A stretch of 64,000 nucleotides of DNA, taken from Chloranthus sessilifolius (lineage: Eukaryota; Streptophyta; Magnoliopsida; Chloranthales; Chloranthaceae). Below are positions 1 to 64,000 of this stretch, in pieces. The notes beneath the pieces are model-generated. The model ran no database searches and was not told the DNA's origin. It worked only from the letters and a program-made list of their open reading frames with translations. The stretch is from contig CM037584.1 of assembly GCA_021018995.1 (NCBI GenBank), forward strand, positions 142,059,317-142,123,316, in the 5' to 3' direction. The position numbers and the translations under genes are program-made. Position 1 is the stretch's first letter; each line of letters opens with the position of its first letter.

Positions 1-2968
1 TAATCAATCATCAAGTGCCAAAAATGGCTTATAAATTGGGCTTTATAGCCATTACAAGGGAATAAACCTAAAAATAGAAAAGTATTATGTTCCCCTAAGT
101 GGTAACTTAGACTTGGATACAAAAGAATAAAATTTAAGGATAAAAAGGACAAATACGACACTTAAGCCGATGGGGCGTGAATTTTCACGAACATCCGTCC
201 TGGGGCTCATGGACGTCCGTCGCCTATCCACGGACGTTCGTCACACAAAAATAGTGAGGCCCTCAAAATCCGGACGTCCGTCCAAAACCTACGGACGTCT
301 GTCACCTGATGCTTTTGTGCCTCATGGGCTGACCTCTAGGGCCTTCCCTCAGTGGTTCTTGACTTTCCTTGGCCCTTCCGTCTCTTATTCCTCCGTCAGT
401 ACATCTTGTACGGCCTGAACCCTAGGTCCTTAGTGTCGGCATTCCCCGTCACCTAAGGCCTTAGCCCATTAGTCAACAGCCCAACTGGTGTGACCCAATG
501 ATAACAGGACTCAAACCAAACTTGTTGTCAACACCCGAGATGTTAGGACCCGTTAACCTAATCTGGCCCATGAGCTGGACCAGGCTAGACCCAGTAGAAA
601 TCGAACGCATGACTTAAAAGGCTTCAGATCTACGTCCTTTAGTCAAACTCATACACCAAATGAGGTGTATAGACCCGACATGTGAGCCAACCCAACCATT
701 TAAGCTCCCATGCACACATAAGTCGTGCATGAAAGTTGAGTGTCGACTGAGACAAAAGAAGGAAGGTCTCTCTTTTTTCCATCGTCTTCCACTTGAAGAG
801 TTTCCCCAACCATTCGATCGCTCCAAATCACCAGACACCACGACAGAAAATCATCACGATTCTGACCGTCACAAACTTATTCTCTAAACACAAGCTCTGA
901 TGATCAAGATTTGAAACAATTGAACGCATCTCTAACGGGGGGAATTATGCTTGAAAGCTCGGGGACTTCGCATGCAGAGAATCAGTCACGGTAAATGTCT
1001 GAACCCCATCTTGTAAGCCTAGAATTTCATAAATTTAGGTTCAAATTAGGTAGTCGTGGTCTGTGCATGCAAGGATTCCCGAAGTTCGGACACCCGAAAG
1101 GCTTGTAGCCAAATCCTTTGATCTCGGTGTGGTGGAACTGTTGCATGCATGCCCGGAAATAGACTAGAAGTTGTAAATGTGCGAGTAAGAAGATGACATT
1201 AGTTAGAATATGCAAGAAAGCTTGAAATTCGAACTGAGGATGGAGTAACAAGGAGCTAACGAGTCTATCAGGGTTTCCGCAGGGACATGGAGCCTCGCCA
1301 CAGTGAGAATTCAAGGCTAAATTGCCTCGAGAAAATCTCGCCGCAGTGAGAATCATTGAGTCATATGGCAGCTTATCAGCTCTTCGTGACGAGATGCTCT
1401 ATTTTGATGGGGCTTGGGTTTGTGATCTTTTGTGCCTTACAAGGCCATGACTTATGACTAGCATGATTTATTGACACAAAGTATGTGCAGTGTGTATTCT
1501 AGGCGATATATGAGGGACGATTGAGAAGAGTTTAGCTCCGATTTGCACACGTTTGTTCGCGAGTTTCTGATTTAAGGTAAGGAAAATACCTTGCCCAATT
1601 ATATGTTTTCTCGAAATCATGTTTGTGATGCGACCATCAAATGAACTAAATTTCCACAATGATATTTATATGTATCTTGAAACTCATGAATGTGAAGATT
1701 TGATTTTTCTTTTACGCACACGCCTTGCATGATTTTGTACGCACATCTTGATCTCGCATTGTACTCAATTTGTTGTGTTTTCGTTCTTAAAGCTTGCTCT
1801 ATCTACATGTACTTGATTTGTGTCTATGTGATATGATATCTGTAAGCATGTGCAATGAGGAGTGAAGCCTCCATGAGAGGAATGGAGTCCCCAGGGTTAC
1901 AACCATGTGTCCTACTACGGGCTGCTCAGTTCCCTAATACGAGATGCTTTGCCATGTGATTTGTTATAAGTTACATTAGTCGTAAGGGGAGTAGAATCTC
2001 CAAGAGAGGGGTGGAGTCCTCCGGGTTACGACCTTGTGTCCTACTACGAACTGCTCTATCCCCTACTATGGGATACTGATCCTAATGTCATATGATATGA
2101 TATGCCTCGAACCATGCTATGTGATATGCTACATTATGATTTTATGCTATGCATTCTAAATTGTTTCAAATACTTGTTACATGTGTTCATACTCGTTTCA
2201 TTGACATGCTTCGATTCGTGTTTCGATTTCTTGTCCCAATATGCAATGCATAAGCATATGTATTCGCCATCATGATTTGACTTGTTGAGGCTTTAGTAAA
2301 TGCTTTGCTGGAAATTGATACATTTTGATATAATACAAATTTTAATTGCTTTTATTTATGCATCAATAACATGAATTAGAATGATAAGGTGTGATTTAGC
2401 ATGGTATTTTCTCTATTGAGCTTGGATGAAGCTCACCCTTTGACTATACGTCACAGTTGCAGGAGCTGATATCGAACGTGATCTAGAGCGAGAGGACGAT
2501 CTGGATTACAGCTCGGAGGAAGAGGAGGACCTGCCTGAGAGGCATTTCCCCTAGCAGCTTGGAGTGATACTTGGATAGTTCTTTTGGGGTTTTTGATAAA
2601 CGGTAAATGGGGTGTGTAATTAAATACGATGATATGTTTTGATCAACTGTTTAGATGGAGGTCGGCCTTCATCGATTGATATATAGTTTCTTTTGGATTT
2701 GTGCATATGGTAGATAATTCTGTGGGTTTAGTTTGTAAATTTGTTATTACTATAGCTCTGTATGTTTTTCACTTTACGCACTTTACTTCTGCTTTTGTAA
2801 GCTTACCATTTTGTGAGGGTCTGATCCTTCCTATTGCTCATTGAGAGGAAAGATCGAGTTGTCAGGAAGTAATGCTTGCACTGCGATACCATAACATCAC
2901 TGTAATTTAGATCTTGTGTGTGTGATCCGACGGCACGGGTTTTTGGTAAGGAAATCCGGGTTGTCACA
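1..2968 (+). mobile_element. Gypsy-type long LTR, right portion (fossil)
   Basis: No coding region is supported here. The block ends in TTGTCACA at 2968, as LTRs of the TG...CA type do. About 500 bases before that end it carries a GCTCACCC...GTTGCAG stretch (2430-2475), laid out like the matching part of the long LTRs at 13.6-16.6 kb and 36.9-41.1 kb. Two imperfect direct repeats (about 1858-1940 and 1986-2070) share a CCTACTACG-type phrase. Bases 180-310 hold four close variants of a GGACGTCCGT palindrome. The left end is probably outside the window, so neither a target duplication nor an internal region can be seen. LTR identity is inferred from layout, not from a protein. Confidence 0.45.
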
Positions 2969-3123
2969 CCAACAGTGGTCAAATGCCTAAAAGGGAACAA
3001 TTAATCGTTCATTTTGATGGTGTTTGACCACTCTTAGTCACATTGTATAAATATTTTTTTAATGAATCTTGGGGCACCGGTTGATCTAAACATGGTTTAC
3101 TTTGCATCCCATGGTACCACTAA

Positions 3124-3969
3124 GGGCACGTTCATTTCAAGGTAATCCCTTTTCCTGTAATATCCACTTTACTTGTATTAAAGTACACTTTTTTTACTTG
3201 TAAAAAAGTACATAGTTGGTGTAAAATCGTTGTTCACTTCATTGTAAAAATATGGTGTAAAATCAACTTTATGGGCTACTATTCATTTTTCACTGAAGTG
3301 AACGGCTTGTGTAATATTGCACACTCCATAAAACTATAACTTCACCCCAACTCCTCCAGTCGGCATACGTTGACTACCTCTAAATTAGACGAAAGAGATC
3401 ATCTTATGCGTCAATATTTCACACAAAGGATCTTGAGATCATGGATATTTCATCAGAAAGTCAATTTTCTATTCCATGTGGTAGACATCCCAAAAAGTAA
3501 TCTTAAGTGGCATAAATCATGCTCAAACATGACTTTAGGGTCAGTTTTTGGGATGTGTGCCACGTTAAATAAAAAATGCTCGTCTGATGGTACGCCCATG
3601 ATCTAAAGATTCATTGTGTGGAAACTTGCTACGAGAAACAATCTCAATCGTCTTATTATAAGGCGGCTAATATTGCAGGCTAAAAGAGATGGGTTGAGGT
3701 TGCAATTTCATTGGCTATAAACAAAGGTACCCATTTACTTTTAGTTGGTACACTTTTAAGTCCGATTATAAGTGACCATTACAGATTATACCTACAACAA
3801 ATGAAAATTACGAGCTATAATCTTGTAGGTCAAAAATATTGCAAGTAATATTTAAGGCACAAAACACAAGAAATTACACTAAAATGAACAAGCAAAATAA
3901 TATTTTTTTGCACTAAAATGAGGTGATTACATTTAATATTCACATATTTCGTTGAAGTGAACGTGCCCT
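3124..3969. mobile_element. Hairpin MITE with GGGCACGTTC terminal inverted repeats
   Basis: The two ends are inverted copies: GGGCACGTTCATTTCA on the left and, read on the other strand, GGGCACGTTCACTTCA on the right. The flanking triplets are TAA and TCA, which would fit a three-base PIF/Harbinger-type duplication with one mismatch. An inner hairpin (about 3420-3640) belongs to a family seen again at 13.4 kb and 62.9 kb. No coding capacity is visible. The superfamily is uncertain; the inverted ends are clear. Confidence 0.6.
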
Positions 3970-4211
3970 CAATGAAAAAGTACTTTCACGTACATAAAAT
4001 CATGCCCATCTATAATTTAGCAATGGGTCAATTACCACATATCAACTCTTTTTGAAGTTAGGTGGCACATGATTTTGAACAATCAAAGCCATAGCTCATG
4101 CATTCAACTCAACTGGATGAAATAATTATACCCGTTGATTTGAACCATTCGGTCTACACTCTGTAACATAGACAATTGTACATAATTTCTAACAGCACAT
4201 ATTAAAGTAGT

Positions 4212-4292
4212 GGGATATTTACCTGACCAACCCTGTCAGATACACCTTTTACGTCAAAGGCCACGTAGTTTCACCTTTACCCAAACCCCGCT
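4212..4292 (+). repeat. Left terminal inverted repeat of MULE A
   Basis: Matches, on the opposite strand, the right end of the same element (about 12697-12777) and both ends of MULE B. The block containing TTTTACGTCA and the GTTTCACCTTTACCC stretch is best conserved. Confidence 0.8.
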
Positions 4293-4481
4293 ACGCATCG
4301 AGTCGTCGCCCGCCTGTAAGAAATGCCCAAGCTACCCCCAATGTAATAAATAGCCGCCCTTTTTTCAACTCTTCATTGTTTACCTTTTTTTTACTTTTTA
4401 CTTTTTCGTTCAAAGTCGGTGGAGAGGCGGTGTCGATTCGTAGACGCTAGCGTTCAGTTCTACAATCTTCAAGCTACCAAA

Positions 4482-4869
4482 TCTGTAAGTTGGAATTAAA
4501 ATTACCTTCCATTGTTGTAGATTTTTTTCTTCTCCTTTTATTGGTGCACATTTTATTATAATTTTTAAGGTTATCCTATATATAATCGATATCGACCGTA
4601 TATGTAATTGTTATCGACTCTATAAATAGTCGATGATGACTTCATATTAAATCGATATCGACTCTATAAATAGTCGATGGCGACTTCATATTATGTTATA
4701 TCGATTACAAATACGGTCGATATCGATTTTATTTATAGTCGTTATCGATTACATATACAATCGATATCGATTGTATATGTAATCGAAATCAATTTTATAT
4801 ATTACAGTTCATTTAACATTTAAACTATCCTTGTTAGTATGGGGCTCAGTCTTTTCTGTTTTATTACAG
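4482..4869 (+). other. Probable 5' leader intron of the MULE A Ulp1-type gene
   Basis: A donor-like GTAAGT follows AAATCT at about 4482. A pyrimidine-rich TTTTATTACAG acceptor lies just before the start codon at 4892. The intron would contain repeat array A1. The matching region of MULE B has the same flanking words but is about 1 kb longer. Confidence 0.5.
4586..4805. repeat. 22-bp palindromic repeat array A1
   Basis: About ten tandem units of 22 bases, each TCG-N4-CGA plus a 12-base A/T-rich spacer. It lies in the probable leader intron of the Ulp1-type gene and corresponds in position to the array near 24.6 kb in MULE B. Confidence 0.9.
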
Positions 4870-5762
4870 TTCATTTCAACAAGCTGTCAAGATGGTTGTA
4901 CACCGACCTGTTGCCAAGTGTTCCCCCAGTGTCATTTCAAATCTCTACGATAGTGCTAACTCAACTTGAAAGAAGTTGCTAAGAGATTCAGATTTCGGTA
5001 GAATATTTCAAATGCCTAAGGGTGTGAGATTTCTTAGAGACGTGGTCGATGCGATGTTGATGTTTCGGGTTGAAAAAAATTACTTTCGAATCGGGAAGGC
5101 TGATGTCTATCTTCGAAAGTTGGACATTGTATTGATATTGGGCCTTGCCGTAGTTGGCCCACAAAAGTATACCCCGTCCGTCAAACCACCGGAAGAACAA
5201 ACCATTCGATACAAATATTTTTGTGTGGAACTCCTCATGGGAAAATTCTCCGATCTCACATAAATAATGTAATTTGGAGAGCGGAAAGTGATGACGACTT
5301 CATAAAGTTATCCCTTCTATATGTGTTGTGTATATTTCTTTTTCTCGGGTCCCACCATCAACTGGTAGAAGACCACATCAACCTCATCGATGATGTCGAG
5401 AACTTTAACCGAACTCTGTGGGGTCTCCACGTGTACCATGACTTGATAGAGTATATAATAAAGGGCGCGGCGAATAGAAAGATCGTCGAGATGGATAAAG
5501 CCCTTAAGACGTACAACACATATGGATGCATATGTGTACTTTAATGGTGGGCTTATGAGATACTGCCAGATATCTCGCCTGCCCAAATAGGCCTTAAGGA
5601 CCCTTTCCCACGACTGGTGAAATGGTCGGATAGAGCGTAATCAAGGATCAAAGGTTACACTCACGGACAGATGTTAGACAGCAAGGTATGATGTCTATTA
5701 AATAATTTAAATAAATAAAGTTGAGTAGAGAGACCCGATGCCGATTCAAATAAATAAAGTTA

Positions 5763-6049
5763 TCGATTTTGTGATGAATCGTTATCGACTTATTAAATAC
5801 TCATTATCGATTCTGTAACAAATCGCTATCGATTATGTATTGAATCGATAACGACTTAATAAATAGTCGATAGCGATTCATTAAGAAATCGATAACGACT
5901 ATTTAATAAGTCGATACCGATTTATTTTAGAATCGATAACGATTTATTAAATAATCGATAGCGATTTGTTACAGAATCGTTAACGACTATTTAATAAGTC
6001 GATAACGATTCATTACAAAATCAATAACGACTTATTAAATAGTTGATAC
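5763..6049. repeat. 22-bp palindromic repeat array A2
   Basis: About thirteen 22-base units, mostly TCGATAACGA or TCGATAGCGA cores with spacers such as CTTAATAAATAG. It occupies the first coding intron of the Ulp1-type gene (donor-like GTATGA near 5686). Same position as array B5. Confidence 0.92.
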
Positions 6050-6754
6050 TTTGTATTTGGAATATATTATTAATTTAGTTTGTTATTTACCGTGTTTCCT
6101 TACATTTCAAAAAATACGCGCTCCCCTCGTACCTGTTGCCTTTGAATTAGAGATACTCGTCTTAAAAGAATATCTACGAGGTCAAAATGTTGCTGGGGGA
6201 AAAGGAAAGAGGTTCCCCTCGTGTTGGTCAAGAAAGCTGTGGAAGAGTTCCGGCCAAAAAAGAAGAAAAATTACATTCTGGTCGAGAATATTGATGAGAA
6301 AGAATTTGATGACCAATCAACATCGTACGAAGAATCTTCCTCGAAAGAGGGCCCCGTCCATGTAGATGTAGAGCGGCCAAGAACTAGGGGGGCCACGAAG
6401 GAGAGCCTAGCTGCGAAATGGAGCCCAATTGCACCGTCCTCCTCCAATGAGTCGTTGTTGAGGAGGGTTGACACTTTGACGCTGGAAAACTTGAAGCTCA
6501 CCTAAAGAGTGAGCCATTTGGAGGGAGAGAATGTAGTCCTGGCGAAACGTTATGCCTTCATCGAAAAACTATGCAACTCCTTGAATGAGCAGCTCAATTC
6601 AAGGGATGCGGAGTTACAGAAGTTGAATCACTACAACTCGTTGGTCAGAAAGGGTCAGGGGAATATAAAAGAACTTCTTGAAATTTTACTTAAGGCGAGA
6701 CCTAAGGTATGTGTTGATACGTAATTTTTATATATTCAGGATTGTTAAAATAAA

Positions 6755-6991
6755 TCGATATCGACTGCATATAGAGTCGATAACGATTGTAACTACAATC
6801 GAGATCGACTATATATAGAATCGATAACAATTATATGTATAATCGATATCGACTGCATATAGTCGATAACAATTGTATTGGCAATCGATATTGACTTTAT
6901 ATAGAGTCAATAACGATTATATTTATAATCGATATCGACTGCATATAGAGCCGATAATGATTAAATTTAAAATCGATATAGACTTTTTATA
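6755..6991. repeat. 22-bp palindromic repeat array A3
   Basis: About ten units, many TCGATATCGACTGCATATAGAG-like. It starts about 40 bases after a GTATGTG donor that follows the coiled-coil exon. Same position as B4. Confidence 0.9.
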
Positions 6992-7683
6992 ATGGGGACC
7001 AAAAATTATTTCTTATACTGCACCATTATTTCGATGTTCAGGATATCACTATTGAGGAGCTGATATCGAAGGTGTGTGATACAGCCGTCGATAAGGAACC
7101 AACAGTTTCAATGCATGAGGATTCTCCCATGGACGAAGTGGATGGCGAGTCAGCGAAAGAGACACGAGGCTAAGTCGATAAGGGTCTAGCTCTTCCCAAT
7201 TGCCTCCCTAACAAATTGACCCTCGCTTAAGACCTAGGCAAGGGAAACTCATCAAAACAACTGCCGTCAAACTTAGGACACAGCGAAGGGGAGCGACGGT
7301 GAAAAAGCCTATAACTGGGAAGGCCATTGAAGGACCTATGATTGAGCTCGGACGGTGCCTCGATGCACTACCGAGCACTCGGTCTCTGATCGATGATGCT
7401 ATGCTGTCGACAATGAGCAAAAATATATGCTAGACATATAGAACAAGCCTGAGTCTGAGGACGAGTAAGTCATTCTTTCCAGGAACAAGCCTGAATCTTT
7501 TACTTTATTATTTATTATGAAAATTAGTTACGTTGACCTTTATTTATGCAGCAACTACGTAAGCACTGTCGGTAATTATATGCTGGTGGTGCAATCTTTC
7601 ATATGTTTGGTGGGCACGCATTACTTGAATAATTTTGTAATTAAAGTAACCCTACTGTAGGCACAAATAGATAATATAAAGAT

Positions 7684-7918
7684 GTCGACTACTCGAAATA
7701 GAGTCAATGACAACTCTTTATATAGTCGTTATCGACTCTAGAACGAATCGATATCGATTCATTGTAGAGTCGATAACGATTATTTATTTAGTCGGTAATG
7801 ACTATATGGAGAATCGATATCGATTTATTGTTAAGTCGATAACGATTATTTATTTAGTCGGTAACGACTGTATGGAGAATCAATATTGATTCATTGTAGA
7901 GTCGATAATAATTATTTA
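7684..7918. repeat. 22-bp palindromic repeat array A4
   Basis: About ten units. Two adjacent 44-base pairs are nearly identical, showing recent local duplication. It lies in the intron before the Ulp1 peptidase exon. Same position as B3. Confidence 0.9.
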
Positions 7919-8967
7919 TATATTATTAAAGTGCAGGAGACGACTTTTTGAATGTTGCATATATAACTGTAACTGCATTGGTTTCATATTATGGGCGAGT
8001 AATTGATGACAATATTCATCTTGATGCAAAGGACAAATGCTTCCTTATGTGCCCTACCGCTCTGACCTATATGGGCTTTGAACTGAACGATTTCAACAAG
8101 TTTCTTCTTGCTAAAAAATTATACGAAGCATCGTTCGAGGTTCAAGTCAACGGTGGGCTGCCCATAAATTCAAACAGAACCAAGGCAAGAAGCTGTTGGA
8201 AAATTTCTTCTTCAATCAGTTTCGGAAGCTGTGAGCTTACGAGTGCAGCACAGTATGCTCCCAACCTCTTTATAATTTTTTTTATAATTTTTTCTATTAT
8301 ACCTTTTGAGATTATATTACTTTTTGTAGATATTTATCCCAATTCATTCACAACAACCATTACACTGGGCGCTTGCGATCGTTAAGGTAGTTGAACGATC
8401 GATAATGGTCATCCACCCTATTTTTAGTAGGCCCTCTAAGGAAAGATATCTAACCCAATTACAAACGCTGGTAAGATATTTTGCTTAGCATATCTTTCAT
8501 CATTGTTAGCTTAGCATATCTGACATTCCTCTATTTCAAAACAAACCCAATACCTTCCCGCAGTTTTATATTCGTACGGTGACTCCACTGCACTGAATGC
8601 GAAGACATATCCTTGGTCATCTAGTGACTGCCGGATCAAAGTCGTTCCCCAACAGACCAATTTGTGTGATTGTGGGGTGTTTGTGGTGAAGTATGTGGAG
8701 TACTTCATGTTGGGGAAGAAATTTGACTTCGCGCAATCAGATATGGATAAGATCAGGATAGAAATTGGTTATACACTGGCTAAATACACCGGCGATGGAG
8801 GAGGAGAACTGGAGCAGGACGACAAAAAGGAGAAGGCGCAGTAGTAGAGTGGTTATAATGTAAACGAAATATTTTGTAAATGTAAATGACACATTTTTTG
8901 TAAATAAAATATTTTAATATAAATGAAACATTTTTAAGTAATAGTGATTATAATGTAGAAGTAGCAG

Positions 8968-9273
8968 TCATTATCGACTTTATATAGAGTCGTCATCGAC
9001 TATATAAATAACCGATAGCGACTCTATATAGAGCCGCTATCGACTTTAGATAGAGTCGTCATCCATCGACTATATAGATAGTAGATAGCGATTCTACAAT
9101 GAATCGATATCGACTTTATAGAGAGTCGATGGCGACTCTACATAGAGTTGATGGCAACTCTATATAGAGTCGTTATCGATTATTTATATAGTCGATGACA
9201 GCTCTATATCCAATCATCAACGACTCAATATACAGTCATCATGACTATATATACAGTCGCTGACGGCTCATTT
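8968..9273. repeat. 22-bp palindromic repeat array A5 between convergent genes
   Basis: About thirteen units with CTCTATATAGAG-type spacers. It lies between the 3' end of the Ulp1-type gene (8844) and the 3' end of the transposase gene (9420). Same position as B2. Confidence 0.9.
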
Positions 9274-9419
9274 GTATATTCCATGTTGCATGTTTTTGAG
9301 TAACTGTATAGTCTAAAATTACAACTATTACGAAACAAAAAAATCGAGATTCTAAGTTTCTGAGCAAATATATATTGTCTCGTTTACATTTCATCTATCA
9401 TTATTAAAAATATACACTA

Positions 9420-12170
9420 TCAACCCATCAGTCCCACTGCCGTGCAACTTCTGGGATTGTGCCCATACTCACTGCACCTGCTACACTGTAGGGCCCTAAC
9501 CTCACCCTTACACCTTATCCTTCTCTTTCTTGAACGGCCGGCTTACTTTCGACAATTATAGGGTGGTCTCACTTTCATTTTTTCAGGGAGTTGCTCTGCT
9601 TGGAACTCCCATTGGCTTTTATCGAGGGTGGGAAGCCATTGCTCGTCGTATATTTGTCTAAAGCAAGCAATAAAAAACTACTTCTCACAGAAGTTATGGT
9701 AATCATAACTTCTCCGATTGATAGCCGTCACGGTATGGGAGCAAGGCAAGCCATGAATGTGCCAACGGCAGTAAGTACACATCTTGTGTACCAAGTCGAT
9801 GTGATGAATGAAATTTTCGGAGTTGATTTGGAATTGATCACGCCCGTATAGTTAAGCTCTCTTTCTACCAGCCCATTGCAACACCTTCTTCATATGCTCG
9901 TCTACTTTCGGACAGAGGAGGGTGGTCCATTTCTCATATATTTGTCGGTGCTTTTGAAAATTATCGGCGGCTTTCTCTCTAGTAGTTCTGGTTAAGTCGA
10001 TAATTGGTCTCTCTCGAGCTATCTTTAATATACTGTTTAAGCTTTCTACATTATTCGCAGTCAGAGAATCATACTATCTTCCTTCCATATATGCACGTGC
10101 CCAATGCTTCGGGTCTATTTACAAAATATACTCTACAGCCTGAGGATCAGTAAGATCTTTCTTCATTTCGTTCATAAAATAATCAAATCTCTCTACTAAA
10201 TATGCACGCGTAGCTTTCCACCATAGACCATTCACATTGTTCCTGGGATACTTGTGTGCCAAATTTTATGTTATATGTCGCATGCAGTAGTTGTGATATG
10301 CGTTAGGAAAAATATGTTTCATCGCCTTTATTAAACCCTTCGACCTATCCGTGATAAAAATGAAATCTTCGTTAAACCCACCGATCACGAACGCAGCTAC
10401 CCATTCAAGAAACCACATCCATATATCCTCTTCTTCTAACTCGATGACGGCAAATGCTAACGGTAATATATGACCATTACTGTCTTGCGCCGAGGCGATA
10501 AGTAGGATCCCTTCGAAACGTCCTCGTAGGTGTGTGCCGTCTACAAGCAATATGCGACGAAATGTATTGCGGTAGCTTCCAATGCACGGACCAAAACTCT
10601 AAAGAAATCTTTGGAACTTATCGTCAAGCGTAAGTTGAAAGGATGTTTATACATTAGGATCTACCCTCTCCATCTCCTTCACGTAGGCCGGTAGGTCCAT
10701 AAATTGTCCTTCCCAACTGCCTCTAATATCATTAAGGGCAAGTTCTTTTCCCCTCCAAGCCTTTTCATATGAGATTTACATATTATAAGCTTTTGCAATA
10801 TCAAATATTATCAACGTTGGTGTATAGTCGAATCCTTCCATAAGCTTATCCCGTATATAGTTGGCTACGAAGGAGATTGTTGCATTACGGTGAGCATGCG
10901 GTCTGATCTTAGCGGCCCGCATATGTGAGTACTATTGAATATCTTGATTTGGGTAGAGTCGAGCCCAGTTAATTTAGACGCATATATTCGCCACGAACAA
11001 TTAGGTTTGTAGCATCCGGCTGTCACTCAATAACTAGCGGTTTTTAAAGGCCGAATTTAAAAGTTTTTTTTTACCGCGTGCTTTCAATGATCTTTGAAAT
11101 GTTTGTTTGTCTCTGAAGATCTCTCCAACTTTAAATGTCCAATTCTGATATTCAATTTCTGCCTCTTCATCAGAAGAGTCGCTCGATGTCTCTGACACTT
11201 CGTAATCTCTGTCTACAAGGGGATTATTAATGTCTCTCACAAAAATTTTTGAATCCTCTTTTATAAACCCATCCGATTCACTTTCATAATCTTCTTCTAA
11301 GATATCTTCATTAGTGGGTTGAGGATGACTACGCCATTTACTAGCGGTGTTCTCAGGTGGTTGACTAGATCCTTCACCGAAGGGGTTCTAATGTGATTGA
11401 CTAGATCCTTCACCGAATCGATAATGGCGTGATTAACTAGGTCCTTCACCAAAGGAGTGCTCATGTGTATGGACATGAGGTTAAGTTTCTCCGGTAATTC
11501 CCATCGATAGCATGGTAGAACATAATTCGTGAGTCAACCAAGTTGTCCATCCACCAGGGAAGATATGACTGAAATCGTCGGTATCCACCACCCTTTCTGA
11601 AGTGTAGTTTAACCATTGACTATATTGTTGTGACCCATGCATATATTTTAGTGGGTCATCATACAATTCAATCGGAGCATCGTTTAAATCAAAAGTTGCT
11701 TTCCTAGTAGTCATGTTCGCCATAATATCATTGTCATCGTCTAACGGGACGGTGTCGTATATAGTTTCATCCTCCTCAAACTTACATGACTAAAATGAAT
11801 GACTACTCACAAAATCAGTCCCACCAAGATCTACTTATTCAGCTTCGACTCGGAAGGATGACGGTTCCTTAATGATAAATATCTTTATAATGCCCACCCC
11901 GGATCTATAAAACGTAAATAGGATGGCCAAATCATCAACGTCCAAAATGTCGGCAACCACAGGGGTATTCACTATCTTCATATAAAACTTTATGGAAACT
12001 GTTTTATCCGCCCTCGCAAAACTGACAGCAGACATTCGCCTCATGAATTGTTCATAAGAAATACTAGTTGAAATATCAATAACCCTCCACCGGCAACTTT
12101 CATACAAGTCAACATCGTTTACAAGAAGGCCATCACAGTGACAAAGAAGATGAATTATTACTTCCGTCAT
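9420..12170 (-). pseudogene. MuDR-type MULE transposase of MULE A (broken)
   Basis: Homologous along its length to the transposase of MULE B. The start codon (12170-12168) opens MTEVIIHLLCHCDGLLVND; the stop (9422-9420) follows a VGLMG ending like that of B. Open blocks remain at 12170-11835 (N-terminus), 11723-11481, 11240-11034 (start of the MuDR DNA-binding region) and 10550-10266. The last is the catalytic core with LLVDGTHLRGRFEG, ITDRSKGLI and YCMRHIT. Between these blocks the frame is lost several times, and the C-terminal SWIM and zinc-knuckle part is degraded. It shares one in-frame TAG (about 10599) with MULE B. At the codon where B has its private TGA, A keeps CGA (Arg). Confidence 0.85.
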
Positions 12171-12246
12171 CGCATGTTTAAGAATGAGACGGAAGGGATC
12201 ATAAGACTGATGACACTAAAGAGAAAAGATGATTCTTAACACATAT

Positions 12247-12342
12247 AGACTCTAAATACAATCGATATCAATTATATTTGCATTCGATATCGACTGTATA
12301 TAAAGGCGATAACGATTATATTTGCAATCGATATTAACTTTG
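12247..12342. repeat. 22-bp palindromic repeat array A6
   Basis: A short array of about four units just upstream of the transposase start codon in MULE A, matching B1 in position. The other arrays are two to three times longer. Confidence 0.8.
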
Positions 12343-12738
12343 AAAAAAAAAATGATCCAAAGAAATAAAGACTTTCTTATATTGCACCATTAAGAGACCT
12401 TAATAAACTGAAAATGGAGTTTAAGTAAGATACATCGCATCGCAAGGGAAAACTGCAGGGTCTTCTTGTCACAATGGAGAAATGCAGGGGCTTCTTCTCC
12501 CAAGCCTCTGTTTTATTCTTCGAAATAGCAGATCAGAGCAAATTAGACTAAGGAAGAAGACATCGTCACTTGACCCACCTCTAACTTTTTAGCAAATTAA
12601 AATGGGGAAGAAGATGATGCTTTGTGGATTAAAGAAAGTCATAGAATGGAGTAATTTGGACTTTTTACTCTCCTTAGGGTCGGCTAGGCTTGGAGCTGGT
12701 CGGTTTGAGTAAATGTGAAACTACAGTGCTTCTAACGT

Positions 12739-12838
12739 AATAGGTGTATCTGAAAGGGTCGATAAGATAAATTTCCCTAAAGTAGACCAATAGGTGTATC
12801 TGAAAGGGTCGATAAGGTAAATTTCCCTAAAGTAGACC
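12739..12838. repeat. 50-bp tandem duplication spanning the right end of MULE A
   Basis: The block AATAGGTG...TAAAGTAGACC occurs twice head to tail with a period of 50 bases and one visible difference. Each copy holds the last 39 bases of the element plus the nine-base target duplication and two flanking bases. The duplication therefore arose after insertion. Confidence 0.9.
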
Positions 12839-13344
12839 ATTCAGATGATGTAATCATAATTCTTGATTTCTTTCTTTGAAAAATGTGTTAATAATGAGTT
12901 CCTTATGCATGAGGTGTTTTTTAGGGACGAGAGAGGGGCAGAAAAGACTCACTCAACTTATATTTTTCAAGTCATCTTATAAGGACAGAGCGGCGAAATT
13001 TCGTGAAATTTGCCAAAAATGAGGGCCAAACGAAAGTTTTGAAGAAATTTGAGTGCTTTTCGATAATTTCAAAAATTTTATTATTTTTGGCGAATTTCAA
13101 AAATTTAGGTGATTTTCGAAAGTTTTTGTAAATTTCAGTATATTATATGATGAGAGAATACTATTCTCAAAATAGTAGCTTTGTGCTTAAAAGTTAAGAG
13201 ATTCAACACAGCTGGTAAGCATGTTAAAGGAACTTACATTATATAAGTGGCTACCCATGTCAATTTTTTTGTTCCCACCGCTGTGGGACTAAAAAATAAG
13301 TGCAGTTTGCTCAATGGTTACCGTTTAATCACTCAAAAGGCTGT
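12839..13344. other. Intergenic, no gene seen
   Basis: A/T-rich sequence. 12985-13135 repeats a loose AAATTTTCGAAA-like phrase, and a similar stretch lies at 26180-26300. I see no coding region or RNA gene. Confidence 0.5.
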
Positions 13345-16300
13345 TTTTTCACCCCACCTCCTCCACTTAGTATGCATTAATTGCCTTTGAATCAGATAGT
13401 CGAGGTCATCTTTCATCCTCATCTTTTGCACATTAGATCTATGGACCGTAGTCGTACCATCAGACGGTTGATTTTTTATTATGCATTGCACACATCTCAA
13501 AAAGTGACGTTAAAATCATGCTTGAGTGTGATGGAGGTCATATGATTTTAGGGGCACTTTTTAAAATATATGTCATATATAATAAAAAACTGACCGTCTG
13601 ATGGTACGCCCACAATCCATAGGTCCATTATTGTAATAACCCAGATTTTTGAATTTTATTAAATGGTATTAGATGATGTACCACACAGTGCGTGGTGCTA
13701 ACGCTCCACACCGGAATATACCCACTTTAGAAATAGTCTAATTTTTTTATATATATCAATATTAGACTCATTGCGGAGTACTTGTCGATACGATTCCAAC
13801 GATATATAATTTGTCAATTTTCGATAAGAATATAAAAAGTTATGCCCGTTTGAAGAGTGAAGCGGGTTAAAGGGCACAATTATAAATTCGGGAGAGAATC
13901 ACCATTTACCTTGGTGCTTACACAAAGCGCTGGAGCAAAACCTCTTCTCAAGCTTTTCAAGTCACGTATGAATTCTACTTGCGTGTAAAAACTACTATTT
14001 TATTAAATCTTATACGGAAAGTCTTAATTAGAGTTAACTTTATCTGAGAATTAGATATATATTTACTTCTTCTCTCGATTTGTCTTTCTTTATTCCTCTT
14101 CTCTTGCAAAAGCTCGTCGATTGCCATCTTTCACGTAATTCCGGATCTCCAGATTTTCGATCTTATCGGAAGAATCTTACACCATCAAAGTTTCTCATCA
14201 TTTGCGACCAATTTATCGGAAAGAATTCTCGCGAAAAGACTCGGGCATATCGTCTCTCGAATCCGATCTCCATCAACCCAAATCATCGTAGGATTCGAAT
14301 CACGCTTCAACAAGTGGGTGCCTCTAAATCCATCTTAAATTATTCAGTTATTTCTTAAAAAAGAAAACCCTAATTTTTCCTTAAATTTTGATAAATTTCG
14401 GGTCTAAAAAATATAGAAATTAGGCCCAAAATCGATAGGATCGTTTTTCCCAGATTTTCGTGAAATTCGGCCAAACTCTTCAACAGACACAGCCTCGGTA
14501 TTTTTGCCATAACGTTTTACTCCGAACTCTGATTGACGTGATTCTTGCGGCATTGGAAAGAAGACAACGAGATCTACAACTTTTTCTGAAATAGCAATTT
14601 CACGAATTTAATATTTTTAAGGTAAAAATTGAGCTGCAAGTCGGGATACGTTTTAGATGATCCAAGGTTACTCGGGTTTGACATTATTTTTTTAACTCTT
14701 GGACTATTTTACGCTAAACTTATCTCTAGACTTATAAATCGCTAAAATTAAATAAAATACATTAAATAGCTTGCATCGAATAACAATCTATAAGTTTAAG
14801 GGGTCAAATATGGACGTTTTTCAATACTTACCATTCTATTACCTCCTCTAAGCCTCATACAATTATTGAATTAACACATGCGCTCCTTTAGAATTTTAAA
14901 ATAGGTTGGATCGCTATACCAGTCAATCACCAAATTTCATGAATATAATTAACCTTAATGAAGTATAGTTTCAACACTATTGTAAAATAAATATAGTTAA
15001 ATATTTCTTATTTTCTGTTTTACTTTAATATTTCGTATGTTATGCTCTTTATTAATTTTCTTTAAAAATATGAAATGTTTAAGGTTTATGTTATAATTCA
15101 TTCTTATATATGTTCACCATTATCATATGACATTCATCATATAGAAAATCACGATAGGGCATACGCATATAAGTTAAGAATAAAATATGACACATGACTT
15201 AAGCCTTCGTCACGGTGGGGTTTCTTTCACGGTCACGTGGAACTTGGAATGTAGGCATCCATGTATGGATGCAACCCCTCTATGGTAGTATGGGATACCA
15301 CACGAAGTATATCTAGGTTACTACGGAACCCGTCCCTTGGAAAACGTGGTTTAGTGAAGCCTATCGCACCGTGGCCTATTCTAACTAAGTTTTAAGAAAA
15401 AATGAGAAAAGAATATGTTAAGACACATATATATTAAGAAAGTGGGGACTTAAGCCCACGCAAATATAAAATCGGGGCGGGGACCTAAGCTCAGAACCGA
15501 ATAATGTTATGATATGTTAAGATACGCTGTGAAGGCCAGCTAAATATAAATTAAGTTTCTACACGTGTCATACCTTACGAGCCACAGTAAGGGCTTAACG
15601 TCTGCAGTCAAGACGGGTCTTAAGGACATTATAGCCTTGTCTCGAACTAAGGGGACATCGTGGTTACTATACCGGCAACCTCATCTGGCTGGATGGTGGT
15701 TTATGTTATGATATGGAGGTTAGGTGGTTATCTACACGTGGACCTCGCGTGGTAGGCTCGAGCAGCGATCCTGGCACAAATTGTTTAAATAAGATAAGAT
15801 GCAAAGTACGTTGTGTAGGCATATGGAGTAATTAATAAGACTTACGATATGTTACGTATGCTAAGTTGATGAGACAAATAGGAAAAGAGATAAGAAAATA
15901 GAAGCATCATACACTCTTCATGTTATATTAGTATATTTTTCAGTCTTGATTATGATAGTCTATGAATTATGGATAAGTTTATTTTATTTATTTAAGATGT
16001 TGGTTATATTTTTAAAATACACCGTAATTCAAGCGATTGCACACACGCCCAAGTTATGGTGGATCGATTGTGCAACCTGCTGAGTTTACGCGATTGAGTA
16101 AACTCACCCCCCTCCCAAAATCTAACAGTTTCAGGTGAAGATTCTACTTATCCCGTCCTTGATGATTTGAAAGCTGCTGATCCGGAGATGGCTCATATAA
16201 ACAAGGATGTCGGCTACCACCTTGATGAGAGCGTAGATCCAGCAGATTTTTACCAGCATTGAGAACCCTTTTACTCTAGTTTTCATTATTTCTTAAGAGA

Positions 16301-16710
16301 CTTGTTTTAGCCTTGATATATTGTGTGAGTTTACATTTGAGACCGTTTTACCCTATCTGAAACTGATTTTGATTTGATATCCTAGATGCATGGTTAGGAT
16401 TAAGTACTTCATTATTATTGTCTATGTTTTTCGTTATTAATTTATAAGTAAATTATTTTTAATGCTATCTTAAATGCCTCAATCCATATGCTAAGTCAAT
16501 TTATAGATTATGTGTATGTCCGCTTATCGCCTTAACCAGCGTGCGGTGTCATAACACGGAATTCTAGGCCCTCGATATCGGGTAAGGATTCTGGGTCGTG
16601 ACAATTCTATAGGATATGGAGATGAAAAACGACCTTCACTATCTGATTCAAAGGCGGTCAATGCATGCCAACTAAAGAAAGTGGGGTGAGAAAGCAGTCT
16701 GATGGGGTGA
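13345..16710. repeat. Hairpin MITE split by a solo LTR
   Basis: The left part (13345-13631) and right part (16604-16710) are inverted copies around CACCCCACCTCC, CTTTGAATCAGATAGTCGAGG and their complements. An inner hairpin with CATCAGACGG at 13435-13625 is shared with the elements at 3.4 kb and 62.9 kb. The 2.97-kb LTR at 13632-16603 interrupts it. Confidence 0.6.
13632..16603 (+). mobile_element. Solo LTR, Gypsy-type, 2.97 kb (fossil)
   Basis: Begins TGTAATAACCC and ends GGGTCGTGACA (TG...CA). The flanks ATTAT and ATTCT form a five-base target duplication with one difference. It is the same family as 58012-60978 (opposite strand). It shares long blocks, for example 15210-15385, with the ~4.1-kb LTRs in the GALT-like intron. 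No internal region is attached, so it looks like an LTR-LTR recombination remnant. The Gypsy assignment rests on LTR length and on the Met-tRNA-type primer site next to a related LTR. Confidence 0.8.
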
Positions 16711-16799
16711 GTATAATGGTACCCTTTGCTAATTTGTCTTCTATAGTTTTATACTTGAGTTCGGCGTCAGTGCTTGGACCAATTGCTAATTTTTTAAAA

Positions 16800-16885
16800 G
16801 GGAAATTTACCTGACCGGCCCTGTCAGGTCCGCCTTTTACGTCAGAAGCCCTATAGTTTCACTTTTACCCAGACAAACCAGCTCC
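16800..16885 (+). repeat. Left terminal inverted repeat of MULE B
   Basis: Pairs with 26085-26170 on the other strand with only scattered differences, over CTGTCAGR-, ACRTCAGAAGCCC- and GTTTCACTTTTACCC-type blocks. Confidence 0.88.
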
Positions 16886-17226
16886 AAGCCTAGCCGACCC
16901 TAAGGAGAGTAAAAGGTCCAAATTACCCCCTTCTATGACCTTCTTTAACCAACAAAGCATCGTCTTCTTCCTCATTTTATCCTGCAAAAAAGTTAGAGGT
17001 GTAAAACCCTAGACGGAGTGTCCTTACTTAGTCTGATCTGCTCCGATCTACTATTTCGAAGAAGAAAACAGAGGCTTGGAAGAAGAAGGCCCTGCATTTC
17101 TTCATTGTGGCAAAAAGACCCTGAACTTTGTCCTTGCGACGAGAGGTATCCTACTTAACCCCATTTTCAGTTTATTAGTGTTATTTAGTGATGCAGTATC
17201 TCTTAGAAGAAGAAGGCTCAAGATTT

Positions 17227-17477
17227 CGTCATCGGCTCCATACAATCCATATCGATTGCAAATACAATCGGCATCGACTCCATATAGAGTCGATGACGAT
17301 TGTGTATACAATCGATATCGATTGTGTATGGAGTCGATGCCGATTGTATTTGCAATCGATATCGATTTTGTATGGAGCCGATATCGACTCTATATGGAGT
17401 CGATGCCGATTGTATACACAATCGATATCGACTCTATATAGAGTCGATATCGATTGTATTTGCAATCGGCATCGAGT
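17227..17477. repeat. 22-bp palindromic repeat array B1
   Basis: Eleven units in perfect 22-base register, the cleanest array in the window. Cores are TCGATATCGA, TCGATGCCGA or TCGATGACGA. Spacers are TTGTATTTGCAA, TTGTATACACAA or CTCTATATAGAG. It lies in a probable 5' leader intron of the transposase gene whose acceptor is TTAAACAG just before 17541. Confidence 0.95.
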
Positions 17478-17543
17478 TATAGTCGTCTTTTCTCTTTTGT
17501 TTCATCAGTCTTATGACCTTTCCTTCTCATTCTTAAACAGACG

Positions 17544-20291
17544 ATGACGGACGTGAGGATTCCTCTTCTTTGTCACTATGATGGTCTTCTTGTAAACGAT
17601 AATGGCTTGTATGAAGATGGTCGGCGGAGGCTTATTAACATTTCAATTGAAATTTCTTATGAACAATTCATAAGGCGAATGTCTGCTGTCAGTTTTGCGA
17701 AAGCGGATGAAACAGTTTCCACAAAGTTTCATATGAAGATAGTGAATACGCCTGTGGTTGCCGACATTTTGGACTCTGATGATTTGGCTACATTATTTAC
17801 GTTTTATAAATCCGGAGTGGACGTTATAAAAGTATTCATCATTAAGGAACCGTCATCCTTCCCAGTTGAAGCTGAACAAGTAAATCTCGGCGGGACTGAT
17901 TTTGTGTCTCATTCATTTCAGCCATGTAAGTTTGAGGATGAAATTGTATACGATACCGTCCCGTTAGGCGATGACGGTTATATTGCGGCGAACGATGGCA
18001 GAGGGAAAGCAACATTTGATTTAAACGATGCTCCGATTGAATCATATGATGACCCAGTAAAATACATGCATGGGTCACAACAATGTAGTCAATGGTTAGA
18101 CTATACTTCAGAAAGGGTGGTGGATACCAACGATTTCAGTCATATCTTCCCCGGTGGATGGACAACTTGGTTTACTCAAGACTTATGTTCTACCATGCCA
18201 TCGATGGGAATTACCGGAGTAACTCAACCCCATGTCCATACATATGAGCACCCCTTCGGTGAAGGGCCTAGCCAACCACGCCATTATCCATTCTGTGAAG
18301 GATCCGGTCAATCACATCAGAACCCCTTCGGTGAAGGATCTAGTCAACTACCCGAGAACACCGCTAGTGAATGGCGTAGTCATCATCAAGCCATGAATGA
18401 AGATACCTTAGAAGAAGAATATGAAGGCGAACCGGATGGGTTTATCAAAGAGGATCCGAAAATTTTTGTGAGAGACATTGACAATCCCCTAGTAGACGGA
18501 GATTACGAAATGTCAGAGACAACGGGCGATTCCTCCGATGAAGAGGTGGAAACTGAATATCGGAATTTGACGTTTAAAATTGGAGAGTTCTTCCGAGACA
18601 AACAAACATTTCAAAGAGCATTGAAAGAACACGCGGTGGAGAAAAACTTTCAAATTCGGCCTTTGAGGACCGCTAGTTATCGAGTGACAACCGGATGCTA
18701 CGAACCCGATTGTTCGTGGTGAATACATGCTTCTAAATTGACTGGGCTCGATTCTTTCCAAATCAAGACATTCAATAGTACTCACACATGCGGAGCCGCT
18801 AAGATCGGACCGCATGATCACCGTAATGCAACAATCTCCTTCGTAGCGAATTATGTACGGGATAAACTTATGGAAGGATTCGACTACACACCGGCGTCGA
18901 TAATGTTTGATATTGCAAAAGCTTATAATGTGCAAATCTCATATGCAAAAGCTTGGAGGGGAAAAGAGATTGCCCTTAATGATATTAGAGGAAATTGGGA
19001 AGGACAATTTGTTGATCTACCGGCCTACGTGAAGGAGATGGAGAGGGTAGATCCTAATATACAAACATCCTTTCAACTTACTCTTGACGGTAAGTTTCAA
19101 AGATTTTTTTAGAGTTTTGGCCCATGCATCGGAAGCTACCGTAATACACTTCATCGCATATTGCTTGTAGACGGCACACACCTACGAGGACGTTTCGAAG
19201 GGATCCTACTTATCGCCTCTGCGCAAGACGGTAATGGTCATATATTACCGTTAGCATTTGCCGTGGTCGAGTTAGAAGAAGAGGATACGTGGATGTGGTT
19301 TCTTGAACGGGTAGGTGCGTTCGTGATCGGTGGGTTTAACGAAGATCTCGTAATTATCACGGACAGGTCGAAGGGTTTAATAAATGCGGTGAAACGTATC
19401 TTCCCTAACGCATATCACAACTACTGCATGCGGCATATGACACAAAATTTGCAGCACAAGTATCCCAGGAACAATGTGAAGGGTCTATGGTGGTGCGCCG
19501 CGCGTGCATATTCGAAAGAGAAATTTGATTATTTTATTAACGAAATGAAGAAAGATCCTGCTGATTCTCAGGCCGTAGAATATATTTTGAAAATAGATCC
19601 AAAGCATTGGGCACGCGCACATATGGAAGGAAGGCAGTACGATTCCCTGACTACGAATATTGTCGAAAGTTTAAACAGCGTGCTAAAAATAGCTCGAGAG
19701 AAACCAATTATTGACTTAATCAGAACTACTAGAGAGAAAGTCGCCGATCATTTTCAAAAATGCAGAGAGATATCTGATAAATGGACCACCCTTCTCTGCC
19801 CGAAAGCAGACGCTCACATGAAGAAGGTGTTGCAATGGGCCGGTAGAAAGAGAGCTCAACCATACGGGCGCGATCAATTCCAAGTCAATTTCGGAAATTA
19901 CATTCATCACGTTGACTTGGAACACAAGACCTGTAGTTGCCGCCGTTGGCACATTCATGGCTTGCCTTGCTCCCATGCCATGGCGGCCATCAATCAAAGA
20001 AGTTACGACTACTATAAATTTTGTGAGAACTGGTTTTTCACCGCTTGCTTTAGACAAACATATGACGAGCAATGGGTTCCCACCCTCGATAAAAGTCAAT
20101 GGGAGTTCCAACCAGAGCAACTCCCTGAAAATATGAAAGTGAGACCACCCTATTATTGCCGAAAGCAAGCCGGCCGTCCGAGGAAGAGAAGGATAAGGTC
20201 TAAGGGTGAGGTTAGGGCACTACAGTGTAGCAGGTGCAGTGAATATGGTCACAACCGCAGGAGCTGCAAGGCAGTGGGACCGATGGGCTAA
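17544..20291 (+). pseudogene. MuDR-type MULE transposase of MULE B (two in-frame stops)
   Basis: One reading frame of about 915 codons encodes a full-length transposase, which cuts and rejoins DNA at the element ends. The N-terminal 340 residues are acidic and poorly conserved. A MuDR-type DNA-binding region follows (FRDKQTFQRALKEHAVEKNF... CYEPDCSW, residues about 350-392). The catalytic domain begins at ILLVDGTHLRGRFEG, with Asp in VDGTHL, Asp in ITDRSKG, the C/H pair YCMRHM, and a likely Glu in NIVESLNS. Next come a SWIM zinc finger (CSCRRWHIHGLPCSHAMAA) and a CCHC knuckle (CSRCSEYGHNRRSC) near the end. Two stops interrupt it. TGA at 18720-18722 stands where MULE A has CGA, a CpG C-to-T change. 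TAG at 19110-19112 is also present in MULE A. Frame is otherwise unbroken and codons look constrained. A splice event removing the TAG cannot be excluded: a GTAAGT lies 22 bases upstream. Confidence 0.9.
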
Positions 20292-20375
20292 CAGTGTATA
20301 TTTTTAATAATGATAGATTGAATGTAAATGAGAAATTCAGAATCCATATTTTTTTACACTGTAATATAGTCTTTA

Positions 20376-20645
20376 CCGATATATCATAGAGTCGTCATCG
20401 ATTGTATAAATAATCGATATCGATTCTATATAGAGTCGCCATCGACTATTTATAAAGTCGATATCGATTCATTTAAGAATCGGTATAGATTATGGATACC
20501 GTCGATGGACGACTCTATATAGAGTCGATATCGATTACCTAAAGAATCGTGAACGATTAGTTATATAGTCGGTAGCGATTACATACAGAGTCGTCACCGA
20601 TTATTTATATAGTCGATGACGACTATATATGTAGTCGCTAATGGA
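20376..20645. repeat. 22-bp palindromic repeat array B2 between convergent genes
   Basis: About twelve units between the transposase stop (20291) and the 3' end of the Ulp1-type gene on the other strand. One unit has an extra base. Same position as A5. Confidence 0.9.
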
Positions 20646-21659
20646 TGCTATTTCTACTTTTTAACTACAACTACATAAAAATAGTGCAATTATATTCAAA
20701 ATAATTCATTAAGAAAAAATATTTTATTTATAATTACAAAAATATTCAAATACAACCACTCATCGTTGTTCTCCTTTTTGTCGCCCTTCGCCAAGATCGC
20801 CATCGCTCGTATGTAGCCGATATGGCCAATTTCCTCGATCCTATCTATATCCGATTATGAGTTAAATTTCTTCCCCATCATAAAGTATTCGACATACTTC
20901 ACAACAAACACTCCACAACCACAGAGTTGGTCCTGTCGGGGACAAATTTTGATCCAACAAGGATAGCTCTTCTTCATTAGTGCAGCGGAGTCACCGTACG
21001 AATATAAAATCACGGGAAGGTATTGGGTCTGTTTCGAAATAATAGAGAGGAGTGTCAGATATGTTAAGCTAACAATGATAAAAGATATGCTAAGCAAAAT
21101 ATCTTACCAGCGCCTGCAATTGGGACACATATCTTTCCTTAGAGGACCTATTAAATATAGAATTCGACGATCATTATCGATCGTTCGACTAACTTTACGA
21201 TCATAGCGCCCGATGTAGTGGTTGTTACGAATGTATTGGCAGAAATATCGACAAAGACGTAATATAATCTCAAAAGGTATGATAGAAAAATTAAAAAGAA
21301 TAATTATAAAGAGGATAAAAGCATACTATGTTGCATTCGTGAGCCCACAGATTCCGAAGCTCATTGAAGAAGAAAGTTTCCATCAGCTTCTTCCCTCCGG
21401 TCTCTCTTTGTCTATAGGCAGCCCACCTTTGAACTTGAACCTCGATCGACTGGTCGTATAATTTTTCAGTAAGCAGGAACTTGTTGAAATCTCTCAGTTC
21501 ATAGCCCATGTACGTCAGCGCGGCAGGGTCCATAAGGAAGTTTTTGACCTCTTTCTCAGGATGAATTTTATCATCAATAACTTTCAAATGTCTCAGGTAG
21601 GCGCCCATAACTTGAAACCAATGCAGTTAGATTAAAATATGCAGTTAGAGTTAAATATA

Positions 21660-21885
21660 TAATCGTTATCAACTCTATAAGTCATCGATATCGATTCATT
21701 TGAGAGTCGGTAACGATTATTTAAGTCATCGAAATAGTTATCGACTCTCTAATGAATCGATGTCGATGATGTACAGAGTCGCTAACGATTACATAAGCCA
21801 TCGTTCGCGACTCTAAAAGCCATCGATAACGATTACATAAGTCATCGATAACGATTACATAAGCCATCGATAACGATTTTGCCTA
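21660..21885. repeat. 22-bp palindromic repeat array B3
   Basis: About ten units in the intron next to the Ulp1 peptidase exon. The last four alternate ATAAGTCA and ATAAGCCA spacer ends. Same position as A4. Confidence 0.9.
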
Positions 21886-22583
21886 CAGTATGTTAAACTT
21901 ACAAAGTTATCCAGGTACTGAGTTCCCGCCAGACATCTGAAGGATTGCACCACCAGCTTATACTTGCCGACAGTGCTAACATATTCTCTGCATAAAAAAT
22001 GGCCAACTTAACTAATCTTCACGATAAATATATAATAATAAAGTTAAGTATTCAGGATAGAATAACTTACTCGTCCTCCTTCAGAGGCTTGTTCCATATG
22101 TCTAGCATATATTTTTGCTCCGCTGTTAGCTCAGCAGGAGCATCTTCATCCGTAGACCCAGGACCAGCGGTAATGACTGCCACCGGTCCAGTCTCAGCAG
22201 TTGGTCCTTTGCTGGCCTTCTCGGTAGGCTTCTTTTCAGTCGCTACCCTTCGCTGGGCCTTAGGTTTGACGACAATTACTTTGCTGACTTTTGCTTGCCT
22301 AGGTCTTAAGCGAAGCTCAGCTTGTTGGTGAGGCAATTGGGAAGAGGTTTCCTCTTCACCAGCAGGACCCTTATCAGTTTGGGTCTCAGGCTGCTTGTCA
22401 GCAGCTGCCTTCACCTCATCAACGGGAGGAGGAGGAGGAACCTAATGCGCAGGAGCTGATGGTTCCTCATCGAAGGCTGTGTCGCACACCTTCAATATCA
22501 GCTCCTCCATAGCCACATCATGTACATCGTAATAATGATGCAAAATAAGAATTAATTTTTGGTCCACATTTTAAAAAGTCCAA

Positions 22584-22768
22584 ATCGATTTTAAATATAA
22601 TCGTTATCGACTGTACTTATAGTCGCTATCGATTTTATATATGATCGTTATGGATTATATATATAGTCGCGATCGATTGTAAATAGAATCGAGACGGACT
22701 GCATATATAATCGATAACGATTGAATATATTATCGGTATCGACTCTATATATAATCGATATCGATTTA
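22584..22768. repeat. 22-bp palindromic repeat array B4
   Basis: About eight units next to the coiled-coil exon's donor. Same position as A3. Confidence 0.88.
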
Positions 22769-23435
22769 TGTTAACAAAATTGAACATCTAAAACCAGATT
22801 TCAACACATACCTTAGGTCTCGCCTCCAATAAATTTTTAAGGAGTTCTTTAATATCAATCTGGCCCTTTCTGAATAAATAGTTGTAGTGATTTAACTTCT
22901 GCCACTCCGCATCCCTTGAATTCAGCCTCTCATTGAAGGAGTTGCATAGTTTCTCTAAAGAAGCGCAACGTTTAGCCAAGGCCTTATTCTCTCCCTCCAA
23001 ATCGCTCACTCTTTGGGTGAGCTTCAAGTTATCCAGCGTCAAATGATCGACCCTCCTCAACAAAGAATCATTGGAGGTGGACGGTTCAATTGGCTATCTT
23101 TTTGCCGCCAGCTCTCCTTGGCGGTCCCCCCTAGTTCTTGGCCGACCCTCTCCCACATGCACGGGGCCCTTTTTCGAGAGGGGTTCTTCTTCAGACGTCG
23201 ATGCGTCATCCCATTCTTCCTCTCCCTCTCCAACATTCTCGACCGAAATGTAATTTCTTTTCTTCTTCGGCCGAATCTCTTCCACAGCTTTCTTGACCGG
23301 TTCTTTCCTCTTCCCCCAACCTCCTTTTGAACCCGTAGATATTCTCTTAACACGGGTATCTCTAATTCAAAGCCCTGAGGCACGAGGGGAGTGCGAACCT
23401 TTTGAAAGAAAATGAAACATGTAAACAACAGAATA

Positions 23436-23675
23436 AAATGATCGTTATATATAATAAATCACTCTCGATTATGTAAAGAATCTATTATTTAATAAATCGT
23501 TATCGATTCGTTAAAAAATCGCTATCGATTAGTTAACGAATCGTTATCGACTACTTAGTAAGTCGTTATCGACTTTGTACACAATCGTTATCGATTTGTA
23601 AATGAATCGGTATCGATTCTATAATGAATCGTTATCGATTCTGTAATGAATCGTTATCGATTCTAGAATGAATCG
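23436..23675. repeat. 22-bp palindromic repeat array B5
   Basis: Eight perfectly phased units of TCGTTATCGA or TCGGTATCGA with spacers such as TTCTATAATGAA, preceded by two decayed ones. Same position as A2. Confidence 0.92.
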
Positions 23676-24571
23676 GTAAGTTTTTTTTTTTTTAATAGGC
23701 AATAGACCTCATACCTTCTTACTCTAACATCCGCTCATGAGTGTAACCTTTGATCCCGATCACGGACTCATACATTTCAGCCATTTCGTGGGAAAGGGTC
23801 CTTGAGGCCTAGTTTGGGATGGCGATATATATGGCAGATCTCATAAGCCCACCATTGAAGTACATATGCATCCATATGTGTTACGTCTTCGGATTTATCC
23901 ATCTCTCGGTTTTTCTATTCATCGCCGCCTTTATTATATACTCGATCAAGTCTGGTAGGCGTACGGAGTTCGGTTAAAGGTCTCCACATCATCGATGAGG
24001 TCGATGTGGTCTTCCCAAATCGATGGTGGGACCCGGGAAGAGAAATATGTACAACACAAAGAAGGACAACTTTAAGAAGTCCTCATCACTTTCCGCTCTC
24101 CAAATTGCAAGATCTATATGAGACCAGGAGAATTTTTTCCGGAGGCGTTCACGAAAGTATTTGTCAGATCTAATGGTTTGTTCTCTACGGATGGTTTAAC
24201 GGATAGGGTATACTTTTTACGGGCCAACTACGGCAAGGCCCGATGTCAATGCAATGTCTATCTTAGAAGATAGACATCAGTCTTCCCAATTCAAGTGGTT
24301 TTATCAACCCAAAATGTCGATCGCATCCACCACATCGAAAAGAAATCTCACCCTTGGGCATTTGAAATATTCCACCGAATCTCTCAATAACTTCTTCCGA
24401 GCTGGGGTAGCATTTTCGTAGAGATTCGAAACGGCACTAGGCGAACACTTGGCAACAGCTCGGTGTACAACCATCTTGACAGCCTTTTGAAATGAACTGT
24501 AATAAAAAAGAAAGGACTGAGCACCATACTAACAAGGATAGTTAAAAATGTTGATGAAATGTATATATAAA

Positions 24572-24712
24572 ACCTATATCGATTATATATAACCGATATC
24601 GAGTCTACATATAATCAATACCGATTACATATGTAAGCGATAACGACTCTATATGTAATCGATATCGATTACCTATGAAATCGCCAACGACTCAATATAA
24701 ATTCGCAATGAC
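24572..24712. repeat. 22-bp palindromic repeat array B6
   Basis: About six partly decayed units upstream of the Ulp1-type start codon, matching array A1. Confidence 0.8.
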
Positions 24713-24759
24713 CTCAAAATATTTATTTATATAGAAATTACTTAATTTACTGACTCTTA

Positions 24760-25195
24760 AGTTTCTTTTTCTTTCTTTTGTTCTATTTCTTTTCTTCCTT
24801 CTTCTTTACCTACATCGATTATATATATAATCGATATCGACCCTATATGTAATCGATACCGACTCTAAATGATCTCAAAATGTTTAATTTACCTGTCAGG
24901 TAAATTTTCCTTATTTATATAGAAAATATTTAATTTACTGACTCAAAAGATTTCATGAAGTCGCCATTGCATCAAAAAGTTTCATTTACTTGTAAAATTT
25001 TTCAATTACATTCAAAATTTTTCACTTATAATTAAAAATGAAAAGAAAATTTATGAAGAAGGATGAAGAGCAGGTGGTGGATGGGGTGGAGAGGCGGGTG
25101 GTTCCGTCTTAAGTTTCTTTTTCTTTTCTTCCTTCTTTTTCTTTTCTTCTTTTCTCTTCTTCTTTTCTTCCTTCCTCTTCTTCTTTTCTTCCTTC
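24760..25195. other. Pyrimidine-rich insertion-like stretch in MULE B
   Basis: TTTCTTTTTC-like tracts at 24760-24805 and 25105-25195 flank A/T-rich sequence with no counterpart in MULE A. A small 22-bp array lies at 24818-24872. The open frame at 25063-25383 is mostly the pyrimidine tract and is not supported as a gene. Confidence 0.5.
24818..24872. repeat. Short 22-bp repeat array in MULE B
   Basis: Two and a half units, isolated between pyrimidine-rich tracts, with no clear counterpart in MULE A. Confidence 0.75.
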
Positions 25196-25603
25196 GCCAA
25201 AATCTTCATTACTTCATCGTATCATCGTCCACAGAAGCAGAGGATCGTGTTACGTGGTGGTGGTGGGTCCTCCCATACAGGCTCGAACTTGATTGGGTTA
25301 TAGAAGGTTTTTTCTTCGTCGTCAGACATTGGGAAAAATATGGGCTGGTAGGGATGATAGGTGGTTTGCTAAGGACGAACTAAACCTGTATTTAAAGCTC
25401 CTAGATTGTGGAATGCGAATCGTTGTATTAAATTTTCTCATTCTTCCAACCTAACTTGCCATAATGGTTTTACAAAAGGGTAGTTGGCAATAAATTGAAC
25501 GTCGGCTGAGATAAATATAAAACCTCGTATGATTTATTATGGCATCGAGAGTAATAACTATAGGGAAATTAATTCAAATGATGGGTATTAATTATATTCA
25601 TAG

Positions 25604-25830
25604 AGAGTCGATATCGATTTGTTATAGATTCGTCATCCACAGTTTATATAGTCGATTACGACTACATATATAATCGTTATCGATCTTCTATGTAATCGAT
25701 ATCGATCTTCGATGTAATCGATAGAGACTAAATAGAAGATCGATATCGATTACATATAGGATCGATATCGATTACATATAGAATCGATATCGATTACCGA
25801 TTACATATAGGATCGATATCGATTACATAT
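25604..25830. repeat. 22-bp palindromic repeat array B7
   Basis: About ten units. The last four are nearly identical TCGATATCGATTACATATAG-like units, indicating recent amplification. It lies near the right end of MULE B, in the Ulp1-gene leader. Together with B6 it corresponds to A1. Confidence 0.9.
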
Positions 25831-26179
25831 GGGAAAACCTAAAAAAATTATGTCAAAATATGCACCAAAGAGAGGAGAAAAAAAAAATCTATAGCGATGG
25901 AAGCTAATTTGGTAGCTTGAAGGTTGTAGATTTGAACGCGATTGTCCACGAAGCGTCAATGACTCTCCACCGACTTCGAACGAAAAAGTAAATTGAAAAC
26001 AGTAAATAATTTGAAAAGAGGGCGGCTATTTATTACTGTGGGGGTACTTTGGGTATTTCCTACAGGCGTGCCTCAGCTCGGCGCGCAGCGGGTTTGTCTG
26101 GGTAAAAGTGAAACTATAGGGCTTCTGATGTAAAAGGCGTATCTGACAGGGCCTATCAGGTAAATTTCCCTATTTAAAA

Positions 26180-26640
26180 AAATATTAAATATATTTTTTA
26201 TATATTTTTAATCTTCGAAATTTTTCCAAATTTTTTTCAAAATATATCAAAATTAATCCGAAATGTACCGAAACAACCCCCCATCGAAAAAATACCGAAA
26301 ACGAAATTTGTCACTATACCTATAAGGAGTGAAAATCATAAAGTAAAGTTTTCTCATTTCCAAAGCTGGAAATATGGCTGAACTCAAAATCTGATTTAAT
26401 TTGACCATTACCTTACAATTGCAAATAAAGATAGAGCATTGTTATATGGCCGACAGATTTTATGCGGATAAAATGCAGGCGACTGATGTTCTAAGTCAGA
26501 CACGTCTCTTATATACTCAACGAATCTTTCATGCGTTTATAATTTTCCACAAAGATGCTCTTCAGTGACTTTATTAAATTTTGAAAAGACACGAAAAAAT
26601 CTAATATTTTCGTCCGGGTGCCATCCTTCCCCTTCTAGCA
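26180..26640. other. Upstream region of the GALT-like gene, nothing further seen
   Basis: A/T-rich spacer between the right end of MULE B (26170) and the core promoter. 26180-26300 repeats an AAATTTTTCCGAAAT-like phrase resembling 12985-13135. No open frame of note. Confidence 0.5.
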
Positions 26641-26735
26641 TTATATAGAGTAAAGTAAAGAAGTAAAGAAAACACTTGATTCAAGTTCCTTCTCCATAAA
26701 TGCCCACAGAGAGAGAGAGAGAGACAGAGAGCGAG
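26641..26735 (+). promoter_or_regulatory. Candidate core promoter and GA-rich leader
   Basis: TTATATAGAG at 26641-26650 is a TATA-box candidate about 100 bases before the start codon. A GAGAGAGAGACAGAGAG run (26708-26732) follows in the presumed 5' leader, a common feature of plant leaders. Confidence 0.45.
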
Positions 26736-26751
26736 CGTGCGTGAGTTCGTT

Positions 26752-27216
26752 ATGGCTTCTTCTCGTAGCCCTGAGATCAGGAAAGATACGATATATAACA
26801 AATGGGTAATCTTTTCGCCCGCTAGATCAAGTCGACCGTCCGATTTCAAATCAAAGAACCCTAGCGTTGGCTCTAATTCTTCTTCATCTTGTCCATTCTG
26901 TATAGGCCGAGAACACGAGTGTGCCCCTGAAATCTTTCGAATTCCCGAAAATACCCCTGATTGGAAGATCAGAGTCATCGAAAACCTCTATTCTGCCCTC
27001 CGCAGAGACCTTCCTATAGAACACCTCAACCCCCCTACCTCTCCCTTCGAGTCCTCTTCCTTGACTGGATTCGGCTACCACGATGTAGTAATTGAAAGCC
27101 CCAATCACGATGTCCGTTTGTCTGATCTAACGGCTCAGCAGATCGGAGGAGTTCTGATGGCGTATAAGAAGAGGATCCAACAGCTATCAGGCTTCGAATC
27201 AATTCAATACGTTCAG
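26752..27216 (+). CDS. GALT-like gene, exon 1
   Basis: 155 codons, from MASSRSPEIRKDTIYNKWVIF to SGFESIQYVQ. Donor CAG|GTAAAG. It holds the CPFC zinc motif and the ESPNH histidine. Confidence 0.92.
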
Positions 27217-30200
27217 GTAAAGATTTCGCTTTGCTGCATAATACGTGAACTCGTCCGAGTCGACTCGGATCGACTCGCTCGGCTTTCCTGTATTTTTGTA
27301 AATTGCAGGGGCATTTTTGTCACCTGCTCATGGGATCAGTTTTGAGGCCAGGTGACTGGGTACTCGGGTCAAGGGATCGGTGCCATGTGGCGTCATCGCG
27401 TGATGGTTGGTGATTCAGATGAAAAACAATCTCCATTGTCTCCTTCGAAGAATCTATAATTAGTGGTATGTGAATTTACATGTTGCCGTTAATTATGGAT
27501 GGCATTTGACTGCTTTGAATCAAGTGATGGAAATCGTTTTGCCTTCCAAACAATTACATTTTAAAGATCTTTAGATCATGACGCAACTATCAGACGGTGC
27601 ACACCCTAATTCTAGTAGCCCACATCCCAGAAAAGTGACCCGAATGCCAAGTGTACCTGGCGCCAAGGCCTTACCTGGTACGAGCTCTTAGAGCATCTCC
27701 AACAAGGCTCTTTATTTTGAGCTGTTATACATGCTTGTGTAGCAAGAAATAAAGAGGGGTGGTGGTGGAGTGGCAAAAATAAAGAGTGCCTCCAGGAGCA
27801 CATCTCCAACAAGACTCTTATTTTCATTTTTTTGTTATTTTTATTCTTTTACTATTTTATCAAATACTATTCTAATGAAATCAAAATAATATTTCCTTTC
27901 AAAAAACAAAAGAAATCAAAATAATATTTCAATTTCATTAAAACAATTATTGTTATGTGAAATTTGTTTTACAAAAATATAATATTTCACAAATATTTAT
28001 TTTATAAATAATTTAAAATATAATATTTAATTATATTTTATAATTATAACATTTAGTGCATAAATTCTCTTGTTTATTATGATTTAATAACAATTTAAAA
28101 ACAAAGTTAAGTGTATAATAAATTATATTTAACGTAAAATATTTATTTAAATATTCTTTATATACACTTAATACATATATTTTTTTATTTGAGTGATAAT
28201 ATTTTTTTGCTATTTACCAAAATAGATTGTATTATTTAATATTGAAGTGAGAGAAAGAAGCTCTTTATATCTAGAAAATTATTTTTTTATTCAAATGCCA
28301 GCTATTGTAATGTGACGGCCCAGACCCACATGCCACAATATTGTCCGGTTCTAGGCTTAGGTTCCCGCCCCGATTTTGTTTCTAACATGGGCGTTACGTT
28401 TCGAACATGTAGTGTTCGCAATCACATATAGTCTAGGGTCATGACTTTTTCCTATCCAAAGTGGGACTATTACAATTCTCCGACCTTATAGATGAGTTGT
28501 CCTCGGCTCTGATACCATTTCTGTCACGACCTAGAATCCTAGCCGATTTCAAGGGCCTAGAATTCCGTGTTATGACACTGCATGCTTGTTAAGGCGATAA
28601 GCGGGCATACATATCTTACTAGATCTTACAAAAAACTGTGCTCCCAAAAATCGTGAATCATTTTTTTTCTCATATTAAAAATTCTCATACCAAATGACCA
28701 TAAATAAAGGTACGATCAACTGTTATTGTAGTCCATTACTGTTATTGTCTAACTGGTCATCCACGTTGTCCTCTACCAGTGCATCAAGTCTATTGGGGCA
28801 GTGTAGTTCATATCTTCACCTGTAGCTGTTAGTTTTTTAGAGAGGGTGAGTTTACTCAGTCACATAAACTCAGTGGATTGCACAACCGATCCATCATAAT
28901 CTACCCAGGTGATCGTGAGTGCAAATTCGTGAGTGAAAATGAAACCTTTACAATTCTATATAAACAACATAATAAAAATTCTCATGAACATTGTAAAACT
29001 ATAAAACGATAAAACTGAAAGAACGTAATAGATTTCAATTCATATGATGATTCTAATGCTTATCACTTTTCTTACTTGTCTTGTCAACTTAACTTACGTG
29101 ACATATATTAAATCTTATTATAGCTTAATACGCCTACACAATGTACTTCACATCATACTTATTTTACGTAAATGACTTGTGTCAGAGCCGCTGCTCGAGT
29201 CTGTCACGCGAGGTCCACGTATAGATAATCACCTAACCTCCATATCCTATCATAAACCAATATCCAGCCCGATGAGGTTGCGCGCATAAAAATCAGTGTC
29301 CCCTTACATCGGGACACTGTAGTATCCTATTATCCTTAAGACCCATCTTGGTTGCAGACGTTGTACCCTTACAGTGGCGTGTAAGGTATGATACATGTAG
29401 AACGAACTTAATTTTATATTTAGCTGGCCTTTACAACGTTTCTTTTCGTATCCGTATCTGATCTTATTCTTACTTATACACTTTCTTATCGTATCATTTT
29501 CATACAACTTAAATTAGAGTGAGTCATGATGCAATAAGCTTCACTAAACCACGCTTTCTAAAGAACGGGTTCCGTAATAATCTGGATGTACTTCGTATGA
29601 CAGCTCATACGCCCATAGAAGTGTTGCATCCATACATGAATGCCTACATTCCAAGTTTCACGTGACCGTGAAAGGAACCCTACCATGACGAAGGCTTAAA
29701 TGTCGTGTTTCATATCTTATTCATTTTTAACCTACCATATATATGCCCTCATGTATCATCTAAGTGATGAATGTCACACAATGCAGATGAAACATATAAT
29801 AGAAAAATAACTAACCATAAGAGAGCTAATATTACTCGTAATATTTCGAACGATAATTCAAACAAACAAATCAATCATAGGGAGATGTTAAAAGTACTGA
29901 TATCAAATCAATATCTATAAAAGGATGAGTTAGACTTTAACTCTCATATGTTAGATTAAACTCTAAGACCTTATAGGGTAGATTGTGGTTTAAGATTACC
30001 TCTCTTATCTTTAAGTGAGAGAAGAAAGTGACATACAATGAAAGTATGTGAGTTCTAAAATACATATCACAAAGTGTTGTTAGACCGATCTATCAGATAG
30101 ATTTTATCGATCAAATGAAAACAGACAGATCATTTGTGAAATTTGGCAATAGATTGACTCTCACGTGACTCAAACAAGTTTCGACCGTCGAATCCTTGTT

Positions 30201-32463
30201 ACACGATTTTCTGGATAAGTACACCTTCATAGCGTTGGTAGAAGATGCATTTAAACAATTATTCTAAGCTTAAAATGTGAGTTGGGTCTATTACAAAAGT
30301 TTAGGCTTCGACTTATCAGGAATTTTTTACTTAAATTGAGTAATTGGGCTTCACAGGCACTTAGGTCCATCTAGGGTCTAAAGGTCAAATAAGTCTATTT
30401 GGTAGAATCTATGGACTCAATTAATGATTTAAGGGCCTTGTAGGATCCATATGGTTAAGGATATAGACCTGTTTTTAAGGTTTAGGGTCCTTGTATCTCA
30501 ATTTGAGAATTTGGTTATAAAGTGTGTACAAGCCGATTTGAGTAGTTTCACGCAAGGTCTGTGGGCATTCATGATATAGTAAAGGATCTTGTAACACCCT
30601 TGATTGATGTGGTCAAGATCTCTAATGTATGAGTCTTGGCCCAAATGTAAAGAGAAAGGTTGAGACTCTTAGATTTTTCTTAGTGGCACCCCAATGGCCA
30701 TAAACTAAGATTTTACACACTTAGGGAAGCGTGTAGAATTTAAATATAATTTTTCTGGTGTAACTAGATTAACATAAGTAGTGACTTTTTTTTCGACTAA
30801 TATTTTTCTAGAATTTAGGTGGGGTCTGTGTTTAGACTATACCTCTGTTTTATCGAAAACTAGGTCAAATGGTTGGTCAAACAGACCCCCTTACCTTAAA
30901 TGTGCAAGGGTTCAAACCATTTAATTATTTCTCCACAACTTTCGAGTTTCGTAAACTTTCCCCATAAATATCTTCATTAAAATTTGATTGATTGGATCTG
31001 AAATATATTTACCCAGGATCATAAAGTACCTAGGCATGTGGATTGATTCAGTCCAAGCCGTCAAAGTCAAGGTGGTCAAATGTAGCCAATTATGTTAAAT
31101 TCTAAGTGACACACAAGCATTAGTTTCAAGTGTGTGCAAAGAGTTTTCATGTATTTTTAAGTGGTATAAAAGTCGAGGTGCAATCATGATTAGATAGATC
31201 TGACCATTGGATTATAGATGGTCACATGAAAATTAACATTATCCCCCTTAGGGCTTTGTCATATGTTACACAGATTGTGTGCAACCTATTAATCTATTTG
31301 TGCACATTTATACATAGATATTCAAAACATACACACATTATATATAATATATTAAGAATATAGAATTTACCTACGGAATGGATTTGAGATGCATTGTGTC
31401 AAAAGTGATGACCAACGGCTACAAACACGAAGGCATAAATGTATACGTGATGATCTATAAACAGGGTGCAAACATATAAATTTTTTAGTTTTTGCATCAA
31501 GTTTTAATAATTATAACTAAGTCACTCATGTTTTAAAAGTGTAATGAGTAGATTGAAGAAGATAAGAGAGCACCCACATTATATGAGCTTTTAATCAGTT
31601 GGATAAGCACAAATCCAGCTCATCCATCCTCATTCGATGGTCGCACGCGGTTTCTGGTTGGCGTGGATCAATGGTCGGTGCATTGATTTTTGAAACGGTT
31701 GGCGGGCTTCGTTTCTTCGTCTCTGGTACAACAACAACCCTCGTTGTTGCAGCTTGATTTGGCACTAAAAGGTGTGCTTGGAGATGATGGATTCGCGATA
31801 GTGTACCACGATATTGCTATAGGTCGAGTTTTAATAATTATAACTAAGTCAATCATGTTTTAAAAGTGTAATGAGTAGATTGAAGAAGATAAGAGAGCAC
31901 CCATATTATATGAGCTTTTGATCAGTTGGATAGGCACAAATCCAACTTTAGCATCCAACCTCATTCGATGGTCGCACACAGTTTCTGGTTGGCATGGATC
32001 AATGGTCGGTGCGTCGATTTTTGAAACGGTTGACGCCATGGATCAAAATGTCAGAAAACCGATACATATCGTCCAAGCTCAAAACCGATACGTATCGTCC
32101 AGTATATACCATATAAACCACTGATACGGTACATTCAATGTACTGTATCGGTGACCACCGATACTGATACGTATCGGTATCGGACGAAATTTTGATCCAT
32201 GGTTGACGCGCTTCATTTCTACGTCTCTAGTACGACAACCCTCGTTGCAACTTCATTTGGCACTAAAAGGTGTGTTTGGAGATGATGGATTCGCGATGGT
32301 ATACCACGATATTGCTATGGGTTGAGTCTCAAAGGAGATGATGCGATGGCTGGGGGCTTTAGAGAGAGAGAGAGGCGATAGAGAGGGAGACAGAGGGATC
32401 TTGGGAGAAATATGCATAGAGGGAGGGAGAAGGAGAGGCAGGGCAGCTACTGTTTAGGTTAAA

Positions 32464-32502
<39 letters not shown>

Positions 32503-32613
32503 TATTAAATAGGGGGCTTGGGCTGCTGGGTATACAGTAAGGGTGAGAGAGGGAGAGAGAGCCGGTTGGGTTTCTGGGAGATTAATGGCAGCTTGGGCTG
32601 CTTGGTTAACTGT

Positions 32614-32644
<31 letters not shown>

Positions 32645-35600
32645 GGGGGCTAATCGGGTCTCAGTGAGAGAAAGAGGGAGAGAGATATGAAAGGCAATAA
32701 GCCTTATCTACAAGGAGCAAGAGTCTAGGAAGCACTGGTGCGGGTATGGCATACGGGTACGATACGATACGGTAATTTTCAAAATACTAGGGTACGAGTA
32801 CGGCGGGGGTACTTATATTAAAAAATTATTTTATATATATTTATATATTTTAGGTTATTTTTTAATGTAAAAATTAGTTAATAAACAATGGTTGATATTA
32901 AAGTCCACAATCAGATGGCGTAAATCACCCTACAATGCCATTTTTGGGCCCATTATGACTAAAATCAGATGGCTTAAATCTCCTTAACGGTACAGATCAC
33001 ATCTTAAACACATTTTTTGGGTATATGATCATTTAAACACATTTTTTGGGTATATATGACGGACACGTGAGTTGGGCCCTTTAAAAATCTGGTCACGTGA
33101 GTCGAACCAATCACACATCAAGTTTTATGGGACCGACGATCATGACCGTCATTTAAGCACCAAATGATGTTTAAACAACCTTACACCATTTATTGGCTTA
33201 TGATCTCGGAAATCCATACCGTCAAAATATTATCAATTGAAGGCCTATGGGTAAAAAAAATCACATTTATTGGAAGATTCGAACAGTGATTCTTAATTTT
33301 TTATGGCTGATGTTGAACACCATCAAAATTAAAGAGATTTAAGATTGGCGATCATTTCAATTAATAACCATATCAGCCATAAAAAAATCACACTTTAAGA
33401 TCGGTGATCATTTAAACACCATATCAAGATTCTCAAAGGGGCGTTGAGGCAAGCGCCAAACCTGTTACTTAGGTCATGTACCTAATAGGCTAAATTGCTT
33501 ATGATCTTGGAAATTCATACCGTCAAAGTGATACATTATCAATTGAAGGCCCATGGGTAAAACAATCACACTTTTTGGGAGATTCGAACGATGATTTTTA
33601 ATTTTTGATGGCTGATATTGAACACCATCAAAATGAAGGAGATTTATGATCAGCGATCATTTAAACACCATATCAAGATTTTGAGAGGGGCGTTGACACA
33701 AGCGCCAAACTTGTTACTCTGGTCATATACCTAATAGGCGAAACGGCTAATAGTATTACATAGGCAAACTTTGGCAATAGTATGGTGTTTTAGCCCACTA
33801 CAAAAATTACATAGGCAAACTGTGGCACTTAAATTTCAACGGTTCAGATTTATCCATTTGTCTATTTCACTCTCGAAATTGTGATATATATGACAACTCA
33901 CGCATCAGCCATCTTCATTTGACCCTCTCTCTCTCTCTCTCTCTCTCTCTAGCATTTTTACAGGAAAAACTGAGATCTGAAAATGGTGATCTCAGAAATG
34001 AAAGAAAAAAAAAACGTCGCAGGGAAAGAAGAAGGAAAGGAAAACAAAGTACCTAGATTTGAGAAGAGACCTTCGCAGGGAACGCAGTAGGTACCTCCTC
34101 TGCTACTTTTCCTAATGTCTTTTTTTTTTCCTCCCTTTTGCAACGCTAAAAAAGAGTAAGAGCTTTTGCTCTTCTTCTTCTAATCTTCTTCTTCGTTTTT
34201 TTTCCCTTCCTTTTGCAACCGAGACAAATCAAATCAGCCGTATATCGATCTCGGGAGGTAATAAGGCAACCCTACAAAATAGGGATTAAAATAATTTTAA
34301 AAAAATAAAAAAAATCAAATAAGTGTGGCAACGTATCCCGACCGTATCCCGGCCGTATCCTGGCCGTACCTGAAATTTTTTTTTTCCGGAAACTCGTGGC
34401 ATACGCATTCACGCGTATCCCACCCGTATCCATATCCAATACGTATCGGATACGGGTACGGCACCCTTTTGGGCGTATCCGTGCTTCCTAGGCAAGAGTT
34501 CTATTTGGCTCTATTACTTACCCAAGTGAGTAGGTGCCAAAGTGGAAACTGAACTTCCCATATATGGCTAGAGAGAGTTGGCCTATTAGGATTTGAGTAG
34601 TTTTAGATGGGTGCCAATACCAATCTATAATGGCACGCATATCTTAAACCACACACTAATATATATAATATGTTTGAAAATTGAGTGTACCATGTGGCAC
34701 GTTCTTATGAGCCCTAGTAGAGCCTTGTTGTTCGAGTTTTGAAAGCGGCTCGAACTCATTTTCATTCTCGAAATTTGGGTCGTGTGCAACATGCACCCAC
34801 GCACACGTAGGGGTTCGAGCTTGAATGTAATATTTCAACACATAGGTCTATCTAAAAGGGTGGGCCCGATGCCACATCACATGAGTCCAAGGTTTGACCA
34901 ATGTCAAGCCAGTCAACGTAGTCGCATTCTCCTCAAATTGAACGATTCAACTTTGGCAAAAAATTCGGGTCGTTACATTTCCCATATCGGATAGGGAAAA
35001 GTCCTGACCCTGAGCTATATGTAATTGCGGACACTACATGTTATGACGCGTCATGGGTGGGGACGGCAAAACGTAACGCCCATGCCAGAAACAAAATCAG
35101 GGCGAGTACCTAAGCCCAGAACCGGACAATATTGTGGCATGTGGGTCTGGATCACATAGAATGGTATCAGAGCTCAGGCTTTATTTTCTCGAAGACTATG
35201 TGGCTCATATAAGTACGCTATGGTGATTAATGTAACAATGATTCTAACAGACCCTAAACTCTATCTTTTGAGGATTTAAGGATTTTAAGAAAGTATGATG
35301 ATCAATGTCGTATGATCTATTTGTTGAAAACTTATATGAGCTAGGGGCATGTGAGGGAAATTAAAAAGGATCTTTGAAAATTGGGGAGCCATTAGAAGAG
35401 ACATTTTTAAGTATTGGGGAATAATTAGAAAAGATAAATCCTTAATGATTTGATGATTTAAATTTTCATTATAGTTTGAGACGTCGACTATAAGAATAAC
35501 TTATTATAAGTGATTTCAAATTGTGAAATAAATTATTATCATCAATTTTAGATTAGATTAAAATATTTTAAGATTAGTGAGATATAACAAAGATGATATC

Positions 35601-38600
35601 TTGCAATGGAGTTTTAGGAGTTATCGATGTTGAGAAGTGATAGTAAATTTTACATAAATTATTTAAGAGACTGAAAATTTGATTTTTGAAAAGTTAAGGA
35701 TTATAAAGAGTGGAATAGCATTGTACTGACAAGAGATTTAAGAATTTCCTTGAGAATAACTTTTAAGGATCGAAAGGTTATAAGAAGAAATAATCATTGA
35801 CGATTGGATGTTAGGACTTTAACTAAATAGGTGATTTTAAGAATCAATAAATTGTAATAAATCTCAAGGAGTTAGGTGAGCTGGCCAGATACCTGCTTCC
35901 AAAAGCAGGAGACCTAAGTTTGAATCCCCTCCCCCCCTTGAGGCCACCCTAGGGATTTATATCCTGTGCTGATCCGGCATGTGCTGAATTTGGGGTGCGC
36001 AAGTGCCCCTGGGATTAGGCGAGTGCTCTAAGAGGCCCGGATACCCAGGTTATCAAAAAAATAAAAATAAATAAATTGCAATATATCGGTCAAAATTTTA
36101 TGACTAATGATTTGGACTAAGTGTGACACCTTAAATGTCGAGTGCTTAAGGGTAATTAAGAATGACAAATAATTTCATACTTAAAAGACCGAATCTCAAT
36201 ATTATTTATTAAAGATTAATGAATCACGAGTTATAAAGTAATGAAAACGTGTGAAAAAGCAGACATTAGTTTTGATTCCTACGTGCCCCGTTTATTGAAC
36301 TAATAAAGCACGATTTACACATTGAGTAACGCTTGAGGATAGATAAGACCATAGTAACTAAATTTCGACTTGACAACCACTGGATGGGGTGCTAATTCGT
36401 TTTAATTCGAAAAATTGGAAGAATCGAAAAATCAAGCGAATATTCAATAAAAAGTTTGGCATATTTCTTGTTTGAAGAAATTTGTGATAGAAGTTAAGAT
36501 TATTTTATAGATTGACGAATTTAAGTTGGCTTTTATTGTTATTAAGGAAGAATCATATTGTGGTGCAAAAATGGTTAAATCAATTTTTAAAGTATATGGT
36601 GATGATGAAGAATCACAGAGCTGCTTATATAAATAAATAAATAAAAATAATGACTTGAGTTTAGGTACCCTAAGCTTAATGTGATTAGAAGTTGCGAGCT
36701 AAAAATTGCACACAAGATTTATACTATGGCACATAGCTAAAAAGAAAAACTTTCATATTGTTGGGATCCGTGTCACATGAAATCTAATCTAAGCCATCTC
36801 ATTTGAAGATCATGACATAAAAATCTTTAAGGCAAAAAATTGGCACAAAACATGATCTCAATCATCTGTTTGTCAGTTTGAATCAAATGTTAGCAATTAA
36901 CTATAGTTATGAGACTAACTTTTGGGGACAAAAATGTAATGACCCGGATATTTCGCCAAAGTTGAATCGTTGACTTTGAGGAGAATGCGACTACGTTGAC
37001 TGGCTTGACCTTGGTCAAACCTTGGACTCTTGTGATGTGGCATCGAGCCCACCCTTTTAAATAGACTTATGTGTTGAAATATTACATTCAAGCTCGAACC
37101 CCTACGCGTGTGTGTGCATGTTGCACACTACCCAAATTTCGAGAATGAAAATGAGTTCGAGCCGCTTCCAAAACTCAAATGCCAAGGCTCTAGTAGGGCT
37201 CATAAGAATGTACCACGTGGTACACTCAATTTTCAAACATATTATATATATTAGTGTGTGGTGTAAGATATGGGTGCCATTATAGCCAACTCTCTCTAGC
37301 CATATATGGTCCCTAAATTATTGGATTCGGTTGCTATATATAACAACCAAATTCATTCCCATGAAATTGGGTTGCCATTAAGACGCCCACCTCACATAGA
37401 AGGAAGTTCGCTTTCCTCTTTGGCACCTACTCACTTGGATAAGTAATAGAGCCCAAATAGGACTCTTGCTCCTTGTAGACAAGGCTTATTGCCTTTCATA
37501 TCTCTCTCCCTCTTTATCTCACCGAGACCCAATTAGCCACTCTCTCTCTCTCTCTCTCACAATTAACCAAGTAGCCCAATCTGCCATTAATCTCCCAGAA
37601 ACCCAACCGGCTCTCTCTCACCCTCACTGTATACCCAGCAGCCCAAGGCCCCTATTTAATACCCCCTTCTCTATCGTCTCTCTCTCACACCTTTAACCCA
37701 AACAGCAGCCGCCCTTCCTCTCTTTCTCCCTCCCTCTATGCATATTTCTCCCAAGATCCCTCTTTCTCCCTCTCTATCGTCTCAGTCTCTCTCTAAGCCC
37801 TCAGCCACCGCATCATCTCCTTCTCCGAGACTCGACCCACTGAAAATACTATGGCTCACCATCGCGAATCCACCATCTCCAAGCACACCTTTTAGTGTCA
37901 AATCAAGTTGCAACAACAAGTGCTGTTGTACCAGAGGCGGGGAAATGAAGCCTACCGACCGTTTCAGAAATCGATGCACCGATCATCGATCCATGCCAAG
38001 CCAAAACCGCGTGCGACCATCGAATGAGGTTGGATGCTAAAGCTGGATTTGTGCCTATCCAGCCGATCAAAAGTTCATATAATGTGGGTGCCCTCTTATC
38101 TTCTTCAATATACTCATTACACTTTTAAAACATGATTGGCTTAGTTATAATTATTAAAGTTTGATGCAAAAACTCAAAAATTTATATGTTTACACCCTCT
38201 TTATAGTCATCATGCATACACTTATGCCTTCGTGTGTTAGTCATCACTTTGACATAATGCATCTCAAATCCATTCCGTAAGTAAATTATATATTCTTAAT
38301 ATATTATATATAATGTATGTATGTTTTGTATATCTATGTATAAATGTTACAAATAGATTAATAGGTGGCACACAATTTGTGCAACATATGACCATGCCCT
38401 AAAGGAGATAATGTTAATTATCATATGACTATCTATAAAACTAATTGTCAGATCTATCTAATCATGACTGCACCTTGGCTTTTGAGCCACTTGAAAACTC
38501 TTTGCACACACTTGATACTAATGTTTGTGTCACTTAGAATTTAAACCACATTGGCCACATTTGACCACCTTAACTTTGAGGGCTTGGGCTGAATCAATCC

Positions 38601-41600
38601 ACATGCTTAGGTACTTTATAATCCTAGGTAAATATACTTCAAATCTAATGGATCAAATTCTAATGAAGATATTTATGGGAAAAGTTTACGAAACTCGAAA
38701 GTTGTGGAGAAATAATTAAAGGGGTTGAACCCTTGTACACTTAAGGTAAGGGGGTTTGTTTGACCACTCATTTGGCCTAGTTTTCGGAAAAACAGAGGTA
38801 TGGTCCAAACACAGACTCCACCTAAATTCTGGAAAAATCTCAGTTGGAGAAAAAGTCTTCATTTATGTTAATCTAGTTACACCAGAAAATTTTGATTTAA
38901 ATTCTACACGCTTCCCGAAGTGCATAAAATCTTAGTTTATGGCCATTGGGGTGTCACTAATAAAAATCTAAGAGTCTCAACCTTTCTCTTTACATTTGAG
39001 CCAAGACTCATACATTAGACATCTTGACCACATCAGTATAGGGTGTTACAAGACCCTTTACTATCATGATCACCCATACGCCTTCTTGCTTGAAACTACT
39101 CAAATAGGCCCGTACGCACTTTTTAACCAAATTCTCAAATTGAGACATAAGGACCTTAAAAATAGGGTCATATCCTTAACCATATGGATCCTACAAGGCC
39201 CTCAAATCATTAATTGAGTCAATGGATTCCACCAAATGGACAAATTTGACCTTCAGACTCTAGATGGGCCTAAGTACCCAAGAATCCCAATTACTCAATT
39301 TAAGCCAAAGATCCCTGAGAAGTCGAAGCCCAAGCTTTAGGTGTAACCTACCTTCTCAACTTAGGATAATTGTTTAAATGCATCTTCTACCCACGCTATG
39401 AAGGTGTACACATCCCAAAAACCCATGTAACAAGGATCCGACGGTCGAAAATTGTTTGTCACGCGATAGTCAACCCGTCGCCAAATTTCACAAATAACCA
39501 GTCTGTTTTCATCAGATCGACAAAATCTGTCTGATAAATCGGTCTAATAGCACTTTGTGATACGTATCTTAGAACTCACATATTTTCATTGTATGTCACC
39601 TTCTTTTCTCTCTTAAAGATGAGCGAGGCAATCTTAAACGACACTCTACTCTATAAGGTCTTACAGTTTAATCTAATATATGGGAGTTAAGGTCTAACTC
39701 ATCCTTTTATAGATACTGATTTGATATCAGTACTTTTAACATCTCCCTATGATTGATTTGTTTGTTTGAATTATCGTTCGAAATATTACGAGTAATATTA
39801 GCTCCCTTATAGTTAGTTGTTTTCCTATTATATGTTCATTTGCATTGTGTCACATTCATCACTTAGATGATACGTTAAAGCATATATATGGTAGGTTTAA
39901 AAGGAATAAGATATGAAATACGACATTTAAGCCTTCGTCATAGTGGGGTTCCTTTCACGGTCACGTGAAACATGGAATGTAGACATTCATGTATGGATGC
40001 AACACCTCTGTGGGAGTATGGATTGCCGCACGAAGTACATCCAGGTTATTACGGAACCCATCCCTTGAAAACTGTGGTTTAGTGAAGGTTATCGCACTAT
40101 GGTTCACTCTAATTTAAGTTATATGAAAATTATATGATAAGAAAGTGTATAAGTAAGAATAAGATAAGATATGGATATAATACGATACATGGTGAAGGCC
40201 AGTTAAAAATGAAATTAAGTTCTACACATGTCATACCTTATGTACCACCGTAACGGTACAACGTCTGCAACCAAGACGAGTCTTAAGGACAATATGATAC
40301 GACAGTGTCCCGACGTAAGGGGATACTCATTTTTATGCGCGCAACCTCATTGAGCTGGATGTTAGTTTACGATATGATATGGAGGTTAGGTAGTTATCTA
40401 CATGTAGAACTCGCGTGGTAGGCTTGAGCAACAGCCTTGGCACAGGTCGTTTACGTAAAATAAGTATGATGCGAAGTACGTTGTATAGGCGTATGGAGCT
40501 ACAATAAAATTTAATATATGTCACGTAAGTTAAGTTGACAAGAAAAGTGATAAGCATCATATGCACTGAAATCTGTTACGTTCTTTCAGTTTTATAGTTA
40601 TGAAATTGTTTGTGAGAATTTTTATTATGTTGTTTATATAAAATTGTAGAGGTTTCACTTTCACTCACGAAGTTGTACCCACGATCACCTGGGTGGATCG
40701 GTTGTGCAACCACTGATTAAACTCACCTCATTCCCAAAAATTAACAGTTGCAAGTGAAGATATGGACTACACTGCTCCAGTGGACTTGATGCACTGGTAG
40801 ATAATACGGTTTATGAAGATGACGACGTGGATGACCAGTTAGACAGTTAAAGGTATGTATTAAATATTTAAAAAGACATTCCAATAGTTGACCGTACCTT
40901 TATTTCTGGTCATTTGGTATGAGAAATTTTAATATGAGAAGAAAAAATGATTCACTTTTTGGGAGCACAGTTTTATGTAAGATATGTATATCTGTTTATC
41001 GCCTTAACAAACATGCGGTGTCATAACATGGAATTTTAGGCTCTTGAGATCTGCTAGGATTTTTGGTCATGACATGTAATTTCTTTATTTTTACAATGAA
41101 AATAAAGTAAAAAATAATAATAAATGAAAATAAAGAGTTTTGTTGGAGAAGTGCTTCAATATGCACTCATTATTTTTGTCACTCTACCACCCCATTCTTT
41201 ATTTCTTGCCACATAAGTATGTATAACTGCTAGAAATAAAGATTTTGTTCGAGATGCTCTTAGAGTTGCTTACTTTTTCAGACGACGATTAAATTTGAAA
41301 AGGTTGCATTTTTTTTCAAAAAATCAAGAATAAAAAGTCAATTTTTTGCCAAAAAATTTTATTACTTTTTATAATTCTCTTGTTTAGTTTTCCCGAATTT
41401 TTATCTTTTTGCCCCCTAATTTACCAATTTTTAAAACAATTTATGCTGTTTTATTCTCAAACCCCAACTCGATCACTATGGCTGGCACCAACAAAAAGAA
41501 TGTAATGACCTACTATTGTGGTTAAAAAGCTGTCTCAAGAATAGTAAGTTTTAAAAAGTGGTTTTTGTCATATTAGTGTAGTAATATATTTTATTGTTTC

Positions 41601-44600
41601 AAAATTAAGTCTATAATTATCATTATATATTGATAATAATTCGATGACAAACTTGTAAAAATTATTTACTTTGTGTGCAAATAAATAAGAAAAATAAATT
41701 TTAATATATACAACATTATATATATATATAAGAGAAAGAAAGAAAGAGAGAAACCCAAGAGGCACGAGCCAAAAGGCTCAACATCTTTAAGCCCAATGAA
41801 CGGGTGACTTCCAATGGCTCTTAGGCCCAACGGTTGCCTCCAATGGCTTTTAAGCCGAATAGGCGCTACACAATGGCTAAAAGATCTTAAACAGTCTTAT
41901 TGTAGTATCTTTTCACATTTCTCTCCGAAGAAGTGTCTTTTCAGATTTTAGTTTCTCTTTACCGTTATTTGAAAAGATACAAGTCTGAAATCTCTTCACC
42001 GTAAATATGAATAGACACAAGTCTTAATCGATTTATCTCTTTACCGTTATCTGAAAACACACAAATGTAAATTATTTTCACCATCATCTGGAAAGACACA
42101 ATGGTTCAAGATTTTCTCTATAAATAAATATCAGATCCTGGTTAGAAAGACACAAAAGAAATAAGAATCTCTCTTATTTTCTTTATTTAGGAATCTTTGT
42201 GTATCAAAAAATCTGTGTGGAAGGTTCTTTTTCTAGAAAGTGCAATTTAGAAAAAAAACATACAGACGGTTCTTGGCAATATCGGGTTTTATTGTATCCT
42301 GAAGGTAGATTCGCTGGAAACCCAATTGCATCTTCGTTTATCAGACGGAGTGAGGGCGTCTATTATCTTTAAAACAACATAGTGAACTACATGCCTCAGA
42401 GTTATTTTTAGTACTATTTATTTTAACAATTTAAAGACAATAGATTGTTCTAATGGCTCAGAGCATAAAGTTTATGAATCAAAATCTTATCAAACTTGAT
42501 CGATTTGATGGGTCAAATTTCAAAAGATGGCAGCAAAAGGTGCAATTTTTTTTTCGACAATTCAATGTTGTTTTCGTCCTCACTACAACCATATCCACCA
42601 ATTTCTGTACTAGAAACAACGAGAAGTATGACTAGTGGAGGATCAGATGCTTGACTCAAATGGTTGGAAGATGATCAAGATTGTCGAGACCACATCCTCA
42701 ATGCATTGAATGATAGGTTGTTCAGCACATTCTGTAAGTGCGCTACCGCCAAAGATTTATGAGATTCTTTAGAGAAGTACTTAACTGAAGATGCCAGTAC
42801 AAGGGCCTTTCTAGTCTCTAAATATTTTGATTTTAAGATTGTTGAGGATAAACCAATTCTTGATCAAGTTCAAGAATTACAGTTTATCATCACTGAGATG
42901 GAAGAAGAGAACATGAAACTTCCTAAAAGTTTCGAAGTGGGTGTCATTCTTGCGAAGCTTTCATTTAATTGGAAAGTTTATCAAAAATCTATGACCCATA
43001 ATAAAGATCTTCAACTCTAGATGAGATTTTTATGGGTCTTAAGATTGAAGAAGAGAATAAAATTAGAAACAAGAAGGTTGTTTCCGAGCCTGCTGTTATT
43101 GAATCAATATCTGAAGAGAAGGATAAGAGGTTTTCTACTAAGAAGAGACCTTTTTAAGAAAAAATTTCAGAAGAACGGTCAGTCGAAGATGAATGAGAAA
43201 AAAGGAGATTGCTATGTCTGTGGAAAATGGGGCACTTTGCAAGAGCGTGCAAATTCCGTAAAAAGTCAAAATCAGAATCTAACATGGTAGAAGATATAGT
43301 TGTTGCAGTGGTATTAAAAGTTAACATGGTTGAATCTAAAGGCTATTGGTGGGTCGACTCTAGTGCTACTTGGCATATCTCTTTTGATAGGTCTGCCTTC
43401 AAGACTTACAAGCCTCAAGGAAAAGGGCAACAACTATACATGGGGAATTCGTCTACCACTGAGATTGCTAGAATCAGAACAGTAGTGTTAAAATTATCTT
43501 CGGGAAAGACTCTTGTTGAAGGATGTGCTTCATGCTCTACAGATTAGGAAGAATCTTTCTACATGTCTCTTTGACAAATGATTTTAAATTAGTTCTTTTT
43601 TCTTGAAAGATGATAATATCCAAGAATGATGTTTACATTGGGAAGGGTTCGGTTGTAAACAATATGATCAAGTTGAATGTTATCAATGAAAATGGTTCTT
43701 CTGCTTATATTGTAGTCTTTTGATTTATGGCATGCTAGATTAGGACATATTAATTCTCAAGCCATGAAAAATATGATGAATTTTAGAATTAGTTCCTAAA
43801 CTTTTAAATACCAAAGATGAAAAATGCCAAATATGTGCAATCTAAAATAGTGAAGAAATCCAATAATAGTGTAGAAAGAAATACTATACTATCTTAGAAT
43901 TTAACCATTATGGTGTCTGTGAATTAAATGGTGTACTTACCAAAGGTAGTAAGAGATATTTGATGACATTCATAAATGATTATAGTAGATATTATTATAT
44001 ATATTTATTTAGACCTAAAAAAGAAGCTTTTGAAGTTTTTAAAATTTATAAAGCAAAAGTTGAAAATCAGTTAGAAAAGAAAACGAGGAGAGAGAGAATG
44101 AACTCGTTCCCAAGAGGCCACCGGTTCATCACCAGTGCTGGGTAAACAAAAGGAAACCCTGACGACTGAAATGATGGTCGCCCGAACGGGGTAGGAAAAA
44201 TGACAATGTAGTGTAAGGTGATCAACATTTTTTGGCAAAAGAAAGCACAGTTTGCATCACAAGGGAACTTCTAGAGAGGTCTCTATGCTCAACTTCCTCA
44301 TGCCACATACTAGCAAAAAGTACCAATGTTAGGTGAAAGCAGAGATTTCCAAATTGCAGTCAATGATCTGGCAATGATGGGACGACGGGTTAGAAACAGG
44401 TAAAGGCTTTTCATATGGAAGTGAAGGCACCCCCTAGAGCAAGGAACTAAAGGGGTTGACCAAGGAGAGAAAGAGCCCGGGTACCAAGAGGCCACTAGTT
44501 TATCACTAGTGAGAGGTAAACAAAAGGAAACCCCGAAGAGAGAAATGATTGTCACTCAAATGGAGTAGGCAAAATGACAATGTAGTAGAAGGTGATCAAC

Positions 44601-47600
44601 GATTTCCGGCAAAAGGAAGCAAAATTCGCACGCGAGGGAACCGGCATGCATCTTATACATAGGAGATCTCTAGTCTTCAACCTTCTCAATGCCACATATC
44701 AGCAGAAAGTACCAATGTTAGGTAAAAGTGGAAATTTCTAAACAGCAGTCCACGATCTAGCAATGATCGGACGACAGGTTAGAAACAGGCAAAGGCTTTT
44801 CACAGAGAACCTTCAATTGGGCATGAGAGACAGGTTTTCGAATATGAGTCAACACTCAGCCCAATATGATTCGCCAGATGATCGCAGAGGTTAGAGAGAG
44901 CAATGAATTCGTAGGAGTTGAGGGCTCTCTATCATGAGAAAGGCCACTTTCTAGACCCATTCCAAAAAGCTGCTGACTCTGCTCGAGAGAACCACTGGTT
45001 AACTCCAAGAGCATAACGGTCTTCGAATTCGACATGGAGGGTTACATTCCCGAGCCAAGAGTCTGTTAAAAAATGTGTTGAAATGCCACTGCCAACAGAT
45101 AAAGAAATCCCCCAAAGGAAAGCCTCATGGCAGTCCAAGAGCCCGGACCACCAACCTGAACCACGAGTCAGTGAAGAGGCCGAGTTGATCCAACCAGTTT
45201 TGAGTATCACCCTGCACCATAGAAAGTGACTTTGAATGCTTGGGACATTGGAACAACCTCATAAGGTAAAGGTAAAGGTTGGCCAAAGATTCTTTGATGA
45301 GATTTAGTCTCTGGGTGAAGGAGTGGAGACAACCCTTCCAAGTGGCAAGTTTTTAACATATATTCCGTTGATCGGATCAAAGATTAATGGTGGGTTTGCC
45401 GATACAAAGCGGGATTCCAAGGTAAGAGGACTCAAGTATCCAGCCTTGCCACCAAAATTGCTAGCAAGCCTAGGCAGTGTAGTGAAGTTGTCGGTATAGC
45501 CTCTCCATGGCAAGGCTGTAGCGTATGGCGACCGATCTCGACATAAAACTTAATAGATAACAGAGATTCAAATAGTGGACTTTAATGTCTATGTCTAATT
45601 ATTGGACATCAATGTATGGTAATTTACAATTACAAACATGTACAACCATTTATGCAATGTATTCAATAGTTAGTTATCAAACTCCAAAATCTGATATAAA
45701 TCATTTAATATCTAACAGCCAAACATTGAAGTCTGATACTGTGATTAGTTTGATCTGTAAATTATAAAAACGTCAATGTCCAATCTATGTAAATTTCATA
45801 GTTGATTTGTTAATATTTATTGATATTTGTTCACACTGGAAATTGTTAATATTTCATATTCAATGAACCTGTAGCCTCCCACAAATCCTTAATATTAAAA
45901 CCATGCTTGATAGTTCATATGAAACTTTCATATTTGGCAATTAATTTAAGACAATATTGCATAGTACTTAGGGCTGTCTTCGGGCCGGGTTTCAGCTTGG
46001 GCCCGGCCTGGGCCAGATGGGCCAGGTTCAGGCCCTTTTTTGTATTTAATAAACGGGCCGGGCCGGGCTAAGCCCAGATAAGAAACCAGGCCAGGTTCAG
46101 GCTGCAAAATGTAAGGCTCGGCCCGGCCCGGATAGCTAACCGGGCCGGGTTCAGGCTGCAACATTTCAAAACCGGGCTAGGCCCGGTTAGCTATTGGGTC
46201 GGGCCTGGGCCCAAAATTTTCATTTAAAAAAAAGGGCCAGGTGGAAAACCCAGCCCGGCCCGTTGACAGCCCTAATAGTACTAAACTTACCCACATACTG
46301 ATTGCTCAATTTAATAATATCCAAATTACTCATAAAAATAAAAAAAAGGATAAAAATATTGTATATAGAAAAAAAAATTAAAATTTAATAGATGAATATG
46401 GGCGACATGCCATGCTGTGACAAAGTTTTTGTGACATGCCTTCCTCCATAAAAATTTAACAATAAAAAAGTTAGAGAAAATTAATAATGTATAAAGATAA
46501 AAATAAATAAATAATCACAAAAGATAGTCTCACCATGGCCTTGCTATGACAAGGCGATAGTGTACTGAGCATGGTGACATGCCTTTCTGTGTCGTCCTAT
46601 TAAAATCTGTATTTCATTTTGTTTCTGGTTACCACTTAGTCTCTTTTGGAATTATTCTTTTGAGATAATTATGGTTTATGCTTAAAAGGTGTTTAAGAAC
46701 CACGGAGCATTGGCTGGAGCATCGATGAGTCATTCACATAGTCAAATCCTTGGACTTCCTATAATTCCCCCTACTGTTTCTACCCGGATGGAAAGCATGA
46801 AGAACTGTTTTGATAAGACAGGGAAATGTGGCCTTTGCGAGATTTACTCTGAGGAGCTTTTGATAGATGAATCTTCCCATTTTTTTGGAGTTGTTCCATT
46901 TGCAGCTTCATTTCCTTTTGAGATATGGATTATTCCTCGTGATCACTCTTCGCATTTCCACGAACTAGGCGATGACAAGGTAATGTCATCACCCAATACT
47001 TCTCCTCTATGAACTTGTTCTGCATAGAATATATGATTTTTGTCATTATAATATTATTTATTTTTGGTGTCAACTTTATCTCTGATTTCTGCCAATGGAT
47101 TTATTGGCATGACGCCAAAAGTTAATGCACAAATTTCTCACAATTAATTTGTTTGCTCTAAAATCATCTGCAAAATTTTCATCCTCCTAAATTTGGCATA
47201 TGATATAAATAATAAAATACATTAAAGTGGTTTGTGGTGCAGTCCCATGGTCAGAAACAGCTGGATATTATTAAACGCGCGTAGACTGGTCAAGATTGGG
47301 TGAAAATTGTAAATATTAGAGTTGTTTGTTGTAGTTTATTATATTGCATGCCTATCAAAAAAGAAGTTTATCATATGGCATGGTAATTTCCGATAATTTA
47401 CTTTGTTTACCCTTTTTGATACCTTTAATCATTACTGATTTATTGATTCTCCTAAGCCACTTTGTAGCAACAAAGTAAAATTTCTCAAACTTTAGCGTAA
47501 CCAAATGGGAATTTCAGGTCACCCTAAAATCTAGATGTAAAATTTCTCAAACTCGAGCGTAACCAAATGTGAATTTCAGGTCACCGCAAAATCTATATTT

Positions 47601-47927
47601 TATCTTATCTTCAACCAGATCTTCAAATTGTACCAGTCTTATGTAGCCGTATATTTATTGTTACAGGCAACAGATCTTGGCCATTTGCTGAAGCTCATGC
47701 TGCTGAAGTTGTCTCGACAGCTGAACGACCCGCCATTCAATTTCATGATTCACACTTCTCCGTTACGGTTGATACCTTCTAACTTACCTTGCGCTCACTG
47801 GTTTCTCCAGATTGTACCTCAACTAATTAATGTAGCGGGATTTGAGATTGGAAGTGGGTGTTATATAAATCCGGTTTTCCCAGAAGACGCTTCAAAAATT
47901 TTACGGCAAGTGAATATTACAATGTAA
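26752..47927 (+). CDS. GALT-like protein, probable ADP-glucose phosphorylase (3 exons)
   Basis: Three exons, 26752-27216, 46689-46979 and 47667-47927, join in phase 0 to give 338 residues with no break. The protein resembles Arabidopsis At5g18200 (about 351 aa), a member of the galactose-1-phosphate uridylyltransferase branch of the HIT superfamily. That enzyme was characterised as an ADP-glucose phosphorylase (ADP-glucose + phosphate to glucose-1-phosphate + ADP). Expected zinc ligands are present: Cys47, Cys50, His119 and His170 for one site; Cys202, Cys205, His241 and His296 for the other. The nucleophilic His is His172 in HSHSQ. HWFLQIVPQ and FEIGSGCYINPVFPEDA complete the C-terminal part. 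I chose ATG 26752 (MASSRSPEIRKD) because the codons upstream in frame lack an ATG. No transit peptide is obvious, suggesting a cytosolic enzyme. The odd feature is intron 1: 19,472 bases of nested transposons. Intron 2 is 687 bases. Identity is confident; substrate preference is inferred. Confidence 0.92.
31501..32330. repeat. 327-bp tandem duplication in the left LTR arm
   Basis: 31501-31827 repeats immediately as 31828 to about 32330, starting at GTTTTAATAATTATAACTAA. The second copy is lengthened by the MITE at 32037-32201. The other arm has a single copy. Confidence 0.85.
32037..32201. mobile_element. 165-bp hAT-like MITE
   Basis: Terminal inverted repeats CATGGATCAAAAT and complement, flanked by a perfect eight-base duplication GTTGACGC (32029-32036, 32202-32209). 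The interior is rich in CCGATACGTATCG-like palindromes. The first copy of the tandem duplication and the other LTR arm both lack it. Confidence 0.88.
32345..32650. repeat. (GA)n microsatellites
   Basis: Several GAGAGAGA runs at 32360-32400, 32466-32498 and 32610-32645. The complementary CT runs appear in the other arm at 37530-37560 and 37610-37690. Confidence 0.9.
32725..34491. mobile_element. Non-autonomous hAT-like element, 1.77 kb
   Basis: Ends CTAGGAAGCAC and its complement; perfect eight-base duplication GCAAGAGT at 32717-32724 and 34492-34499. The empty site survives in the inverted partner arm near 37465. Sub-terminal regions carry many CGTATCC/GGATACG repeats on both sides. The centre holds a direct duplication (about 33200-33490 and 33495-33745) around GGGGCGTTGA..CAAGCGCCAAAC. 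No transposase is visible. Confidence 0.85.
34978..35173 (+). mobile_element. Short LTR-like unit with primer site (fossil)
   Basis: 179 bases related to the unit at 28311-28474 on the other strand, followed after five bases by TGGTATCAGAGC (35162-35173), the Met-tRNA primer-binding sequence. It looks like the 5' end of a small LTR element. No proteins are visible downstream. Confidence 0.55.
35174..36934. other. Loop between the inverted arms, no coding frame
   Basis: A/T-rich sequence without recognisable protein remains, apart from the SINE at 35864-36069 and half of a hairpin repeat (36750-36900) related to 53225-53500. Confidence 0.5.
35864..36069 (+). mobile_element. tRNA-derived SINE
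   Basis: A box-B-like AGTTTGAATCCCC at about 35931 and a weaker box A near 35875 mark a Pol III promoter. The 3' end is an A-rich AAAAAATAAAAATAA tail. It is flanked by an 18-base target duplication, AATAAATTGTAATAAATC and AATAAATTGCAATATATC (16 of 18 matching). Confidence 0.8.
36935..41074 (+). mobile_element. Long Gypsy-type LTR, right inverted arm (fossil)
   Basis: 4,140 bases from TGTAATGACCCGG to GGTCATGACA, pairing with the left arm. It shares 39935-40110 with the 2.97-kb solo LTRs, so it belongs to a longer subfamily of the same group. It retains the empty sites of both hAT-like insertions found in the left arm. Confidence 0.75.
41700..44080 (+). mobile_element. Copia-type LTR retrotransposon, 5' part (fossil)
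   Basis: LTR-like leader (about 41.7-42.4 kb) followed by Copia-type gag (NLIKLDRFDGSNFKRWQQKV at 42.48 kb), a CCHC knuckle (CYVCGKWGHFARACK, 43.2 kb), a protease-like WWVDSSATWHIS (43.35 kb), the GAG-pre-integrase LWHARLGHINSQAM (43.73 kb) and the start of integrase (INDYSRYYYIYLFRPKKEAF, 43.97 kb). Reverse transcriptase, RNase H and the 3' LTR are absent; a LINE fragment follows directly. The copy is an old, broken fossil. Its leader resembles that of the element at 48.9-56.8 kb. Confidence 0.8.
44085..45560 (-). mobile_element. L1-type LINE fragment, 3' part
   Basis: On -, the remains read from the end of reverse transcriptase (YLGIPL, KLATWKGCLHSFTQRLNLIK, about 45480-45290) into the zf-RVT region (VGSGISTHFLTDSWLGNV, 45120-45065). 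Several frame breaks are present. The 3' part contains a direct duplication of about 320 bases (44112-44416 and 44486-44805, offset 374). No endonuclease or 5' part remains, as is common for truncated LINEs. Confidence 0.72.
45969..46274. mobile_element. hAT-like MITE rich in GGGCCGGGC
   Basis: Terminal inverted repeats TAGGGCTGTC and complement; perfect eight-base duplication ATAGTACT (45961-45968, 46275-46282). The interior repeats GGGCCGGGCC and CAGGTTCAGGC phrases. A frequent plant repeat type; no coding capacity. Confidence 0.88.
46689..46979 (+). CDS. GALT-like gene, exon 2
   Basis: 97 codons from VFKNHGALAGASMSHSHSQ to HFHELGDDK. Acceptor TTAAAAG|GTG, donor AAG|GTAATG. Carries the HSHSQ active site, the GKCGLC zinc pair and IIPRDHSSHF. 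Confidence 0.92.
47667..47927 (+). CDS. GALT-like gene, exon 3
   Basis: 86 codons plus TAA, from ATDLGHLLKLML to ILRQVNITM. Acceptor TTGTTACAG|GCA. Carries HTSPL and the last zinc histidine in CAHWFLQIVPQ. Confidence 0.92.
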   Translation, partial: ATDLGHLLKLMLLKLSRQLNDPPFNFMIHTSPLRLIPSNLPCAHWFLQIVPQLINVAGFEIGSGCYINPVFPEDASKILRQVNITM

Positions 47928-48928
47928 CTATAACGCAATTCTCGATTTATTGACAAAAACTTTTCATGTATGATTCTATTTCAGAGTTTTAAAGCTTTGG
48001 GATTATGGTTAAGAAATAGGTACAATGCTCTGTCTACTTATTTATGGCTAGGTAAAACTGAGTTTTACCCCTTGTGCTAAAGTTATAGAAGTTATTACAT
48101 TATTACTAATCACAAAAAGGATACCTTTATTTCCAACCCAAGATTTTTCCTTCTCAACCCACATTTCATGTGTTAAAACAGTTGCTTGGTGATCATTTTT
48201 CGTCCCAATCTTCCAAGCAGTGGATCTTGAGATCGTAGATCTACCAACAGACTATCAAATTTTGATTTTACATGACACACATCCCGAAAAACGAATATGA
48301 TCATGGCATACATCAATCGTGGTTCTTGGATTTCTCAGGCTCAGGCTCAGCATACAGTTCTGAGTGATGGCGACAGGAAGCTCACTATTAGTAGCAGGTC
48401 ACGAAAAATAGCTTCACCATTAGTGTCAATCATTCACCATTCGTGTACTCTAATATGGACAGTTGATATTAGAATTCACCGGTCCGATGGTACGTATGAG
48501 TTCCATTTGAGTAAATCCTATTCTCAAAATGCTGTTACTTGTGCCAAAAAGGATGTTAGATTTGGAGAAGAGTTACTACCACACCCCTTTTTGGTATACC
48601 AGGTAATTGAGATTCCGAGGCCATGGTGTCTACTTATCTGGACTTTGGAGAGCACATAGAGAATGAGAACGATTTGGGAGAGAATTCGAACATGCTGTAG
48701 CTCACGAAGACAGGTTTCAGGTTTCTCGTTTATGTGATGTTACGCTGGCATCGACGGTTTAAGGGATGTGTGTGTGTAATCAGTAATTTTAGTAACCGCT
48801 GTGACTGTAACAAAAGGAGGTGTGGTAGTAACACTTCTCCAGATTTGGCCTTGGTGGTAGGACTGTCAATGGACCGGGCTGGCTCAACGACACTACCCTA
48901 CTTGACTTGAAAAAATCATGTAAGAATT
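47928..48928. other. 3' flank of the GALT-like gene, no second gene
   Basis: 48210-48500 contains a decayed CATCAGACGG-family hairpin half. 48845-48928 resembles one half of a GGACTGTCAATGGACCGGGC element whose other half continues at 56828. No open frame is convincing; those at 48297-48659 cover repeat sequence. Confidence 0.5.
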
Positions 48929-49789
48929 TATTGGATATTTAACAAAATAAATATTTATTATTAATTTAATAATTTTATGTATTAGTTTGTTTATCTTTAA
49001 ATGGTTCCTTAAATGTGCAATAATTGAACCTTCAAGTCAAAGTGATTTGAATTTGAATTAATATTAGAGGGAAATATTTCTCACCACAAGTTTAAAAGTA
49101 TTGCAAAAGTTTTGTCTCACCTCACTACTTTACAAGAAACATCATTGTCATATATATAGAAACTTAATTTCCATATTGTTTGGCTTGAAAAATAGAAACA
49201 TAGCTCATAGTGGCAGTTCGCTGTCTTGCGCGCGTATGCGATGTGCGAATGGCGCAATTGGAGCTTTTATGACGCACTTTGCACTTCGCACGTGCGTGAC
49301 AGACACAACCGCCCCTGAATAGGCGCTTCGAAAGTTATAAATAGAGGTCAGAAGAGGAATTCAAAGTACTTGCAAATCTCGAATATTATATGTGTCCTTG
49401 ATATTCATATGCCTTCTAGAGCATTCTATGTGTTTTCGTTTCGTTGGGTCGCACACTACAGTGCAACGTAGTGTGTGACAGATCGGTGCTTCACCGAGGT
49501 TTCATTGTATCTTGAAGGCGAATTTGTCATTATCTCATTGCATATAAGGGACAAATATTGTCTTAAAGACAGCGATCTAATCATACCTTAAAGTAATTTT
49601 TCGTCAATTTTTGTGCAATCCGTCAACAATTTTAAAACAATAGTTTCATGATACAAAAGATGATAGAACTCTCCAACACGAAGATCACGAAACTCGAGTA
49701 CTTTAATGGCACAAATTTTAAACGATGACAATCAACAGTACATTTCTTACTCATAACTTTAAAAGTCGCATACATTCTCACTATAAACT

Positions 49790-51640
49790 CACCACCTGTT
49801 GTTTGATTCTAAGTGTGCATGATTTATTTGTATTTTAAAAACAGACTTACAGATGATGGATTGTACTGAATTTGGAAGATTAAAAAGAATAAGAAAATAT
49901 CAGCACAGAGAGAACTTAATTAGCCTGCAAGATCAGGGCCAATTGTAGCAAGTTTTAAAATGTAAGTGAGTAAAAGATCGTCCACAGGGAATTGATTTAA
50001 AATGTAAGATAAACCTCCAGATCTGAGCTACCAGATCTGGCCTCTTATCCTATCTACAAAGTACATAATATGAGAGGTTGAATTTGTCACATTAACTAAA
50101 TGATAAAAGTAACAATTAAACTAAATGATCCAGATCTGAGTTGGGGAGATTTAATAAGAATGGAGAAATAATATCTAACTTTGATTTGGTCCTTGAAACA
50201 AAATGAGAATAAATGTAGATCAAATAAGAGATGATCCAACCTTCATCTGGCTACAAGCACAGATGCAAGAGAAAGTAATCTAACTCAAGGATTAGAGTTA
50301 AACTTATGGCTATGGTATGTCCACTTCAATGGCCACAAACCATCCAATAGTCTTTAATCTGAACCCTTAATTCAGAACAAGAAACACCACTACAAATGCT
50401 GTGAGAGATTAGGTTACAAACACTAATTCCCACAGGGATAATGAATCAAGGGAAATTGCTTGAAAACAGTAAATCTAAAGGAGTCTAGTGCAATAAGGAG
50501 ATCATAGGGAACCCTCAACACGAATCCAATTGAGAACGTATGGTTTACAGCAACCTTTTCAAATTCACCATTACAATTACAGAGCACAGCTTAAACAGCT
50601 CTCGGATTTGTAGTCTTTGATACAATTCTCTTTTGAATTACAGAAGTATCTCACAGCTCTCAATTGCAAGTAAAAGTTAGGCTATTACAAGAGTTTCAGA
50701 CAAGCTATCTGAATTGGAAATGGAGCAACAGAAATGAAACTCAAAATCTGGATACCCAAATTGGGCAAATGGTTCATCTATTTATAGTTTCCCCCAGGTC
50801 TAGCTCAGATGTGTATCGACCAATCAAAATTGCTTAAATCTGTATCCACCAATGGTAGTCGAGCATGAGGATCAAGATCTGTTTTGGCCAATCAGAATTG
50901 CTTGATTTGGTTCAGCCAATCAGATGACAGAAGCATCAATTTTGTTATGTAATTCGAAAATCTGTTAGAGCTTCTAGAAGTTTCCGCCAAGTGATTTCTT
51001 CTTTGGGTGTTCACATGGGATGAAATATGCCTTCGGTTCGTGCTCAGAATCTTCTAGAATGTCCTGATTTTTATCTGCATTGGGGCGCGTGTAAAAGATT
51101 ACTGAATTACCCTTGCAGATGCTAGAAATTTTCAGAATATCATTTCGCAGAGTTCTGTGACTTCTGAAGCTCTTTTCGCACAGTTCTGATGCTGTTCGCT
51201 AGGAGTTCTCTTCTTTTCGAATAGGTCAGAAATCCTTTCAAAGAGTTCAAGTGTTTTTCGAAAGCTAAGCCTGGAGCTTTTGATTCTTTTCGAAAAGTTC
51301 AGCTTCTTTTCGAAACGTTCAGATTCTTTTCGAAAAGTTCAGATTCTTTTCGAAAAGTTCTCTGTACTGCTTTCTTCTGTTAGAATCGCTCCACACTTCT
51401 TTTCTAGGTTGAGACTAGGTCTTTGCCTCTTCAGTTCAGGCATTTTGACAGCTAGTGAAGTTGTCTCTTCTCTTTCTTCCTCCGGATGAACATGGATCTT
51501 TATCTTTTTGGCACATTTAGGCTACTTTCAAGGTTAAGTCTGCCTTTATTGTTAGCTGTGAAAAACACATTTAAACCACTTATTTAGTTCTCTCAAAGGT
51601 CTATCAAGACCCAGGTTAAGGGGTGGAAAATGGTATTTTC
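49790..51640. mobile_element. Unclassified 1.85-kb insertion inside the Copia element
   Basis: Gag-like sequence is interrupted near CTCACCACCTG (49785) and resumes near CAACACCACC (51645). The inserted sequence has no recognised protein. It includes four 20-base tandem units with a TTTTCGAAAA palindrome at about 51279-51360. I could not define its terminal repeats. Confidence 0.45.
51279..51360. repeat. 20-bp tandem repeat with TTTTCGAAAA core
   Basis: Four units of ATTCTTTTCGAAAAGTTCAG, one with a base change. Looser copies of the core lie at 51215 and 51255. Confidence 0.85.
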
Positions 51641-52466
51641 CAGTTCTCAACACCACCATCGGAGCATGAAGATGAAACACTTGAAGAAAGTAAAATCTGT
51701 ACAAAATGGGAAAGCGACAATTATACATGCAAAGGCTATATTCTCAACGCTCTTGCCGATTCTCTTTTTGATGTCTATAAAATTTACAAGATTGCAAATG
51801 AGATATGGGAGGCTCTTGAACGGAAATACAAAGTAGAAGAAGCTGGCATGCGCACATACTTAGTAAGTGAGTTATTTAATTTTAAGATATATGATTCTAA
51901 ACATATTTTGGAGCAAGTGCACCAGATGCAGATTACCTTCAACAATCTTGTGGGGGAAGGAAACACTATAGACAAAGGTTTTCAAGTCTCTGTGGTTATT
52001 AAAAAATTATTATTTGGATGAAAAAATTATCGTAAGAGTTTGAAACATACTAAAGAAGAACGAACTATGGAGGAACTCTTGACTCATCGTCGTATAAAAG
52101 AAGAGGCTCGTCTACGTGACAAAGAGGATGAGAAAACTGAACTCCTTCGAGTGCTATATGACGGGCTGCATGGCACATGATTTGGAGTTACCGCTCAGTG
52201 GTAACTTTAGTTTTTAAAATACAAAAAGATGAAAAGTATTTTGTGATTCAAATCACATATCTGTTGTTTCGCGGCCCAAAGGATGGTTAGTTGAAATTTT
52301 ACAATTTTGACTCAATTTTTCATTGTGAAAAATTATCCTTTCAACTTTTTATATCCTGATCAACCTTGGTCATGTTGCCTTGGCATCTAATCCTCCGATT
52401 GGATGCAGAGGTGGACCCAACATTTTCTTCCACTTCCATGAGATCAAGATATGATCTAGCCAAAAA

Positions 52467-52468
<2 letters not shown>

Positions 52469-52531
<63 letters not shown>
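52469..52531. repeat. (TA)n microsatellite
   Basis: About 30 TA repeats within copy 1 of the chimeric element. The matching place in copy 2 (57338) has only about five, so the run expanded after the copies parted. Confidence 0.95.
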
Positions 52532-52534
<3 letters not shown>

Positions 52535-53254
52535 GAATTTGAAACAAATAGGTCATCTCTTCATCCATTGCCCTTGGACTCAATCTCATTTGGGTTTAAA
52601 TCGCTTAATATTTCTTTGAGTGTTTCCAGCTTCGATGAGACCTCTGTCACTTGCTCTCAAAATTTTTATTGCGGCAATGGTCAGGTCCAACCTGGTTGAA
52701 CCGGATTTCGACTTTAATCACATCTGTAGCCCTTTGGAAATTGGAGAATCTTGACTGCATGTCATCTTATAAAAAATGAAAATCATGAAAGTCAAAATTC
52801 TCCCATATCCAAAGGCTACAGATGTGGTTGAACTCGAAATTCGATTCCATTTTTGTGGTAGTTGTGGTAAATGATTATGGGCACTTCTTCCTTCCACTAT
52901 GACCCGGAGGATTTGGTTTTCTATTTGTCGCAGTAAGCCACACAACAGAAGGGGGGAGGTTTGGAAACCCCCTCCCAATGGCTTTTTGGAGCTCAATTTT
53001 GATGGATGTTGTCTTGGCAACTTTGGGTATAAAAACCTAAAGGTTAGGTCTATATCTCGTCCACCCGTCCAAGCACCTTGCACATATGAAACCAGCATTA
53101 GATAATCGTCTTTTGCTCGATTGATATCTTTTGGTGGATATGGAGAGAAAGAAACGAAAGGATGTTCAATGGAAAACATAAGGGAGCAACAACTAGCACA
53201 TGAGATTTGTACCAAGGCACATTTCTCAACAAGAAAAACTGGATATTTTTTAGA

Positions 53255-53490
53255 TCTGTGTCATGTGAACACCATCTAAGCCCTTTGATTTGAAGGCTAT
53301 AATGTAAAAATCTTTGCGCCAAAGATTGACATGAAACATGATCTGTACCATCTTATTTGTCTCAGTCAAACATTAAATCAGATAATACAGATTACATTTA
53401 TTGCTACCTTTGGCAGTAAAGATCTTTACATCATTACCTTCAACTCAAAGGGTTTAGATGGTGTTTCACATGGCACATATCTCAAAAACA
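53255..53490. repeat. Hairpin repeat
   Basis: CATGTGAACACCATCTAAGC...AAATCTTTG pairs with CAAAGATCTTTACATCATTACC...GGTGTTTCACATGGCAC over about 60 bases. Repeated at 61110-61335; one half at 36770-36850. Confidence 0.75.
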
Positions 53491-56400
53491 TGAAGTCTTC
53501 ATTTTTAGACAATGAGCGTACAAGTTGTAGCTCCCAAACATAAACCAAGTTCAACCAAAGGCTGTTTGGTAACTTGAAAGTAGAATATAAGCATTCTTTC
53601 AAAATCTTGTATTTGTTTGAATGTAGAATCCTATATTATGCACTTTACGGGATTTCTATATTGTGGCTTGTTTAATAGTATTTTAGAGTTGTAAAGTGCA
53701 TAATACATTTTCACTACTTACAGATTTTTGGCATGTCAGCATAATAATATATTTGAAAAGGATTCAATTTTTGAATCAAGAGATGTAGTATTTTATGAGA
53801 ATAACTTCTCTACTATTCTTAAACCTCTTGCATTCTCTGATTTAGAAGAATCTTCTAATTCTCCTCATCTCCCTAGTAGTGAAGATAAAGCAATGGAACC
53901 TAGAAGTAAGAGATCTAGAAAAGTCACTGATTTTTATTCAGATTTCTATGTTTATCTTGTAGAAGGAACTAGAAATGAGATAACTAAAAAAATAAAGTTT
54001 ATTTTGAATATCGATGAAGATCCTAAAATTTTTAATGAAGCTATTAAGTCTATTGATTCCGCATTTTGAAAAAAAGTCATAAATGATGAAATGAATTCTA
54101 TCATGTCCAATAATACATCGGAATTAGTAGATTTACCATAGCGATCTAAGACTATAAGTTGTAAGTGGATATTCAAAAGAAAACTTAATCCTAATGGCAC
54201 TATAAATAAGTTTAAGCCCGAACTTATTGCCAAAGGTTTTAGACAGAAGCATGGTATTGATTATTTTGATACATATGCTCCAGTGGCTAGGATTTCTTCA
54301 ATCAGGATATTATTTTCTTTTGCTTCCATATATAAATTCAAGGTTCATCAAATGGATGTTAAGGCAGCCTTTTTAAATGGTAAACTTGAAGAGAAAGTAT
54401 ATATGGAGCAATCAAAGGATTATATCATGCAGGGACATGCAAATAAAGTTTGTAAACTCATTAGGTCCTTATATAGTCTAAAACAAGATCCTAAACAGTG
54501 GCATGAAAAATTTGATAATATTATTTTATCATATGAATTTAAGATTAATGAATCAGATAAATGTATTTATAATAAGATATTAAACGGTAAAGGTGTGATT
54601 GTTTGCCTGTATGTGGATGATCCCTTAATTTTTGGTACTGATTTAGAAAGTATTAAAAATATAAAAAAAATTTGGCTTCAAAATTTGATATGAAAGATAT
54701 GGGTGAAGCCGATGTAATTCTTAGAAAAAAATTATTTAAACAAGATAATATTATTTTATCTCAGTCGCATTATATAGAAAATTTGTTAAAAAAATTTAAA
54801 CATAATAAAAAATTAGCACCAACACCTTTTGATCAAAGTGTAAAATTAAAATCCAACGATAGTAGAAGTATATCACAATTAGAATATTCTAGATATATTT
54901 GTAGTTTGATGTATGCTACTTAGTGCACTAGACCCGATATTGCTTATGCAGTAGAAAAATTAAATAGATATACTAGTAATCTTAATCATGAACATTGGAA
55001 AGAAATTGGTAGAGTATTAAGTTATCTTAATAAAATTAAGGAAACATTATGTTGGTTATCCTACAGTACTTGAAGGATATATAGACGCTAATTGGACAAT
55101 GATACAGATAAATCAAGGTCCACGAGTGGATGTGTATTTACTCTTGGAGGTGTCGCGATTTCTTGGGGATCAAAGAAACAAAATTACACATGCAACTATG
55201 GAATCAGAATTTATTGCTCTTGCGACAGGGAGCAAAGAAGCAGAGTGATTGAGAAATTTATTATTAGAAATTCCTATTTGGCCTAAGCATATGCCACCGA
55301 TATCTTTATTCTGTGATAGTGAAGCTCCACTATCTAAAGTTTATGATAAAATTTATAATGGAAAGTCTAAGCATATAAGTCTAAGACACAGTTATGTGAG
55401 TCAATTACTTCGTGAAGAAGTAATTACTATAAATTCAATAAGAACCTTTACAAATTTAGCGGATCCTTTTACAAAAGGTCTTACAAGAGATGTAATAATT
55501 AAAACATCGAGAGGGATGAATTTAAAGCCTAATAAATTACACCTATGATGGTAATCCGACATATTTTATGCAGTCTAAAAACTAAAGGTTCAATCAGAAA
55601 AATAAGTCATAAGAAGTTATTGCACATTATTAAAAGTGTGAGTATATAATTCAAGTCATCTCAAGTAATAATGTGGTACTTGTAACGTAAGGAAGAGGTT
55701 GAGATAATTCTTTTAATTAGTCTATAACATATCATGTTGAAATGTCTAAATTACAAGGGCATTTCTAATGGAACTGACATATATGAGTTACAAAGTGTGG
55801 CCGCTTCGAAGATAGATAAAGGCTTTTCTTGAATACAACTCATGAATACCAAGGTATAAGCATAAGGCCATAAAAAGTGATGGCTGTAGGAATGAAATGA
55901 AATTTAAATTACTTATGTGTGTGATATATCTGGTTGATTATACAAGAAAATTAGTTCAAGAATTTAGATTACTAAAATTCTTTATCAATTTTGATGTATT
56001 ATCACTAAGTGAAGGTTCAATTCCTTAGGACACCTTTATTTATGTATACAGTAGTCAAGAACTGATCAAAATATTTTGTTCATATATATATTATCTTTGG
56101 TTATCAGATTTTAGATTGACGCTAAGTAGCTATTTAACAAAATAGGGGATGAATGTTGATATTTATTTTGTAAATAAGAGAGAAATGTTGGATATTTAAC
56201 AAAATAAATATTTATTATTAATTTAATAATATTTATTTATTAGTTTGTTTATCTTTAAATAATTCCTTAAATGTTTTAGTTCCATGTGAAAAAGATGTTG
56301 TTGCCAATACTTGAACCTTCAACATTCAACTCAAAGTTATTTGAATTTTGAATTAATATTGGAGGGAAACATTTTCCACCACAAGTTTAAAAGTATTGCA

Positions 56401-57015
56401 AAAAATTTGTCCCAGCTCACTATTTTACAAGAAAGATCCTTGCTATATATATGGAAACTTACCTTCCATATTGTTTGGCATGAAAAATAAAAACATAGCT
56501 CATAGTGGCAGTTCGCCGCCGCGCATGCGCGCGCGTGTGCGATGTGCGAATGTCGCAATAGACGCTTTTATGACAAATCTTGAATATTACATCTGTGTCA
56601 TCGATATTCGTGTGCCTTCTAGAGCATTCTCTGTGTTTTCATTTCGTTGGGTCGCACACTACAGTGCAACATAGTGTGTGACAGATCGGCTTCATTGTAT
56701 CCTGAAGGCGAATTTGTCGTTATCCCATTGCATATAAGGGACAAATACTGTCTTAAAGACAGTGATCTAATCGTGCCTTGAAGCAATTTTCAAGTCTATT
56801 TTCCGTCAATTTTCCGCCAACAGAATTCACTGAAAGTCTAGCCCGATGCACAAATCGGGCTGAGCAAGTAATAGCGTGGCCTCGACCTGATTGGTCTAGG
56901 ACCGGAAGTTTGTTAGCCCTGTCCGAGATGTATTAATGTATATAAATATATTGACATATAAATAGTATATTATATAATAATTTTAACCATTTATCCCAGT
57001 ATGTTCATGCTACCT

Positions 57016-60000
57016 TCAAGTGCTATATGACTGGTCGCATGGCACGTGATTTGGAGTTGCGGTTCAATAGTAACGTTAGTTTTTAAAATACAAAAATATG
57101 AAAGTATTTTGTGCTTCAAATCACATGGATGTTGTTTCGCAGCCCAAAGGATGGTTGGTTGAAATTTTACACTTTTGACTCAAATTTTGATTGTGAAAAA
57201 TTATCCTTTCAACTATTTATATCCTATCTACCTTGGCCATGTTGCCTTGGCATCTGGTCCTCCGATTGGATGCAGAGGTGGACCCAAGATTTTCTTCCAC
57301 TTCCATGAGATCAAGATATGATCTAGCCAAAAATCATATATATATATATCTTTGGACAATGACCACTAGTGGCCAATTCTCAGTTAGCTACGGTTCAATC
57401 AATCTACCCTCTAAGGAATGTGAAACAGATAGGTCATCTCTTCATCCTTTGTCTTTGGACTCAATCTCATTTGGGTTTAAATCATTTAATATTTCTTTGG
57501 GTGTTTCCAGCTTCGATGGGAGACCTCTTTCTCACTCTCTCTCAAAATTTCTATTGGGGCAATGGTCAAGTCCAACCTGGTTGAACTTGATTTCGACTTT
57601 AATCACATCTGTAGCCCTTTGAAAATTGGAGAATCTTGACTGCATGTCATCTTATAAAAAGTGAAAATCATGAAAGTCAAAATTCTCCCATATCCAAAGG
57701 CTACAGATGTGGTTGAACTCGAAATTTGGTTCCATTTTTATGGTACTCGTGGTAAATGATTATGGGCACTTCTTTCTTCCGCTATGACTCAGAGGATTTG
57801 GTTTTCTATTTGTCGCAGTAAGCCACGCAACATAAGGGGGGACGTTTGGAAACCCCCTCCCAATGGCTTTTTGGAGCTCAATTTTGATGGATGTTGTCTT
57901 GGCAACTTTGTGTATAAAAAGCTAAAGGTTAGGTCTATATCTCGTCCACCCGTCCAAGCACCTTGTACGTATGAGACTAGCATTGGATAATGGTCTTTTG
58001 CTCGATCGATATGTCACGACCCAGAAGCCTTACATGACCTCAAGGGCCTAGAATTTCGTGTTATGACACCACACGCTGATTAAGGCGATAAGCGGGCATA
58101 CTCATAATCTACAAATTGACTCAGTATATGGATCAAGACATTTAAGATAGCATTATATAATAAATGACTCATAAATTAACAGCGGAAATCATAGTTGACA
58201 ATAAACAGAAAATTCCTAGTCATGCATCTAACATAAGAAATAAATCAAGTTTTACGTAGGGTAAATTGGCCCCAAACATAAACTCATAAAAGTATCAAGA
58301 CTAAAATATGTCTTTCAAAGGAAATAAAATCAAAAGTCTAGAACTAAAGAATGCTCGAGGCTCATAGAAATCAGCCGGATCTACGCTCTTATCCAAATGG
58401 TAGCCTACGTCTTCATCTACATAAGCCGCCTCCAAAACAGCAACTCTCGTGTCGTCATAAACAGGATAAACTGAGTCTTCACCTGAAACTGTTAGATTTG
58501 GTAGGGGGTGAGTTTACTTAGCCATGTAAACTCAACGGGTTGCATAATCGATCCACCATAATCTATCCAGGTGATCGTAGGTGCATTCGCTTGAATTACG
58601 GTGTATTTTAAAAATAAAATCAACATTAAATAAGATGACAAAACTATGCATAACTCATAGCATATCATAACCAAAATTGAACGGTATAATAGAAAATGAA
58701 GAGTACATGATGTTTCTATTTCTTATCTCTTTTCTTATTTATCTCATCAGCTTATCGTACGTGACATATCGTAAGTTTTTTTATTGCTCCATACGTCTAC
58801 ACAACGTATTTCGTATCTTAATTATTTTATTTAAACAACGTGTGTCAAGATCGCTGCTCGAGCCTATCACGCAAGGTCCACTTGTAGATAATCACATAAC
58901 CTCCATATCGTAATATAAACCATCATCCAACCAGATAAGATTGCCAATATAGTAACCATAATGTCCCCTTAGTTCAAGACAAAGCTATAATGTCCTTAAG
59001 ACCCGTCTCGGCTGCAGACGTTGGACCATTACGATGACTCGTAAGGTATGATACGTGTAGAACTTAATTTTAGCTGGCCTTCACAGTGTATCTTAACATA
59101 TCATATTATTATTCAGTTTTTGGCTTAGGTCCCCGCCCCGATTTCATATTTGCGTGGACTTCATCCCCCACTATCTTAGCATCCATGTATCTTAACAGAT
59201 TCATTTCTCATCTTTACTTTAAATTTGGTTTGAATGGGTCACGATGTGATAGGCTTCACTAAACCACACTTTTCAAGAGACGGGTTTCGTAGTAACTTGG
59301 ATGTCCGTCGTGTGGCATCTCATACTACCATAGAGGGTTGCATCCGTATATGGACGCCAACATTCTAAGTTTCACGTAACTGTGAAAGAAATCTCACTGT
59401 GGCGAAGGCTTATATCATGTGTCATATCTTATTTTTAACTTATATGCGTATGCCCTATAGTGATTTTCTATATAATGAATGTCATATGATAATGGTGAAC
59501 ATATATAAGAATGAACTATAACATACACTCTAAGCATTTCATATACTTGAAAAAAATTAATATGAAGCATAACACATGAAATATTGAAGTAAAATAGAGA
59601 ATAAGAAATATTTAACTACATTTATTTTATTATTGAGTCAAAAATATACTTCATTTGGGTTGGTTGTGTCTATGAAAATTGGTGATCGATTGGTATAGCA
59701 ATCGGACATATTTCGGATTCTAAATAGGTACGCGTCTATTCAAGGGTTGTAGGAGCCTCAAAAGAAGTAGCGGATGAGAAGTATTGAAAAACTTTAATAT
59801 TTAACCCCTTAAACTTCTAGATTTATATCCGATGAAAGTTATTTAATATATTTTGTATAGTATTAGTGATTTTCAGGTCTTGAGATAAGTTAAGCATAAA
59901 ATAACTCAAGAGTTCAAAGAATAATGTTAAATTCGTGCAACTTTGAATTATCTAAAACTTATCCCGACTTGCAGCTTAATTTTGACCTTTAAAATATTAG

Positions 60001-61527
60001 GTTCGTGAAATTTCTATTTCACATAAACTTATAAATCTCATCGTCTTCTTTCCAATGTCGTAAGAATCGCGTCAATCCGAGTTTAGAGTAAAAAGTTATG
60101 GCTAAATTACCGAGGTTGTGTCTATTGAAGAGTTTGGACGAATTTCACGAAAATCTGAAAAAACGATCCTATCGAATTTGGGCCAAATTTTTATATTTTT
60201 AAGACCCGAAATTAGTCAGAATTAGGGAAAAAATTAGAGTTTTCTTTTAAAAAATAACTGAATAATTTAAAATGGATTTAGAGGCACCCACCTGTTGAAG
60301 CGTGATTCGAATCTTACGATAATTTTGGTTGATGGAGATCGGATTCAAGAGACGATATGCCTGAGTCTTTTTGCGAGAACTCCTTTCTTACGATAGATCG
60401 ATCACGACGATGAGGAACTTCAATGGTGGAATCCACGATATAGTTTTTTCGTGAAAACCGATCGAGATCCGGTGAGGAGTTGTGAAAGATGGCATTGTTG
60501 GAGCTTTTGTAGAAAAGAGAGAACAGAGAGAGACAACGAAGAGAAAAGTGATATATTTTTAAATCTCTTTTTAGGTTAACTCTAATTAAGACTTTTCGTA
60601 AAAGATTTAATAAAATAGGAGTTTTTTCACGCAAGAAGAATTCATACGTGACTTGAATAGCTTGAGAAATTGTTTCATTCCAACGCTTTGTTTAAGCACC
60701 AGAGCAAATGGTGTTTCTCTCAAAATTACAGTTATACCCTTTAACCTACTCCATCTCTTTAAACGGGCGTAACTTTTTATATTCTTGTCGAAAATCGATA
60801 AATTATATATCATTGGAATCGTATCGACGAGCACTTCATAATAAGTCTAATATTGATATAGAAAAATAAAAAAAAAATTAAAAGAGGGTGAGTTTCGGTG
60901 TGGAGCATTAGCAAAATGCACTATGTGATACATCATCTAATACCGTTAAATAAAGTCAAAAAAATATGGGTTGTTACACGATATCTTTTGGTGGATATGG
61001 AGAGAAAGAAACGAAAGGATGTTCAATGGAAACCATAAGGGAGCTACAACTAGCACATGAGATTTGTACCAAGGCACATTTTTCAACAAGAAAGACTGGA
61101 TATTTTTTAGATCTGCGTCATGTGAACTCCATCTAAGCCCTTTGATTTGAAGGCTATGATATAAAGATCTTTGCGCCAAAGATTGGCATGAAACATGGTC
61201 TCTACCATCTGATTTGTCTCAGTTAAACATTAAATCAGATGATGCAGATTACATTTATTGATGCCTTTGGCAACAAAGATCTTTACATCATTACCTTCAA
61301 CTCAAAGGGTTTAGATGGTGTTTCACATGACACATATCTCAAAAACATGAAGTCTTCATTTTTAGACAATGAGCGCACAAGTTGTAGCTCCCAAAAGATA
61401 AACCAAGTTCAACTAAAGGTCGTTTGGTAACTTGAATGTAGAATACAAGCATTCTTTCAAAATCTCGTATTTGTTTGCAAAGTAGAATCTGTTGTAAAGT
61501 GCATAATACATTTTCACTACTTACATT
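57016..61527 (+). mobile_element. LINE-derived chimeric element, copy 2, split by a solo LTR
   Basis: 57021-58011 and 60979-61527 together match 52149-53727. The same RNase H scrap (KPPPNGFLELNFDGCCLGN, 57848) lies left of the insertion and the WIWRE-type scrap to its right. Confidence 0.7.
58012..60978 (-). mobile_element. Solo LTR, Gypsy-type, 2.97 kb, minus orientation (fossil)
   Basis: Begins TGTCACGACCC and ends GGTTGTTACA, with a perfect five-base duplication CGATA (58007-58011, 60979-60983). Inverted relative to and nearly as long as 13632-16603. The empty site is preserved in copy 1 of the chimeric element near 53125. Confidence 0.88.
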
Positions 61528-61565
61528 TAAAACTCAAACGATAGATTATGAGTGAAAGCAGTCTT

Positions 61566-62593
61566 TGATAAGAAATCCAATGGGCCTAACTCAACCTCGT
61601 AAAATCGGCTTGTAAAGTGAAGAGTGCCCATATTATATATAGACCACGACCTCCAAGCCCACATGCAATGTGGGACTATTCTAACACTCCCCCCCACATG
61701 TTGGAGGGATTGGGCCAAGCCAAATCACATATACAGTTGAATTAGGTGACGTGGAATGGAAAAATGCCTACTTTGATGTCGATGCGAGGTCTTCTGAGTA
61801 GCTTGAAGAGTAATCAAAGTCCGATCTGATAACCATTCATAGACGTTCGAATCATGCTCCAACCACAACGCCATGAATCCATAATAATATGCTTAAATGT
61901 TCTTATCTCCTTGGTGATAAACTGAAATTTTGTATTCAAGTTGAAAATGCCTAGCGTCAGTTGTTTGTCGATAAACTCTCGCTAGATAATCCCACATGGC
62001 ACATGGCGTGCGATATGGGCGAAGATTGAGGGCGATGCTTAGTTCAACAAAACTTAGAATTCAACTAACAATCTTGACATTATTAGTATGCCACTGACGC
62101 AACTCTTTTGGATTAGATTCATCTGGTTGGACATCAGTTCCATCAATTAGTCCCCATAGATCTTTGCCTTGCACAAAGGATCGAAAATAAAAATCCCATA
62201 AAAAATAGTTCGTTCCATCAAAAGGAACAAGTAAGATCTCAAACTTATATGTGTCATACGTGATGAGAAGGACAACCCTTCGCTGGAATGACTTCTGGAT
62301 CAACAATAGAAAAGAACAAGACTTGAATAACTTAAAGGACTGCAATAAAATGATTTTTGTTGGATCTGAACAGCACAAAAGCAGCAACTTGCTGGTTGGA
62401 TTCTTCACGAACAACAGCCCGCTGAATGCTTCACAAAACCCAATTGAAGATCGATTGCTCTAGCTCTGATACCATGATAAGAAATCCAACGGGCCTAACT
62501 CATACTCACAAAACCGACCAGTAAGGTGAGGAGTGCCCAAATTATAAATGGACCAAGACCTCCAAGCCCACGGACAATGTGGGACTATTCTAA
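61566..62593 (-). mobile_element. TRIM / TR-GAG-type small Copia element (fossil)
   Basis: About 1.03 kb with two ~120-base LTRs (61566-61686 and 62475-62593) and a perfect five-base duplication GTCTT (61561-61565, 62594-62598). On the minus strand a Met-tRNA primer site TGGTATCAGAGC (62474-62463) directly follows the 5' LTR, and a G-rich purine tract (about 61698-61688) precedes the 3' LTR. The interior keeps a Copia gag-like stretch (LVPFDGTNYFLWDFYFRSF, LWGLIDGT, about 62235-62145) but no pol. Structurally complete in its ends; probably mobilised by a related Copia element. Confidence 0.85.
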
Positions 62594-62850
62594 GTCTTTA
62601 CTATACAATCACTCGTAATCATGTATTATTAAAATATTTTGTGGGCCCACTACATTATCAAACGGTGGATTGTCATTACTTTATTCAAACATCCTTCATA
62701 ATACCGATGGGTCGGATCAACCTATATGCTATATAGATTTTGCAACCGATGATTCGGTCTCTAAAACTGATGGTTCCGTTGTTAATACCGTTGACAGCTT
62801 TGAAACATATGATGATCGTTTTTCAACCCAATCTTTCACACAATATATAT

Positions 62851-63056
62851 TGAGATCATGGCGCACCTATCAGACAGTCAAAACACATGGAGCACATCCC
62901 CAAAAGTGGCCCAAGACTCATGGTATACCGTGGTCACGGTCACTTTAGGGATGTGTGCCACATAAAATCAATATTTGACTATCTGATATGTGAGCCGTAA
63001 TCTCAAGGTTTATTGGTGAAAGATTAGGATGAAAAAGATCTCCATCGTCGGATTCC
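62851..63056. repeat. CATCAGACGG-family hairpin repeat
   Basis: ATATTGAGATCATGGCGCACC...CCCAAAAGTGGCC (62851-62915) pairs with 62937-63012 on the other strand. Same family as 3420-3640 and 13435-13625. Confidence 0.7.
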
Positions 63057-63186
63057 AGCAATAATGGTATACTCTACAGTTATATGCTAATTTTATCCAC
63101 CCCACTATGGGTCGGGTTCAAGTTTAGAAATCTTGAACTGTCAAGTTAGGTTAAGTCGAAAGTTTCGACCCATTAAATAAAGAGTT

Positions 63187-63507
63187 TTTTTGCATATACC
63201 CCATGTTTTGGTGTATTTATAAAATCCAACCTCTTCCACTTATTTATAAATAACTTCCTAATTTGTAATTTTGTATTTAAATAACACCTTGAAATATTAT
63301 TTTATTAACTGTCCTCTCTGAAAAAAAAAAAAGTATAGGTGATAAATGCAATTTGCATTTTTAGAGAAGGCAATTAACGAAATAGTAACTTCGCGTGTTA
63401 TTTAAATACAAAATGTCAAATTAGGGTATTATATATATGTAAGTGAAATAAGGGGTGGCATTTAAAAATATGCCAAAGCATGGGGTTGTATATGAAAAAA
63501 AAAACCT
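63187..63507. mobile_element. A/T-rich palindromic MITE
   Basis: TTTTGCATATACCCCATG at the left pairs with CATGGGGTTGTATATGAAAA at the right, and the match continues inward through TATTTAAATAACACC and its complement. The target duplication is not clear because the flanks are A/T runs. Confidence 0.65.
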
Positions 63508-63547
63508 CAAATAAACAAGCCCAAATCCGACCGGACCCATGAGAAGT

Positions 63548-63650
63548 GGTGATTATATCAAGTTGGTATTGGATCATTGCGCGTGTAGCATTAAGGTCGG
63601 GAGTTCAAATCCCCATGCTTACCTGTAAAAATCAGAAACTCAATAATATT
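63548..63650 (+). mobile_element. SINE-like tRNA-derived fragment
   Basis: A box-A-like TATCAAGTTGG (63557) and a box-B-like GAGTTCAAATCCCC (63600) are spaced as in a Pol III promoter. There is no acceptor-stem pairing as in a tRNA gene, and the 3' limit is unclear. Confidence 0.45.
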
Positions 63651-63799
63651 TCCATTCCCTCAATGGTTTGTTGTGCCATTCACTTGAAGCTATGATACAA
63701 ATGGGCTTGGCCATGGCTTGGGTTCAAAATTCAAGGCTTATTAATATATGTGTAGCTTCAAAACGCACCCACCGAATCTTCTTGTTAAAAACTATGGAA

Positions 63800-64000
63800 T
63801 GCTTTATATCAGATGATGGAGATTGTTTTTTGCTCTAAAATCATATAACACCCGAAAACTAAGAGTATGATAGATGCGCCATGATCTAAAGATCCCTTGT
63901 GTGGAAAGGAGTGAAAAAAGATCTCCATCATCTGACCTAAAGCGATCAATGATTTTTAGTGTGGATGGGTTTAAAGCTACCCTCAATATATTAGCCATGC
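63800..64000. repeat. Decayed CATCAGACGG-family hairpin half
   Basis: 63820-63960 includes ATGCGCCATGATCTAAAGATC and GATCTCCATCATCTGA phrases also seen in the elements at 3.4 and 62.9 kb. The window ends here. Confidence 0.4.

Follow-up and report, generated by a model that had tools for sequence, protein, structure and literature searches.

Two inverted copies of one MULE, here called A and B, lie in the window, the whole 64,000-nucleotide stretch of Chloranthus sessilifolius DNA that was analyzed, and most of the larger noncoding gaps in them carry arrays of a 22-bp unit made of paired half-sites. Judging from their gene content and from the likeness to Arabidopsis elements, we consider that both copies are probably VANDAL/KI-like anti-silencing elements, whose arrays would be the cis half of an anti-silencing system of the VANDAL/VANC kind. 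The paired half-site arrays had been described in an initial annotation and proved to be real, since 126 of the 127 units recognized by a position weight matrix (PWM) fall within the two MULEs. Its count of thirteen arrays (6 in A and 7 in B) is also a fair one, provided that 24567 to 24696 and 24825 to 24868 are taken as one array and the lone unit at 25882 is not counted.

Both copies have terminal inverted repeats (TIRs). The ends of copy A begin GGGAWATTTACC and match each other in inverted orientation over 76 bp at 80%. This copy is flanked by a 9-bp target duplication (4203 to 4211 and 12828 to 12836) with 8 of 9 bases equal, and a 50-bp tandem duplication at its right end offers an alternative end at 12777. 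Copy B has a TIR of approximately 100 bp, with an inverted match of 112 bp at 88% that includes the flanking target duplication, an A/T-rich 9-bp sequence (16791 to 16799 and 26171 to 26179) likewise equal at 8 of 9 bases. The transposase domain and the 9-bp target site duplication point to membership of A and B in the MULE superfamily. Copy A is more degraded than copy B, and both copies are broken.

The transposases matched PF10551 (MULE transposase) with E values of 1.7e-22 in B and 1.8e-21 in A, and the SWIM domain was found with an E value of 2.2e-10. At the C terminus of the B transposase, a CCHC-like CX2CX4HX4C motif was recognized by eye, with zf-CCHC_2 (E 0.06) below the cut-off; the C-terminal half of this protein had no match in the viral contig collection. 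The VANC-like gene of A encodes a Ulp1/C48 domain (44.1 bits at 8524 to 8841 and 22.5 bits at 8330 to 8482; Pfam cut-off, 20.7), of which a remnant is present in B at 20858 to 21103 (19.4 bits, slightly under the cut-off). The DUF1985 match of A is weak: with two frames joined across a frame change inside the region, 4970 to 5541 aligns with positions 45 to 139 of the 141-position profile (E 9.7e-4; 19.6 bits against a Pfam cut-off of 35.1), and a single frame gives an E value of 0.0045. A PDB sequence search with the DUF1985-like region returned three weak matches (E 0.38 to 1.6), none of them named VANC. The coiled coil, at approximately 6416 to 6718 in A with one stop inside, is conserved between A and B. 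A bZIP match was rejected as evidence of a DNA-binding fold; it covers the zipper half only (profile positions 30 to 59 of 64) and is below the cut-off, and our claim is therefore restricted to a coiled coil. The proteins of A and B are under purifying selection.

Positions in the window of the two MULE copies, their genes, and the 22-bp-unit arrays
Feature	Position	Strand	Details
MULE copy A	4212-12827	+	VANC-like gene on +, transposase on -
A array, 5' of VANC-like gene	4580-4798		10 units
VANC-like gene of A	4838-8841	+	DUF1985-like region, coiled coil, Ulp1/C48 at 3' end
A array, VANC-like intron 1	5729-6036		14 units
A array, second array-bearing intron	6749-6988		11 units
A array, third array-bearing intron	7698-7917		10 units
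A array, between 3' ends of the two convergent genes	8962-9272		14 units
VANA-like MULE transposase of A	9455-12215	-	16 stops when read in B's frame
A array, 5' of transposase gene	12256-12343		4 units
MULE copy B	16800-26170	-	Inverted relative to A
B array, 5' of transposase gene	17240-17475		10 units in 17240-17459; one weaker unit at the edge
VANA-like MULE transposase of B	17517-20288	+	DBD_Tnp_Mut, MULE, SWIM; 2 in-frame stops
B array, between convergent genes	20386-20628		11 units
VANC-like gene of B	20783-24528	-	Coiled coil 22791-23093; stops present
B array, intron syntenic with A 7698-7917	21657-21882		10 units
B array, intron syntenic with A 6749-6988	22573-22770		9 units
B array, intron 1	23453-23666		9 units
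B array, 5' of VANC-like gene	24567-24868		6 + 2 units
B array closest to VANC-side end	25602-25834		10 units, up to 25828

There are 88 copies of the sequence TCGN4CGA in the window, compared with 6.8 ± 2.7 in 100 shuffles (largest, 13). Array regions contain 84 of these sites and phased units contain 83, the site at 17466 belonging to an edge unit with a score under the limit, and the distance between neighbors is exactly 22 in 54 of 87 cases. The two-unit pattern ARTCGN4CGAYTN8ARTCGN4CGAYT had 39 matches in the window and none in 100 shuffles. Units were defined by an iterated PWM (score of >8 bits) with a seed that left out the four TCGN4CGA sites outside the arrays; since the PWM was trained on the same window, unit conservation is somewhat inflated. 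As a control, the mean unit count in 20 first-order Markov sequences was 4.35 (maximum, 8). PWM units within arrays are spaced by exactly 22 in 100 of 112 cases, and filling of the 43- to 45-bp gaps in phase resulted in 131 units over 2,910 bp. Both CpGs are kept in 91 of these, one in 35, and none in 5; the CpG observed/expected ratio reaches 3.10 in the arrays, compared with 1.08 elsewhere in the elements and 0.75 outside them. The half-site ARTCG, present in 187 of 262 instances, is opposed by its mirror image at distances of 4 bp and of 8 bp. Core and spacer had been thought to vary freely, but TA is found at the center of 97 of 131 cores and of 75 of 107 spacer junctions, resulting in TA-centered dyads 11 bp apart.

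TA at 11-bp intervals and a palindrome in every unit might suggest a structural element, with phased TA steps serving in nucleosome placement or bending, or with hairpins forming in DNA or RNA. Without stratification, covariation at p < 0.05 is indeed seen at 4 of 22 mirror positions, namely, at 2 and 8 around the core and at 2 and 6 around the spacer. Nevertheless, the information content of TA is no higher than that of TCG and of the A at position 5, and only 1 of 14 within-array shuffle tests, position 8 aside, stands out (position 6 about the spacer, 68 of 107 against 55.7 expected, p 0.004), while pairing at core position 10 falls short of expectation (44 of 131; expected, 54.1). A hairpin function was rejected because covariation is slight, and a structural role in general seems very unlikely. 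Bases about the core dyad hardly covary, suggesting that the half-site may be read singly.

None of the 131 units overlaps a predicted exon, with exon limits set by A/B conservation and GT/AG sites by eye rather than by transcripts. The arrays of A and B sit at corresponding places. The A array at 4580 to 4798 matches the B arrays at both 25602 to 25834 and 24567 to 24868, as if those two had been joined in A or separated by an insertion in B. Contrary to the idea that all noncoding intervals are filled, no unit of >8 bits was found in two short introns of A (approximately 7465 to 7551 and 8466 to 8530; limits by eye), in the 733 bp at 24869 to 25601 of B, or in the outer 267 to 484 bp of all four element ends.

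These empty ends bear on the possibility that the ligand of the arrays is the transposase of the element, or some other accessory protein of transposition, and that the arrays assemble a transposition complex. A model for such an arrangement is offered by Spm TnpA, which acts at subterminal repeats, and by Ac, whose subterminal sites are likewise repeated. The sites in A and B are element-specific, constrained, and dimer-like, as this explanation would have them, and Spm TnpA is also linked to demethylation (PMC10398659). However, the arrays are mostly internal, in introns and between genes, and we regard a transposition complex as unlikely. The transposase, which the initial annotation had offered as a candidate DNA-binding protein, was rejected as the preferred ligand because units are absent near the element ends.

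When A and B were compared in phase without the misaligned 5' part of A, differences affected 32 of 246 sites within TCG and 185 of 494 at the remaining unit positions, 5 and 6 excepted (p ~1e-12); with everything included, the counts are 38 of 282 and 203 of 561. The misalignment concerns A 4312 to 4600, which is misplaced by the global alignment and put beside B 26070 to 25830 by BLAST. Heterozygosity is 0.73 to 0.74 at unit position 4, which is near random, and 0.06 to 0.26 at the T, C, and G of TCG. These differences bear out the earlier suggestion of selection on paired half-sites, and a DNA-binding protein of the element is the likely reason for the constraint. Turnover of the kind expected from functionless minisatellite growth and homogenization does occur, since the number of units, and for the most part their order, is not the same in syntenic arrays: with the isolated unit at 25882 excluded, order is mostly unshared, with p values of 0.02 to 0.03 in 2 of 7 comparisons and of 0.20 to 0.75 in the other 5. 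VANDAL targets evolve likewise (PMC5735166, PMC10398659). Homogenization would, however, keep all positions alike, and TCG is retained although CpG is the fastest-decaying dinucleotide. Furthermore, a scan of the genome contig collection with a three-unit pattern found only two contigs, both bacterial (L001 and L002), with near-identical tandem repeats that differ from the A/B arrays, and we judged these repeats unrelated; the same scan of the viral contig collection gave 0 matches. Homogenization alone was rejected given that the constraint is position-specific, and a functionless origin is highly improbable. The arrays contain 6 gaps (6.0 per kb), against 14.5 per kb in other noncoding DNA, but this lower density is based on few events and is similar to the 7.6 per kb of exons.

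The array CpGs are kept better than the other CpGs of the element, a comparison that the initial annotation had proposed, and their retention does not equal that of the flanking sequence. For canonical array CpGs, with the misaligned end of A left out, retention was 64 of 68 from A to B and 61 of 78 from B to A, compared with 87 of 108 (p 0.014) and 87 of 135 (p 0.044) in the transposase, 52 of 103 and 52 of 110 in the VANC-like exons, and 7 of 19 and 7 of 23 in other noncoding DNA. The excess is clear against VANC-like exons and noncoding DNA and modest against the transposase. In this main count, B-to-A sites were classed by B's unit phase; in the count with everything included, they were classed by A's. 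When A sites aligned with B sequence outside any unit were also counted (misaligned end included), the result was 75 of 83 against 87 of 108 in the transposase (p 0.07). As unit order is mostly scrambled, any unit may be aligned with any other, which explains part of the apparent retention. Canonical sites read TG or CA in 22 of 126 cases in A and in 3 of 136 in B (deaminated versus CG, p 2.5e-5). The canonical CpGs are thus deaminating in the more broken copy and look formerly selected rather than protected. This site decay accompanies loss of function, as the A transposase has 16 stops and that of B has 2.

A constraint of this kind characterizes the site, not the protein that binds it. The arrays might recruit a host transcription factor and serve as enhancers, promoters, or insulators, and palindromic half-sites with TA-rich spacers do resemble clustered factor sites. 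Such a role would less readily explain arrays in introns and at the 3' ends of convergent genes besides those upstream, and in Arabidopsis, VANDAL21 and VANDAL6 rely on a protein of their own (PMC5735166, PMC10398659); we find a host factor rather unlikely.

In the anti-silencing reading that we prefer, the VANC-like protein of the element, with its DUF1985-like region, coiled coil, and Ulp1-like domain, would bind inverted pairs of ARTCG as a dimer, and the conserved coiled coil suits a palindromic site. Since units recur every 22 bp, about two turns, many dimers would be aligned on one face of the DNA. With introns, the intergenic region, and the DNA upstream of both genes densely bound, methylation would be removed from the whole element or kept out of it, which would allow its expression and movement. 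Points against this reading are the weak DUF1985 match, the Arabidopsis motifs that lack CpG and, for VANC21, share one orientation, the presence of TIRs, the broken state of both copies, the modest margin over transposase CpGs, and the slight covariation about the core dyad. More tentatively, the anti-silencer could be methylation-gated, with CG methylation at the half-site CpG being sensed by, or blocking, the dimeric protein, which we hold to be possible but doubtful. Such gating would create a two-state switch in which open copies stay open and closed copies stay closed; it would contrast with the CpG-free VANC21 and VANC6 motifs and account for the retention of precisely these CpGs.

Overall, the proposed system would extend transposon-encoded, sequence-specific anti-silencing to another plant MULE set with a different target logic, namely, paired half-sites that are inverted, contain CpG, and recur with a fixed 22-bp period. 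With CpG in the target, one can ask directly if anti-silencing proteins of this type read CG methylation or escape it. Selection on the sites is already testable, given that the window contains two diverged copies, and a further lineage would become available for studying joint change of protein and target.

The abstract of Sasaki et al., published in EMBO J in 2022, reportedly mentions a helical periodicity of the motifs and Ulp1 among VANC domains. The initial annotation knew of no described MULE family with such arrays, but Arabidopsis VANDAL elements are a precedent: their tandem noncoding motifs are bound by their own anti-silencing protein, VANC, and VANC21 occupies introns, intergenic regions, and terminal noncoding regions of VANDAL21 on dense tandem motifs (PMC5735166, PMC10398659). 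Like VANDAL21/VANC21 (Hiun) and VANDAL6/VANC6, A and B are MULEs with a second gene (DUF1985-type there, with a weak DUF1985 match here), with dense tandem short motifs in intron, intergenic, and upstream DNA (here 131 units), and with arrays whose unit number and order change rapidly. MULE group 45 (VANDAL) combines SWIM and CCHC in the transposase, and some members have TIRs of 46 to 174 bp (PMC6446971). Degenerate or absent TIRs, a feature of the VANDAL group, are not seen in A and B, which differ from Arabidopsis VANDAL21 and VANDAL6 in keeping TIRs of approximately 100 bp and in having a Ulp1 domain and a weak DUF1985 match; TIR degeneracy or absence may be typical of Arabidopsis only. 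An opposing gene that encodes a Ulp1/C48 domain is a feature of KIU (Ulp1-bearing VANC) and is shared by A and B with the KAONASHI (KI/KIU) elements, Ulp1-bearing MULEs of Arabidopsis with similar elements in melon, rice, and grapevine, in which the Ulp1 gene lies opposite to mudrA (PMC13317346, PMC2528002). Arabidopsis KI-MULEs are non-TIR, unlike A and B, and the grapevine ULP-bearing MULEs include TIR families (PMC13317346, PMC2528002). Spm/En TnpA and maize MuDR MURA likewise tie a transposon protein to lower methylation of its own element, MURA acting on TIRs (PMC10398659), whereas the ends of A and B carry no units. Among the matches listed in the available VANDAL and MULE literature, none is a 22-bp, CpG-bearing palindromic target, and the eudicot survey may contain one. 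The Arabidopsis motifs YAGTATTAY and AGTTGTCC/AGTTGTAC have no CpG, whereas the A/B half-site ARTCG has one, and VANC21 motifs run in one orientation, whereas the half-sites of A and B are inverted, alternating along the arrays in a strict 22-bp unit (PMC5735166, PMC10398659).

The initial annotation described arrays of a 22-bp unit, a TCG-N4-CGA core with an 8-bp spacer and its flanks, in two MULE copies, here termed A and B. As counted in the window, TCGN4CGA occurs 88 times against 6.8 expected, and a position weight matrix located 127 units, 126 of them within A and B (Markov sequences gave a mean of 4.35); in-phase filling raised the total to 131. Unit spacing was exactly 22 in 100 of 112 cases. 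The half-site is ARTCG, found as AATCG in 112/262 and as AGTCG in 75/262. Since half-sites face each other around a central TA both across 4 bp (97/131) and across 8 bp (75/107 junctions), dyads recur every 11 bp and units every 22 bp, approximately two helix turns.

A and B represent one MULE in opposite orientations, separated by 4 kb. A 9-bp duplication brackets each copy, its two sides agreeing at 8 of 9 bases, and the right end of A carries a 50-bp near-perfect tandem duplication that takes in the tip of the terminal inverted repeat (TIR) as well as some of the target duplication. Both contain two convergent genes. The first codes for the MULE transposase (PF10551 at E 1.7e-22 in B and 1.8e-21 in A; SWIM domain in B, E 2.2e-10). 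The second, the VANC-like gene, has a weak DUF1985 region whose match falls below the cut-off, an Ulp1/C48 domain and, in both copies, a coiled coil, whose leucine heptads were identified by visual inspection of the translated sequences. The copies diverge by ~12% in the transposase and by ~22% in both VANC-like exons and non-array noncoding DNA; translation in B's reading frame meets 16 stops in the transposase of A and 2 in that of B. The transposase gene is under purifying selection, with a dN/dS of 0.37 between copies; values for the VANC-like gene range from 0.17 to 0.76 over seven segments. The CpG observed/expected ratio was 1.08 in the non-array parts of A and B, above the 0.75 of the remaining window. 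Transcription reading through the inverted copies could yield an RNA that folds back on itself and enters small-RNA silencing, as in maize Mu killer.

Coordinates of features within the window
Feature	Positions	Description
MULE copy A	4212-12827	inverted ends 76 bp at 80%
Tandem duplication, right end of A	12739-12839	
Insert relative between A and B	13632-16603	resembles the 2.97-kb insert, 3 kb at 81%
MULE copy B	16800-26170	inverted relative to A; inverted repeat ends ~100 bp, within a 112-bp match at 88%
Uridylyltransferase-like exon	26680-27342	E 1.3e-57
Inverted pair	28522-31803 and 37857-41074	84%; each resembles the 2.97-kb insert in parts
Copia retrotransposon remains	51620-54693	gag E 5.9e-16, reverse transcriptase E 6e-49
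Unbroken form of the segment split by the insert	52144-53630	empty site near 53123-53127
2.97-kb insert	58012-60978	start TGTCACGACCC, end TTACA, 5-bp duplication CGATA

The surrounding DNA looks plant in character, given an exon resembling the galactose-1-phosphate uridylyltransferase-like PDB chains 1z84 and 2h39, which are Arabidopsis proteins, and the copia fragments beyond it. The 2.97-kb insert, inside which a search for internal terminal repeats found none, resembles a solo LTR.

The arrays lie 5' of both genes, in three VANC-like introns and in the gap between the convergent 3' ends, with matching positions in the two copies. All 131 units lie clear of the inferred exons and of the outermost 267-484 bp at the element ends, and units are likewise absent from two short introns and from 733 bp upstream in B. 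One upstream array in A stands where B has two, which would reflect either loss of the intervening stretch in A or an insertion in B.

Among the units of one element, heterozygosity was 0.73-0.74 at position 4, compared with 0.07-0.15, 0.06-0.24 and 0.15-0.26 at the T, C and G of TCG. In in-phase aligned A/B columns, TCG differed at 32/246 and other sites at 185/494 (p ~1e-12), the latter excluding unit positions 5 and 6 (9/82 and 29/82) and both omitting the misaligned 5' end of A, with which the counts become 38/282 and 203/561. Homogenisation alone should not keep a CpG while its neighbours drift. Canonical CpGs, those of the unit's TCG and CGA, were retained at 64/68 from A to B and 61/78 from B to A, compared with 87/108 (p 0.014) and 87/135 (p 0.044) in the transposase, 52/103 and 52/110 in VANC-like exons, 7/19 and 7/23 in other noncoding DNA, and 1/2 and 4/10 for non-canonical CpGs inside arrays. 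The margin over the transposase is modest (an alternative count gives 75/83 versus 87/108, p 0.07); the transposase is a demanding yardstick, being itself under purifying selection. Canonical CpGs decay once the element is dying, since A, the more broken copy, has 95 CG, 22 deaminated and 9 other among 126 canonical sites, whereas B has 122, 3 and 11 among 136 (p 2.5e-5). The site pattern appears to be that of past selection. Against this, syntenic arrays have for the most part ceased to share an order of units (p 0.02-0.03 in two of seven comparisons), so that retention partly reflects nearly all units having a CpG there rather than site-by-site inheritance. The arrays contain 6 gaps (6.0 per kb), a density below that of other noncoding DNA (17 gaps, 14.5 per kb) but like that of exons (41 gaps, 7.6 per kb), which only hints at a constraint on spacing.

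As described for Arabidopsis, VANC21 binds in vivo to densely packed tandem YAGTATTAY motifs in the introns, intergenic and terminal noncoding regions of VANDAL21; methylation is lost at the bound regions and across the element, and the tandem motif of VANC6 is a different one (PMC5735166). According to a review, KIU genes of KAONASHI (KI) MULEs are VANC genes with an Ulp1 domain, which is itself strongly conserved across eudicots, and they act on motifs in the noncoding parts of elements of their own kind (PMC13317346). A and B have in common with these systems the opposite orientation of the second gene, the Ulp1 domain, and the way in which the arrays are placed and turn over. From these common features, the arrays are read as likely targets of the element's own VANC-like protein; inverted half-sites and the coiled coil in both copies suggest that it probably binds as dimers. 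By the same analogy, we infer both this binding and demethylation. The copies are not classed as strict VANDAL elements, since they keep TIRs, their DUF1985 match is below cut-off and their motif orientation differs from that of VANC21. The system would work like a VANDAL/KI system. Compared with these published systems, what is new here is the target, which is palindromic, carries a CpG in each half-site and keeps a strict 22-bp period.
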